Part shown: one piece after another, positions 1 through 64,000 of the stretch | Numbering within the stretch: the first letter of the stretch is position 1 | Layout of the letters: the number at the start of each line of letters is the position of its first letter | NCBI RefSeq assembly: GCF_003473485.1 | Contig: NC_053043.1 | Coordinates: 1,684,001 to 1,748,000 of the forward strand | Reading direction: 5' to 3' | Length of the DNA stretch: 64,000 bases | DNA from: Medicago truncatula | Lineage: Eukaryota; Streptophyta; Magnoliopsida; Fabales; Fabaceae | Notes under the pieces: generated by a model | What the model was told of the DNA's origin: nothing | Databases searched by the model: none | The model's input: only the letters and a program-made list of their open reading frames with translations | Made by a program: the position numbers and the translations under genes

Positions 1-180
1 TTGATAATCAAGATCTATATGTAGCACTGACACTTCTGATTGGAGACGTGTTAGGTGTATGTTTGACACCTGCACATTTTATTACATTCCATTACTTTTA
101 TTTTCTCAAATTTGAATGTTGTAGTGTCGTGTCCGGTGTCTGTGTGGCGTGTGCAGTGCTTCATAGATTAAGATCAACTG
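1..180. repeat. dispersed repeat fragment inside the hydrolase intron
   Basis: The stretch holds a GTGTCCGGTGTCTGTG motif followed by AGTGCTTCATAGATT. A related arrangement occurs at about 35955-36085 (CGGACACGGACAC followed by AATGCTTCATAGATTTC). Both look like copies of one non-autonomous element family. The family is not identified and the boundaries are not resolved. Confidence 0.4.
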
Positions 181-241
181 GTTTATATCACATTACCCCT
201 ATGATGATTTTATTCATGTATGTGATTATTAATTTTGACAG

Positions 242-2060
242 GTGATGTGCACAGATCACATTGAACAGAAGAGAGAGTTGCTTGAGGCAATACTAAAAGG
301 TAGACAATTTTCCAACCTTCCAAAGATCAAACAGGTATATATATAATGTTTATTTATGTCCTCTCATTATGTCTTAAAAATATAGCCTTTCTTTATTTTT
401 AAATTAAAACTCTAGCTTTCCAACCTAGTAGATATTGCTCAGTTGTCATTGATGTCGCTGTTTTCGATTGTGTTTGGATTTTTGGTTTGAATGAGGACAA
501 ACTTATGTTTGAGTGAATCTATTTCTCCGGGTGAATTGACTCAACAAGTTTCTATCAAACTGAAATCCAAACACATTTTTAGACCTTAATTAGACGAGGA
601 GTTGAGACTCGAGTTACATCAGCAAAAGTAAATTGCCAAATATGAGCTGGACATTGCTCATATATATTATCACTGAACTACCACCTTCACAACCCATAGG
701 TGCCAAAGCATCCACACAAAAATTAGCTTCATGATTTTAAATTTGGATGACACTTTCATTTCCCAATCCTTTTCCAACCAATGAAGAATGTGTTGTATCA
801 ACCTGGAACCTCTATCCCTCCCTGCCCTTCTTGAATTGAGGGTATTTGCCCTTGGAATCCATTTGAAGATCAACTCGTTTGAAACCACAAGTCCAAGCCA
901 ACTCCAAACAAAGCAACACTCCCCAAAGCTCCGAAATACACACACTACAATTCCCCAAATATTTGGAAAAAACCGCACAACCACTCACCATGCTCCCCTC
1001 GTAAGACATCGCCACAGCCTGCACTCGTGGTCCCCTTTGCCGCCCCATCCATGTTCAATTTCACCCAACCCCTTTGTGTGGATACCGCATAATGTTTTCA
1101 GTTGCTGCATTATTTTTTAAAGTGGCAACTTTACTACTTGCAATATCATGGCATCTCACCTTCATCTCCACATCAAGCCATGGTCTTAAAGAATAAATGA
1201 AGTTTTCATCATGATGACATTTATTCCTCCAAAACCATATTGCACAACAGGCCGTGGCCCAAACACCAGTCCACACCACCTCCTTGTGCCATCCCAATTC
1301 TGTCTCCATATTTAAGTTGATCCAAGACATGAGATTGCAATTGAAAAAGTCTTCTCTGCATTCCAATCTCAATAAATTCAGCCAAACTAACATCCTTAGA
1401 GGACAGTCTCTTAAGACATGTAATGTAGTTTCCTCAACGTCATTACAATGAAACCAATATGGTTCTCCCAAATGCATGTGATGCTTTCCACTATTAGTCT
1501 ACGACCGGTCATGCTGCAGTAACCAAATGAAATTGCGAATCTGCTCCGGCACCTGCAGCTGCCAAATTCTCGACCACATCCTTCCAGTACATTGATTGAT
1601 ACACACACACACAAACACACAAACCAGTCAGTAGTACATTACAATTTATATGATTCACCTTTTGAATGTTGACAACATTTTGGTTTTATTGAAGAAACCG
1701 ACTCTAATCATGTGGGGAGAGCAAGATCAGATATTCCCTCTGGAATTAGGAGCCAGATTAAAAAGGTGAGATTTCAACTCGATGGAAGTTCATGTTTCTG
1801 CTTATAATTTCATTGAAAACGTGCTTCGAATTAAACTAGTTAGCATGGACCTGTTTTCTCTTTGGAGCAGGCATATAGGTGAAAATGCTCAAATGGTGGT
1901 CATCAAGAATGCAGGGCATGCATTGAACATTGAAAAGTCCAAAGAATTTGCTAGACACTTGAAGTCATTCCTCATCGATGCAGGGTCGCGCCCCTCCTCT
2001 CCACCTACTTTGAAGGAGCAAATTCAAAAGACATTTTGGTTTGATTTCAGTAAGTCATAG
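242..2060 (+). CDS. alpha/beta hydrolase, 3' exons only (5' part lies before the window)
   Basis: Three exons join in frame: 242-334, 1695-1765 and 1871-2060, with AG acceptors and GT donors, giving 118 codons and a TAG stop. The peptide carries the C-terminal half of a plant alpha/beta hydrolase of the 2-hydroxy-6-oxo-dienoate hydrolase / monoacylglycerol-lipase-like group. WGEQDQIFPLELG holds the catalytic Asp loop and NAGHALNIEKSKEF the catalytic His, and a 35-residue hydrophilic tail follows. The nucleophile elbow must lie upstream of position 1. The intron 335-1694 is enlarged by a small inverted-repeat element and an antisense LINE remnant. The acceptor at 1694/1695 gives KQKPT where relatives usually have QPT, so it could be off by one codon. 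Function is inferred from family; the substrate is unknown. Confidence 0.85.
469..575. mobile_element. short inverted-repeat (MITE-like) element
   Basis: TGTGTTTGGATTTTTGGTTTGA at the left end is matched by the reverse complement of TCAAACTGAAATCCAAACACA at the right end, giving termini of about 21 bp around a core of about 65 bp. It lies in the hydrolase intron next to the LINE remnant. No clear target-site duplication was found, so the superfamily is open. Confidence 0.6.
590..1610 (-). mobile_element. LINE (non-LTR retrotransposon) 3' remnant, antisense in the hydrolase intron
   Basis: On the minus strand, broken reading frames from about 1600 down to about 600 encode the end of a plant L1-type ORF2. 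First comes the zf-RVT region with a WFHCNDVEETTLHVLRDCP-like stretch, then the RNase H domain with LNMDGAAKGTTSAGCG near 1050, a SELWGVLL.LELAWTCGF stretch, and ANFCVDAL near the end. Several frame changes and stops show that it is dead. The reverse-transcriptase core is missing, as in a 5'-truncated insertion. No poly(A) or TSD was located with confidence. Confidence 0.85.
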
Positions 2061-2814
2061 TACCTGTGTTTTTGGCAAGGGCATCAAGATGATGAATATT
2101 TCAAATTCTTTTAGCTTTTACAAAAAGCTAAAACCAATTAACACATCCAATTTTCCAATATATCTTAGTTTGTGAAGGGAATTACTACTTTTACTTGGTT
2201 GGTTTATTGCAAGCAAATGCTTAGTTAGACCAAGTTTATTTCTTCCCTTTGTTGGTCATGCTTGGTGGTGGAGGAGCTTCTTTGTATATATTTTTAAATA
2301 GAATTTCAGATGATATATATGTATGTATAGGATCTCAATATATAAATAATACTTATTTTGTGCAATTGCAGTCAGGTATAGATCAGGATGGGGTGCATTG
2401 GCATGGTGTGTTGCTTTATTATTATTGCAGCCAATATTCGAAACCAAATTATTTGTAATACTTCTCATCATTTTTCTTCTAAATGCCTCTCTCAGTTTCC
2501 TCTTCATTCCTAATAAACACTTGAGATGAACCAGTTGCAGAGATACATTATTTGCTGCACCACTTATATTTCAAAAGACAAAATTATGCCCGTGGTACCT
2601 TAATTTTTTTTTTAATAGCAAAGAGAACTTTTAATAAGTATAAGATTAGACTAAGTACAAGGAGTACTAGATCCACAGTATAAGATTAAAATTTTAATAT
2701 TCTTGAATTGAATTTTTCATGTAATATTATGTTTTGTCGGTCTTTTTTAAAAAAAAAAATTTTAATATTGAAAAACTGACATAGAAATGTCAAATACTAT
2801 ATATATATATATAG
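2061..2814. other. 3' flank of the hydrolase gene, no gene seen
   Basis: AT-rich sequence that should contain the hydrolase 3' UTR. A short (AT)n tract stands at about 2799-2812, directly before the foldback element. No further coding signal is seen. Confidence 0.5.
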
Positions 2815-3661
2815 GGCATATCAAGTGAGAGGAGTAGTTAAAATGAGAGGATGAAAAAAATTAATCTGAACTATTGAATTAAAATCAACGCTTCAGATTT
2901 AATTGCTGGTGACTTATGTGCTTTAATATTTGCTCAATTTCTCCATCATCTCTTCCTTTACTCATTTCCAGTTTCAGTTTTCTTCATCTCCTTTTTACTG
3001 TATTCTTCTCCACTTGGTTCATCACTAAAATACATTTTTAGCTGTTCTTTCATTAATTTAACAACCAAATAATGCAATTTAAAAGTAATATGAAATTATA
3101 ATAATCTAGAACATCAAAACATAAATCCAAAAACAAACAGGAACAGCGCCGACAAACTCTGACGATTAGGAACTCCGGCGATAGGAAATGGGATCTAAAT
3201 AATTTCTGAATAAAATCAAAGCTTTTTGTTTAAAGGAAGGGAATATTTTTTGTTTTTCCACAATCAAAATTCATCATTACCCCCAATTTCTATTAACCCA
3301 AATTCTCTTTTATAATTTTATTTAAAAGTCATGATTTTTAATTTAGCAAAGACAATGGAAGGAAGAAGATGAAATGAGAGAGAGAGCGAGAGATCAGAAG
3401 CGCGTATGCATCTAACAACTAAATCCATCCGAACTCTTTGATTGGATCTAAGGTAATTCTTAATTTAATTTGTTGATATTGATGAGAGGAAAAAATGTAG
3501 AAGCAGAAGAAGATGAGGGTAGGCGAGAGTGGAGAAGATGAAAGGTAGAGGTTGTAGTGCATGACCCTTTTTAAAGAGCAATTAAATTTAAAGCGTTGAT
3601 TTTGATCAAATGGTTCAGATTAATTCCTCTCATTCTAACAGCTCTTCTCTTTTGATATGCC
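2815..3661. mobile_element. Mutator-like non-autonomous foldback element, about 850 bp
   Basis: The left end (GGCATATCAAGTGAGAGGAG...) and the reverse complement of the right end (GGCATATCAAAAGAGAAGAG...) match over about 90 bp, including an inner AATCAACGCTT...TTTAATTGCT segment. The core has no ORF with a recognisable domain. It sits between two (TA)n tracts, so the target-site duplication cannot be defined. Length and TIR size fit a MULE-type MITE. Confidence 0.8.
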
Positions 3662-3685
3662 ATATATATATATATATATATGGGA

Positions 3686-3731
3686 ATGCTACAACACACC
3701 CTTCAATTTATATGAAGGTGTGTGTTAGCAT
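3686..3731. repeat. perfect-loop hairpin (palindromic repeat)
   Basis: ATGCTACAACACACCCTTC pairs with GAAGGTGTGTGTTAGCAT around an AATTTATAT loop. It lies between the two foldback elements and may be a terminal fragment of a separate small element. Confidence 0.6.
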
Positions 3732-3734
3732 AGA

Positions 3735-4465
3735 ACACCTTTTTGTTAGGACAAAACTAACCAACATTCCTTTTTGAAAATAAGCCAAGCTGAAGGGCAA
3801 ATATGTAATTCAGAGATTATTTTTAATATTATTACTATTATTCCAGTTATTCTCTCCCTTCTCGTCCAAAAAAAACAAAAATTATCTTCTTCCTCAATCA
3901 ACGCAGGTGCAAGGAAAGAAAAAAATTGGGGTTTCTCACCTAGGATCACTGTATTTTAATTCTCTAATCAACACCAAGTTCTCTTATTATTCAATTGTAT
4001 GTATGCTTTCATTAGACACTTTCCTTTAAACAAAAAAGAAACTATTTTTTTTTTTTTTAATGTTTTCATGGAAGAAAGACCAATCGAACCTAAGAAAAAA
4101 TATACATAAGATAAGAGAGGTGTTCCTGTTTTGGAGAATTAGACATCAAATTTTTTCTTCAAAATTGTCCTTTTCTTCTATATTCTTTCTCGTTTCTGAC
4201 TTGTAAGTCTGAAATCCATGAGAGCCTAACGGAGTGATGGTGGAGGGTGGAGAGAGAGAGAGTGAAATTTGCTCCAGGGAAGAAGGGACCTTCAAGAGTG
4301 GTTGGAATGGAGCAGTTTGTGAAAGCAAAGAATAGAGGAAGAAGATTGAAAAGGAGAATAACCGGTAATAGAAAATGATAAAAATAATGTGTAAATTACA
4401 TATGTGCCCTTCATTTTGGCATGTTTTCAAAAAGAAATGTTGGTTAATTTTATCAAAAAAGTCTT
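3735..4465. mobile_element. second foldback element with TIRs of about 130 bp
   Basis: Positions about 3745-3860 (AACTAACCAACATTCCTTTTTGAAAA then GAAGGGCAAATATGTAATT) match the reverse complement of about 4330-4455 (TTAACCAACATTTCTTTTTGAAAA then GAAGGGCACATATGTAATT). The two arms even produce mirror-image spurious ORFs with similar starts. The core has no coding signal. Probably a Mutator-type MITE; the outer ends are approximate. Confidence 0.75.
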
Positions 4466-5253
4466 CATAATTGTGGTTCGATTCTCTGATTTTTTTTTGT
4501 TAATTAAAAATATTTAAAATTTCTATAATTGTTTAAGCAATGTCACATCCAAACACTTCAATTTATGTAGGTACTTTTTAATGTACATATCCAAACATAT
4601 ATAGCTTATAAAGTATGAGAGCTTATGATGTAAGCTCTAATGTTATAAACCCTAATGCTATAAACATCTATATAAGATGTTTATCCAAACGGGACCTTTG
4701 TCTATGTAAACTTGTTAGCCGGACCTCTTTTTTCTTATGAAGTGTGTTTGTTGATAATTATTTTTATTGATTGGATCTCTTTTATATTGATTGTAAATTT
4801 TACTCTTTTTTTTTTAATTTCTTTTATTGAATTTTGTTGCCTTATAAAAAACACACACATGGACTCAAGCTGATTTGGTAGGCACAACAGAAGTAAAAGT
4901 GAATTATTTGCATCCCTGATTGTTTTTGTTGTCGTCGTTGTTTAGTGGCTAATTATAATTTTGTAAAGACATTCTAGTTATCCATAACTTCTATGAAACT
5001 CAACAAAACTTCTGACGCTATTAAACGTCATTAAAAAGTAAGAGAAATATAAATTGAAGAGTTTGCAAATGAAAAGTATAATAATATTATGACATGAAAA
5101 TAAACAACCATTTTTGACCTAACTATTAAAATTAGGGAAATATTAACGGGTGTTTAGGAACACTTCTTAAGATATTTAAATGGTAATTTTTTATAAAAAT
5201 TATTGTATTTAATGCATTGAAAATTAAAATAATTGATTTTTTGTGTGGATAAT
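4466..5253. other. AT-rich intergenic stretch
   Basis: No gene seen. A fragment at 4550-4700 contains repeated CATATCCAAACA / TTATCCAAACGGG motifs typical of eroded MITE ends. Confidence 0.4.
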
Positions 5254-5263
5254 TTCTTGAATT

Positions 5264-6170
5264 AAAGAGTTTAGTTCAACTGCGTAGGAGGTTATTAGCT
5301 TAAGAGGAGGAATTGAAGGGTGAATGCCGTGCACTTTTATTACCCATTGTTTTGTCTGTTGATGTAAATGACAAGTGGATTTGGCAACTTCATGTCTATT
5401 CAAAATACAACGTTACTTGCGTCTCCAGTTTGACTATAAGGGATTAACCTTAAAACAATGATCACACTACACTCATTTGGCACAAGGAGGTTCCTTTAAA
5501 AGTCATAATCTTTGCTTGGCATTTATTACACAATCGCCTTCCAACAATAGACAACTTAATCAAGAGAAGGATTCTTCAACTGAATTCATATTATTGCTCA
5601 GGTGGTTGCGATTCTCAAGAAGACATCGATCATCTGTTCTTGACTTAAGATTTTTTTGGTCAAATTTGGTATGCAATTTATACTTGGCTAGGACTGGTTT
5701 CAGTCAACTCAGCGCATGTAAAGGACCACATTCTTCAGTTCAGATCGCTGGGGGCTTCTCAAAAAACACTCGTTCTGATTTTTATTTGACATAGCTTTCT
5801 TGTGTTTGGACTTTTTGGCATGAGAAGAATGCTAGAGTTTTTCAACAAAAAGGGTACTCCATTAAACAACTCATAGAAAAGGTTAAACTCCAATCCTTCT
5901 AGTGATTGAAGACAAATCATCATAGTTTTGATTTCACTTACCACACCTGGTGGTTTAAGCCACTCTCATGTTTAGGAGTTTTTATTTAGTTTCGATTTCT
6001 TTTATTCTCTTTAGTGTTTGCATGATTTTTGGCTATATCATTAAGTTTTTGTTCTTGGTTTTCAGATGCGACTGATATTATTTTTCTCTAGTCCTTCTGC
6101 GGCATATCTTGTGCTTGAACGACTAAAATTCTGGTTAGTTTATTCAATATTAGTTTCTTCAAAAAAAAAA
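5264..6170 (+). mobile_element. 5'-truncated LINE with poly(A) and 10-bp TSD
   Basis: Plus-strand broken frames from about 5345 to 5900 encode the zf-RVT region of a plant LINE (DKWIWQLHVYSKYN-like, then WHLLHNRLPTIDNL-like, then CDSQEDIDHLFLTCDFFG-like segments), followed by a typical 3' UTR-like tail. A run of ten A at 6161-6170 ends the insert. TTCTTGAATT stands at 5254-5263 and again at 6171-6180, a perfect 10-bp target-site duplication. Frame breaks show that it no longer codes. The whole insert is 907 bp. Confidence 0.9.
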
Positions 6171-6180
6171 TTCTTGAATT

Positions 6181-6536
6181 CGAATGCTTAAAAATGTATC
6201 GTAGATACCCGTTAACAAGGCCCTAAAAATTATTTTTATAGGTGGTGGAGCTGGAAATAAGGTGTGATATGCCTAAGTTGGATGTCAACATGATTACCTC
6301 TAAAATTAAGAGAGAATAAGACAATATAAATAATATTCATTGTTGTCTTACATAATCATAAATGAAAGGTTCCGGAAATTAGGAAAAGAAAAAAAATTAA
6401 TTATTTGGGTGCCCATACAATATTTAAATGACATATTTTGGAAAAATCTATCATAGGCATATTTCACATTTATTTTTCTAGCACAATAAATCATTCTTCT
6501 TTGCCATGCATTTTTGTACTCCCCAGGATCTAGGAC
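6181..6536. other. intergenic, 3' flank of the NCR gene
   Basis: AT-rich sequence with no recognised gene. It should include the 3' UTR of the minus-strand NCR gene. Confidence 0.4.
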
Positions 6537-6884
6537 TCAAAATAGATCCTCAAATTGAGAAAGATTACTGACAAATTTACATACGTGATCAATGCATTTA
6601 ATAGCTAATAAGTTGTTCAAGGATTTTGGACAATCATCATCAGTTTCACATTTAATATGTGCTGTAATGAAAAGAGATAATAAAATTAATATGTGCTGTA
6701 ATGAAAAGAGATAATAAAATAATGTTATCAAAACATGATAAAAGATTGTGTACGAACTTATGAAGCAAAGAAGAAAATGTGAATAAGATAAAAGAAAAGG
6801 CTTACCACCACGAACTTTCGCTGATAAAATAATTAAGAAAATAAATATATTCATAGCATAAAAAAATTTGAGAATTTCAACCAT
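6537..6884 (-). CDS. nodule-specific cysteine-rich (NCR) peptide
   Basis: Two exons on the minus strand: 6884-6806 encodes the signal peptide and 6661-6537 the mature peptide, 67 aa in all. Exon 1 begins MVEILKFFYAMNIFIFLIIL, the hydrophobic leader typical of the Medicago NCR family, and ends with a phase-1 donor (GTG|GTAAGC). Exon 2 gives AHIKCETDDDCPK...IKCIDHVCKF, a four-cysteine pattern C-x5-C...C-x4-C. NCR peptides are made in infected nodule cells and steer terminal differentiation of rhizobia. An upstream in-frame ATG at 6908 is possible, but MVEILK matches the family start. A 33-bp tandem duplication (6654-6719) copies the splice acceptor. Only the downstream copy gives an open frame. 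Confidence 0.92.
   Translation of the reverse strand: MVEILKFFYAMNIFIFLIILSAKVRGGKPFLLSYSHFLLCFISSYTIFYHVLITLFYYLFSLQHILILLSLFITAHIKCETDDDCPKSLNNLLAIKCIDHVCKFVSNLSQFEDLF
6654..6719. repeat. 33-bp tandem duplication over the NCR splice acceptor
   Basis: AATATGTGCTGTAATGAAAAGAGATAATAAAAT occurs twice head to tail. Each copy contains a usable AG acceptor on the minus strand. Confidence 0.85.
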
Positions 6885-6931
6885 ATTTTTTTTCTTTCTA
6901 CTTTGCATGTATAAAGTAGAATATGGTTTGA

Positions 6932-6939
6932 TATTTATA
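6932..6939 (-). promoter_or_regulatory. TATA box of the NCR gene
   Basis: TATAAATA on the minus strand, about 48-55 bp upstream of the MVEILK start codon. This spacing suits a short 5' UTR. Confidence 0.6.
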
Positions 6940-7211
6940 GTGTATAAAGTTTATGCTGTTTTATAAATAATTAAATAGAGTTTTTTTTTGTTAACCTTGA
7001 GATTCTCATAGGAATGTGATCATAGTAGTATGGAGTTTGACATGAGATAAATATAGTATGAATAAGAATTGTTCTACCATGAGTCGAACCAGCGTTCTCC
7101 CAAATGATATGTTGTTTGTTGGAGTTCATTAACCACTTGAGTTTAATCACTTGAAATAGATTTTTTAGTCTTTCATGATAGTAAAAAGAACTTTTTCTTT
7201 TTTGACCTTTC

Positions 7212-7264
7212 ATCAATTATTCATGATCTTTCAAAAAAAATAAAAAAAATCAATTATTCATGAT
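7212..7264. mobile_element. micro-retroinsertion, 16-bp TSD
   Basis: ATCAATTATTCATGAT at 7212-7227 is repeated exactly at 7249-7264. Between the copies are only 21 bp, CTTTC followed by an A-rich run. Confidence 0.8.
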
Positions 7265-7351
7265 TTTACTTTAACCGTTCATGATAGTATAGAGATTTTC
7301 TTTTTGGACTATGTTAAAGTTATTTGTTGAAATAATTTAGCATTGTGGTGA

Positions 7352-7452
7352 GAACATGTTTATGTTTGGGTCCTATAATACTCGAGGGATTAGTCTCCGC
7401 AGTTGCGCACAGAGGATACCCAATTTATACAAAAAAAAAGAACATGTTTATG
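7352..7452 (+). mobile_element. 5'-truncated legume SINE with 13-bp TSD
   Basis: GAACATGTTTATG at 7352-7364 is repeated at 7440-7452. The 75-bp insert contains GGATTAGTCTCCGCAGTTGC and GGATACCCAATTTATAC and ends in A9. The first of these motifs is the conserved 3' part of legume tRNA-derived SINEs; the tRNA head is missing. Confidence 0.85.
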
Positions 7453-9378
7453 CACAAGTGTAACGTTTTGTCGGATCAATTTTTTGTTGATAATTTTTTT
7501 TAGAAGAATCTAAAATGGATTAAAAAACCAAAAAACTTAGGGTCTGTCTGAAACACTTCTTGAAAACTCTTAGTTTTTAAAAATTTTAAAATTAAAAACT
7601 TGCTTGATTACAATGTTCTGTAATATTGTTTTTAAAAACTGTATTCAATTTTCTGGTTTTTAAAAGCAAAAAATCAAAACAGCCTAAACATGTTTTGCAT
7701 TCAGTTTTGACTTTTGTAACCAAAATTCAGAATTAAAAAGACACGGAAAATTGTGCAGTTTTCATTAATGGTAGAACCTTAATACAACATCAGTTCATTT
7801 TTAATTTTCACAACTTTGTTATTTTTTTCCTTGGATAAAAAACTCCAACATTCATTTTAACGTGATATGATCTTGCTTTGCCAAACAAGTTTTTATTGTC
7901 TCTTCTCCAAAATTGTTTTTGAAATTGAGAGTACGAAACAACTTTTTTTATTATTTTCTTTTTGTAAACAGTTTTTTAAAATTGATTTTAAAAATATAAT
8001 TTAAAAACTAAAAATCAAAATGCATTCAAACAGCCCATACCCATAGTCTGTCGAGCACAAAGAGTGCTAGAGAAGAACTAAGAGGATAAAGTATTTGTTA
8101 CATCAATATTCCAAAACAAGTAAAGCTAACGCCAAAGCCACAACAAGCTTGCCAAAGAACACAAAAACACTTAAACAAAAAGAAGCCACCATGTGTGGTA
8201 ACTGCGGAATATTAGGATGGTTTGCCTTCAACCACCAGAAGGATTATAACTTAACTTCAAAAACATGGAGCCAGAAAAATACGCAGCAGCAGCAGCGCAA
8301 TTGACAAAAACTTCAAAAAAAAAAAATCATGACTATGGTATGAAGTTCATATGAAGATTAAGCAGAAGAAGAAATGTAAGGTGGAAGATGAAGAAAAGGA
8401 AAACAAAATTATGAAGATTTCTGGATTTTTGTTTTGTTTTGTAATTTGATTTTGAAGTTTATTTTTTTAATGATTTTGAGTTTTAATTTTTCTAGGCAAG
8501 ATTATGAATATGAGGATGAAGATGGAGAAGATGATGAGGGAAGAAGAAGATGGAAGAATTTTTATTTTTAAATTTACATTTTTTCAACTTCTCGTTTTCT
8601 GTTTGGTCCCTCTTCTTATGCGACTCATCATCTAGTTTGTCACGTCCGCGTCGTCAGCCACGTTATCCTCCGTTAACCACATGTATGTTTTTGTAACAGA
8701 AGCTAACAGAAGGGACGAAAAGCAAAACGCTAACAACTTTCAAGGACGGATTTGAAAAAAAAAAAAAAAACAGGAACGAAAAGCAAAAAACATGCCAAAT
8801 TAAAGAGACGATGTACATATATAAACCTAAAATTAAAATAATAAATATTCAAATGAAGCAATGGGCAAGCCATTGGAAAAAACCGGCGAACAAAAATAAA
8901 GTCAGGGGAGGAAGACGATGATAAAGAAAAGAAAAAAAATATAGTTTTTAAAAAAATGTTTTGTTTTGTATTAGGTAAATTAAATAAAAGTGTAAATGAT
9001 TTGGTTAATTGTGATTGGTGTGTGTTAGAAGGTGTAACCTATAACATTTCTAAAAAAAAAATATGTAGGATTTTGTGGGAATGCGCATTCTCCACCTTCT
9101 CACATGAGAATAAACTCATGGAAATAATAGAAGTTATAAGTTACTTCATTCCCAAAAACCTTTATATCTAAATTTTTTTTTTTGTCAAACTTTCAACATA
9201 TAATCATTCTCAATAATATCATTTTTAAAGTTGAAACAAACACCTCCTTAGTAAAATGATTTTTCAATTAATTGCAAGTGGAAAATCAATGGCATGCAAT
9301 CCGCCTACATTCGCAGCATTAGTGCAAAAACTTAATTTTTTTTTGTTGGTTACTTGACATTGTTTCTATTGAAATGTA
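7453..9378. other. intergenic, repeat-rich, no gene
   Basis: About 7545-8035 has degenerate inverted ends (GGGTCTGTCTGAAAC... and ...TTCAAACAGCCCATACCC) and may be an old hAT-like MITE. About 8640-8830 has a GGGACGAAAAGC / GGAACGAAAAGC direct-repeat motif. No ORF with a recognisable domain. Confidence 0.4.
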
Positions 9379-9664
9379 ATCACTCTGTCCTAAATTGTAT
9401 GACGTTTTGATCATTTTACACGTATTAAGAAATGTAATTAATTTTGTGTGGGAAAGAAATATTATGAGTTGTTTTACAAAATTGTCCTTAATAAATGATA
9501 TGAGAAAGATAAATAAAATTGAATTGAAAGAAGAAAGAGTAATAAATAATTAAAGATATAATAGAAAAAGTAACATTAATGTTTCATTGGTATTGTAAAA
9601 TGACATACAATTTGGGACAATTTTTTTTCTTCCTAAAGTGACGTACAATTTAGGACGGAGAGAG
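9379..9664. mobile_element. Stowaway MITE
   Basis: ATCACTCTGTCCTAAATTGTATGACG at the left and CGTACAATTTAGGACGGAGAGAG at the right form the inverted ends, next to TA on both sides. CTCCCTCCGTCC-type ends and a TA duplication define Stowaway (Tc1/mariner-derived). It lies in the 5' flank of the glycosylase gene, about 330 bp from its first ATG. Confidence 0.85.
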
Positions 9665-9990
9665 TATATAAATAGACTTCCCAATTCACATGCATCACCG
9701 TTGCATTCCAAAACATTTTACCTATGTTTTAACATTGCCTTCTCTTAAGTGTGAGTGAATGAAATATAATTTCCCTTTTTACCATCAACAGAATAAGAAA
9801 ATAATATTAAATATATTTTCTTCGAAGAAAATATATTGCCAACATTGGGCTAATTTCTACCTAAAAAAAGCTAATTTCAGTAGTGGATCTATCAACATAT
9901 ACTCTTGCCCTTTTGGTAATTTCAACCCAAGGGTTCTAAAATAAATAAAAATAACTAAACCCTAATTCACACTAACCTTTTCTCGACGAA

Positions 9991-12900
9991 ATGACAACTC
10001 CTCTCATTCTCGAAGAAAACAATTTGAGTGCTATGATCTTTGACGACTTGTTCAACGATAAAGTTCAGATGCCCGACATGTTGTTTCAAGGTAACTATTT
10101 CCTCCTTATGCGAACTTTATCATGTTTTGAATTTTGTTTGAAACAAGACCTTTTTTGAATTTAACACGGCAAGCCAAGGCAAGTTTACAAAGGGACCCTA
10201 TTTTTTTATTTTATTTGAGGGTCTATTTTTTATCGTCAAGTGCTGTGCATCATTCTTTCTTTGTATCTGTTTCATGCAAAGCAAAATCGTAACATTCATC
10301 TACTTTTTATAAACTTAAAAAATCTTGATACCCTTTTGTGATAATCGATTGGTATCGTAATTAAAGGTGCAAACAAACCCTGTTGTTTATGCATAACTAG
10401 TGCAAAAAATCTGAATTTTTTATTTTTAGTCATAGTTTTTGGGTGCCGCATAGGGTTTGTTACTCTCCTCCATAAAAAAAAAAATGAGCATTTTGAGAAA
10501 AAATATTCTCCCTACAATTACCTTTAGAATTATTTCCATTTTTTATTTCCTTTCCCATATTCTTGGGATTTTAAATCAACCATGTATAATTTTCCATAAT
10601 AAAATGTTAAAATGTTTTTTTTTTTTGCTTCAGAACCCAAATCAATCTAACATACCTGTATCTAGCATCTAGGCAAAGAGGAGAACATTAAAGGAAAGAA
10701 AGTAAAAAAAAAACAATATGAAAATGAAAGTGAATTATTTTGTTTAGTTGTTTGGTAGTGAAATTAAAATTTGTTGAAGCTTTTCCTCATTTGTGTGATT
10801 GTGTAAAAAGTATATTTACAAGATCACATAAACACCACAAATAAAAAATATAATGAGCTGGAGACTTATTGTAAATAAATAAAAAGTTCGAGAGATTGAT
10901 TGAGATCAATTAAATAAATGTTTAAAAATTAAGATATAAATATATACACAATAGATACTTTATGTATTTGTCAAAAAAAAAAAAAAAAAAAAGGATACTT
11001 TATGTAATACAAGCATATTATTGGGAGAAATATACAATAGATATTTTTTTGGTCAAATATTTTTGTACTATATCTTTTCATTTATAAGATATATGATTTA
11101 TAAGTGTATATTAGCTAAACGATTTTTCAGACATAGTATATTCCCTAAAAAAAATGACATAGTATAATTAGCAAGATTTTTAGTAACGTAGTATTTTGAC
11201 TTTTTGGTCATTTCAGTCAAAGTGCCATTCTTATTCAGCTAAACAAAAGTACTTAACCTATTTCACAACAACTATATTCTGCAAACCCTAATTCCATGTT
11301 GCCACCACAATTTCTCTATCTCTCCCCCGTCTAACAAGTTCCAATTTTGATGTAGAAAACAATTCTGGTGATGTACACAAAATGAGTAGCAGTGACAATT
11401 TGTTTAACGATGAAGTTCAGATGCCTTATAACGTTTGGTCTCAAGGTAACTTTTCAGAATTAGAGGCTTAGAGTAATCAAACTGAATTTACAAAATTATG
11501 CGCCGTTCTGACTGTTGTGGTATAGCTAGCTTAGGTTCGTGGATGTTACTATTGATGCTTGTGTGGGGATGCCTTTTCTGCCCCCTTGTATTTTCGAGTT
11601 CCTTCCACTAGCTTTGTGGATTGTTCTCTCTGTTAAAACCATTATAATGATTTTTCTTCAAGATAAGTGTTGTGTTGTTTACCACTGCCATGCGTTGTTG
11701 AATTTGCGGAGAGAGAACTGGAGGTGAAAAGGGTAAGCAGGAAGGAGGCTACCTTAGTTTACCAAAAACGTAGTAAACTAGTGTTTACATTAGTTTCTAA
11801 TTTGAACCATAGATTTTTAAAACATGTATCTCAACTCACCAATCGAACTTTCTCCTTGAGATAACATAACATATGTTCAAATATTGAACACAATAGGAGG
11901 AATATGTTATATTAAAACCTTCACGTTTTTTCTTATGACTATACAGATGAAGATGTTGAATCATGTCAACCGTTGTCGTCAAATAAAAGGAAGCGTAGCC
12001 AAAAGGAAGTTAACAATGAGATGCAAAAAAGAGTTAAAAGGAAGAGATATCGGCCTAAAGTGGTTTCTCAATTTCCCAAAGTAGCAAAGAAATTCTCTAA
12101 AAGTAGTAACACTCCCAAACCTGTAACTCCGAAGCAGAGGAAAAGTTATGTTAGAAAGAGTGCTAAGACTTGTGAGTGTCAACGACCATTATTTGTTGAT
12201 GATGGAAATTCCATCTCTTTACCATTTTTGTTAAATTTCAACAATACAAAGATTGAGAAGAGTGGATTTGAGAGTTCAACCATAACTAATGTATCTGCTA
12301 TCGAATACAATTCACTACAAAGTTACCAAAAAATGACTTCATTGTCATCTTTATGTCTTGTTGAGAATAGAAGAATTGGAGGAAATTTTCCAATAATGTG
12401 TAAGAGGAAAAGAGTAAAAAGAGAAAGAATAAATTTGGTAAAACTCTTGAACCCTTTTGCAAAGGGTAGTAGATCAAAAACTTTTATTAGGAAGAGGAAA
12501 TGTTGGAAAGATTTCTACGTAGAAGGAAATTCTACTACAATCAGCCGAAAAATGAAAACTATAATCAAGAAGATTATTTCCTCAAATAAAAAAATACATC
12601 GAAAGGCAAATAAGAGAAATGTCCGTAAAAAATCAGGAGAATTAGTTCTTTATGAACGGCCATTGTTGAAAGTCAATGTAAAGTTTGACGAAGAGACATT
12701 ACGTGTATGGAACTTGCTCGTTGCTGAAAACAAACATGATGAGAAAGATGAACATAAGAGGAGGTATTGGGAGGAGATAAGAAAAGCCTATCATGAAGCT
12801 GTTGAATCATTTTTAACTCGAGTGCATAACGTTCAAGGTATATTTTCATCACTGTTGATATCATATTCCATTATATATTAATGTTGGGAAGTTTCCATTA

Positions 12901-15900
12901 GTTGAGATATTTAATTTATGTTCAAATTAAAAGGAAACCATCTTTTGTTTTAGCATGACCCATTAATAGGCAATTGACAAATCTGATTAATTGTGAAATT
13001 TTATATTGAATTTTTTTTTAGACCAGCCTTAATTTTGGAGTCTTGTATTTCGACATTGTATGTTATACATAATTCCATATCGATTGTTCATTTTTATAAT
13101 TAATGATGCTTACATGTTCTCATTAATATGTTAATACCAGTCCTTTAATAAATAAGTTTGCTCTTTTAATTTAGGAAAATGCTAACTTGTGGTCCTAATA
13201 CAATATAAGGATTTAAAAATAAAATTAAAAAATAAAGGTTGCATTGAAAAGATAAGTTTTTAAACTTTTTAAATTATGAATGTACAATTTTTAAAATTAA
13301 ATTTTTACATTTAGTTTATTATCTAGTGCCCTTAAGGCACAAGTTAGCAAAACCCTTTAATTTATTGCATTATTTATGAACCAATTGCAGATCATGAGTC
13401 ATTGATAGCCTAATATTAAATCTTTTGCTCAAAATAGATATCAATGGCTTTTTGATTAAATATGACTATATCTTTTAAGTGTTAATTTCTAGTAATAAGT
13501 TCTTTTGTTGGGTCAAAATAATTTTAAAATGCATGTACCAATTGTCAAATCATTGTTAATTTTTATAAGTTGTGATTCTAATTAGATTAATAAAATATGT
13601 AGGTGATAGACGATTCTTACCATGGAAAGGCTCAGTATTGGATTCTATAGGCGGAGTTTTCTTAACTCAAAATGTATCTGACCATTTGTCAAGGTAAAGT
13701 TAAATAAATAATCAATTAATTTATTCAATTTATCTTTGGTGTTGAATAATAATAATACTCATTCTTGTTTCAAAAGCTCTGCATTTATGTCACTTGCTGC
13801 GAGGTTCCCTGTCAAATCAGTTAGTTGTGAACAAAGCAACAACATGATTTTTTCAGATCCTAAATCTGATAAAAAAGTTGAAGAAATGGAAGCTCAGAAA
13901 GCTAATGAATCTTCCAAAGTTGTCAACAAAGAAACTCAAAATAGTTCATATTTAATAGAGAGAAAATCAAATTCTTCTAGCAATAAGGAAGAAACACATC
14001 ATGATACAAAAAAAAGTAAGAAGCAAGAGGAAAAAATGATGATACTGAAAAAGAAAAGGCAAAAGTGGGAGGCACTAAGAAAAATCCACAGTAGAAGTGA
14101 TCGACACATTGACCATGTGGATTCTATTGATTGGGAAGCAGTAAGAAATGCCAAAGTTGGTGAAGTTGCTGAAGCTATTAAAATGCGTGGTCAACATAAC
14201 ATTATTGCTAAAAAAATACAGGTACAAAATATATAGTTTTGTAGTCAATAATATATAACTTTGGACATATTATATTATTTTTACATTGTATATTTGTAGC
14301 TTGCATTGAACAAGTTCTTGGAACACCATGGAACCACGGATTTAGAATGGCTGAAATATATTCCACCAAACGAAGCAAAGTAAGTCTAAACATCTTATCT
14401 ATGACCGTTTTCAACTTTTCTTTTTTTAATTAACTAAAATTTTCATGTTATAGGGAATATCTTTTGAACATATTTGGTTTGGGTTTGAAAAGTGTGGAAT
14501 GTTTAAGACTTTTAACACTTCAACATATTTCTTTTCCGGTAAGAATATGAAGACACAAATTCTTGTTTTTATGGATGAAGCTATTTTTGTTATAATTAAA
14601 AACATGTTCTTTACTTGTTAAATGTCACTTTTGAAAGGTGGATGTAAATGTTGGACGGATTGTTGTAAGATTGGGATGGGTTCCCCTACAACCCTTACCA
14701 GAATCAATTCAAATACATAATTTAGAACAGTAAGTCTCTCAAAGTTTTTTTTATTTTTTATTTTTTTACACTACTTTATATATCACTATTCATTCATTAA
14801 CTACATTGTTTTGTTTTGAAACAGGTTTCCAGATCCAATCAAAATCCAACAATATTTGTGGCCAAGATTATGCAAACTTGATCATCATACATTGTAATTA
14901 TCAAACATTTTTTAATGTATTTAAGTTTTGTATTTTGTTATATATCTTACCCATATGATATGTTACCTTGTATAGGTATGAATTGCATTATCAGTTGATT
15001 ACCTTTGGAAAGGTACATATTAACATTCAAAATAATTCATTTACACCTTTCCATTAAGAAAATCAAAATCATTTTAAAACATTTTGCAGGTTTTTTGCAC
15101 CAAGAGAAACCCAAATTGCAATGCTTGTCCGATGAAGGACAATTGTAAATATTATGCAAGTTCTCTTGCAAGGTATGTGTTGAATTTATTTATTAAATTT
15201 GAAGAATATGCTATGGCTTGATGTTGGAGGGAATATCAATAACTTTGACAATGCATAACATAGTCATTTTCATAATTTATTAACCCTTTATTTAGATCTA
15301 AAAGCTAATAAATGTTCTAATCATTCTCATATAACATAGTCATTATCACTAGATATGTCCAATATATATACTAGGGGTGGAAAAATGAATTAATATGGAT
15401 CATAACAATTCATTAATTCTCTACAATCCATAATTTTTTTTTTTGTTAGAAAAAATTCATCCAATCCATCCATTAAGTATAAAATCCATCAAACCCATCT
15501 ATGATTAGATTATTAATGGATGAATATTCATTCAATTCATCTATTAATGTGTTTTTTTTTTATAATTTTTTTAAAATTATTATTTTGTTAATAAAGTAGT
15601 GCAAAACTATTCAACTCAAAATAGTTTTTTTTTTTTTTGCCTAGACCCAAAACAATTTTTTTATTAAGCTCAAAATGCATAAATAACATAAATTTAGTAT
15701 GTATGTATATGTATATTTAAAGGTATTGGTCCTCCAGCGTTCCCCATGACATCCAAGGTTGTCAAAATCGGGATTTTTGCTTCAGGTTGAAAGAGAAGAG
15801 CAAAATCAACAATCGCAACCAAAAGCGAAGGAATTTACTGAACTACTTTTGTTAAATCGATATAAGAATTCGTAAAATCGCAATCAAAATCGATAAATTT

Positions 15901-18900
15901 TACCAAAAAATAATAATATTAAATATATTTTATAAATGGTATATAGTCATAAAAGACTTAGTTTATAAGAAATCGTAAAATCGCAATCAAAATCAATGGG
16001 TTTCGCCTATTTTGGGATTTGCAATCAAAATGGGTTTTGCCTATTTTGGGATTTTACTATGGATCTGAGTCGTCGAAGGTGAAGAAAGTCACAAAATCCT
16101 AAATTTTAAGATTTAAGTCGGAGTTTTGACAACAATGGACATAGCTACCTCAGAGAGAGGGGTAGCTTTGGCTACATCAAAAATTATATTTTTATTTGTA
16201 TTAGTAGTGTATTTTGTGTTTAGCTGCCCCAATAAAATATATTTATCTACCTCAAATAAGTTTCTTTATGCAAAGTTAAGAGAAATAAAATACTAAAAAG
16301 AATACCTCAAAAAAAAACTTAAAAGATTACCACTTGTTTAAAAGATTTATTTTGTCTTATTTTTATATTTTCGATATCTTAAGCATCTAAAAAGATAATA
16401 TTATCATCTACCAAAAAAAAAAAAAGATAATATTATCAGCAATGAAAATTGTAAAGATAAACTAAAAAATAAAATTATCTAATTGTTTAAATTGTAAATA
16501 TGGAGAAGGTCAATTATAAAGGAATTTGACTCTTTAAAGTGCTGTTGAACTCTTTTTTTTGTTTTTTTTTAAAATAGCTTTTTTAACTTTAACTTACGTT
16601 TTATATAAGTAAAATGGTTGTGATTTTTTTCTTATGGATAGCATTTAATATATCAATTTTTTTAAGAAAAACTAGTTACAAACCCGTGCTTCGCACGGGT
16701 TGAAGAACATATTTTGTAAAAAAAATTATTTCAAAGAAAAAATGAGCAAATTAAGGAATATTGCACAAACATTAGAAATATTTCTCAAAGCTTTATCGGG
16801 TCTTGATTCATAAAAAGAGCATATATTTTGTTCATGAGATTGAGAAAACAACATAATAATTAAGATTAAACTAATTGGAACCGATGAAGGAACCAATAAT
16901 GTGCAAATTACGATTACATTCGCATGACACAAAATGAACCAAAGAAACAACATTTCCAAGTTAAGATAGTTTTGAATTAGAGTTAAGGGTAAGTCTAAAG
17001 TATTATACATTCAGGTACCATACAAGCTAGAGTATAGGAGTTCATGAAGAACAAAATGAGTAGCAGTCAAGTAGGAAAATAAAAGTATCTCTAAATTGAC
17101 AATGATGAAACGAATACTCATTACCATATTCGTAAACTCTTTCTTCAAACAAAGAAAAACAAAAGAAAAATTAAAACCCTCAAATCTCTACCCATCATTT
17201 CTTCAATTCATATAATATTTTTCTTCTTTCTAATACAGCGTTCTTCTTCTTGCTTGAAAATTAGTATTAATTACTTCCTAGCTCTCAAAGCTGTTGTTGA
17301 AAACAAAGACGTGTCCTGCTAGCAAGTTACTACACAACCATTTTCTTCTCTCCAGCACAATCTCAAACTCTCCAGCAGAGTTACACTTGATTTTAGCCTT
17401 AAGTCCTGATAATTTATACTTCACCATGATCTACATTTTGAACGGGGACAGGACTGATGTTGTCAACATAGAATCTAAAGACCCTGCTATTTCCTAAAAC
17501 CTGAGGCAATTGAAGATATGAGATCCATATCACTAATAATTCAGGTATTCTTATAAAGTTTTGACCATCTTAAAGATAAGAATCACCTCAAAGCAAAATA
17601 TACACTCTCTAAGTTTCCAATTCCATTGCTTCATGAACTCGGTATAGATTGCTTCAGATCAAAATTTAGCAACAACAGATCTCGACGCACAGTAGCCTTG
17701 CATGGAGTTAAATGACATATATTAGTGAATATATACTCTTAGACATGTATCAATAAATCTAGCAAATACACCGTTAAATTAACAAATTTGTTTGATACAT
17801 TAAGGCCACATTAAAATAAAGGCTTTTACGAAAGAAGTTAAAGTTGTTGTGGTTTATTTGATTTTTTAGTTTTAAAGCTATTTTTAAGTTAAATGTTGTG
17901 TGGCAAAATATTGTACAAACTGTGAATTTTTTTATTTTTTTTATGGTATCCGGGGTTCGAACCCTTGACTTGGCATGTATTTATGCATTGTTCATATCAA
18001 TTGAGTTAAGCTCACAAGGACAAAACTTTGAATTTATTATGAATTAACATAATAAATAAAAAAAAAGTTTAAAACATTTTTTGAAGGCTAAAAATGTTAA
18101 AAAAAAAAGATATTTTTTTTTTTACAAATACTATATTTACTCAATAACATTATTTTGTGTAACATGAATATAAATTTGTATCATCATATAAATGACTTGT
18201 TAAATATTTGAATAGAAGAAACAATTTAAAGAGTCTGAAATAATAACATAAATAATATCAAAATAGTTGGTTTTTTTATTTCAATTATATTCTATAACAA
18301 ATTTCGTTATAAGAATATCATATTTTTGGTGTCTTTGAAAAATATAAGAATTTATATTATATGATATTATATTTGTTACATTGTTGGTATCATGGAAACA
18401 AATATGTTTAGTTTTTTTTAATAAGAGAAAAATATGCATAGTTTGTTACAATATAAAAATGCAATATATATATATAAGTATTATTTTTTTAGGCATCTAT
18501 ACCTTTTTTGAAGAAAACAATATTACTTTTAATTAAAATCAAAATTTTATTAAAACAATCATATGCATTATGCAATGCCAAAAAAAAAAATTATACGCAT
18601 TAGCGTAACAAAAAAACAGACACACATAAAATATTACTCTAAACGCTAATGTGTGTGTATATATTTGCGAGGTTGAAAAAATAAAATAAAATTATTTGGT
18701 ATTCCTTTGAAAAAAGATAATAAAATTCCTTTGAAAAAAGATAATAAAATTAAATGGAACTTCCTTAAAAAATTAAATGGAACGGTTCAATAAAATAAAA
18801 TAAAATAAAGTTAAATGGAAGAAAAAACATATTGAAATATAATATTAAAAGAATAAAAGAAAAGATTCCCAATGTGAGTTGAAAAGAGGTGCTTGTGAAA

Positions 18901-21900
18901 TAAATTGTCAATAAGTAGCTTTTTAAAGTAACATTCAAGAACTTTTGGCCAAATCTCATTCCATTCAATTTTAGTAAGCACTTAATTAATACTGTGTTTG
19001 GTCTAACTTCTCCTTAAAAATGTAGAGAAGTTGGAAAACAGTCGGGTCATACGATATCTTAATCTTCCACAACGGCAATGTAGAAGCAACTGAATTTGGG
19101 AGAAAAAAAAATTGAAAAATAGTTAAAAGTTATTAAAATATAAAAATTAGAAAATAAAAAAAAAATTTGATGAGGGACAAAAATGGAAATTCATGGCATG
19201 ATTAGTTGGCAGCAATCAAAATCCATAAATTATGGAATTACCAAATTGCCCCTCCTAAGGGCAAAAATGTAAAAACATGATACATTTATTTTAATAGATA
19301 GTAAGTAGATACTTATGTTTTGCAACCCGTACAAAATTTAAAATTAGCTAGTTTCGCTGCTGACGAAATCATTCTAACGGTTTCATGGTGGTTGATGGCT
19401 AAGCTCCTGTGTTGCCAATAACCATCACTATAATAGCTAAATATTAAGATAATATTTTAATATTAAAAATACCAAGATAATTTTAAATTTTCCTTTCTTT
19501 TAAAGTATATATTTTTTGCTTTTATCTTTCAGTTTTTTATTAAATAAATTTTATAAATGAAATATTTTTATTTTATCAAATAGTATTATTATTTTAGGTG
19601 ATCCATTGGACTTTTATAATAAGATTGATGGATTCAAACCAATCTATTAAAAAAAAGTTAGTTTTCTAAGATTTTTTTTTTGAGGGACAAGAAAGTTTTT
19701 TGTTGAATGTAGTTTTATTTGTCTTGGTTAATAAATTGTATATTGTCTAAACCTACCACAAAAAGCTTTGAGAAAATTATAAGCAACAACTTCGTCTCTT
19801 AAAGCACCACCATGTTAATTGTAATATGTAATTTTTTTAATCGATAAACTCTTATGGTTAAATAAGTTTTTGATCTCTATAAATATCTCAAATTTAGTTT
19901 TTAATATGTTGTAATTTGTAAATCTTATTATCTCAAAACAATAAAATTTGAGAATTATGATATTTGCTCTGAAGCCATGCTTCAACCACAACCCATTTGT
20001 ATCTATTATATTTTTATGGGGCAAATTACTTCTTGAAACCTAATTTTGGATGTTGTTTGACAAAATATAAAAATATTATGGTCTATACTTAACAATTGTA
20101 AGATTATCATTATCACACACACACACATACGCATTGATATTCCATTTACTTTGGTAATAATTAGACTATGCAATATAAAATTGTGCTAATATAATATATG
20201 CAGGACAAAACTTGCCTTACCACCAAAACAAACCACAGAACAATCAATAGTGACCCAAATGGATCATGCCAATGCATATTCTTTCCCATACTTTGATTGT
20301 TGGAGTAACTCTACATCAACATTATTTACCGAAAAGAGTAAAGAATGTGAACCTATAGTTGAGATGCCTGCATCACCTGAACTTGAAAGCACAGAATTGA
20401 TTGATGATGAAAAGATGTATTATGATTATGTTGTTGAGAATGATGAAGACATTGAGGATATGATGACACTCAACCTCAGTATTGGTAATTCTTTTAACGA
20501 GCTTGACTATGACAACACTAATAATTAACCTCAGTAGTCAAGAATCATCATGCTTTTCAAAGATATGTGATAATTCTTTCCAAGAGTTTGACCATGACAT
20601 GACTGCACCAACATCTTTAGTTGCATTACATCCAAATGCTACAATCAATCGTTTATCAAAAATGAAAAATGCTAGCCGCCTGAAAACTGAGCGTTTAGTG
20701 TAAGTTTCTCACTTTCCTATATTCTTATGTTAATTCTTTATTTGCATCGTTCAATAATATGAAATTATTTGCAACTTTATTGTCTTGTTAACATGCTAAC
20801 CCATTTGGATTGGTCTGATGATATTGACTTGGGATCTTGGAGTCTCTCATTAGATGAGATATGATTGAACATGTGTTTATATTTGACAGTAATCCTAATA
20901 TTAAAAGTCAATTTTATATGATTGAGTTAGATCCAACACAGACTCGATTGACTATGCATGCTATTACTTTGTAAATGTTAAAGGCTTATTGATGTGTTTA
21001 GCCCTTGCAATTAGGCGGCATTTAAAAATTCGTCCCTGTAATTGCTAATCCTGGCATTTTAACCCTGCAATTGTTAATCATTTAAAATTTGGTCCTTTGA
21101 CCAAATTAATCACTGCCACGTCACTAATTTGATGACGTGGCAATCACTGTCACACATGAAATTCCAATTTTGCCCTTAAGAAGAGGACAAAATATTGAAG
21201 AAAGAATTGGAAACCCAGGGGTAAATTTGGAATTTCATGTGGCGTGACAGTGATTAAGTGGGGAGAGGGACGAAATTTTAAACGATTAACAATTGCAGGG
21301 TTAAAATGCCAGGATTAGCAATTACAGGAACGAATTTTTAAATGCCGCCTAATTGCAAGGGCTAAACACATCAAATATGATTTTGGTCCCTACAATGTCT
21401 CGTTTTGGTTTTTGTCCCTATAATTTTTTGTTGTTGTTTTTAGTCCCTGCAAATAGTCTCGTTTTGGTTTTGGTCCCTGACCTCACTTTTGTGATGATTT
21501 AAACACGTGGCACATGATGACTGAACCTTTTGATTTTTGAAAAGGTCCCTGTAAAATATTTTACTTTTGAAAATACTCCCTGAAGGGACTATTTTAAAAA
21601 ACAAAATATTTTGCATGGACCAAAAACAACAAATATTTTTTACAGAGATTGAAACCAAAACGAGACATATTTGAAGGGACGAAAATCATATTTTAACCTT
21701 ATGTAAAATCTTCCCCTACTTATCGTAATTTATACAATAATGACGTCAGAACAACTCACAACTTCAAAAGTTTTAAGTAGATGTGCTTGGAGATGAAGTT
21801 TTAGATGTTTGATATTATATTTTTAGGTTGGGAAGTTGATATGAGATGCCATAACATTAGATAGCCATTACTGGTTCTTACATGACCACTGATCTGCTTG

Positions 21901-24900
21901 AAAAATGAGTTTTTTTTATTTTTTTTAACACAAACCTGCTTGAAACTGTTAATTTTTGGCCTTATAAGCATTTTCTTACACAAACCTGCATGATATGCAT
22001 GCTCATCAATAAGGGTATTGATGAAATGTACTTAGTAAATAGTTGATATGCATGCAGAATAATCTACAAACTTGTTAACCTATAAACGTTATATTAGATT
22101 GTTAGAGAATATTTGTCGAATCACTACAAGAAACATTACCTTTTGCCAGGGATTTTGACAGGGTTTTAAAACCCCTGGTAAATATACCACGGAAAATGCC
22201 AAGGACAACCCCTGGGAAAAAGACGTAGGACCCTATGAAGAAAACCAGGGCCAAACTCGTCGTTTTATGTAGACAATCCCTGGTTTTTTTTTGGCGCCAC
22301 TTTTGAATTCAAAGTGGGAGACAAGAATGCAGACTGTCAGCCCATTGCAGGCCATAACCCAGGGCTTCTGCGACGGACAGCCCGTCGGACTGACATGAAT
22401 CTCTGCAAAATGCAGATGAGTTGACCGGTGCCTGCAAAAAGCTGATAAAGCTGACGTGTGAGGGATTTAGGCCGTGGTTTTTTGCATGAAATCCCTGGCT
22501 TTTTCTCTGAGAAATATGACCGTTCTGAGCTACCTATGCCTAACCTATGATTGCAAAATGAGAGGGGGGATTCCGTCGTAGTACCCCTGGCTTTTCTCTC
22601 TCCCTATATAAGCATGCATCGGTGCTCTCATATGCAGTTAACACTTAGAAAAAAAAATTCAACTCATTATATTATATAAACTACTCTTCTCCAGCAGCAC
22701 TAAACCTCTTAAATTTGTTAATACTCTTTTAACTTATATTTTCATGTTTTAATTTTTTGTTACTACTCCACTAATATTTTTAATTTCATTTGTATCAGTG
22801 TCAAAGTTATACCACCTCTTGTGTAGATCCTTGCTAAGCAGCTTGTTCTCTAGATCTGTTATTTGTTAAGTCTCAACAAGTTATTAGTTTCTCTACTTCA
22901 AGATATTGTTGTTGTTATACATGCTGATTGTTGTATATGTTTTTTTCGAATTTGTTATTGTTTTTAAATATATGGTACTGTTTATTTTTTATGTATATGA
23001 TGTTATAATTATTTGCATGGTAGATCTGTTTTTTTTTTTTCCTGCAAATCTGTTACGGATTTTAGGTAATAAAATATTTTTATGGTAGTGAAAAATACTG
23101 CAATTAGAGAAAAAATATATATTATTAATTCTGTTATTTTAATTTATGATTTCGAATTTTAAATGCATGTATTTACATATAATATGTATATGTTATTGTT
23201 TTTTGGAAATATGTTGTTAAATGAAATTATTTGTAGAAAATATATATGTTTTGATGGTTAGTAATAAATATGTATGATGATTTTGTTTGGAAGATATACA
23301 TGTTCAATATCTTATTTCTAGGTAGATTTGTTTATTATATGCATATTAATTTATAGTTATAGTAGAATGTAAAAGAAAAAAAATTGTCAACACTAAGCTT
23401 TATAGTAGTCTATGTGTGATATTGCTTTATTTATATGCATTTAATTGTGTTTTAAAAATAATTTTATATTTTTTTAAAATATATTTTATTAATTAAAATG
23501 ATTTTTGAACCATTTAATTGTATTTGAAAAACAACTTTTAAAAAAAATCGAATTTTTAATTTATTTAAATTCATTTTATTAATTAAAACTATTGTAAAAT
23601 TATTAATTAATTAATAAAAAATTCGGTTTTAAAAAGAATACATTTTTATTTTAAAAAATAATATACATTTTGCCAGGGGTTAAACCCCTCGCAAGTCCCT
23701 GGTTTTTTCCCTGACCTGATATGACCTTCCATCAGTCAGTCAGAAGTGTGAAGCGCGACAGTGTGTCGGAAGAGAGCAGACTGCATAGCAACAAAAAGTG
23801 AGGGATTTTGCCAGGGGTTATGACAAGAATAAAGCCACGCCATATACCAGGTATTGAGCCCCTCGTTTTTCTCCCAGGGGTGTAACCCTTGGCAAAATGT
23901 TTGCGACGAGCGCTTTTGCCATTGCTTCCGCCCCTGGGAAATTCCCTCACAAACGTCCCTTTTCCCAGGGATTCTGACCTTTTGACAAGGGTTTTGCCCC
24001 TGGCAAAATGCAATGTTTCTTGTAGTGAATTAAAAATTATAGCTTTGTTTAATCTTTTAATACGTTTTAACAACATGTAGATATTTCAAATTTAAATAAA
24101 TTACTTACTACTTCATATGCTAAGACATGCATTTTTTTCCTTTATCTATTCAGTTATGTCCTCACGGATAATCATCCTCTCCTAACTGAGGTAGGTATCA
24201 AAATAATCACGAAGTAAATTGTTATACACACATGAAAGTTATATATATATATATATATATACATTCATATTTCTCGTTTTTTTTTTACAGTATCCTCCAC
24301 GAGAACATGATGATCCTTCCCCTTATCTTCTGGTTATATGGCTACCAGGTACTCCCTCCGTCCCTTCATACACACAAATTTTGTTTATAAAAGATTAGGG
24401 ACAAAGAGATTATATAGTACATATTGTAGGGGTATTACCTAAAAGAAAGTTGTTCTTTGTTGGAAGAACGTATTAAACAAAAATAGCTATGTTTTGTGTA
24501 TTCTTAAAAAGATGAATTAGAAAGCTCGGACGAATCAAGCAAGACTGACTTGCATGAGGAAGAAAGTAGTCAGACTAAAACAGTTCTTGGAACACTTCTG
24601 GTAAGTTAAAGTATAACACTACTAGTTTTGAACACAATATTTTCAAGAGGGCTAATAGATTCAACATTTTATGAAACAGATACCATGCCGAACTGCAATG
24701 AAAGCGTGTTTCCCATTGAATGGAACATACTTTCAAGTTAATGAGGTGAATAAATAAAACTATTTTTGCATGTTTGTCTCATAAAGTACATGATGTATTG
24801 AAAGATACTTTCCGTATTATCTTTATTATTATTATTATTATTATTATTTATTTTTTTAGGTTTTTGCTGATTATGCTTCAATGATTCAACCAATTAATGT

Positions 24901-27900
24901 TCCTCGACAATGGATATGGAGTCTAGAGAAACGAATAACATATTTTGGTACTGGAACATCAACAATAACGAGAGGTAAATGAACATGATACACTTTGGAG
25001 TACATAAGAAAATTAATGAAGGAAAAAAAACTTACATGTACTTCTTAGGTGTTTTTTTTATAATTCTTAACTAATTTTTTTTTTTTTTTTGTTAGAACAA
25101 ACTTTGAGAAAAATATAGTTTTGAGGACATCATAATTAATTTAGTTAAGAACTATATAAAAAACACTTAAGAAAATGCACCTTAGTTTTATCCATTAATG
25201 AACTTTGTTATTTTTTATAAACTGTTTTTTTTTTTCTTTTTCAAGTGATTCCTTTTTGTTAGACCAACAACAAAATAATCCTAATGTTAAGGATAGTGAT
25301 CTGTCATACATATCTCTTGTTATTATTTCAAATTTGAATTGCACAGCTGTTTGTAGATAAAGCTGTTACCATAAAATAAGCTAGGTAGTTATCTCTTAAT
25401 GCCAAGGCATATCGTTGTACTTAAATACATGTATCAGCAATACATAATTAAAAACAATTGCCATTCAAACTCTTATATGGTATCAGATTTTCTTGAAGCT
25501 TAACAGCACTACACGATCCTATTTTCAACATGGCCACCAACCCTTCCAACACCAAATCATCTCTTATTCTAAATGCCTCAATCACGTTCAAACTGTCTCG
25601 CAAAAATTTCCGTGCTTGGAAACGTCAAGTCACTACCCTGCTTGCTGGTATCGAAGTTATGGGTCACATAGACGGAACCACACCAATTCAAACAGAAACT
25701 ATTATCAACAACGGTGTCTCTGCTCCCAATCCTGATTACACAAAGTGGTTCACTCTTGATCAGCTAATCATCAATCTTCTTCTCTCCTCCATGACAGAGG
25801 CTGACAGCATCTCCTTTGCTTCCTATGAAACTGCTCGAACCTTATGGGTTGCTATTGAATCTCAGTTCAATAACACATCTCGCTCTCATGTCATGTCAGT
25901 TACAAATCAAATTCAGCGCTGCACAAAGGGTGATAAGTCCATAACTGATTACTTATTTTCAGTTAAAAGTCTTGCTGACGAACTTGCAGTTATTGATAAG
26001 TCTCTTTCTGATGATGATATTACCCTATTTGTTCTCAATGGACTTGGTGCCGAATATAATGATATTGCTGCCTCCATTCGCACACGCCAACACCCTTTTA
26101 CCTTTGAGGAGCTTCATAGCCATCTTCTCGCACATGATGACTACCTGCGTCGAGAAGCTGTTCAGGTTGACATTCAAGTACCTACAGCGAATTTCGCTCA
26201 TCACACCTCTCCAAATCAACGCAGCTCAAAGGATGATGGTATCCTTCCAATTCCATCCACAGGACGTGGTAACAATTTCTCTAAACAATCCCAGCACCAT
26301 GGATCCAATACTCGTGGGTCTAACTATCGTGGTAGAGGTCGAGGTTTCAACTCACGTGGAAATAGACCTCCACCAAGATGTCAACTCTGCTCTTTGCTTG
26401 GCCATATTGCTAAGTATTGTCCTCAGCTGCTACAACGCAACAATCAACCAGTGGCAAATTTCGCTTCTGCTTCACATTCGGCTGCTCCTAACTGGGTGTT
26501 CGACACAGGAGCCAGTCATCATATAACATCAAATCTGAACAATATGCAGCTGCACTCCGAATATGACGGTCCAGAAGAAGTTCAGATTGGTGATGGTACA
26601 GGTTTGAAAATTTCACATGTTGGCTCTATTACCCTCCCTACCCCCAATACTACTTTCAAATTAAATAATGTGCTTTGTGTCCCAAATGCTAAACATAATC
26701 TCATATATGTTAAGAAATTCTGCAAGTCTAACAATACATATCTTGAATTTCACCCTACCTTTTTCTGTGTAAAGGATCAGGTCACGGGGGCGACGTTGAT
26801 GCGCGGTTCAAGTAACAGTGATCTCTACACCTTTCATCCTAAGTCTCAATATCAACCCACTGCTCTTGCTTCCACCTGCTCCGCCTCCCCTTCTTTATGG
26901 CATGCTCGTTTCGGTCATCCCTCTTTCAGAGTTCTTGCACAAATGATGTCTACTTGTGGCAATTTTAGGAATTTAGAAAATAAAAAATTTCATTGTAATT
27001 CTTGCCATATTAATAAAAGTCATAAGCTTCCTTTTTCTGTTTCTTCTATCAAAACCACAGCTCCTCTTGAACTGTTATTTTCTGATGTTTGGGGACCCTC
27101 TCCTATCACTTCAGTTCATGGTTACAAATATTATCTTGTGTTTGTTGATCATTTTACTCGATATTCTTGGATTTATCCGTTAAAAAGTAAAACTGATGTT
27201 GTTACTATATTTCCAAATTTTCATTCAAAAGTTGAAACTATGTTTTCATACAAAGTTAAATCCCTCTACACCGATGGTGGCACTGAATACATAAAACTCA
27301 AGCCATATCTTAACTCTCATGGTATATCTCACTATATCAGCCCACCGTACACTCCCGAACATATTGGTATTGCAGAACGCAAACATCGTCATATAGTAGA
27401 AACATCGCTCACCCTCATGTCTCACTCTCATGTTCCACAAAAATTCTGGTGTTATGCCTTCCAAATGGCGGTGTATTTAATAAATCGCATGCCAACAACA
27501 CATCTTAAAAACAAATGTCCTCATGAAATTCTGTTTGGTTCCACTCCTAATTATCTTAATCTTCGAGTCTTTGGATGTCTGTGCTACCCATGGCTTCGAC
27601 CATACTCTCAAAATAAGTTATCCAATCGAAGCATGCCATGTGTTTTCTTTGGCTACTCTACACAACATCATGCCTACCAATGTTATCACCCACCCACTCA
27701 AAAGTTGTATCTCTCAAGACACGTCACCTTTCATGAGTCACTCTTTCCATTTTTATTGAATCTTTATGCCTCGTCCACGTCTTCTATTTTAAATTCAAAC
27801 TCAAACACTAGCAAACACTTTCCTTCTCATCATCCTCTTATTATTCAACACCTTAACCATCCTATTATTCCTCCACCTTCTCCTCAAAATTCAAACTCAT

Positions 27901-30792
27901 CACTTATCCCTACACCTCTTATCTCCCCCACTACACGTACTCCAACTTTATCTCCTCAAATTTCTCAAGTTCCCACTAACTCTTCCACGAGATCACTTAC
28001 TGGAACTGCATCATCAACACCGCACCCGTCTCCGGAATCTTCTCGCATAGTTACAAGGTCCGTGAACCAAATACACAAGCCTAATCCAAAATATCTCCTT
28101 ACTACAAAGCATCCAATAGCCTCCTCAATAGAACCAACATGTGTTTCTCAAGCCCTCAAATCTAGTGAATGGCGCAATGCAATGAGTGCAGAATTTGATG
28201 CTTTAATCCAACAAGGCACATGGGAGTTGGTACCTCAACCTCAAGCTACAAATCTTATAGGGTGCAAATGGGTTTACAGAATCAAAAGAAAACCCAATGG
28301 TGATATTGACAGGTACAAGGCTAGACTCGTGGCCAAAGGCTTTCATCAAAGACCAGGACTAGATTACACACAAACATTCAGCCCTGTTGTCAAGCCAACA
28401 ACGATAAGACTAGTTCTTTCTTTAGCACTGCAACATAATTGGCCACTCCGTCAACTAGATGTCAATAATGCATTTCTCCATGGCTTCTTGAGTGAAGAGG
28501 TTTATATGCAACAACCTCCTGGCTTCATTCACCCAGAAAAACAACATCATGTTTGCCGCCTAAGAAAATCAATCTATGGTCTCAAGCAAGCACCACGAGC
28601 TTGGTTTCAAACCTTACAAAAATTCTTATGTGACTATGGATTTGTAAATTCCAAATCTGACTCTTCCTTGTTTATTTTCAGAACTGCAGGCACTATTCTA
28701 TACACACTAGTATATGTAGATGATATTATCATCACGGGTAATTCCTCCATCAAAGTCAATGAATGTATAGCAGCTCTTGCACACACTTTCTCAATTAAAG
28801 ATTTGGGCAACTTACATTACTTTCTGGGTGTTGAGGTTATTCCAAGTACTGCTGGATTGTTTCTTAGCCAACACAAATACATTGGAGACCTTCTTGAAAG
28901 AACCAAAATGCAAGACGCCAAACCTGTCCTCACTCCAATGTCTACTAGTGCACTGATGTGTAAGGATGATGGTTCTACGAGCACTGACACCACCTTCTAC
29001 AGAAGCACCATAGGCAGCCTTCAATATTTGTCTCTAACTCGGCCTGACATTGCTTTCACCGTCAACAAGCTTGCTCAATTCATGCAGAGGCCCACAGCGA
29101 CACATCTTACAGCATTGAAAAGACTTCTTCGATACCTTAAAGGTACCATATTTCATGGCTTACTGCTGCAAAAACCCATGTACTCTTCTCTCACTGCATA
29201 TAGCGATGCTGATTGGGCTGGAAACAAAGATGATTTCACTTCAACCTCTGCTCATCTTGTATACTATGGGTCTAATTTAATATCATGGAAATCTTCTAAG
29301 CAACGGGCTGTTGCTCGATCATCAACCGAGGCTGAATATAGAGCTCTTGCGAATTCTGCAGCAGAAGTTACTTGGATTCATTCTCTACTGACTGAGTTAG
29401 GCGTCCCTATTTCACAATCTCCTCTACTTCTCTGTGATAATCTCAGTGCAACCTACCTTACCCATAATCCAGTTTACCACAGTCGAATGAAGCACATCTC
29501 AATAGATATCCACTTTGTTCGAGACTTGGTACAGCAAGGAAAACTGAAAGTTCAACATGTTTGTACAGTTGATCAGCTGGCCGATTGTCTCACCAAACCG
29601 CTTTCGAAGTCTCGTCATCAACTGTTACGGAACAAGATTGGAGTTACCGACGGAACACCAATCTTGCGGGGGCGTGTTAGACCAACAACAAAATAATCCT
29701 AATGTTAAGGATAGTGATCTGTCATACATATCTCTTGTTATTATTTCAAATTTGAATTGCACAGCTGTTTGTAGATAAAGCTGTTACCATAAAATAAGCT
29801 AGGTAGTTATCTCTTAATGCCAAGGCATATCGTTGTACTTAAATACATGTATCAGCAATACATAATTAAAAACAATTGCCATTCAAACTCTTATACTTTT
29901 ACTGTTTGATATTATTTTGTTTTATTTTTCTCTATGCATTAAATAGTTAGAAGTACTTTTGACAAAACAAGAATCATTGTCACTTTGAACTTTAAAAATC
30001 AATAATAATAATAGATAAGTAATAATAAAAGAGATCTTGTTAACAAGTAGATGTAGGACAGTCAAATGAGTTAGGGTCAAAAAAATTCGATTGTATTTTG
30101 ACTAACTTTTTGAGACCCGACTGACCAAATATATAGACTAATGGACCGAGCCATTAGTCCGATTCATTATTTACAGTTCTACTTTTCTATTGAAATATAT
30201 AATTTTGTATTAGAATTTGACAAATGCTAAATTGTGCCCTCAATGAGACATGTTAAGATACTCATTATAGAAATACATATATCAACCTGTTAAAAGTTGT
30301 CATATTGTGTTTTCCAATCCAAAATTGCTCTTTTTAGGTTGCTTAACATGTGCCCTAAGGGCACAAGTTAACACACCCTTAAAATTTAAAAGTAACATTT
30401 TCTTAACTTTTAAAATAGACGACTCTTGAGCACTTTCCTAAAAAAAAAAAAATCTAAAAAACCAATATTAAAAAGAAACGGCGAGAATTGTTGGACTTTA
30501 TCAGCGTAAATAGTAATAACTATTCTATGAAATACCAATGCAGGTTTGTCAATGGAAGAAATTAGAGACTTCTTTTGCAAAGGTAAGAAAACAATATATA
30601 TCAATTGACTATAATGTATAAATTTTATTTGATGGTAAGATCACAATATGTAATGTTATTTAATGTTTTATAGGGTTCATTTGTGTGAGAGCAATTGATA
30701 CAATAACAGGAGCTCCAAGACCAATATTATCTATATTGCATCGCAACACAACTAACAGAGCTGTGAGGGAAACAAAGTGTGACGCCAAATGA
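9991..30792 (+). CDS. DEMETER/ROS1-like 5-methylcytosine DNA glycosylase (frame broken near 20.5 kb)
   Basis: Exons by splice site and phase: 9991-10090 (or start at ATG 11382), 11356-11445, 11947-12837, 13603-13693, 13777-14221, 14300-14379, 14454-14538, 14638-14729, 14825-14893, 14976-15012, 15090-15172, 20204-20699, 24154-24190, 24291-24348, 24512-24600, 24680-24745, 24860-24974, 30544-30582, 30674-30792. The order matches the family: a basic N-terminal part, GDRRFLPWKGS and LTQNVSDHLS, the helix-hairpin-helix GLGLKSVEC with the conserved Lys, VDVNVGRIVVRLGW with the catalytic Asp, a 4Fe-4S motif C-x6-C-x2-C-x5-C (from CTKRNPNC), then IPCRTAMKACFPLNGTYFQ and an RRM-like end (FICVRAIDTITGAPRP). 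The enzyme would excise 5-methylcytosine in the nucleus. Oddities: a short N terminus, a duplicated 5' exon, loss of the cysteines before IPCRTAM, and a 55-bp insertion that stops translation at 20528. Either a truncated protein of roughly 750-800 aa is made or the gene is a recent pseudogene. Confidence 0.9.
10954..11006. mobile_element. micro-retroinsertion, 13-bp TSD
   Basis: GATACTTTATGTA at 10954-10966 and 10994-11006 flanks 27 bp that consist of TTTGTC, A20 and one G. It is in the first intron of the glycosylase gene. Confidence 0.85.
13186..13352. mobile_element. MITE with GTTAACTTGTGCCCT-type ends
   Basis: AATGCTAACTTGTGGTCCTAA at the left pairs with TTAAGGCACAAGTTAGCA at the right. 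A related element lies at 30223-30378. It lies in a glycosylase intron. Confidence 0.6.
16394..16438. mobile_element. micro-retroinsertion, 13-bp TSD
   Basis: GATAATATTATCA at 16394-16406 and 16426-16438 encloses TCTACC followed by A13. Confidence 0.8.
16672..19309 (-). mobile_element. non-autonomous Helitron
   Basis: Read on the minus strand, the element starts with TCTACTTACTATCTATTAAAA and ends with a GC-rich hairpin AACCCGTGC-GAA-GCACGGGTT, nine bases, then CTAG. The flanks are A on the 5' side and T on the 3' side, with no duplication, which is the Helitron insertion rule. The length is about 2.6 kb. No Rep/helicase coding is visible, so it depends on another copy. A SINE and a 24-bp tandem duplication (about 18704-18750) are nested inside. 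The 3' end is well supported. The 5' end is defined only by the TC start and family resemblance. Confidence 0.65.
17916..18035 (-). mobile_element. tRNA-derived SINE head with poly(A), nested in the Helitron
   Basis: On the minus strand the 90-bp insert reads CCTTGTGAGCTTAACTCAATTG (A-box-like) and then GGGTTCGAACCCCGGATACC (B box), ending in an A-rich tail. Degenerate direct repeats CAAACTGTGAATTTT and CAAAACTTTGAATTT flank it, as expected of an aged TSD. Confidence 0.75.
20472..20536 (+). repeat. 10-bp direct repeats bounding a 55-bp frameshifting insertion in a glycosylase exon
   Basis: AACCTCAGTA occurs at 20472-20481 and 20527-20536. The copies are 55 bp apart, which is 1 mod 3. Removing one repeat unit joins TLNLS to SQESSCFSK and restores the frame into NASRLKTERLV. 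The inserted part resembles sequence just downstream (GGTAATTCTTTTAACGAGCT against GATAATTCTTTCCAAGAGTT), so a local patch duplication is likely. Confidence 0.75.
20990..21373. mobile_element. foldback MITE, arms of about 110 bp
   Basis: TGATGTGTTTAGCCCTTGCA at the left is the exact inverse of TGCAAGGGCTAAACACATCA at the right. The match continues through the CCTGGCATTTTAACCCTGCA segment. It is in a glycosylase intron. Confidence 0.85.
21374..21699. mobile_element. foldback MITE of the GGTCCCT type
   Basis: AATATGATTTTGGTCCCTAC with TCTCGTTTTGGTTTTTGTCC inverts to the right end (CCAAAACGAGACATATTTGA then GGGACGAAAATCATATTTTAACC). The class is very common in legume genomes and Mutator-like. 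It abuts the previous element directly. Confidence 0.75.
22122..24027. mobile_element. non-autonomous CACTA (En/Spm) element
   Basis: The ends are CACTACAAGAAACATTACC and its inverse ...GCAATGTTTCTTGTAGTG, with a 3-bp duplication AAT at 22119-22121 and 24028-24030. Many subterminal CCAGGG / CCCTGG motifs in both orientations are typical of CACTA transposase binding regions. The 1906-bp body has no transposase ORF. A TATA-like CCTATATAAGC occurs near 22602 and may be a relic promoter. It lies inside a glycosylase intron. Confidence 0.92.
24349..24511. other. short intron made mostly of a one-ended Stowaway-like remnant
   Basis: Immediately after the GT donor the sequence reads ACTCCCTCCGTCCC, the canonical Stowaway end. 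The opposite end is not recognisable. Confidence 0.45.
25257..29895 (+). mobile_element. complete Ty1/Copia retrotransposon in a glycosylase intron
   Basis: The 221-bp LTRs (25257-25477 and 29675-29895) begin TGTTAGACC and end CTCTTATA. I see no difference between them by eye. The 5-bp TSD is CTTTT (25252-25256 and 29896-29900). TGGTATCAGA directly after the left LTR is the tRNA-Met-type primer site. A purine-rich tract (GCGGGGGCG) precedes the right LTR. It lies in the same orientation as the host gene, between the exons ending at 24974 and starting at 30544. Identical LTRs and one long open frame mean a recent insertion that may still be mobile. Confidence 0.96.
25530..29696 (+). CDS. Copia Gag-Pol polyprotein
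   Basis: A single 1388-codon frame, normal for Copia. Domains in order: Gag (UBN2-type, about residues 20-200); a CCHC zinc knuckle CQLCSLLGHIAKYC near 285; aspartic protease VFDTGASHHIT near 325; GAG-pre-integrase with the HHCC zinc site near 460-510; integrase core with SDVWGP, TDGG and GIAERKHRH; reverse transcriptase beginning with WKW-like CKWVYRIKRKPNG and carrying YVDDII; and RNase H with DADWAG and SSTEAEYRAL. It supplies all activities for reverse transcription and integration. The stop codon lies inside the right LTR. The integrase has PEHIGIAE where most Copia elements have an Asn before GIAE. Whether that harms activity is unknown. Confidence 0.96.
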   Translation: MATNPSNTKSSLILNASITFKLSRKNFRAWKRQVTTLLAGIEVMGHIDGTTPIQTETIINNGVSAPNPDYTKWFTLDQLIINLLLSSMTEADSISFASYETARTLWVAIESQFNNTSRSHVMSVTNQIQRCTKGDKSITDYLFSVKSLADELAVIDKSLSDDDITLFVLNGLGAEYNDIAASIRTRQHPFTFEELHSHLLAHDDYLRREAVQVDIQVPTANFAHHTSPNQRSSKDDGILPIPSTGRGNNFSKQSQHHGSNTRGSNYRGRGRGFNSRGNRPPPRCQLCSLLGHIAKYCPQLLQRNNQPVANFASASHSAAPNWVFDTGASHHITSNLNNMQLHSEYDGPEEVQIGDGTGLKISHVGSITLPTPNTTFKLNNVLCVPNAKHNLIYVKKFCKSNNTYLEFHPTFFCVKDQVTGATLMRGSSNSDLYTFHPKSQYQPTALASTCSASPSLWHARFGHPSFRVLAQMMSTCGNFRNLENKKFHCNSCHINKSHKLPFSVSSIKTTAPLELLFSDVWGPSPITSVHGYKYYLVFVDHFTRYSWIYPLKSKTDVVTIFPNFHSKVETMFSYKVKSLYTDGGTEYIKLKPYLNSHGISHYISPPYTPEHIGIAERKHRHIVETSLTLMSHSHVPQKFWCYAFQMAVYLINRMPTTHLKNKCPHEILFGSTPNYLNLRVFGCLCYPWLRPYSQNKLSNRSMPCVFFGYSTQHHAYQCYHPPTQKLYLSRHVTFHESLFPFLLNLYASSTSSILNSNSNTSKHFPSHHPLIIQHLNHPIIPPPSPQNSNSSLIPTPLISPTTRTPTLSPQISQVPTNSSTRSLTGTASSTPHPSPESSRIVTRSVNQIHKPNPKYLLTTKHPIASSIEPTCVSQALKSSEWRNAMSAEFDALIQQGTWELVPQPQATNLIGCKWVYRIKRKPNGDIDRYKARLVAKGFHQRPGLDYTQTFSPVVKPTTIRLVLSLALQHNWPLRQLDVNNAFLHGFLSEEVYMQQPPGFIHPEKQHHVCRLRKSIYGLKQAPRAWFQTLQKFLCDYGFVNSKSDSSLFIFRTAGTILYTLVYVDDIIITGNSSIKVNECIAALAHTFSIKDLGNLHYFLGVEVIPSTAGLFLSQHKYIGDLLERTKMQDAKPVLTPMSTSALMCKDDGSTSTDTTFYRSTIGSLQYLSLTRPDIAFTVNKLAQFMQRPTATHLTALKRLLRYLKGTIFHGLLLQKPMYSSLTAYSDADWAGNKDDFTSTSAHLVYYGSNLISWKSSKQRAVARSSTEAEYRALANSAAEVTWIHSLLTELGVPISQSPLLLCDNLSATYLTHNPVYHSRMKHISIDIHFVRDLVQQGKLKVQHVCTVDQLADCLTKPLSKSRHQLLRNKIGVTDGTPILRGRVRPTTK
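30223..30378. mobile_element. MITE with GTTAACTTGTGCCCT-type ends
   Basis: AATGCTAAATTGTGCCCTC at the left pairs with AGGGCACAAGTTAACACACCC at the right. The same family occurs at 13186-13352. It is in the penultimate region of the glycosylase gene. Confidence 0.6.
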
Positions 30793-32193
30793 ATTTCAAG
30801 CAATTCATGCCGGTACTTAACATTAAGATTCTTCTACTCTAATTATTTTTTTTTTGATGCTTCATTCATTCATATATTCAACAAGTTTTTTTTTTTTTTT
30901 TTTTTGAATGTACAATTTTTTATTAAAATTGACGACCCTGTACAAGACCGCAGAATCGGAAAACAAACTAAACGGTGTCGTATCTAAGAGGAACATTTGT
31001 AAGAAAGAAGGTCATTATTTGCACACTTGGTTTTAGAGATGAACCAGCCCATAAGGGTAGAATTTGAGCATATGAATGATTGGACAAACATTGGATTCTT
31101 GAGCAGTCGAGATATTATATTGGCATAGAATTGTGAGAGTGAGACATGAATGAATTTTTCATCCGCAAGGATGATAAAAGTGAGGTTAGGCATTGTTGGG
31201 ATATCTCAATGTTCACCAAAAACAACGAATTGAAGTTCTTTTCCATATTGCTCTTGGAGAACAGTTGTGAATTGATGGTAAAAAGCTTTTTTGAAAGTGA
31301 GTCTAACCATGTTCGATTCTTAAAGAGTAGTTTTGCTACTAGCTAAAAGAAAAAGTAGCTCACATGCAAGAAGCAAGACAAAAATAGGTTTATAAGAATT
31401 AATCATATGACCTTTTACGTAACAAGGTAAATATACTTGTATGGAATTATTTTTGAGTTAAAGTTTCAATTCTTGGGTCATTTTTTAACTAAGGAAAAAA
31501 AAAGTTTGGTTCTGTTTGAGTTAGAGCTTCAATTCCCGAGTCATGTTTGAGTTTTTTTATTTTAAAAATCTAAATTGAGTTCTTGCCGTGGAAATGCTCC
31601 AAGTGTTCGAATGATATAGGCTCTTTGATTGTCATCAACAAGATGAAATAAGAGTTTTAAGACAACAATAGTTTATAGAGTTAACATGCCTGCTATATAA
31701 AACTTTGCTTTCAAGTACTTTGTAGAAAAATTATCTTAGGATTGTATAAAAGTTATCGGAGGACTTTACGAGACTTCGTAAGATTTAAGCCTGGCCTCTC
31801 AAAATTTGTAAAGTCTAAGCGTCATCATATACTTATATTTCAGGTTTAAATCTAATATTTGAAAAGCTTGATATGATCTACTAATATGTTTAAAAACCTA
31901 TATCATATGTACATCTTTACATAATAAGTAAAATTATATAAGTTTAAATATAATAGAACTAATCGATCAATAAAATTTAACTCACTTTTGATATATTTAA
32001 CATGATTTTATTTAGAGAATTTGACTGTATATAATACATATTTGAATTCTAGTTTAAAATAATAAATTTAAATATGAAAAAATTAATGTATGCTAATAAG
32101 CTTAAAGTACTAAAAATGTTAACAAATTTAAATATAAAATACCATATAATAATGTTATTGATAAATAATATTATTCATATTTACTAAAGTAAG
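30793..32193. other. intergenic stretch after the glycosylase gene
   Basis: A T19 tract near 30886-30904 may mark the poly(A) end of a minus-strand retroinsert. From 30920 to 31400 weakly coding-like but unassigned sequence is seen. The remainder is AT-rich with no gene. Confidence 0.4.
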
Positions 32194-32578
32194 TGCAACA
32201 CCCAAGGCTAACGAGGGCGGGGAGTGGTCGTCGGTGCACAAGGCACGACAATGAGCGGCTCCCGACAATTTCTAGAGGAACCGAATCACATCGGAATGAG
32301 AGGATCCTGAGACTGTGTAGGTATGAGACTACATGATTGAAGGAAGACTTATAAGAATTGTTTGGTACTACCTATATCAACAAGATGCATCTTCTTTTTG
32401 GTAGCCCATCTCATAAGAACTCCACAGTTAAGAGTGTTTGACTTGAAGTAGTCTTTGGATGGGTGACCTACCAGGAAGTTTCCCGGTAAGCGTGCGAGTG
32501 AATACAAAACACGCTAAAAAGATTCGCGTTGATTTATAGGGTCAGTCGGCAATGCTTAAAGTCGTCTGGGATGTTACA
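32194..32578 (-). mobile_element. Cassandra TRIM solo LTR carrying 5S rRNA sequence
   Basis: On the minus strand the 385-bp unit begins TGTAACATCCCAGACGAC and ends GGGTGTTGCA, the usual Cassandra LTR termini. On the plus strand, about 32401-32487 reads like the internal part of 5S rRNA (AAGAACTCCACAGTTAAGAGTG, then GATGGGTGACCTACCAGGAAGTT), the diagnostic pol III-type block of Cassandra. Flanks GTAAG and GCAAG differ at one base, an aged 5-bp TSD. There is no internal region or second LTR, so it is a recombined solo LTR. Confidence 0.92.
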
Positions 32579-32844
32579 GCAAGTAAATCTGATAGACTTA
32601 ATTAAGAAGTTTTGAGTGGCATGTGACCCAACCTTTTTAGTTAAATAGACTTTTAAAAAAGTATAAGTCTTCTCTAATTAAAAAAAATCCGATCTGACAT
32701 GATTTGTCGTATTCTAAGCCGCAGGGTCATGTAGACCACCATGACATATTCCCATCCCTAGGACATGAGACAATAACTTAGGGATGGAATCAACAAAGTA
32801 TATTCCAGCAAAGTATTTCCTCCGTCTAAAAATAACCGAGTTAT

Positions 32845-32905
<61 letters not shown>

Positions 32906-34084
32906 CATTTCATTTTTTAATACAATATTAATCATTATTTTTTAATATGTGAAATGAATAAAATAATCAACTATTATGAGATATTAATTCAGTTAGTATA
33001 GACAATACATAAAATATGTAAGGTCCGAAGTTTCAACCCCAACCACTAAAAAAAATATTGATCAAAACATTATTCAGTAAAGTACCTATACGGTGGAAGT
33101 CACAAAATTCATTCAATAGTCCAAATCACCGTCGTAGTAGTCATCTCATACTTTTTTTTTTTTTAAGGATCTCGTACCATTCCTTGGTCATTTCTGATGG
33201 AAAATAGAATATTCTTACTCCACAAAGAAATATCCTGCTTCAAAATAATTTAATAAATTACATAAAAACTGTTTTTTCTTTTTATAGATAAAAGTTTTGA
33301 TGAGTTGATTATGAAGTACGAAATTCATCAGATTTATTTCTTTTTACCGATGAGTTTCATACTTCATATTCAACTCATCAAAGAGATTTTCATACTAACA
33401 ACAAGAGTTTAACTTATAACCTTAAGAACAAATTAACTTCTTATCAAATTATATGTAAAGACTAATTTGTCCTAATATTTTCGTTCGTAACTAATTATTT
33501 TTTCATCTGTAGTAAGTCAAAATCACTAGAAAAACTAATTTACTCTCTTGTATTATTATATTATTAAATACTAATTTCAGTTTTTTTATGTTTTGAATAC
33601 TAAATTGGATCATAAGAAAATTGTGATATGTCAAATTGAATCTAAACGAAAATAAAAAATGATACAATAATATAAATCAAATAGTTGATTAAAAAAGACA
33701 AATATAAATATATTTTTTCTTACAAGGGCAACTCAAATAAGTTTTGCAACTATTTTTTTTTTCTTGTGAGTAAAAGTTTGGCTTAATAGCAGTTTAAGTT
33801 GAGTTTAAGGGTTCATCATTAAACTAAAAGAGAATTTAAGGGTTCACCATTATCATGGAGCAAATCTGAAAGCTAAAAGAGAATTTGTTTATAAAAAGGT
33901 TTTAACCAATCACTCACCAAATAAGATTTTTGCATTAACCTAATAGTTTTTTTTTCTTTTTGACAGACCAAGTCAATCTCTATCGATCCATTTTGCACAC
34001 ATTTAAAATTCCCATTATAAAGGTAGAAAAGGCAAAAAAGACAAGAAAAATAGACGACCGCGTACGAAAAGAAAAATAACAAAA
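32579..34084. other. intergenic, with a (TA)n microsatellite
   Basis: A TA repeat of about 50 bp lies at 32849-32900. The rest is AT-rich with no coding signal. The end should include the promoter of the gene starting at 34085, but no clear TATA box was chosen. Confidence 0.5.
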
Positions 34085-36629
34085 ATGGGGAAGAACGCGA
34101 AAAACATGGACGGCGGCGCCATACCACTACCACTTCCACCACTCTTCCGAACCCTAATCTCTTCCCTCTTCACCACCACCGCCGTTGACAAAACCACCAC
34201 CTTCCTCTCCTTCTCTGTCAACTACAAACTCATCCAAACCCTCCGTTTCATCATCCTCACTTTCTACCTTTTCCTCCTCCGTTTCATTCCTTCTTTTTTC
34301 TTCATTGAAAACTACGAACACTCCGCCATCAAAACGCAGAATAACTTCACACACGATACGCGAAACGACACCGCCATCGGACGTGCTCTTTCTCAGCTTC
34401 TTTCTGCATTAAACGATATTCCAGTTAGTTCAAGAAAATACGAAGTTGTTCGATCGTTAACTGAGAAGATTATCGACGATAATCACCTCGATGGTGTTCA
34501 TTCGTTACGTGAGGTTAACCGTGTTGCTTTGTCTTCAGCGTTTGGGAGGGCGTTGGGGCAGTTGGAAGTGAAGGTTGCGGAGAGAGATCAAGGAGAAGGC
34601 GAGGAAGGTGATGGAGGAGAGTGGTATAGGATGGTGAAGAGGAGGGTGTGGAGGGTGGTGGGGTGGAGAGTAAAGGGAGGTGAAGGTGGTGTTCCGGCGG
34701 AGAAATTGGCGGCGGAGTTGGTTTGGATGGTGAAGAAGATGGTGGAGTGTGGTTTTGCTGATGAAGCGCTTCGGAGATGGGCGGTGGCGGATAATTTAGG
34801 GTTTCTTGCTCTTACTGCTGATCCTCGTTTGCAGGCTTCGCTTGTTAAACTTGCAGGTATTCTTCATATTTTTCTTATGTTATTATTTCAACCGGATGAT
34901 TAGCAATAATTTTACAATTTTGAACATGGTTTAAATTAATCATATATTCAACTAAATTACCCATTATTTTTCATGTAATTAACCACATAGAATTTTAGTG
35001 TCCATAACATCTTTATCAAAGTTACTTGCCCGAGAATATAGGTGGTTTGAAAATATTAATTAGCTTGAGAATGTGGACGTAGGTTGGAAAATTTCTAAGG
35101 CAAAAGAGGAAAGATGTTCAAACATTTTGTCAAAGCTGTTTGTGGTTGATATTATATTATTCTTGTAATGCAACACGACAAAAATATTGCTGTCCAACTT
35201 GTAATTCTAGCAAGGGCACGTGTCTTGTTCTTATCATCTTTGAGTTTGACATAATCTTCTACCTTTTAGAGATTTTAACACCCTAGTTCTGTGAAATTCA
35301 CTTTGATTTCAAAATTGCATGATAATAATAATAGTAGATTTTGACACCAAAGGCAACAATTTGTCTTAAAATTAGCTATGAATAGTTTAAGGCTTTGTAC
35401 TCATTAAACATTAGATTAGACTAGTTGTCCGGGGAAAATAGCCAAAGTTATACATACAATAAGAAAGAGTACATTTTAAAATTTATACTTTTTAAATCAT
35501 TTAGAATGATCGACAGAAATTAGTTTAATAGATTAGAACAAAAGATGTATTAAATAGATATAATGGCTGCCACAATTTTGATTTGTTCTATTATCTAGCC
35601 ATTTCATTCCCCCTCCTCCTTGTTAGATAATTATCATGACAATGTTGAAATCCATTTAAAACATTGTTGAATCATTTTTAGTCACAGCAACATTCTGGCT
35701 TTGTCTTGTCTCCAAGTTTATAATGGCCAATAAACTTATTATAGGGCTTGAATCAACTTTCTATTCATCAAATAGAGATTAGTACATTAGAAACAGAAAA
35801 GAGATATAAGAGAAAATAAGTATGAGAAAACTAGAGTTGTTTACCATTAGATTCTTGATCATAAATAACTTCAAGGAATGTGGTCTCTCTGCACACCTAG
35901 AATGATGAGTCACCCCTCATGCAATTTTTAGTTTATGTTTTAAAATGTATTTCTAGCTAGGAAGCACGAACACAGATACATACATCGGACACGGACACGC
36001 CGGCACCGATAATTTGAAATTTTTTCATAATTAAGTGTAATCATTTGCGTTGTTAGTGAGTGTCAATGCTTCATAGATTTCTAGTTAAAGTCGGAGATTA
36101 AGATGACTCCAATAATTCATAGTGGTACACATTTAGAATGTTTAGGAAAATAAACTCAACACATTTCAAATTTTTTAATTATCATTAATTTTAAATAACA
36201 CGGTTCAATTGTGACAATTCGGAGTAGTTGAGAACTATATATGTTCTCTAACAGTTGCCTTGAATTTTCCTTGCAGCATTCCTGTTCAAAGAAGCCAAAG
36301 ATTTTGGCGCAGACGAAATTGAGGAAAGCAAGATGAAGCAATGCATCCAGGTAAAGTTAAAGATGTTACAGACATGGCTGCCATTGTTGTGCAGAGCCAG
36401 TAATGGCAGCGATGCTCCAGCGTTAAGCATCAACGAGAGGGCCGAGTTAGAGAGGGTGTTGGAAGGCATTATAGAGAGGTTGGAACAAGAGAAACAAGAA
36501 CAGGTTCTTTCTCTTTGGCTACACCATTTTACACATTGCTCATCCACTGACTGGCCAAATCTCCAATCATGTTATGCTCGCTGGTGCTGTAAATCTCGCA
36601 AGCAGTTGCTGCTTTCGAGTGAAAATTGA
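34085..36629 (+). CDS. plant protein of unknown function with one membrane segment
   Basis: Two exons, 34085-34856 and 36277-36629, join in phase 1 (GCA G|CA) into 374 aa. The N terminus is Ser/Thr-rich and followed by a strongly hydrophobic stretch at about residues 55-80 (LRFIILTFYLFLLRFIPSFF), a likely membrane anchor. The middle is helical and acidic/basic with a Gly/Glu-rich linker near 175-185. The C-terminal exon ends with LSLWLHHFTHCSSTDWPNLQ and a Trp/Cys-rich tail (CYARWCCKSRKQLLLSSEN), a block I associate with poorly described plant proteins, some annotated as BTB-related. The ATG at 34085 has a good context (AAAATGGGG) and no earlier in-frame start is seen. I do not assign a function. 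Confidence 0.8.
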
Positions 36630-37376
36630 TATATTTATACACTTTGCTATTCATGTAGAAGCAATTACAATTATCCAACTTCAGCTCTAGTAGTTGTCAA
36701 AATTTCTTAGTTATATCAACAGGCCACTGAAATATGTCTTGATTGAATGTCAAAGATTTATAATGGGAATAGATAGAAAATATATATGTAGATACTAATT
36801 GTATCATTAAACCGTTATACCATTCATAAATTTGGAAGTGTAGCATATGAAGCCACTATGTTGGTTCTGTCTGTTTAAGTTTAATATGGTTGTTGTGGCC
36901 TTTGCTTTTACTTAAGTTTGTCAATTCACAGTTCTATGGGAGTTAATTTAATAACTTTCTGGCGTGGTATAATCAAGCTTGAATCAAATACACTAATGAT
37001 GATATTATAAATCAACGAAAAAATAGATGATAATGTTATTCATTTTTTGAACACATGACGTAATTCATGAGATATAAGAGAAAACATTCATAAATTGCAG
37101 AGGTGTATTTTTAGGATGAAATTCCAGAGCTAGCTCAGTTTTCAACTTTTCATTAGACACTCTTTCAAAGTTACAAATCAATATTTTTCCCTCCTTTTTT
37201 TTGGCACAATGAAGTAGTAGTAGTATTACAGAACTTCCCCAATTTGAATGCAAATCTCTCCTATAAACCTTCATTTCCTTTCCCAAATAGACATTATATT
37301 TTATTTTCTACAAACAGGACCAACGTCAATTATTCCTCGTATTCATTTTATTTTTCAACGCGACTTCCAGTTATGT
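36630..37376. other. intergenic between convergent genes
   Basis: Holds the 3' flanks of the unknown plus-strand gene and the minus-strand metacaspase. No other gene seen. Confidence 0.5.
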
Positions 37377-39258
37377 TCACATTGCAATAGGCTTTGAATA
37401 AATATCAAATTTCTCAGAACATGACAGTTGTGGCTCCTGCAAACAAAATCCATTTTGAATCAGCTTCTTATAGGTTCATATTATATAGTAATGATAATAT
37501 CAATATGTTTGTATGAGAACTGAGGTAATACATGAGCATACTGCTGCCGATTGTCCATGACATACTGTTGATTATTCGGGCCATATTCTTCTCTAGCCCC
37601 ACGAATCGTAGAACGCATGGCATTAAGCAATTGGCCATAAGTCAATCTACGTTCAACTTGCATGGCTTGGATGAAACTGTAAGTCAAGGCACCAGCACTT
37701 TCCATGCCACTAAAGGCCTAATATAAACCAATCAAAGCCTTGGATCAGAGGATAATTACATTTTAAATCACATAAATCAGTAGCAGGGGAAAGTGATGCA
37801 TCGACATTACTATTACTATTACTAGTACTAACCGATGTGTCTGCTGCACTTCCATCATCATCACAAGCTGAAATGCAAACTGCTAGCCCACCTCTTGTGC
37901 CTTTGTAAGCAGCTCTGGGGTTTCTATGATCTTCCCATCCATAATAACCTTTTCTGTTTTACTCCAAAGAAACAAAATTATATCTAGGTATTTTGAGCAA
38001 ACGTTTTCTGTCATGTTTTTACTTTTAATTGCAAAATTGTTGCCTTGTTTTCAATATATTTCAAACATTTGTACATGAAATACTTTATAATTAATGACTC
38101 ATGACAGCATGTATGCATATATAAATACAGTTTTGAATCTAAACTAACCTGTTCACTCTGCACATAAATGGTAAATCAAGAACTGTTCCACTGAAGCATG
38201 TATCAATGACAGCATGAAGTTTGGAACCATGAGGTAGAGGCCTAACAATTGTAGCGTTGATTTCATCATCGAGAATTTTCCCCTCACTCTCATAATCAAC
38301 AGGGCATATAGCTTCATCATACCCATCAACCTCATCCATGCTATAATCTACTTCCCTCGATCCATGTCCTGAGAAGTGAAGCACCAATGAGTCTCCTGGT
38401 TGGCAGCCCTCAACCAACCACCTCATTGCCATTCTCATGTTATATTTTGTCGGGATTCTCATCGGATTTCTCTCCCCTGGTTCATCTGCAGGTTCGTTTT
38501 TCAATGTTATTGTATAGAATTATTGATAGAACAGAATGGAAGGAATGAGATTGAGACCATTTTTTGGCTGTTCATTTTAGACCTTATCTTATAGTCTGTC
38601 TAGTTAAAGCATAATCACCATCTCATAGAACATTAGCATCTAAACTATTACAAGATTAACTTGCAGGTGTATATGAAATATGAATCGCGTAATCATCATT
38701 TGCTATACTAAAATGACAACCAAGTCTCCCGATTCCCAACAGGTGCAGTATGTAGGCAGTTTTATCCCCGCAAGCAAGCCAAGATGGTATGAAAAGATTA
38801 ACTTGCAGGTGTATATTATCTAATAAAAATAAAAGTTAAACAAGAAATTAGTTAGTACCTGTGAGCATGCGAATTGAATCAGTAGGAAAACCTAACTTTT
38901 GAGTGAGAAAGTATTTCATGCTGTGAACATCGTTGAGAGAACCTTTAAGGCTGTTAGCATGACTACCATAACTAATACCAAATAAAACAGCCCTCTTGTT
39001 ACCATATGGAGAAGGAGGTGTCATTGAATATTGTGGGGCCATCGGTGTCTGTGGCCAAGACTGACGTCTCCCATAGGCAGGCGGAGGAGGTGCGTTGTTG
39101 TTATTCAGAAAAGGGTAATTGGGTTGTTGGGAGAAACCTTGAGAGTTGCAACCAGAACATATCATGGTTATGGAAGTGGAATAGCCATAATTTTCTAGTT
39201 CTATTGGCACTAGTATGGCCCTTCCACACTTGCTGCATCTTGCTCTTCTAGTTGCCAT
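37377..39258 (-). CDS. type I metacaspase with LSD1 zinc finger (MC1-like), copy A
   Basis: Five exons on the minus strand: 39258-38859, 38485-38149, 37953-37833, 37717-37532 and 37436-37377. They give 367 aa, the usual size for plant MC1. Residues 8-40 form an LSD1-type zinc finger (CSKCG...CSGC), then a Pro/Gln-rich prodomain. The caspase-like domain starts at GNKRAVLFGISY. The catalytic dyad is His174 (HFSGHGSR) and Cys230 (IDTCFSGT). The end is EPQLSCSEKFDIYSK, as in the family. Metacaspases cut after Arg/Lys and act in hypersensitive cell death and protein-aggregate clearance. It is the most downstream member of a tandem array. Three repeats of about 50 bp lie in its promoter region. Confidence 0.93.
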
Positions 39259-39469
39259 CTTTTGGAGTTTTGGAGAAAGTTTTGTTTAGTAAATTATGAG
39301 TGAATAAAAAGAAGTAAATAAACTGAGAAATGTGTTGATGATGAGATTGAGGTAGAGGTGTCTCCATTAAATCAAGTGTGTTGGAACCTTTTTTGGATAT
39401 GATAATATGGACATATAGAATCACATTCTATTTGCCTTTCCTAGTGGAATGGGAATATATCAAAACTTA

Positions 39470-39618
39470 ACCAATTTTTCAAAATATGCTTTCTATCACA
39501 TATCATTCACTAATTTATTGACCAATTTTTCAAAACACGCTTTCTATCATATTATTCGCTAATTGGTTGACCAATTTTTCAAAATATGTGTTCTATCGCA
39601 TATTATTTACTAATTGAT
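39470..39618. repeat. three tandem units of about 50 bp upstream of metacaspase A
   Basis: Units starting ACCAATTTTTCAAAA at 39470, 39521 and 39570 continue with related TTCTATC...ATT..CTAATT segments. They lie 210-360 bp upstream of the start codon. Confidence 0.85.
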
Positions 39619-39829
39619 TTCTGAGATGAAGATGACATCATGATGACATTGGAGAATACATTTTTTGTACTAAGGATTGAATTAGAGCTTATTAGTAACA
39701 ATTGGTTTTCAATGATTATGAACTGTAACAGAAAAGAAATAAAGTAGGGAGATTATGAGACTAATATTAATTAAGTTCATATTTGTAGAGCGCTTTTTCT
39801 GCCTATTATGGATTTTTGTATCTCGTTCT

Positions 39830-40135
39830 GGATCAATCTTAGGCATATATTTGGCCAATATCAAACACCAATAGGCCGGCCCATTATCGGTCTCAATGAC
39901 CAACTGAAAATGGTTAGACCGTTAGAGGTCGTTACTGTCACATCGGAGACAAACAAACCGTTAATCAGTTATCAGACTCACAATCCTCTACATAAAGGAT
40001 GGCTCATCTCTTCTAAGGGTGACTTTTCATAGTGATACATTTTCACTCATCTCCTTTTCTGACTGACATAAGTATGAAAGTGCTTTTAGGTACATCACCA
40101 TCCTCTATGTCTTTGCTGTCATTGTGTAGTGTGAG
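39830..40135 (+). mobile_element. probable Ty3/Gypsy LTR remnant
   Basis: CTTTTCTGACTGACATAAGTATGAAAGTGCTTTTAGGTACATCACCATCC resembles (in segments) the conserved CTGACTTGAGCGTCGGAGTG...GCAGGTAC block at the R/U5 side of many plant Gypsy LTRs, with a TATA-like CTACATAAAGG about 60 bp before it. No internal coding region is seen. Confidence 0.5.
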
Positions 40136-41124
40136 CTCAAAGGCTTCGGCCAAAACCAAAACATGCTACCTGACAACACTTTTATCAGTAGTTGCACCTT
40201 CAATTTACAATGGAGTTGCCTCATATTTTTGTTTTTCTCTTGTGTTATCCCATTTGATTGAAAATTTCAAATTTTTCCTTTTTACATATTTTGTTTCTAT
40301 TGTTACCTCTTAAACCTGCTTGGTGTAACAAAATGTTATTCAACAATATTTTTGCATATTCTTTATTGACACTATTTGGATTGGTACTAACATGTTCGCC
40401 ACTACATTTTGAAACAATAAACATTCATGCATTGTTATATTTAAGATACAAAAGTGTTAACATATAAAATCATTTGTGTTTTTTTTATTTAGGTGCTTCA
40501 GTTTTTGGAACGTTTGATTCTTGACATGGTATCGAGTTAACCATGTAGTTTAGAGTTCAATCCTTATTGCCTTCATGGCAATATTGGATATGTGTGTGCT
40601 TAAGCTTAAACTTTTAGAATAGTTAGTTCATGACAAAAAGAACACACATTACCAAACCAGCCTAATCGTCTGTTCTGGTACGAATAGAGGAAAAAGGAAA
40701 TAACCTTGTTAGTAAAATCTTGGAGATTATTGGATTAGATTTGCTACATTGTCAACTTCCCCTAGACTACATTCTTTGAGATTACACTCATCCTTATTGA
40801 TAATGCTTTACAACAATTTTATACTGCATTCACTAATTCATCTAAGTAGCTTCTTGGGAAAAGATTTGATCTACCTCAGCAAAGAACGAACGAAAATGGA
40901 ACCAAAATTTAACAACGTAATTTAGATAACTCGTTCACCTCCTTAAAAATCATAAAAAATACAAATCAGAGAATGGCTTAATTTTCATCAATGTTTCGGT
41001 GCAGATTGTGTTTGGAGAGTACAATTGATTAAGTACATACAAGTACTTCCCTTATTGCTAATTGGACATTAGTCTTTTTTCTATTCCGGCACCCAGTTTC
41101 TTTTTCCGTGCCGTTATTGATGTG
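40136..41124. other. intergenic between metacaspases A and B
   Basis: No gene. GACATGGTATCGAGTTAACC near 40525 resembles a retroelement primer-site context. Confidence 0.4.
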
Positions 41125-42654
41125 TCAGATTTGAAACAACTTGGTAGAAATATCAAACTTCTCAGTAGAGGATAGTTGTGGCTCCTGCAAAACACATTTA
41201 GAATCAACTTTCATGTAAGTCAGTAATCTATAAATAAATAAACAATTGATGAGAGTCTCAGCCATGTATATAACTGATGCATACATGAGTATTTTGTTTC
41301 CAAGTGTTCCGGGCAAAATCTTGGCCTTTTAGTTCCAACTTTCCTGCTTTAGCCCATTGGATTGTAAAGAGCATGTCATTGAGCAAGCGACCATATGTCA
41401 ATTTAGGTACATCTTGCATGATTTGAAGGAAACTGTAAGTCAAGGCCTAATCAACCAGCAAAAATCTTTTGTTACAAGTGACAATTATGTATATTGATTC
41501 TAACTGATTTATATCAACCATTGAAATGGAAGGGGAAAAAAGTACGCATAATGCATTACTACAAACCGATTTTCTTCCTGCCTTTCCATCACTATCATCG
41601 CAGGCGGAAATACAAACCGCTAGCCCTCCTCTCGTGCCTTTGTTGCCAGCTCTCCGGTGTCTGTGATCTTTCCATCCAAAAGAAGCAATCCTGAATGAAC
41701 CCAACATAGGCTAATGAATAAGGACATCTTATATCAAATACAATGATTCATATCTAACTAACTAACCGGTTCATCTTGCATACAAATGGTATGTCAAGAA
41801 TTGTCCCGCTAAAGGATGCATCAACAAGGGCATGTAGTTTGGCACCATGAGGTAGAGGCCTAACAATTGTAGCATTGATTTCATCATCGAGTATCATCCC
41901 CTCCTGCTCATAATCGACAGGGCATATTGCTTCATCATACCCATCAACCTCATCCACGTTACGGTCTTTAACCCTTGATGCATGACCACAGAAGTAAAAC
42001 ACCAATGAATCCCCAGGTTTGCAGCCCTCAACCAACCACCTCATGGCCATCCGCATGTTACTTTTTGATGGAATTGTGTTTTTCTCTTCTGAATCATCTA
42101 CAGGTTATATATAAAAAGTGCTAAATATATAAATATGCACTACTACTAGTAATATCATAAATAATGGTTGAACAGAAAGTACCTGTGAGCATGCAAATGG
42201 AATTTCCAGGAAATCCCAACTTGTCAATCAGAAAATGTTTCATGCACCGAGCATTATTCACAGAACCTTTAAGCTTCTTCGCTGTCGCTGTGTTAGCATA
42301 ACTGATTCCAAATAACACAGCCCTCTTGTTACCAAATGCAGAAGGAGGCCTAAGTGGAGGATAATAGGAATGGACAGGTATTTCGTACGTAGTAGGAGGA
42401 TATTGCATGCTGTAATTGTGGTTGTAGATGCTAATGAAAATCGATCCATTCCCATTTCCTGAAAGGTTACCAGGTAGGTTGTTTATCAATGTTTTGTCCT
42501 TGTGTTCGCCATCATCACCATCCTTTAATCCAGGATTAGCAGATGTAATAGACTGCAATTCCAGGCTAACCAGCTCTTGTTTTGTCTTAGTGTACTTAGC
42601 AATAGGATTATCCCTATTGTGCTGACAACTGATATTCAACCTGGTGTTTTTCAT
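41125..42654 (-). CDS. metacaspase-like copy B: catalytic Cys replaced by Ser, no zinc finger
   Basis: Five exons on the minus strand: 42654-42183, 42097-41767, 41690-41567, 41446-41285 and 41184-41125. They give 382 aa with all splice phases preserved. The domain starts at FGNKRAVLFGISY. The His is present but its loop is altered (FYFCGHASR, His196). The nucleophile position reads VDASFSGT, so Ser252 stands where copies A and D have Cys. The N terminus (MKNTRLNISCQH...) lacks the LSD1 zinc finger, and exon 4 lacks the FSGMESAG stretch of copy A. The conserved end EPQLSSTEKFDI remains. It is best read as a pseudo-protease that may be inactive, act as a decoy, or regulate its active neighbours. 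The absence of stops argues for a gene still under some constraint or only recently inactivated. Confidence 0.88.
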
Positions 42655-43596
42655 GCCAATTTTTAGGCACCTGAATGTTTGCCTGCTATAGTGAATGTGA
42701 AACTATGCTGAACCAAAACTGTGCTTAAATCACATTTGTTTGGCAGACCGAAAACAATTAGCCAGGGAAGGAGAATCTTTCTATTGCATCTAAGATAAGA
42801 TTTAGATTTGTCTTTGAATTATGATCACTTGCCGTCAAGAACCAGATGCTGCAACCTGTTCTTGATTCTCTCTTGCGTTATAGAGAAAGAAGAACCATGT
42901 GTTTTATTTTAAGAAGATTATATTCTTTGTATGCAACTTGAAATTGAATGTCATGGAAATTTTGATTTGATTCTTTGCTAATTAATTTTATGGTAGGATA
43001 TGAGAATGAGAGGAATCTGGTCTGAAAAATGTTCTGCTGTGTTGACGTGCTTGTAGTGACAGTATTCATTTCTTATTTTTCTACCTTCCAAGACCTTTAT
43101 CACTGATTTGATTGAATGAGGTTCTATTTTAGCCTCTCATGCTCACGTATTCATTTGCTGATATTCTTTGAATTGCAGTTGGAAGATACGTATATAACAT
43201 GACTTATGGAATTGCAAAGAATGGTTGGATTGGTTTCTTTAGGATTAAAAATGGTTTTTTTAACTTGGAGATTCCCAAATAACTTTAGAAACTTCTTTTT
43301 GAACCGAATCATGGTTGCAAAAATCACCCTCAATAAAATTACAATGTTCAAGTAATGCAGTCATATACTCATCTATATAGCTTTTCTGCAAAAGTGCATA
43401 TAACATTTGATCTATCTTAGCAAAGAACAAACGAGAATAAAACACAAATCTCAACAATGTGACTGAGATATCTATATATATAACCAGGGGTACAAGCATC
43501 TATATGAGGAGTTTATTGTCCAAAATGACTTAATCTGCATCAATGCTTGGAACTGCTAGTGTTTAGACAGCACAAATGAGACAATACAATACAATT
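42655..43596. other. intergenic between metacaspase B and fragment C
   Basis: Upstream of copy B no zinc-finger exon is recognisable. No other gene seen. Confidence 0.45.
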
Positions 43597-43893
43597 AAAA
43601 TATAGTAAGGATCTCAGAACAGACCAAACTTTGAATGGATATCAAACTTCATGTAAGGTATGGTGTATATATATATATAAACAGTGTCTGTGTTAATAAA
43701 ATTATATTTAGAAGAACTTTGTATAACTGATGTAATATATAGTCCGATGGTGCTCCGAAGTGTCCCTAGAAAGCTTTTGGCTTTTCATTTCAAGCTTTCC
43801 TGCTTTAGCTCGATCGGTTGCAGAGTAAATTGCATTGAGCAAGTCGCCATATGTCAATTTAGGCCTTTGTTTTGTTCTGATGTGCATGCTCAA
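43597..43893 (-). pseudogene. metacaspase 3' fragment, copy C
   Basis: Minus-strand sequence encodes part of exon 4 (RPKLTYGDLLNAIYSATDRA, then AGKLEMKSQ) and a remnant of exon 5 (MKFDIHSKFGLF, corresponding to EKFDIYSK in copy A) that has lost its acceptor and EPQLS start. Exons 1-3 are absent. It is the relic of a further array member between B and D, closest to copy B in the AKAGKLE stretch. Confidence 0.8.
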
Positions 43894-44467
43894 AATGATA
43901 TTTTCGTATTAACGTCAAATTTCTCCGATGATGATAAAAGAGGATTCTGCAATGCAATGTTCCAAACACTTCATGAATGTACTACATTTGGAACCACCAA
44001 TTAATATTTATGTGTTTAGTTTTGAATGAGTTGAATATACAATACTGATATTTATGAGTAAAAAAAAATTGTATCGATGTTTCTTCAAACAGACAACATA
44101 TGTAGCTCCTTTCTTATATCATAGATGAACCATATTTGGGCATAAAATACAAATGATAAATGATAAAATCTCTTTGCTTTAGAAAATTTTAAAAAAAAAA
44201 ATGGATTTAATCTAAAACAATTTATCATGATTGTTAATACTAGTATGCCTCTACTGCTGTGTGCAGAAAACATCCACAGATATTAAATTCTTTTATGTTT
44301 TCACAATGCTATATCTTATGAAACTGTAAAGTCTTACTCAGCTTGCACAATAGGACTTTTGAAGATCATGTTAGATGTTTTAAAGTTTCTCTAAAATCTT
44401 TGATATTATTAGGTAAGGTGAAAATGCATTCATTTATAGTGTTATGTGTGAAAGGATAGCTACTTAC

Positions 44468-46333
44468 TTGCTCAATTCTACGGTGAAAAATACGTTTCAA
44501 GATCCCATTGAAGTGTTTGCTTCGGTGAACCATTCCAATTTCCTCTTGCAATTTTTCTAGCAAACCGACATATGTAATTCCAGAATGTTCTCGGATTATT
44601 TTTGTTAAAAGATAGGTCATAACACCGTTCATCTCTTTTCCTCCAAAAGCCTGCACAGGTTGGTCGCAACTTACAACTCAAAAAACGAAGGAAGTGAAGA
44701 AGTATGTCCATTGAATTGCATTGCAAGAACAGATTAAAATTATATCTAAAATTATTCTTACTGCAGTATCGGCAGCCATCTGACAATCTTCACAAGCACT
44801 GAAGCAAATGGCCACTCCACCATTTGTACGTTTAGTGACAGGGTCTATGCTAGGGGGAATGTTATTCATCCATTTCCAATTATCACTGCAAGCATATATG
44901 CATACAAGTAATAAATTAGCTAACTGACTTTCAAAGTCATCTGATTTCTATCAACAGTTTAGATTGACGGACTGCAAATTATAAGAAATTTGGATCGATG
45001 AACTGGAAGCAAAAAATCAAATAGAAGAAGAAAAAAAAGCATTTAATATACATGTACTTACTTGTGTTTCTTATAAACATACATGAGATCAAGAGTTGTT
45101 CCACTATGACAAGCATCAATAATAGCATGAAGTTTGACACCTTCCTTGAGTGGCCGAACAATGGTAGAATTGATTTCGTCGTCAGTGATCATTCCTTCTC
45201 TAATGAAATCAACAGGGCAAATAGTTTCATCAAACCCGTCAAGTTCATCATCTTTGTCTATTGCCGGTTGTTGCGTACCATGTCCGGAGAAGTAGAACAC
45301 TAATGAGTCTCCGAACTTGCAGTCCTTCACCAGCCACTTTAAGGATTCCATTATATTCCTCTTAGTTGGTAGGAAATTTAGATCTTTCTGTTCTTCTGCA
45401 TTTTACAAGTTTCACAATAATATCATTCTCTTATCTTTAATCATTACCACAAAATCTGTTATTAGAGATATAGGAAGTTATAGATTAGGAATTAGTTGGC
45501 TATTATAGCATGTTACTAATTCATATTTAAAAAAATACCATGTTTCTAATTGATGCCATGTTTACTAACATTTGTTTCTAGCACTTTCTATGTATCTTTA
45601 TCACACATGAAAAATTGAAGATATGATGAAATATAACTTGATATCAAAGAATTGACTACTTAATATCCATCTTCTATGACATATTCTAGTAGTATGAATT
45701 ATCACATTGTAGTTCAGAAGCAGCTTTAAATTCTTTCTTATGTTATTCATTAATTAAAACAAACAGAAAGCATGAAATAAATAAATAAACATTAACCGAA
45801 TACATGCATCAAATTATCATTGTATGAAAAAAATTTCAATAGCAGATACCTGTGAGGACGCGTATGGATTCTATTGGGAATGCAAAATTATTAGTCAGTA
45901 GTTTTTTCATGTTAACAACATCATTAACGGTTCCCTTGAGCATGTACCGTCTTCTTCTGTAAGTAACTCCACATAGAACCGCGCGTTTGTTACCGATTGT
46001 AGTTGTAGACAACAACAAAGAGGAATGGCTTGATGCATTTTTACTAGCATTTTGTTGTCGATCTTGGTTGAAGAATTTGGCTCTTAAACTATTTTCTCTG
46101 AATTGTTTATAACCTGAAATTGATTTACTAACACCTTCGCATTTGTTGCAACGGTACATAGTTGTTTTTGTAGACACTAAAAACTCTCGTTTGCAATCAC
46201 TGCAAGCAAGTTTTTTTCCACCAGTATGCATTGAAGTTGAGCTAAGTAACTTATGATAATTTAAGCAAGTACCGTTAGTGTTATTTCTGGTAACACTGTT
46301 TTTGTTTCTTTTGGCTTTTAATTTATCACTCAT
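44468..46333 (-). CDS. type I metacaspase, copy D (divergent, catalytic dyad intact)
   Basis: Minus-strand exons 46333-45850, 45395-45062, 44885-44762 and 44650-44468 join in phase to 375 codons. The zinc finger is LACSDCKREF...YRCNKCEG, at about residues 43-66. The caspase-like part starts at GNKRAVLCGVTY. His200 (YFSGHGTQQ) and Cys257 (IDACHSGTT) are present. It is clearly more divergent than A and B, resembling the MC2/MC3 type. After RRIEQ a donor GTAAGT follows. A family-like EPQLS last exon is not found. A tiny exon at 44355-44338 (SYCAS and stop) is possible. Otherwise translation would read through the donor. The array order and shared orientation suggest tandem duplication. Confidence 0.85.
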
Positions 46334-46974
46334 TATTTGATCAGGGCAAGTATATATGCATCTAACAAGAAGAATGTTTAAATAGAGAAGTTTTCAACTC
46401 AAGTGTACCATTGGATTTGAGCTGTCTTCAGCTCAAATATGAAAACAAACATTATTTTTGGATTGACAACTTTCACCTTTGTTAATGCATTTTCTTTCAG
46501 AAAATTGTGAACCGTTACATAAACAAAGTTACATATTTTTTGTATTAATAAAAAGATGTGAAATGTGGAATCCAATCCCTCAAATTGGAGGATGCATATT
46601 GGTTACCTTTTTTTGTTGTTAGACACTAAGACAATTCTGGTGCTGGGCTGGAAACTCAAAAGCAGAATTCATGTAAGAAGGGATGTATTATAATTAAATA
46701 TAAGAAAACGAGTTATTGGTTGGGGCATCTCATATGTGTTGAAGATATATGCTTTTATCCATTATTCTTGCATTAAATCATCAAGAACCAGATGCTCTTT
46801 ACTTTAGTTTTTTTTCCTTCCTAATGAGTCTAGATATATAAGTAGGACTCGATAAAAATTGGTTCGGTTCAAAACTCCAACTTGCATTTGATACGAACAT
46901 ATTTTTAGCTCGAGTTAGATTAAGCTCGTTATAGTTCTAATCACATAATTAGAATCAATTTTTTTTAGATCTTT
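46334..46974. other. 5' flank of metacaspase D
   Basis: AT-rich. No other gene seen. Confidence 0.4.
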
Positions 46975-47462
46975 GGGTTAAATATGTTTTTGGTCCCTAT
47001 AAATATACCAACTTTTCGTTTTAGTCTTTCTAAAATTTTCCTTCAACTTTTAATCCCTATAAAATTTTCAATCACTACTTTTGGTCCCTATTTTTAAGTT
47101 TATTTTAGTATTTTTTAATGAAATTGTGCAGATATGTGTAAAATAATGTAAAAATATTTCCCAAAAAAAATAGAATTTTTTAACAAAACATAAATTTAAT
47201 ATGAATTTTTAACCATCAAAAATATAAAAATTAATGTTTTGTTAAAAAATTCTAATTTTTTTTGGGAGAGATTCTTATAATATTATGAATTTTTCTGCAA
47301 AATTTTATTTAAAAATATGAATTCTACATGTGAGTTTACTTTAAAGGAGAGACCAAAAGTGAAGACGAAAAATTTTTGCGGGACTAAAAGTTGAAGGAAA
47401 ATTTTAAAGAGACTAAAACAAAAAGTTGATATATTTATAAGGACCAAAAACATATTTAACCT
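46975..47462. mobile_element. foldback element of the GGTTAAATATGTTTTTGGTCC type
   Basis: The left end GGTTAAATATGTTTTTGGTC and the right end GACCAAAAACATATTTAACC are inverse copies, and similarity extends inward (CTTTTAATCCCTA / GGGACTAAAAG). It is a common legume Mutator-like MITE, related to 21374-21699. Confidence 0.85.
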
Positions 47463-47540
47463 TGAATCTTTTGACCTTCAAAATTTTTTTTAAGAGGCAA
47501 ATATGATGGGGTGTTATGTCTGTTTAACATTTGCGTAATT

Positions 47541-47586
47541 ATAAATAAGGGTGACGTTGTACCAAAAGAAAAAATAAATAAGGGTG
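47541..47586. mobile_element. micro-retroinsertion, 13-bp TSD
   Basis: ATAAATAAGGGTG at 47541-47553 and 47574-47586 encloses 20 bp, ACGTTGTACC followed by an A-rich run. Confidence 0.75.
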
Positions 47587-47591
47587 TGTAT

Positions 47592-47640
47592 AAAAGTACT
47601 CTCTCTATCTACCAAAAAAAACAAAAAAAGTACTCTCTCT
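47592..47640. mobile_element. micro-retroinsertion, 15-bp TSD
   Basis: AAAAGTACTCTCTCT at 47592-47606 and 47626-47640 encloses ATCTACC plus an A-rich run, 19 bp. It starts six bases after the preceding micro-insertion ends. Confidence 0.8.
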
Positions 47641-47759
47641 TCACTTTTTTTTAGGTATTAAAATAAGGGAAATGAGTTTGGTAATATAGAGTTAATAAGG
47701 GAAATGAGTTTAATTGAAAGACAGTTACAATACTTTTCTGAAAAAAACTATGACAATAC

Positions 47760-47930
47760 TTGCATGATAATATTGGTTCTCTTACGAATGAACATGATAG
47801 TAGTGAGTGATAAATGACAAAAACATACAATGAGTCAAGGAGAAATTATTAATTGAGATCACACTGCAATAAATCAATCAATTTGTGACAAGTAAGACAA
47901 TAAGCTAACTCAAACAATCAATAATCAACT
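47760..47930. repeat. partial copy of a gene 3' end also found near 63.6-63.93 kb
   Basis: GTGACAAGTAAGACAATAAG is identical at about 47888 and 63892. GAGTCAAGGAGAAAT and the TTGAGATCACAC / TTGAGACCACAC block also correspond in order, with sequence between them deleted here. Confidence 0.7.
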
Positions 47931-47949
47931 AAGGATGCCCACGTCAATT

Positions 47950-48180
47950 GCATCCACATTTAATATAACTCAAAAGTGCTTTCATTGGAAAATCACAATT
48001 CACGTCAATAATATCTGCCCTAATCAACTTGCTTAAGCTTTGAAACACTCGAAGTCACGGTACGTGAATACATTGTGTGCCTTCAAATCCTCAAGAGCAT
48101 GACACCCAGCAAGAAACAACAAAAACGCGGTTCAAATGAAGGGTTTTCAGCAAGGGAAATCCAAATCCAGTAGAAGAAAA
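47950..48180 (-). pseudogene. F-box/LRR (FBD-type) gene fragment
   Basis: On the minus strand one frame reads FPLLKTLHLNRVFV. After a frame change come LLFLAGCHALEDLKAHNVF and then a ...LIRADIIDVNCDFPMKAL-like stretch. These are the LRR motifs of plant F-box/RNI/FBD proteins (SCF ubiquitin-ligase substrate receptors). The F-box itself and the C-terminal FBD are not seen, and frames are broken, so this is a relic. Confidence 0.7.
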
Positions 48181-48619
48181 AGAAAAGCCTTTTAAGCTAA
48201 AAGATTTATAACATATAAGAAATAAACAAAGAAAGAAAGGGTTTATAACATTTTATAACATAGATGTCTAAATCAGAAGAAAGAAAGAAAAAAAGAAAAA
48301 ATAAATGACGAAAGTGTTGCATAAATTTAAGCTAAAAGATTAATTATGTCATTTTGCTAAAAACTTATAAGAAAATTACGATTTTATTTTTTTCTTCACA
48401 AAAAGTAAAGCAATTGGATATTTTCAAAAACAAAATGAATAAAAAGACTTCTTTAAAAAATTATTAGAGTGTGTTTGTTTCAAGTTATGTTTGTATATTT
48501 CCATGAATAAAATGATGGAAATATACATTTCAATGTTTGTTACAAGTTTATTAAATTTTATTCTTGGATATAAAAGATTTATGGGAGAGAAAAATATTCC
48601 CATAGAAAATGGTCGGAAT

Positions 48620-48675
48620 AAAAGTTTCCACGAAGATCCCCTCAAGAAAAAAAAAACAAAAGTTTCCATGAAGAT
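48620..48675. mobile_element. micro-retroinsertion, 18-bp TSD
   Basis: AAAAGTTTCCACGAAGAT at 48620-48637 and AAAAGTTTCCATGAAGAT at 48658-48675 (one mismatch) enclose 20 bp, CCCCTCAAG plus an A-rich run. Confidence 0.8.
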
Positions 48676-48759
48676 AGAAATAAATTAGTGTGTAACTACC
48701 CATTAAACTTCTTATTGTAATAGTTCCTGAAAATAAATAAATATTAATCAAACATCTTT

Positions 48760-49959
48760 TTTTTAAACGTCCAAGAATAAAACTTCTTTCTTTATGTTCC
48801 GGAACAACATTCCTAGGAATAAATTTAGTACGCTTATAACAAATAGAGATGCGATAAGTCTCACCCTTGGACCAAATGAGATGCGATGGGATTTATTGAT
48901 CCAGCGGTGGAAAACAAACTTCCTCATGGTGCAAGACTAATTTACTTGTGCACATTAGACAAAGGCCTCATTCTACTCTTATTTTATTTTTAGTTAATTT
49001 TCTCATGATTCCATTGAGACTCATGGTGGGGGACCTGCCCATTTAACCATGGGCAGGAAGGATCTCTATACCCTTTGTCTGTCTATTAGTTACTCCCTCC
49101 ATCTTATTATCATAATGCATAAGTATTGTTTAAGCTAATGCATACTTCATAAGAAAATGATTAGTCATGCTGATTTCCGTGGTAAAATACTGTGGCTGGA
49201 AGCATTATTAGTGGAGTAGTTGCGCTGTGTAAACTGTTAAATTTAAGAGAAAAGGTGTAGCAGATTGTTAGATTAGGGAAAAACTGGGGAAATAGTTTTT
49301 ATTTTGGATCGAAACAGTAGAGAAAGATGATGTGCATGCTTGGTATCTCGGAGGGTTCACCGAGATCGCGATGATACCAAACATGCACAAAGAAAATGGA
49401 GAATCTTCTGGCAAGAGGTTACGACGTATGGTGAATGAACTCATGATTGAGAGGTGAAAAATATGAGCAGACGACACTAAAACTATTGATAGGACACCAC
49501 AGCCCAATAGATTGGATGACTCAATCATTGGGCCCAAGTCACACACTTACAGTTTCTAGAAAGTTGTAGAAGCTTAGTTGGGATATTCCCTGAATTTTAA
49601 AAACTTTTCTCTTATAAAAGAGAGGGAAGGGTAGTTGTAAGTCATTCAGAAATCTTGTTAGAAAACAGTTAGAAGATAACACTCTCTGTTTAGTAGAAAA
49701 ACTGCTCTGGTTTAAGAGTTCTTGGAACTTTAATTGGTTCAGTTTCTTTTCTATTTCCGCCATTGTAAGAGTTTCTAGCTCGTCATTTTCTAATTCAGTA
49801 ACATACATTGTTACCTTGAGTTTTCTGAGTTCTATCAACTGTTTTAATGCTAAAGAAACAAATTTAATTCCCATAAGGAAGAACACTAACAAATAGAACT
49901 TGCAGGGTTCCAAATTGTTCTTTATTTTCAATGGTTGTGTACTAAAAAAATTAAATAGT
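48760..49959. other. repeat-rich interval, possible LTR-retroelement remnant
   Basis: Around 49605-49625 a TATA-like CTTATAAAAGAGAGGG precedes AC-rich leader-like sequence, as in LTRs. On the plus strand 49290-49440 reads as an unassigned open stretch (WIETVEKDDVHAWYLGGF...). I cannot name the element or confirm its ends. Confidence 0.35.
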
Positions 49960-50002
49960 GTTAAATAAATTTACTCTTTTTTTTATGTTAAATAAATTTA
50001 CT
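49960..50002. mobile_element. micro-retroinsertion, 16-bp TSD, minus orientation
   Basis: GTTAAATAAATTTACT at 49960-49975 and 49987-50002 encloses only 11 bp, CTTTTTTTTAT. Confidence 0.75.
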
Positions 50003-50316
50003 TAAAATGGCAATCACTTACTCATGGCATTGATAATCTGCATCACGATGTAAAACTGAGTTAACAGTAGAGAATGAAAGTAGTCACTTACAAATATTGA
50101 GGGACCAAATGCGAAGCACGTAATAAAGAGGGGGTGGAAATCGGAAAGTGGTATATTTGCATAGACATAATCATATTTAAGCCTTAATTATTTGTTGAAC
50201 AACCTACCTGACAGTTTTTCACTCAATTTTGGCAAAAGAAGCAAGGTCATTGGTGATCTGTTTAATTTTATTTTTGTCTCGGTGATTTTGAATTTCCATT
50301 TTGATGCAAAAATCAG

Positions 50317-50647
50317 GTGAAAATCGGCCTGAGGTTATTGCGAGGCTGAAGCAAGATCTACGTCTGTTTTGGCCTGTATGTGATATTGTCACCTTCGGAT
50401 TCATTCCAGTCCATTTACAGGTTTGTAAATTGTACATGTCCACAAATGCCTTTATTAGAATTTAATTTTCTGCTATAACTTTAATTTTAATCATGATCTT
50501 CAACTCAGCTGTTACTGCCTAGCTTTTAAGCTAATGTATCATTCTCTTTCATAATTGCTGCAGCCATTGATGAATAGTTGCTGCGCATATTTGTGGATCG
50601 TTTATTGCAGTCGCATTGCAAAACGAACAAACTTGACTGAAGCTTAG
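50317..50647 (+). pseudogene. Mpv17/PMP22-like gene, two 3' exons only
   Basis: Exon 50317-50420 (GENRPEVIARLKQDLRLFWP, then VCDIVTFGFIPVHLQ) and exon 50564-50647 (PLMNSCCAYLWIVYCSRIAK, then RTNLTEA and stop) have good splice sites and matching phase. The W-x-P...F-x-F-x-P-x-x-x-x block is the signature end of the Mpv17/PMP22 family of small membrane proteins of peroxisomes and mitochondria. Relatives have a few more residues between KQDL and WPVC, and no earlier exons were found upstream, where the sequence is repeat-like. I therefore call it a fragment. A distant 5' part cannot be excluded. Confidence 0.75.
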
Positions 50648-51015
50648 ATCTTGGTTTGTACATAATAAATATTTAGTGTCCTCAATCAATCTTTTATTGC
50701 TTAGCATTATCTGGCTGCAAAGATATGTAACTAAGTATCAAAATCATGTTATCTGCAAGTTTATAAATTTTGTATCAATTTGGTATTCGGCTTTATATAT
50801 GCTTCATTCACAATCTACTACCCTCCTCCCGATCCTAATCCGAGTTACATGTTTGACAACACTGATTTTTGTAGCTTCCCTCTTTAATCTGAATTGATTT
50901 CTTTGTTGAAATGCCTTTCTTTCTAAATAATTGCAGGTCTAAACTAAACATTAGTAGTAATTTTATATTTACATTCTTCTTCAGACTAGTTTTAGCTATT
51001 CAGGTAAAAATCTTA
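50648..51015. other. 3' flank of the Mpv17-like fragment
   Basis: No gene seen. Probably contains a 3' UTR. Confidence 0.4.
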
Positions 51016-51397
51016 AGCTTTGTTTGGGAGTTTGAAGGGGAGGGGAGGGGAGGGGAGGGTTTTGGAAAAAAAGGAAGGAGCAAGTGGAAGAAATAGAAAA
51101 CATTGGGAGGAGGGGGTTTTGGAGGTTAATTTTTTACTCATAATAAAAAATCCCCCTCATCTGGGGGAACTCAAAAATTGTATTGGGGGAGGGTTTTGGG
51201 GGTTATAGAGGGTTTATATGAATTTTTCAAATTCAATCTATATTGTTATAATATTCTTAATATATTAATCATAAATATTAGTTTATCATTCTCTAAAAAA
51301 TTCTTTCAAAAAATGTGAATTTTTTTGTCCATTTTTCTATATATTTCCAACCCCCAAGCCCTCCCCTCCCTTCTCCTCCAAACTCTCAAACAAAGCC
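51016..51397. mobile_element. Tourist-like (PIF/Harbinger) MITE with G-rich end
   Basis: AGCTTTGTTTGGGAGTTTG at the left pairs with AAACTCTCAAACAAAGCC at the right, and TTA is duplicated at 51013-51015 and 51398-51400. Length is 382 bp. A run GGGGAGGGGAGGGGAGGGG follows the left end and could form a G-quadruplex. Confidence 0.85.
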
Positions 51398-51761
51398 TTA
51401 GTGTCATGCAATGACTTTGAGGTCCTTGATCCTCTGTTGATGCTGCAGCTTTAACCAGTCCAATCTCAACAATTATTTTAATTTAATGGCTGAGTGATTA
51501 ATGCTATTAGCCATTGGATCAATCCAAATGCCGAGTATGGCTGGACAGAACTGCAGAGAATCTGGGTTTTCTTTTCAGGTTGCAAATGTGTGTGTGTGTA
51601 TGTATATATATATAAGAGATTGATTGATCCCACATACAAACCTTTTGATGTTTGGCTGCTATATTGTCTGAGGTCTTAAGGTAACTAAATTATGTATTTG
51701 CTTTGTGTATTTGGTGTTATTGAAATTGTGTTCAGTGATAACTTTTAGAACTATTTGTGAT

Positions 51762-51803
51762 ATGATCCAGTTTTTTTTGGGTACAACGACATGATCAAGT
51801 TTT
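51762..51803. mobile_element. micro-retroinsertion, 13-bp TSD, minus orientation
   Basis: ATGATCCAGTTTT at 51762-51774 and ATGATCAAGTTTT at 51791-51803 enclose TTTTGGGTACAACGAC. Read in reverse this is GTCGTTGTACCC plus A, the same CGTTGTACC tail as the insert at 47554. Confidence 0.7.
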
Positions 51804-53694
51804 ATTGTAATAATTACTTCACCAACAATGAATAAAAAGTTATTTTGATCATTTCTAACATGTTTTTATTATTGGATCAAAAAGTCACATCATGTTTGAT
51901 TTAATGATAAGTTTTATTGATTCAATACTAAAAACTAATTTGCGCATGATGCAAGATTTGTTTCACTTGTGCATCATAAAATTGACTTATCTAACAAGTT
52001 TTACGCAAAGTATTATTGACCCTCGATTGTATTGCTCTCATTTTAAATTTAAAGACCAAGAGTATTAAAGTTGACAAAAAAATGATTGTTGATTGATGAA
52101 TGCTAGTTTTTTAAACTTATTGCATTGTAGACGTTTAAAACTCATTTGATGCATTGGATAGGAAGACAAAGTATTATAAAACTTTCTTATCCTACTTCAA
52201 TCTCTTGTTTTGTGTAGTTATGGAATACAAAATAGTAATAGTTAGGTTATAATAAAAAATTACCAGGGTTTAGATGGCCAGTATTTGGTGATCCACTCTC
52301 CAACACATTGATTTGATCATAGATATTTGCCTTGCAAACTGGACACGTTAATCCAACAGAATTTGATTGTATTTTTAGAATTAATTAATAGCATCATGGT
52401 TAAACTCTTTTTTAACATAACTTCTTGTTGTGATGCAGACTGAGTTGAGGATGCACATGTCCCATCTTAATAGAACCTGCCCATCCTTTTCATTTATTTT
52501 AAATTTAACTATTTATTAATATTAAACTATTTTGTTCCTTTCATTTTAAAATTGTTCATTCTTGGACTTAAAAATGATGATGTGGCATGTCTTAACCAAC
52601 GTCACATACAATTGTGATGATGTTTAATAACCAACACTGATAAAATTACCTTTGTCAAAACAAAACAAGAAAACACTAATAAAATTCTAAGAAAATCTCA
52701 TAAAAAAGTCATTCATTTTCTAATTGAAACACTGAAATATAAGTAATTAATCTATTTCAAAACAATCAGGCTTAAATTCCACTTTGGTCCCTAAAGTTAT
52801 TTTAAAAGTTTAGTTAAATCTCTTAACTTTAAAATGGTTTAATTTGCTCCATTTACTTATCTTTTTTTAAGCAATTTGGTTTTTTTTCTTCTTATGTGAG
52901 TCGTTAACTTTGTTTGCTCTTGTTGATGTTGCAAATGATTTGTATGTACCAGTACTTGTTGAAACGTTTTCCCACTTTACTTCTTCCCCAAGTCAATTTA
53001 GGGTTCACCAAAACTAAAGTTTTCTTAAAATTTCTCGATGTTTCTGCGAAACAGGTCAAAATGGTGAACAAATTCAGTTTGTCATCTTCCTGACAATCTT
53101 GTGAATCTTGAAATTTTGTTCCAAAGAAGGAGTATTTTTGTTCATCAAATCCAGGCGAAAATGAGGCTTTTGGCACAAGTGCTAAACTTAAAATTACAGG
53201 CAGGAAGGAGCAAGCTCTAAAATTGATTAACATAGTCATAAAAATTTCAATCAAAATCAGAATATTGCTGCATTTGAAATGAGACTAGAAACTAGCATGA
53301 CATGGGGAAAAATATCATTGTTGTATTTAACGCAATGTTGAGTTTGATGAACGAAAATGTATTTAAAAAATTTAATTTGGTCCCTTAACTTATTGTGAAA
53401 ATCCAATTTGGCCTCTAAATTTTTGTTGGAAGTTCAATTTTGTCCTTTAATTTACCTATAAATTTCAGTTTGGTCCTTAATCCAATACAGATGGATATGA
53501 CAACATAACCTGATTATAACTAAACCAAAACATAACATAACCTGGTAAAAACAATTTATTAGTGATAGGTTAAAAGAGGTTCATAACCAATACATAAGAG
53601 TATTAAAAAAAAAATTAACCAAATAGGTTCATAACCAACACAATAATCAAAGAGGTTAAAAATGGTACGAAACAGAACATGAACCATACATAAC
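51804..53694. other. intergenic, repeat-like
   Basis: Fragments of GGTCCCTAAAGTT / GGTCCCTTAACTT type repeats at 52785-52860 and 53375-53490 lie in the same orientation and may be pieces of one older element. No gene seen. Confidence 0.4.
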
Positions 53695-53747
53695 AGGTCC
53701 AAAACATAACATTTTTTTTTTTTGAGCGAAGGTCCAAAATATAACAT
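53695..53747. mobile_element. micro-retroinsertion, 18-bp TSD, minus orientation
   Basis: AGGTCCAAAACATAACAT at 53695-53712 and AGGTCCAAAATATAACAT at 53730-53747 (one mismatch) enclose T11 and GAGCGA. Confidence 0.8.
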
Positions 53748-54260
53748 GAACATGACTACATATGATCCAAAACAGAATATTACAAAATATACCAAAAATA
53801 TAATATGACCGAAAACATTATATAAAGTCCCCTAATGAGTTGGTTGGCTTTGAGTTTTTATATTTTTGTGCGCTTTCTTGGTGCAGCAGGTGTAGTAGCT
53901 TGACTTTGAGACTTAACTGTGTTTTTTGGCATGCATTTGAGTATTGTTGTTCACACATTTTGTTTGACTGAGAAATATGAGTATCCCAAATATCCTTCAG
54001 CAGTTAACTTCTGAAATTTTAAAGAACCGGTTGCAGTTAACTGCCGATTGTCGAGGAAAACTTCGGCAGTTGCCGAAGAATTTCAAACCTGAAATTAAAT
54101 AAGGAAATACACCTAAATTTTTCTTTAATTAAATTTAATTCTTTACTACATGATTCTTTTTATAACGTTGTTGATTTCATTCATATAATTTTGTTGTCAT
54201 AAATGAAGAAATATGAGATCCTAGAATTACATATGAGATCACGTTTCTTACTAGTAATAG

Positions 54261-54309
54261 AAAAGAAGTTTTATTTCTGCAAAAAAAAAAAAAAAAAAGA
54301 GGTTTTATT
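54261..54309. mobile_element. micro-retroinsertion, 15-bp TSD
   Basis: AAAAGAAGTTTTATT and AAAAGAGGTTTTATT (one mismatch) enclose TCTGC plus a run of A. Confidence 0.7.
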
Positions 54310-54679
54310 AATAGAATAATTACAAATATAATTATTTGAAAGAGAGATGAATAATATCTAAAATATTATAAAGTAATAATAGATTAATCAAACCTATGAA
54401 TAATGACAGACATCAATGAAATTAATTACAAATATAATTATTCTATCATTTATAATGTTTTTTGTTCTTACATTTTTTTTATTGAATTACCATTTCAGGT
54501 CCATTAATTACCGATGACAAACATTTTTCTTTGTTGTTGCATTTTTATTTTTTGATGCACTCTATTGATACTATGGAGTGAGAGAAGTTGCTATTGAAAG
54601 TAGTAATTAACAACCATTTGATTAAAATCAACATGTAAGATTATTTTAGCTTTAAAACTTATTAAAATAAGGGTTATGT

Positions 54680-54850
54680 TATTCGGTGCTCTTGGGACAC
54701 TGGTTAAGGAAACTAAAAATATTAAGCTTGTATTGAATTCAACAATTTTTTAACTTTTCAAAGTCAAATCTATCATTTTTCACCATTTTTCAATACAACA
54801 TTTCTAAGTTTGTCCTCTTAACCAATGCCCTAAGAGCACTCTTTAGTTTT
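54680..54850. mobile_element. small foldback MITE
   Basis: GGTGCTCTTGGGACACTGGTTAAGG at the left is the approximate inverse of CTTAACCAATGCCCTAAGAGCACT at the right. AT-rich core, no ORF. Confidence 0.65.
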
Positions 54851-55043
54851 TCTTAAAACAATGTGATTAATTTCCCCTTCTTCTCAAGCGTGCTTCTCTT
54901 TCTCTTACGATTCCAACACAAAAACTGAATCTTTTCTTCTCTCCCACGGTCAAACGGCATACCATGAATGTTCAAATACAGACGACTAACATAAGAATCA
55001 TTGTTGTGAATCTTTTATGAAACAAAAATCAAATTAAAGATAT

Positions 55044-55189
55044 AAACTTTTTAAACCCACTTGGGTTGGGCTAGTGGTATTGGCTTGGGACTTGGGAGTG
55101 TGCTCCTCCTCTAGGTCTTAGATTTGATTCTCTCTGGTGCCAATTTTTTGGACTAATTTAGCTTCTTCACAAAAAAAAAACTTTTTAAA
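55044..55189 (+). mobile_element. SINE with 12-bp TSD
   Basis: AAACTTTTTAAA at 55044-55055 and 55178-55189 encloses 122 bp beginning CCCACTTGGGTTGGGCTAGTGG and ending TTAGCTTCTTCAC plus an A run. It has A-box-like (GGGCTAGTGGTATTGG) and B-box-like (TTTGATTCTC) positions as in tRNA-derived legume SINEs. Confidence 0.85.
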
Positions 55190-55289
55190 AGAAAATCAAC
55201 AACAAATAATCTTAACTATTTATAGTGAGGTGAAAAATTGGTGACAAAAGTTTTTTTTTTATCGTTTTTGATCTCTTATAGTGTGTTTA

Positions 55290-55334
55290 GATGGGAGAAT
55301 ATTACTTCACCAAAAAAAAAGATGGGAGAATATT
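55290..55334. mobile_element. micro-retroinsertion, 14-bp TSD
   Basis: GATGGGAGAATATT at 55290-55303 and 55321-55334 encloses ACTTCACC and A9. ACTTCACC resembles the CTTCTTCAC tail of the full SINE 110 bp upstream. Confidence 0.85.
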
Positions 55335-56026
55335 TTGAGGGAATTTAAATACTTTGAGATGAATTTCATTGTTTGGATAATAATTTGAAGAATTTTCAAA
55401 ATGATGGAATTTATGAAGAATTTTGTTCAAGTTAAATTTAGAGAATTTCAAATGACACCTAAAAGTTAAGAATTTCAAATTTCTTCATCGTTATAATTTT
55501 TCAAAATTTACATTTTGGTCCTTAAATTTTCAAAAAAAAATCAATTTGACCCCAAACACTTGCAAATTGACCCCTCAAATGTTTCAAAAATTATAATTTG
55601 ACCCTTCAAAAAATTTAAATTTAAAATTGACCCCAAATTTCAATGTCAAATTTGGCCTCGAAAAATTAAAATTTAAATAATAATTAAAAATAACTATTAG
55701 GTCATTAGATCTGTGAAGAAAAAGCAACCCATCTTGTTTCTAGAAAAATCTTGGATTTTGGGGGTTTTGTTACCATAAATTTCAATTAATTTCTATAATG
55801 TCATACAATATTTTTTCATACAAATGGTTAATTACATTTAGTCAAAAAATATATTTGACCAACTCAGAAACTTCTTTTTTATTATTATTATTTTTGTTAT
55901 TAACAACAATATTCTTCGTATAAAAAAAATATGGTCAAATAGCTAATTAATATGAAGAAGAAAAAAAACTAATTAATATTTGTAATTTTTAAAGGAAAAA
56001 ATATTTTTCTTCATCATGTTCCTCGC
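55335..56026. other. AT-rich interval before the repeat-protein gene
   Basis: Several TTGACCCC-type repeat motifs at 55500-55680. No coding signal. Confidence 0.4.
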
Positions 56027-56035
56027 TATATATAA
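56027..56035 (+). promoter_or_regulatory. TATA box of the Pro/Ile/Val-repeat gene
   Basis: TATATATAA about 61 bp before the ATG, within a position suited to a transcription start near 56060. Confidence 0.6.
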
Positions 56036-56095
56036 CAAGAAGTAGATCATATATGTTTCAATACAAATATACCATTTCTCTATTTCTCAAGTACG

Positions 56096-56491
56096 ATGGT
56101 TTCAATCTTCAAAATTGCTTTCTCAATTCCAATGTTATTAATATTTTTTGTTGCTTTGGAGTTCACTAATGGTCAAATTCTTCCTCCAATTCTTCCTCCA
56201 ATCATTTCTCCGATTGTTCCTCCAGTAGGCGGAGTCATTCCTCCGATTTTTCCTCCAATCATTCCTCCGATTGTTCCTCCAGTAGGTGGGGTCATTCCTC
56301 CAATCATTCCTCCAATTGTTCCTCCAGTAGGTGTGGTCATTCCTCTAGTAGGCGGGGTCATTCCTCCGATTGTTCCTCCAGTAAGCGGGATCATTCCTCC
56401 GATTGTTCCTCTAGTAGGCGGGGTCATTCCTCCGATTGTTCCTCCAGTAGGTGGGGTCATTCCTCCAATTGTTCCTCCAATTTATTTATGA
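56096..56491 (+). CDS. small secreted Pro/Ile/Val/Gly repeat protein
   Basis: A single exon of 131 codons. Residues 1-26 are a signal peptide (MVSIFKIAFSIPMLLIFFVA..., cleavage likely before QILPP). The mature part of about 105 aa is built of 11-residue repeats around GGVIPPIVPPV (33 bp of DNA each) with variant units (VGVVIPLV, VSGIIPPIVPL). It has no charged residue and no cysteine. It should go to the secretory pathway or cell wall, where Pro-rich repeats can be hydroxylated. Pro-rich cell-wall proteins and nodulins usually carry Lys, Tyr or His in their repeats (PPVYK and similar), which are lacking here. I know no precise family. A poly(A)-signal-like AATAATAAAAATAAGG follows at about 56532. 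Confidence 0.75.
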   Translation: MVSIFKIAFSIPMLLIFFVALEFTNGQILPPILPPIISPIVPPVGGVIPPIFPPIIPPIVPPVGGVIPPIIPPIVPPVGVVIPLVGGVIPPIVPPVSGIIPPIVPLVGGVIPPIVPPVGGVIPPIVPPIYL

Positions 56492-57721
56492 GAATAATAC
56501 TCTTAACTTATACCTCAATTTATGTTGATTGAATAATAAAAATAAGGATGTAGCGCCTTATTATAACTTTTCTTATAGTAAATCATCTTATATTGATCGC
56601 AAGAATTATGAATTTGGTCTTCCTTTCTTCCTCTTTCTCATATATTTCTTATCATTTATTTTGATATAAAAAGTTCCTTTCTTAGTGCAATTTTATTTGT
56701 TTTATACAAAAGGTACATGGTCGGCCTAATAGATTAATAGATAGACCTAGAGAAAAAAAATTATTGAGGCCTTTTAAAATATATTTTTTAACCAAGTACT
56801 TATAAAAAGACATTAAAAGAAATTCATTTTGTATTGACCAAAGTGTTGACCAAGATTTGAATCTACGATCAAGAGTACTTGAGGCTTTTTCCATAACCAA
56901 TTAAGCTATGCAATGTCAATAAATTATCTAATATATTATAAATTTATAACCAGATTATTTTTTAACGCCCATTATTTTATCCAAAATTTTAAGGTTAAAG
57001 TTATTGCTTGGATTGCTTGACATTTTGGTCGACCCTACTTTAAAATAAATACTTTATCCATTATATTATAACTTTCAATGTGTTCCTTTTTTTTTTAAGT
57101 GCACTAATTTTAAAGAGAGGGCAATTATTTTTATGAGAGGGCAATAATTTTTTGTTTATGAGAGGGCAATAGTTATAATATGAAAAGTTTTATTTGATAT
57201 ATACATATTTCAACTTGAAAAAAAAAATACTAAAAGTCAATAACGGATAAATGAGAGATGGTATAACATTAACAAGTCTATATTATTTTATACGAGAATA
57301 ACCTACCAACTTCAAAAGTAATTTTAAAGAATTCCCCTCAAAATAAATAAAAAGTAATCTAAAGAGTTACTCTTTCTCTTCGCCCTTCATTTATTTAATT
57401 TAATGAACTAAATTTAAGTCTTATTAATAATCAATTAGTCTGATTCCATCAATATTTACTTTTTATAAACACAATTAATTAGTGGGAAGTTTAATTCTTT
57501 TGCCGTGGATACAAACAATATGTTGAATCTAGATAGTGAGAAGATTGATATGAGAATTTTAGTTTTGAATATAGATATGAGATCACGTCATATTAAGCTC
57601 TATTCTTGAATAAGACATTGACACCATCTATGAGAATTGTTCACTATTCCTTACAAATTTTCTCAAATCCACCACCATAAATGTTTTTCACAAATGTAAA
57701 TGTATCGGTTACGACTTTCTG
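56492..57721. other. AT-rich intergenic interval
   Basis: No gene recognised. GAGAGGGCAATAA-type short tandem motifs occur near 57114-57175. Confidence 0.4.
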
Positions 57722-57952
57722 ATGGCCGGTTCTTGGTCTACTCGTGCAAGAGACAACTCAAGCACCACCACAACTCATAGTTATGCGGTACAAATTCTTC
57801 AAGGTCGCTCTTATCCGATTCTTTCTCCCGTAACCAAAGGCGAAGCTTCGCAATGCACTTCCACTTTCGGACCCGACATCGGCTCAATCCACTGTGTTTT
57901 GAGTCTTTTTGGTAAGAAATCATGTAAATTGACAAAACAAGACATCACATGA
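57722..57952 (+). CDS. short unassigned ORF (76 aa), possible gene fragment
   Basis: A frame starting MAGSWSTRARDNSSTTTTHS with base composition richer in C and G than its surroundings, ending at a TGA. No domain recognised, no clear splice partners. The ORF end overlaps the left copy of a direct repeat. It could be an exon or a relic. I give no function. Confidence 0.3.
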   Translation: MAGSWSTRARDNSSTTTTHSYAVQILQGRSYPILSPVTKGEASQCTSTFGPDIGSIHCVLSLFGKKSCKLTKQDIT

Positions 57953-58575
57953 AGGATTAAGAATATGAAGATTGAAGATCAATGATTCTTAGAATATATT
58001 TGAAGGCAATACAAAATGAATAAAATTTATTTCAAGTTCCAACGCATTGCAAAACCTTATTACACAATAATCATTACATACAGCCTCTTTATATTCACCT
58101 AAAGACCTAAACAACTACATATAATTCATTTAATTTAATTAAGCTTCCTTTTTAGTTCATTTTTAGAGCATTTACAAAAATATAATATAAATGAAGGGTA
58201 GTTTGTTTAAGGTTTATATTTTACTTGTTTTGGGTATTGTGAACACATTAGTGCATGGACAAGGGACCGTTGATAACAAAGCATCATATGACATTTTAGT
58301 TATGTTTTTAGTACTTTTTTTTTCATTTGAAGACAAATGAGATGAGAGTTAGAGGAGTTGTCAATGAGTTGAGAAACAAATTGTATTGTTTTCATTTGAG
58401 TCGTTGTAATTCAGTTTTATCCTAGAGCATGAAACTATATAGGTGTTTTGTAGTGAGGAATCATGTAAATCATCAAAGCAAGACATCACGTGAAGGATTA
58501 AGGATGAAGAAATGAAGATCAAGAGTTCTTAGAATGTTGTTGAAGATAATACAAAGTGAATAAAATTCATTTTAG
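57912..58575. repeat. direct repeats of about 115 bp, 548 bp apart
   Basis: About 57918-58035 and 58465-58575 share AATCATGTAAAT, CAAGACATCACRTGAAGGATT and TTCTTAGAATRT segments in the same order and spacing. They could be LTRs of a small decayed TRIM or a segmental duplication. Confidence 0.65.
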
Positions 58576-59644
58576 ATTCCTAGGAGTTTTCAGACGGAAG
58601 AACAATCGAAAACAGGAGGTAAATGCAAGAAATCTCTCCTGAGGGGCTACCTCATGCGCCCCTACGTTTGTGCCATGCACCCCTGCGCCTGGGACATAAT
58701 TCCTTGCTGCCCCAGGCCCCCATGCTTAGAAGCGGGTAAAACCCGCTTTTTGTTTGCTTTGCAACCTGGATCGACAGATAAAGCCCAATTTTCTTCTCTT
58801 AATCCCTAAGTAACCTCATGTTATAAATAGAGACCTTTGACACTATTTTATTCATTCAGAAACATTGACGGTTCAGAGCAAGGGTCAAATATCATAGATT
58901 CAAGGTGGAATTATACCTTCTTTTATTCTTTCTAGTGTATGTTTTTCTTTTGTTTTGTTATGATGTATGTTGTCATGAGCAACTAAACCTCTTGATTAGG
59001 GTTTCACGATGAACCCCCTTCTTATTAGTTGAAATTTATTAATAAAATATTCATTCAGTTTATGCTTTTGATTGTGTTGAGATTTAAATTATATTATGCT
59101 CGTTCATTAATGCTTTGTCAATCGGTTAACTGTGAGTGTAAGCTTCGGGTTTGATATGTAGGATTAAAGTAGGCACTGACAACCCAAAATTTTATCAGTT
59201 CATTGGCTTTTCTAATTACTACTTCTTATAGAGGTTAGGAAGTTAAGGTTTGAGTCTTTTCCATCATTACTCATTTCTTTAGAAAAACGTAGTACACGAC
59301 TCCAGTTGGTCCTACACAAGTTATCTAAAGGAACCAGTGTGGGTCTTACTGTTGGGTTTCATAAAATATGTGATGCACCACGTAAGTTATTTGTTTTCAT
59401 AAAAGATAATTCCAATAAAGAGGAAGATGAATTCAAGAAACTCTAACAGCCGTTAATCTCACGTGACCAAGAGTACTAGGAGAACCGATTTCAGCAGCTC
59501 TTCTTCTTATAGGCAACTTGTCTCTAAATATTTGTTGCAGCGGGTTATGAAGTGGGTGGTGCAACCTTACAACTTGATTTGTTATGACATGTTTGTTTGC
59601 ACATGATTTTGAACACCTTTCTCTTCATTCTATCTCTTTCAATT
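58576..59644. other. repeat-like interval, possible LTR
   Basis: TTATAAATAGAGACC near 58821 followed by a leader-like stretch suggests an LTR promoter. GC-rich block 58640-58760 has the motif GCGGGTAAAACCCGC. No coding domain recognised. Confidence 0.35.
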
Positions 59645-60205
59645 TCACATTGGTCTTTGATGCTTCCCTTTCACCTTCTTAGTTGTTGCACCATCATTGG
59701 CAACAGGTTTTCTCATATCAACAACTTCAGTGGTCGGTTCATCAACTACAAAACTTTCTTCACGTGCAGATCTTTCGTTATCACTCTCATCAAAGTTATT
59801 ATTAATTGCACTATCCGAAATTTTTTTTTTTCTACCCTTGTTTGTGTCGAAAAATCCAAAAATGCCCCCCTTTTGAAAAAAATTGCATAAATGCCCTACT
59901 TTTTCAGTTTTTTTGGTACCTTGCTACCCCCACTTGCGGGGTACCTTTAAATTTTTTTTAAAAAATATTAAGTACCCCGCAAGTCAAACTTGCGTGCTAT
60001 TTTTTGAATTTTTTTTTTTAAAATTTTTATTACCTCGCAACCCCCACTTGCGGGGTATTTTTTGATTTTTTTTTTAATTCCCGCAAGTCAAAATGACTTG
60101 TTTTTTTTTTTGGTTTTTTTTTTAAAAATTTTTAAAATACAAAAAAAATAATAAATAAATTAAATATCATAATATCTACAATTATTATAAATGCCCGGCT
60201 GTCCC

Positions 60206-61425
60206 ACACCCTCGTCTTCGACGATTTCTTCCGCGATTTACTTGAGGGTCATGTTGGTCTTCGTCATTGTTATCTGTATCTGATTGTATTTGACTACCAT
60301 AACCCAATGACAACGACACATCGTGTTCCCTTGTTTGCCATCCAATATCCAGAAATTGTTAATTGTCGTTGAACGAAGCCGGAGAGAAGTGAGATAATAG
60401 GTTTGTTGGTGTTGGTGGATGGTTGTAGTTTTGGTTGGTGTACATTGGATATTGTGGGCTGTTGTAGGGGGGGTAATTGGTGTTGGACGGTCCAGCTTGG
60501 TTTGGGTCATTATAGGAGAAGTAGTTGTTGTTGGATGTGGTAGCTTGATTTGGGTCATTGTAACCATAATTTGGCATTGAATTTTGTTGGTAAGTTGACT
60601 GATATTGGGGCTCATATGCATTTCTCGGGGAGGTATATGGTGGTGGTTGGATGATATTTTGTTGGGGGGTGTCGAGAAATTCATACATTACAGAACCATG
60701 AATGTTTTGTGTTGTATGTGGTTGGGATTGATGATCTTGTAGTTGAGAAAAAATGTCTTGATCCCAAAAATCATCATGAATTGGTGTTTGGTTGTTGTGA
60801 ATTTCAGGTTCATGTTCCGGCTATGGCTCTTCTTGTTCGTCTGGATCTGAATCTGATGGTTTTGTCTCAACTGAAATCCTTAGACGTGGGTTGCATGTGG
60901 TTGTCAACCACTCAATATATGCATGACTTGGGGTGAGTGATCTTGGCTGCATGCGAGGTAAAGTATAACTCTGTCGGTTGTCCCAATGTTGGCTCTCTAT
61001 CGGAAAGCGAAAACCATTTGATTGGTACCACGTCTTGAACCGTTTGTCCACCGTATGGAATTGTCGCATGTCTCTTGGGGCCCCGGGTATTTCTTGTGGC
61101 AAACCAAATTGAAGCTTCACCCTATCAGTTGGATGCCATTCAACTTTGTCAAAACAGATAAGGTAAGTTGTTGTTGTCCATTCCCAATAGTCTTCAGGCT
61201 GGTTGTATGGAACCTTCTTGTAAGGTCTCCATTTAAACTGGCACAAGAGAGAAGTTGTAGTGTAAGGCTAACAATTTTGATATATATATATATGAACTCA
61301 TAATTAAAAAATCAATTAAAATATTACATCATGTGGTAGTATGTCATCAAACTTTTTTCTGTAAGATATAGTGTCATGGCTTGGATTCTCGTAGTATCTT
61401 GAACCTACACCTGTCCATCTAACAA
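60206..61425 (-). pseudogene. plant mobile domain (PMD, MAIN-like) gene carried by the MULE
   Basis: From 61425 downward the minus strand encodes GVGSRYYENPSHDTISYRKK, an intron-like gap, then YLICFDKVEWHPTDRVKLQFG, GLPQEIPGAPRDMRQFHTVD and a long Gln/Asn/Pro/Tyr-rich tail ending RGRNRRRRGCGTAGHL. The RVxxQFGLxQxIPxxP block and the RRRRGCGTxGHL end are typical of PMD proteins in plant genomes, many of them transposon-borne. In-frame stops at 60821 (TAG) and 60359 (TAA) show inactivation. The N-terminal half of the PMD is missing at the junction with the transposase piece. Confidence 0.75.
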
Positions 61426-62234
61426 ATGATATAAAGAAATTAGTAGCTAATTTATCAAATAATAATATTAATAAGAAGCGAAAGGCTTTAGCATGGGTCG
61501 ACAATATTCCCAAACAAAAGTGGACTCAATCACATGACGATGGTCGACGATGGGGCCATATGACAAGTAACTTGGTAGAGTCACAAAACAACGTGTATAA
61601 GGGTATTCGAGGACTCCCGATCACAGCTATTGTGAAAGCATCATATTACAGGTTGGCGGCCTTGTTTGCTAAAAGAGGACATGAGGCAGCGGCAAGGGTA
61701 AATTCTGGTGAGCCATTCTCAGAAAACAGCATGAAATATCTGAGGAATGAGGTGATTAAATCCAACAGTCATCATGTCACTCAGTTTGATCGGGATCGGT
61801 ATACCTTTTCCGTCCGTGAAACCATCGACCATAGAGAAGGATTACCAAAGGGAGAATACAAGGTAGACCTGCAAAATAAATGATGTGATTGTGGACGATT
61901 CAGAGCGTTACACCTACCATGCTCACATGTCATTGCCGCATGTTCTAGCTTTTGTCATGACTACAAGACTTTTGTCAATAACAAATTCACGAATGAGTGT
62001 GTATACGCCGTATACAACATCCACTTCGACGTGGTTCACCACCAGTCATATTGGCCTAATTATGAAGGACTGAAGGTGGTTCCCGACAAGTCTATGCGTA
62101 GGGCAAAGAAAGGTCGTCCACCAATTACTCGCATTAGGACCGAAATGGACGATGTGGAAACTGAGAGAAGATGCGGCGTTTGTAGGATGCCTGGTCATTC
62201 CTGCAAAGATTGCATTAATATTAGACATCAGTAG
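61423..62234 (+). pseudogene. MURA-type transposase, C-terminal part
   Basis: One plus-strand frame reads NDIKKLVANLS, WVDNIPKQKWTQSHDDGRRW, GHMTSNLVESQNNVYKGIRG, LPITAIVKASYYRLAALFAK and QFDRDRYTFSVRET, then a TGA at 61881-61883, then the SWIM zinc finger CDCGRFRALHLPCSHVIAAC and a zinc knuckle CGVCRMPGHSCKDC. This is the C-terminal third of a MuDR/MURA transposase. The DDE catalytic core is absent. TGA stands where relatives often have Trp, a single-base nonsense change. Confidence 0.85.
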
Positions 62235-62797
62235 AACTCTAGTCTTTATTTCATATTTATTGTATTTCGTATGTTTTTAATTTTGTAAATATTATGATTA
62301 TTATTATAATTACTTTTTTGTCAACGCCTAGATTTACATTATTAATATAAGTTCAAATGGTATGATAAATTGAAAAATTAAACGAAGTATTTATAGTAGA
62401 TGAAATAATACATGTAAATATTGTGGTATTTTTTTTGTTTATTATTTTTTTTTTGTCCTTATTAATTTTTTTGTTTAGAGTGGTATTTTAAAAATTAAAA
62501 AAAAAACAAGTCATTTTGACTTGCGGGAATTAAAAAAAAATCAAAAAATACCCCGCAAGTGGGGGTTGCGAGGTAATAAAATTTTAAAAAAAAAAATTCA
62601 AAAAATAGCACGCAAGTTTGACTTGCGGGGTACTTAATATTTTTTAAAAAAAAAATTAAAGGTACCCCGCAAGTGGGGGTAGCAAGGTACCAAAAAAACT
62701 GAAAAAGTAGGGCATTTGTGCAATTTTTTTCAAAAGGGGGGATTTTTGGATTTTTCGACAAAAACAAGGGCAGGAAAAAAAAAAAATCGCACTATCC

Positions 62798-63795
62798 TCT
62801 TTATCGCTTTCATCATCCGTATCATCACCAACTTCTTATTGATAAGACTCATTCACAGTTGGTTCTTGAGCAAACTATAATAGAATTACCACCCACGCAT
62901 TTGGTTCTTGCACATCATCATCCACAGCAACATTATAATGAGGACCCCAAAACAACAACTAATTTTTTAGGTCAACTGATAATCATCTATTGCATAAATA
63001 AATCCTTATAACAATCAACAACAATTTTTTTGTGATCGCTAAAATTATGCTGTGATTCAAACCCGACCAAGACACTAAAATAAACCTAGACTTGAAAACC
63101 CCTAAATAAAAATACTTGTAGCTTTGTTCACCTTCATTCGCCGCCTTAATTTGTTTGTTTTCCTTCGTTCGTCTCCATTCACCTTCGACTCGCCATTGTG
63201 ATCCCTGGCGCTCTCCCCCCTCATGCATCTGTTCGGTGCACTTCTGCTTCTTTTGCGTGTACAAATTAATATTACACTGTTGTTATCTTCTTCTTTCTTC
63301 AGTCTTTTTTATTAAATAAACCTAACTATTTATTAATATTAAATCAAACCTAAAATAATTATAAACAAATTAATATTACACCTAAGCGACTCGTAAGATT
63401 CTTGTAAGCTGTTAGTTTGAATTTGACTGATAGATCACTGTTAATATGCAATTTAAACTGTCACTATATTCATTGCCTTGTTCATATTTTCACTTGATGT
63501 AGCTATCAGATACATTCATTACACACTAGTTGTGTATGGAGTTCCATTGAACGGCCTACAAGGCTAAGACAATTACAACAGTGATACAGACTTCAAAAAA
63601 CAATACTACATGATCATATCGGTTTTCTTACAAATAAACAGGATTGTGGGTGATAATACAACATACAGCGAGTCAAGGAGAAATAAATTGAGACCACACT
63701 TCGATATATCTATGCAGGCCCCATAATTGAGCACTCTATCAACTCCAAAAGCTGGATTTTCTCTTCTACATCAACTCCTGCTACTGATTTTTATA
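62798..63795. other. interval after the MULE
   Basis: Apart from the split acidic frame (62789-62920) nothing recognisable. From about 63480 the sequence looks like the 3' UTR of a minus-strand gene. Confidence 0.4.
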
Positions 63796-63845
63796 AAGAT
63801 CATTGAACTGCAAAAGTTCAAAGGAAAAAAAAAAAAACTAAATTT

Positions 63846-63945
63846 GAGATCGCAAAGAATATGATATTGGAATGACTGCCACTGCAGCTGTGACAAGTAA
63901 GACAATAAGATAACTGAAACAAACTAACCAGCTTGTTTTGTTTTC
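63846..63945 (-). CDS. possible last exon of a membrane protein running out of the window
   Basis: The minus strand reads ENKTSWLVCFSYLIVLLVTA, AVAVIPISYSLRSQI and a TAG stop at about 63841, a single C-terminal membrane helix with a short basic tail. An acceptor is possible near 63945 (ACAAG). A partial copy of this stretch and of its 3' flank lies at 47760-47930. The gene identity is unknown and most of it would lie beyond position 64000. Confidence 0.35.
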
Positions 63946-64000
63946 TTGTGTTTTTTAGCATTTGCAGTAAGAGACATTTTTTAGTTCTTAATATAAACAA

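Follow-up and report, generated by a model that had tools for sequence, protein, structure and literature searches.

Short A-tailed insertions in the window

The window, a 64,000-nucleotide stretch of Medicago truncatula contig NC_053043.1, contains a set of short insertions that we call stubs, each consisting of an A-rich tail and a body of a few other bases between direct repeats. A sequence-only reading of this DNA had claimed a shared design at ten or more sites, and we found it at all eleven sites listed there: direct repeats of 13-18 bp flank an A- or T-run, with exact repeat pairs at seven sites (7212, 10954, 16394, 47541, 47592, 49960 and 55290) and a single mismatch at four (48620, 51762, 53695 and 54261). 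The non-A bases lie mainly 5' of the A-run, and the A-tail forms the 3' end and adjoins the right-hand repeat, with one extra base between run and repeat at 10954, 48620 and 49959. Paralogs in the same genome, considered for every listed site but 10954, provide an empty site, with one repeat copy and without the insert, for four of the eleven (16389, 48620, 49959 and 55289); five had no informative paralog and 7212 was ambiguous.

The stub at 16389..16438 (+ strand; listed from 16394) lies within a dispersed repeat and consists of an 18-bp target duplication, AAAAAGATAATATTATCA, on either side of TCTACC plus an A tail, a tail that is also the 3' end of a SINE family. Four copies of the dispersed repeat were fetched; in three (L042, L043 and L044) the duplicated sequence occurs once and the insert is absent, and the fourth (L045) has a deletion there. 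The stub at 48620..48675 (+), also within a dispersed repeat, has an 18-bp duplication (one mismatch) around CCCCTCAAG plus A10C. With 40 of 436 copies scored, 39 others were listed. Judged by coordinates, 22 of these are without 33-45 bp at this place, one (C2:11853345-11853699) falls short by just 7 bp, and 16, matched on the left side alone, are uninformative. Each of the five fetched from among the 22 has the repeat once and lacks the insert. At 55289..55334 (+; listed from 55290), a 15-bp duplication surrounds ACTTCACC plus A8/A9, and a paralog (L027, C1:25.2 Mb) is without exactly one repeat copy and the insert. At 49959..50002 (- strand; listed from 49960), a 17-bp duplication surrounds a T-run (in the sense direction, T plus A8 plus G), and a paralog whose left flank is 85% identical (L041) has one repeat copy and no run. 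We also found a clean empty site, in L035, for a longer A-tailed insertion at 7351..7452 (+), in which a 14-bp duplication surrounds a 66-nt SINE-like body plus A9; of 40 places scored, most match this body.

The remaining stubs follow the same plan. On the + strand, 10954..11006 has a 13-bp duplication around TTTGTC plus A20 plus G, 47541..47586 a 13-bp duplication around ACGTTGTACC plus AAAAGAAAAA, and 47592..47640 a 15-bp duplication around ATCTACC plus A8CA3, a tail shared with the TCTACC SINE family; among 40 copies scored of 805 candidates, no paralog spanned 47541/47592. On the - strand, 51762..51803 has a 13-bp duplication (one mismatch) around GTCGTTGTACCC in the sense direction plus an A-run. 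This site has the lowest repeat score of the eleven (10), and no paralog spanned it among 40 copies scored of 73 candidates. The other minus-strand stub, 53695..53747, has an 18-bp duplication (one mismatch) around sense TCGCTC plus A11, and neither of its two candidates, both scored, spanned it. The known paralog of 54261..54309 (+; 15-bp duplication with one mismatch around TCTGC plus A14 or more), L034, has a larger deletion there and is therefore uninformative on the empty site. The possible stub at 7212..7264 (+; 16-bp duplication around CTTTC A8TA7) is of uncertain origin, with a context that resembles a divergent tandem array, and it is the weakest site because its paralog (L035, about 80%) is already A-rich there.

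Two further features are longer. An intermediate insertion at 8712..8788 (+) has a 16-bp duplication (one mismatch) around a 27-nt body plus A16. A SINE copy at 55044..55189 (+), an example of a relative of normal length, ends in TTAGCTTCTTCAC plus A10 and has a probable AAACTTTTTAAA duplication; it is the element that 38 of the 39 other matches listed (40 scored of 1482) mainly cover. Scans of the whole window for tRNA genes and Rfam families found nothing.

Density, insert lengths and parent elements

We assessed the density of these insertions in 314 kb, comprising the window and 25 stretches of 10 kb, 10 kb of which read N. A run was present in 16 of the 34 short-range direct repeats of the window, as compared to none in its Markov controls (ten of order 2 and ten of order 4), which yielded 0-2 direct repeats each. 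Across the 314 kb, 29 A-tailed repeats with inserts of up to 35 bp were found, as compared to none in five Markov simulations and four in mirrored sequence. The shuffled control suggested by the sequence-only reading, run here as Markov simulation, produced almost no such sites and did not reproduce their density. Pure chance is ruled out by the Markov and mirrored controls. With a laxer scorer (score of at least 12), the mirrored control was much less clean (15 real to 9 mirrored). With a filtered scorer, bodies of up to 16 nt gave 22 real and 8 mirrored matches, six of the latter being the same loci read backwards; bodies above 80 nt gave 8 and 0. Bodies of 17-80 nt were no better than chance, given 6 real and 9 mirrored matches.

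The estimate of one event per 6 kb is borne out within the window, but the 240 kb of N-free sequence in the 25 stretches yielded 15 curated events, approximately one per 16 kb, and for the genome as a whole the higher rate is probably an overestimate. Extrapolating from these 15 events, at hand-chosen positions, would give a total of roughly 15,000-44,000 stubs.

A separate scan, blind to runs, recovered 64 direct repeats. An A-run was present in 23, about three times the share expected from length-matched random spacers (11.7%), and the clean stub design was seen in only part of these 23. The other 41 have no A-run (e.g., 47662-47711).

Insert lengths were compared after curation by eye. This dropped five of 29 short rows, four as tandem or unclear (L012 5287, L012 5804, and 57115 and 9596 in the window) and one as a duplicate of another row (L013 6297), and 11 of 20 longer rows as tandem or segmental repeats. 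Of two sites missed by the scan, 47541 was added by hand and 51762 was left out, giving 25 stubs and nine longer insertions. The lengths of these 34 hand-curated events are bimodal, with bodies of 1-15 nt in 25, intermediate bodies in two and bodies of 112-187 nt in seven. In the stretches sampled, stubs are more numerous than longer copies with a visible target duplication, in counts that leave out SINE copies found by homology without detectable duplication and LINE copies beyond the scan's 400-bp reach.

Stub bodies are narrowly distributed, with 5-9 nt in 19 of the 25 and fewer than 5 nt in only two (both 1-3 nt); none consists of a tail alone. They end in C or T in 21 cases. The median target duplication is 16 bp in both stubs and longer insertions (Mann-Whitney p 0.46). 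Its first base is A in 21/25 stubs and 7/9 longer insertions, with a moderate preference for an upstream T; since the tail is also A, the boundary, and with it the start of the duplication at an L1-type nick site, is ambiguous. The last duplicated base is T in 17/25 stubs.

Across the genome, three of the tails exceed their mirrored patterns by a factor of 15-19 (TCTACCA9, 777 to 40; TTGCTCA9, 534 to 35; GTTGTACCA7, considered with the stub at 47541, 136 to 8). The proposal that the extra bases are SINE or LINE 3' ends stands for two of them, TTGCTC and TCTACC; a parent was identified for few bodies, and most (TCCTT, TCTCT, TTTGTC and so on) are without one. A probable plant L1 LINE ends in TTGCTC-A(n). 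The sequence is continuous with the LINE 3' ends L079 and L083, a continuity that applies to TTGCTC only among the bodies. Among 20 spaced TTGCTC-A9 places, 15 are stubs (repeat score of at least 9), one has a 31-nt body and four have no repeat, two of these four being LINE 3' ends. Matching copies of this LINE number at least 40, and four copies other than the query match it at a rounded 100%. Of the two pieces tried, L083 matched RVT_3 below threshold (E 0.0062; 16.9 bits vs. a cut-off of 21.6), and the L079 piece gave no RVT_3 match. The probable LINE label of the TTGCTC parent draws on this sub-threshold match and on a sequence motif.

A SINE family has TCTACC-A(n) as its 3' end. Twenty TCTACC places comprise six stubs (body 5-7 nt), seven long insertions (83-165 nt) and seven places without a repeat of score 9; by eye, six of the long insertions are recognizably one SINE family and one is divergent. 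Internal pol III promoter boxes do not fit in the curated stub bodies, which are therefore SINE-derived at most. We also folded four 3' ends and found no shared hairpin (z from -1.59 to 0.17), giving no support to a common hairpin stop signal.

A probable retrotransposition origin and its alternatives

The tail stubs are real, and our results support the interpretation given in the sequence-only reading as largely right. We observed target duplications, a consistent polarity of tail and body, empty sites for four of the eleven and the identity of two tails with LINE and SINE 3' ends, and the proposed retroinsertion holds where it is testable, in the empty single-copy sites and in the duplication length shared with longer insertions. 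The stubs very probably result from target-primed reverse transcription (TPRT) of LINE or SINE RNA by the L1-type machinery of LINEs, with synthesis ending a few nucleotides past the tail. An endonuclease would nick the target, and the nick would serve as primer for copying the poly(A) tail into DNA. Copying would stop once the tail and approximately 5-12 nt of the RNA 3' end had been transcribed, and the short cDNA would be joined to the other target strand, leaving 12-20 bp duplicated. LINE enzymes are the presumed agent, and the early stop may reflect stalling, early joining or an RNA template degraded to its tail. We suggest more tentatively that most LINE-driven TPRT events here may end approximately 6 nt beyond the poly(A), such that stubs would outnumber ordinary LINE and SINE copies.

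A degraded template would amount to a variant of the TPRT explanation with another reason for the shortness of the copy. LINE and SINE RNAs would be degraded inwards from their 5' ends until the tail and a few protected bases remain, and the enzyme would copy these remnants to completion and run off. The narrow body length (5-9 nt in 19/25, below 5 nt in 2/25) is what a protein-protected RNA end would give, but stalling at a fixed place fits equally, and the shortage of 0-3 nt bodies is modest at 25 events. We consider such run-off copying possible but rather unlikely.

The stubs might instead derive mostly from messenger RNAs, as ultra-short processed pseudogenes, given that their bodies are varied, usually end in C or T (21/25) and mostly have no identified parent. 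Many polyadenylation sites end in C or T. However, polar recurrence was found for three 6-8-mers (136 to 777 occurrences), two of which correspond to LINE and SINE 3' ends, making a predominantly messenger origin improbable.

Staggered breaks repaired by fill-in, with filler DNA in which A-runs are incidental, would also leave direct repeats, and the 41 of 64 without a run suggest that such a class exists alongside the stubs. As an account of the stubs themselves we find break repair very unlikely: the threefold excess of A-runs in the run-blind scan disfavors incidental runs, the filler here has tail polarity (29 to 4 against the mirrored control, or 22 to 8 when filtered), and bodies recur. 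It is equally improbable that some sites, most of all 7212, are tandem duplications of a segment already holding an A-run; L035 is A-rich at 7212 and the surroundings repeat, but the fetched paralogs of 16389, 48620, 49959 and 55289 are without the run.

Implications and comparison with known systems

If the rate holds, tail stubs would be a little-noticed source of new A-tracts, short repeats and small insertions (approximately 25-50 bp, duplication included) in plant DNA. With a body of only about six bases, they would probably escape repeat maskers. Stubs would allow aborted and completed retrotransposition to be counted from sequence alone, and early steps of TPRT in plants would become testable. 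If most events do end about 6 nt past the tail, this would suggest either a checkpoint built into initiation or protection of the RNA end, and the stubs of each LINE family would permanently record its failed attempts at retrotransposition.

Plant break-repair tandem duplications with filler resemble stubs in having direct repeats around a short filler, but to our knowledge poly(A), polarity or recurring filler would not be expected of them. The non-tailed repeats of the run-blind scan may belong with these duplications. 5'-truncated LINE copies share with stubs the A-tail, the target duplication, a retained 3' end and a lost 5' end. Truncated LINE members are given as 100 to 1,000 bp in one study (Ohshima, 2013; PMC3747384), whereas stubs are cut no more than about 15 nt from the tail, and the mirrored control has at least as many mid-length matches. 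A table in the same study names Medicago SINEs ending in poly(A), MT_SINE-1 to -3. A-tails are common to these and to the stubs, and one SINE family found here ends in TCTACC-A(n), like several stubs. Nearly all of the element is absent from a stub.

The closest likeness concerns human disease genes. Wimmer et al. (2011; PMC3219598) report one simple poly(A)/poly(T) insertion in NF1, attributed to L1 endonuclease-dependent retrotransposition and discussed as an Alu, L1 or processed pseudogene that had undergone severe truncation; it was the only one of its type among 18 insertions, and target duplications in the set were 6-17 bp. Such insertions resemble stubs in having an A tail with little or nothing else and a target duplication. 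They differ in that stubs are the commonest curated A-tailed class in the sample, occur in a plant host, and have a body that recurs for some tails. A search of titles and the starts of abstracts, in literature outside subscription journals, found no description of tail stubs in plants. Isolated human cases are known, while the abundance of these insertions and their narrow stop zone in a plant look new.

Direct repeats around A-runs

A sequence-only reading had claimed that short direct repeats enclose an A- or T-run at a series of sites, and we found this design at all 11 of them (beginning at 7212, 10954, 16389, 47541, 47592, 48620, 49959, 51762, 53695, 54261, and 55289). Simulated sequence contained no such run-containing repeat in 20 trials. 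We term these structures stubs: an A-tail and a body of a few non-A bases mostly on its 5' side, between the copies of a target duplication. The assembly comprises 429.9 Mb in 42 contigs, with the window at positions 1,684,001–1,748,000 of contig 2. In a strict scan of 314 kb (the window and 25 stretches of 10 kb, of which 10 kb is N), 29 A-tailed repeats had an insert of at most 35 bp, as compared to none in five simulations and four in the mirrored (reversed-pattern) control. The outcome of the mirrored control varied with the scoring scheme: a lax scorer gave 15 real and 9 mirrored matches, and one with complexity and tandem filters gave 22 and 8, six of these eight being the same loci read backward. 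Bodies of 17–80 nt numbered 6 real and 9 mirrored in the filtered scan, and those above 80 nt numbered 8 and 0; thus, only the short and the long class rise above the control.

When no A-run was required, 23 of 64 direct repeats contained one, compared to 11.7% expected; the remaining 41 are a separate, non-tailed class. Window examples of this duplication-plus-filler class lie at 47662–47711, 57130–57171, and 15995–16054, where direct repeats of 17–26 bp flank 8–14 bp and no eight bases include seven A's or seven T's. With N excluded, the sample of 240 kb contains fifteen curated stubs (Poisson 95% 8.4–24.7), which extrapolate to about 27,000 (15,000–44,000) in 430 Mb, a figure that is only rough because the 25 sample positions were hand-chosen, with five clustered at one end of contig 1.

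Tail sequences and their parents

The bases beside the A-run had been read as probable SINE and LINE 3' ends, which holds for TCTACC, the end of a SINE family. TCTACCA9 occurs 777 times, compared to 40 for the mirrored pattern. Among the first 20 listed places, at a repeat score of at least 9, seven were long copies with bodies of 83–165 nt (six recognizable by eye as one SINE family, one divergent), six were stubs with bodies of 5–7 nt, and seven had no repeat; a score of at least 12 gave four long copies and four stubs. Three of the 20 (L053, L055, and L058, stretches fetched from elsewhere in the assembly) share a common dispersed sequence ending in TCTACC and an A-run, with no duplication, that is neither this SINE family nor a stub.

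TTGCTCA9 (534 occurrences, 35 mirrored) was sampled at 20 places, at even steps through 100 listed; two of them (L066 and L078) are loci already in the sample as stubs (L004 and L011). We found 15 stubs, one 31-nt body, and four places without a repeat, or 12 stubs and the 31-nt case at a score of at least 12. Mirrored A9+ runs had a repeat score of at least 9 and a body of at most 16 nt at 14 of 223, far below these 15 of 20. In two of the four repeat-less places, L079 and L083, an open frame appears by eye to end before a 14-nt 3' tail and the A's. The parent can be called no more than a likely L1-type LINE, since in Pfam L083 matches RVT_3 below the threshold and the L079 piece has no match. 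With L083 as query, all 40 copies scored of 154 candidates matched, at 77–100% identity, four other copies reaching a rounded 100%; the best-ranked relatives extend far upstream, in a ranking that favors long copies.

GTTGTACCA7 occurs 136 times (8 mirrored), and eight of 100 listed places yielded five stubs with bodies of 5–8 nt and three without a repeat. Since bodies shorter than the search pattern are visible only by chance in tail-selected sets, such sets reveal a gap above stub size and no minimum size.

Empty sites in paralogous copies

At 55289–55334, the paralog L027 lacks exactly the insert and one repeat copy. The segmental duplicate of 53960–56651 to which it belongs (L027/L034, contig 1 near 25.2 Mb, approximately 88–91% identity in pieces) has the SINE at 55044 in common with the window, and not the stub at 55289. 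The stub at 48620–48675 sits in part of a dispersed repeat (48450–48850) with 436 candidate copies; scoring covered 40 of them, and setting aside the one in the window leaves 39. By coordinates, the insert and one repeat copy are missing in 22 of the 39 (14 spanning matches 33–45 bp shorter than the query, eight two-piece matches with 37–38 bp left out at the repeat), and all five that were fetched and aligned have a single repeat copy. One further spanning match, C2:11853345, is just 7 bp shorter, and the other 16 are left-side matches alone and uninformative.

A single repeat copy was also found at 16389–16438 in three of four fetched copies (L042–L044), the fourth having a deletion there, and at 49959–50002 in paralog L041 (85%), which has no run. 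Within its copy of the repeat surrounding 16389, L042 carries a SINE-like insertion at about its positions 100–200. The longer insertion at 7351–7452 has a clean empty site in the paralog L035, which holds an A-rich stretch at the place corresponding to 7212, so that 7212 may be a tandem duplication. At 54261 the known paralog has a deletion, and no spanning copy was found among those scored for 47541, 47592, 51762, and 53695.

Elsewhere in the window, related inverted stretches with GC-rich repeated units (59831–60123 and 62454–62775, approximately 2.4 kb apart) may be the termini of a bigger mobile element, and a minisatellite of TTCCTCC-type units (56181–56479) possibly lies inside a coding region.

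Body length and mechanism

The length set consists of unselected curated events; SINE copies without detectable duplication and long LINE copies lie outside it. Stubs with bodies of 1–15 nt make up 25 of its events (19 at 5–9 nt); seven more are long, at 112–187 nt, and two, at 27 and 66 nt, are intermediate. Were a 125-nt element truncated uniformly, finding 25 of the 27 truncations within 15 nt would carry p about 1e-20, taking events as independent and element length as fixed. Stub bodies are 77% pyrimidine, compared to 57.5% in the six bases preceding 226 A9+ runs. In 17 of the 25 stubs the duplication ends in T (p 0.0002 vs. 32%), a hint of microhomology at the joining end.

These insertions were very probably made by target-primed reverse transcription, to our knowledge the sole process giving polarity, tail, 12–20 bp duplication, and LINE/SINE 3' ends together. 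Enzyme stalling, quick end-joining, or an RNA cut back beforehand to its tail may have ended synthesis early. No common stem near the tail appeared when four 3' ends were folded.

LINE truncations are described in one source as 100 to 1,000 bp (PMC3747384). Our literature search turned up no description of stubs as an abundant class in plants, and in human disease single tail-only insertions are known, including a poly(T) case described as possibly severely truncated (Wimmer et al., 2011).
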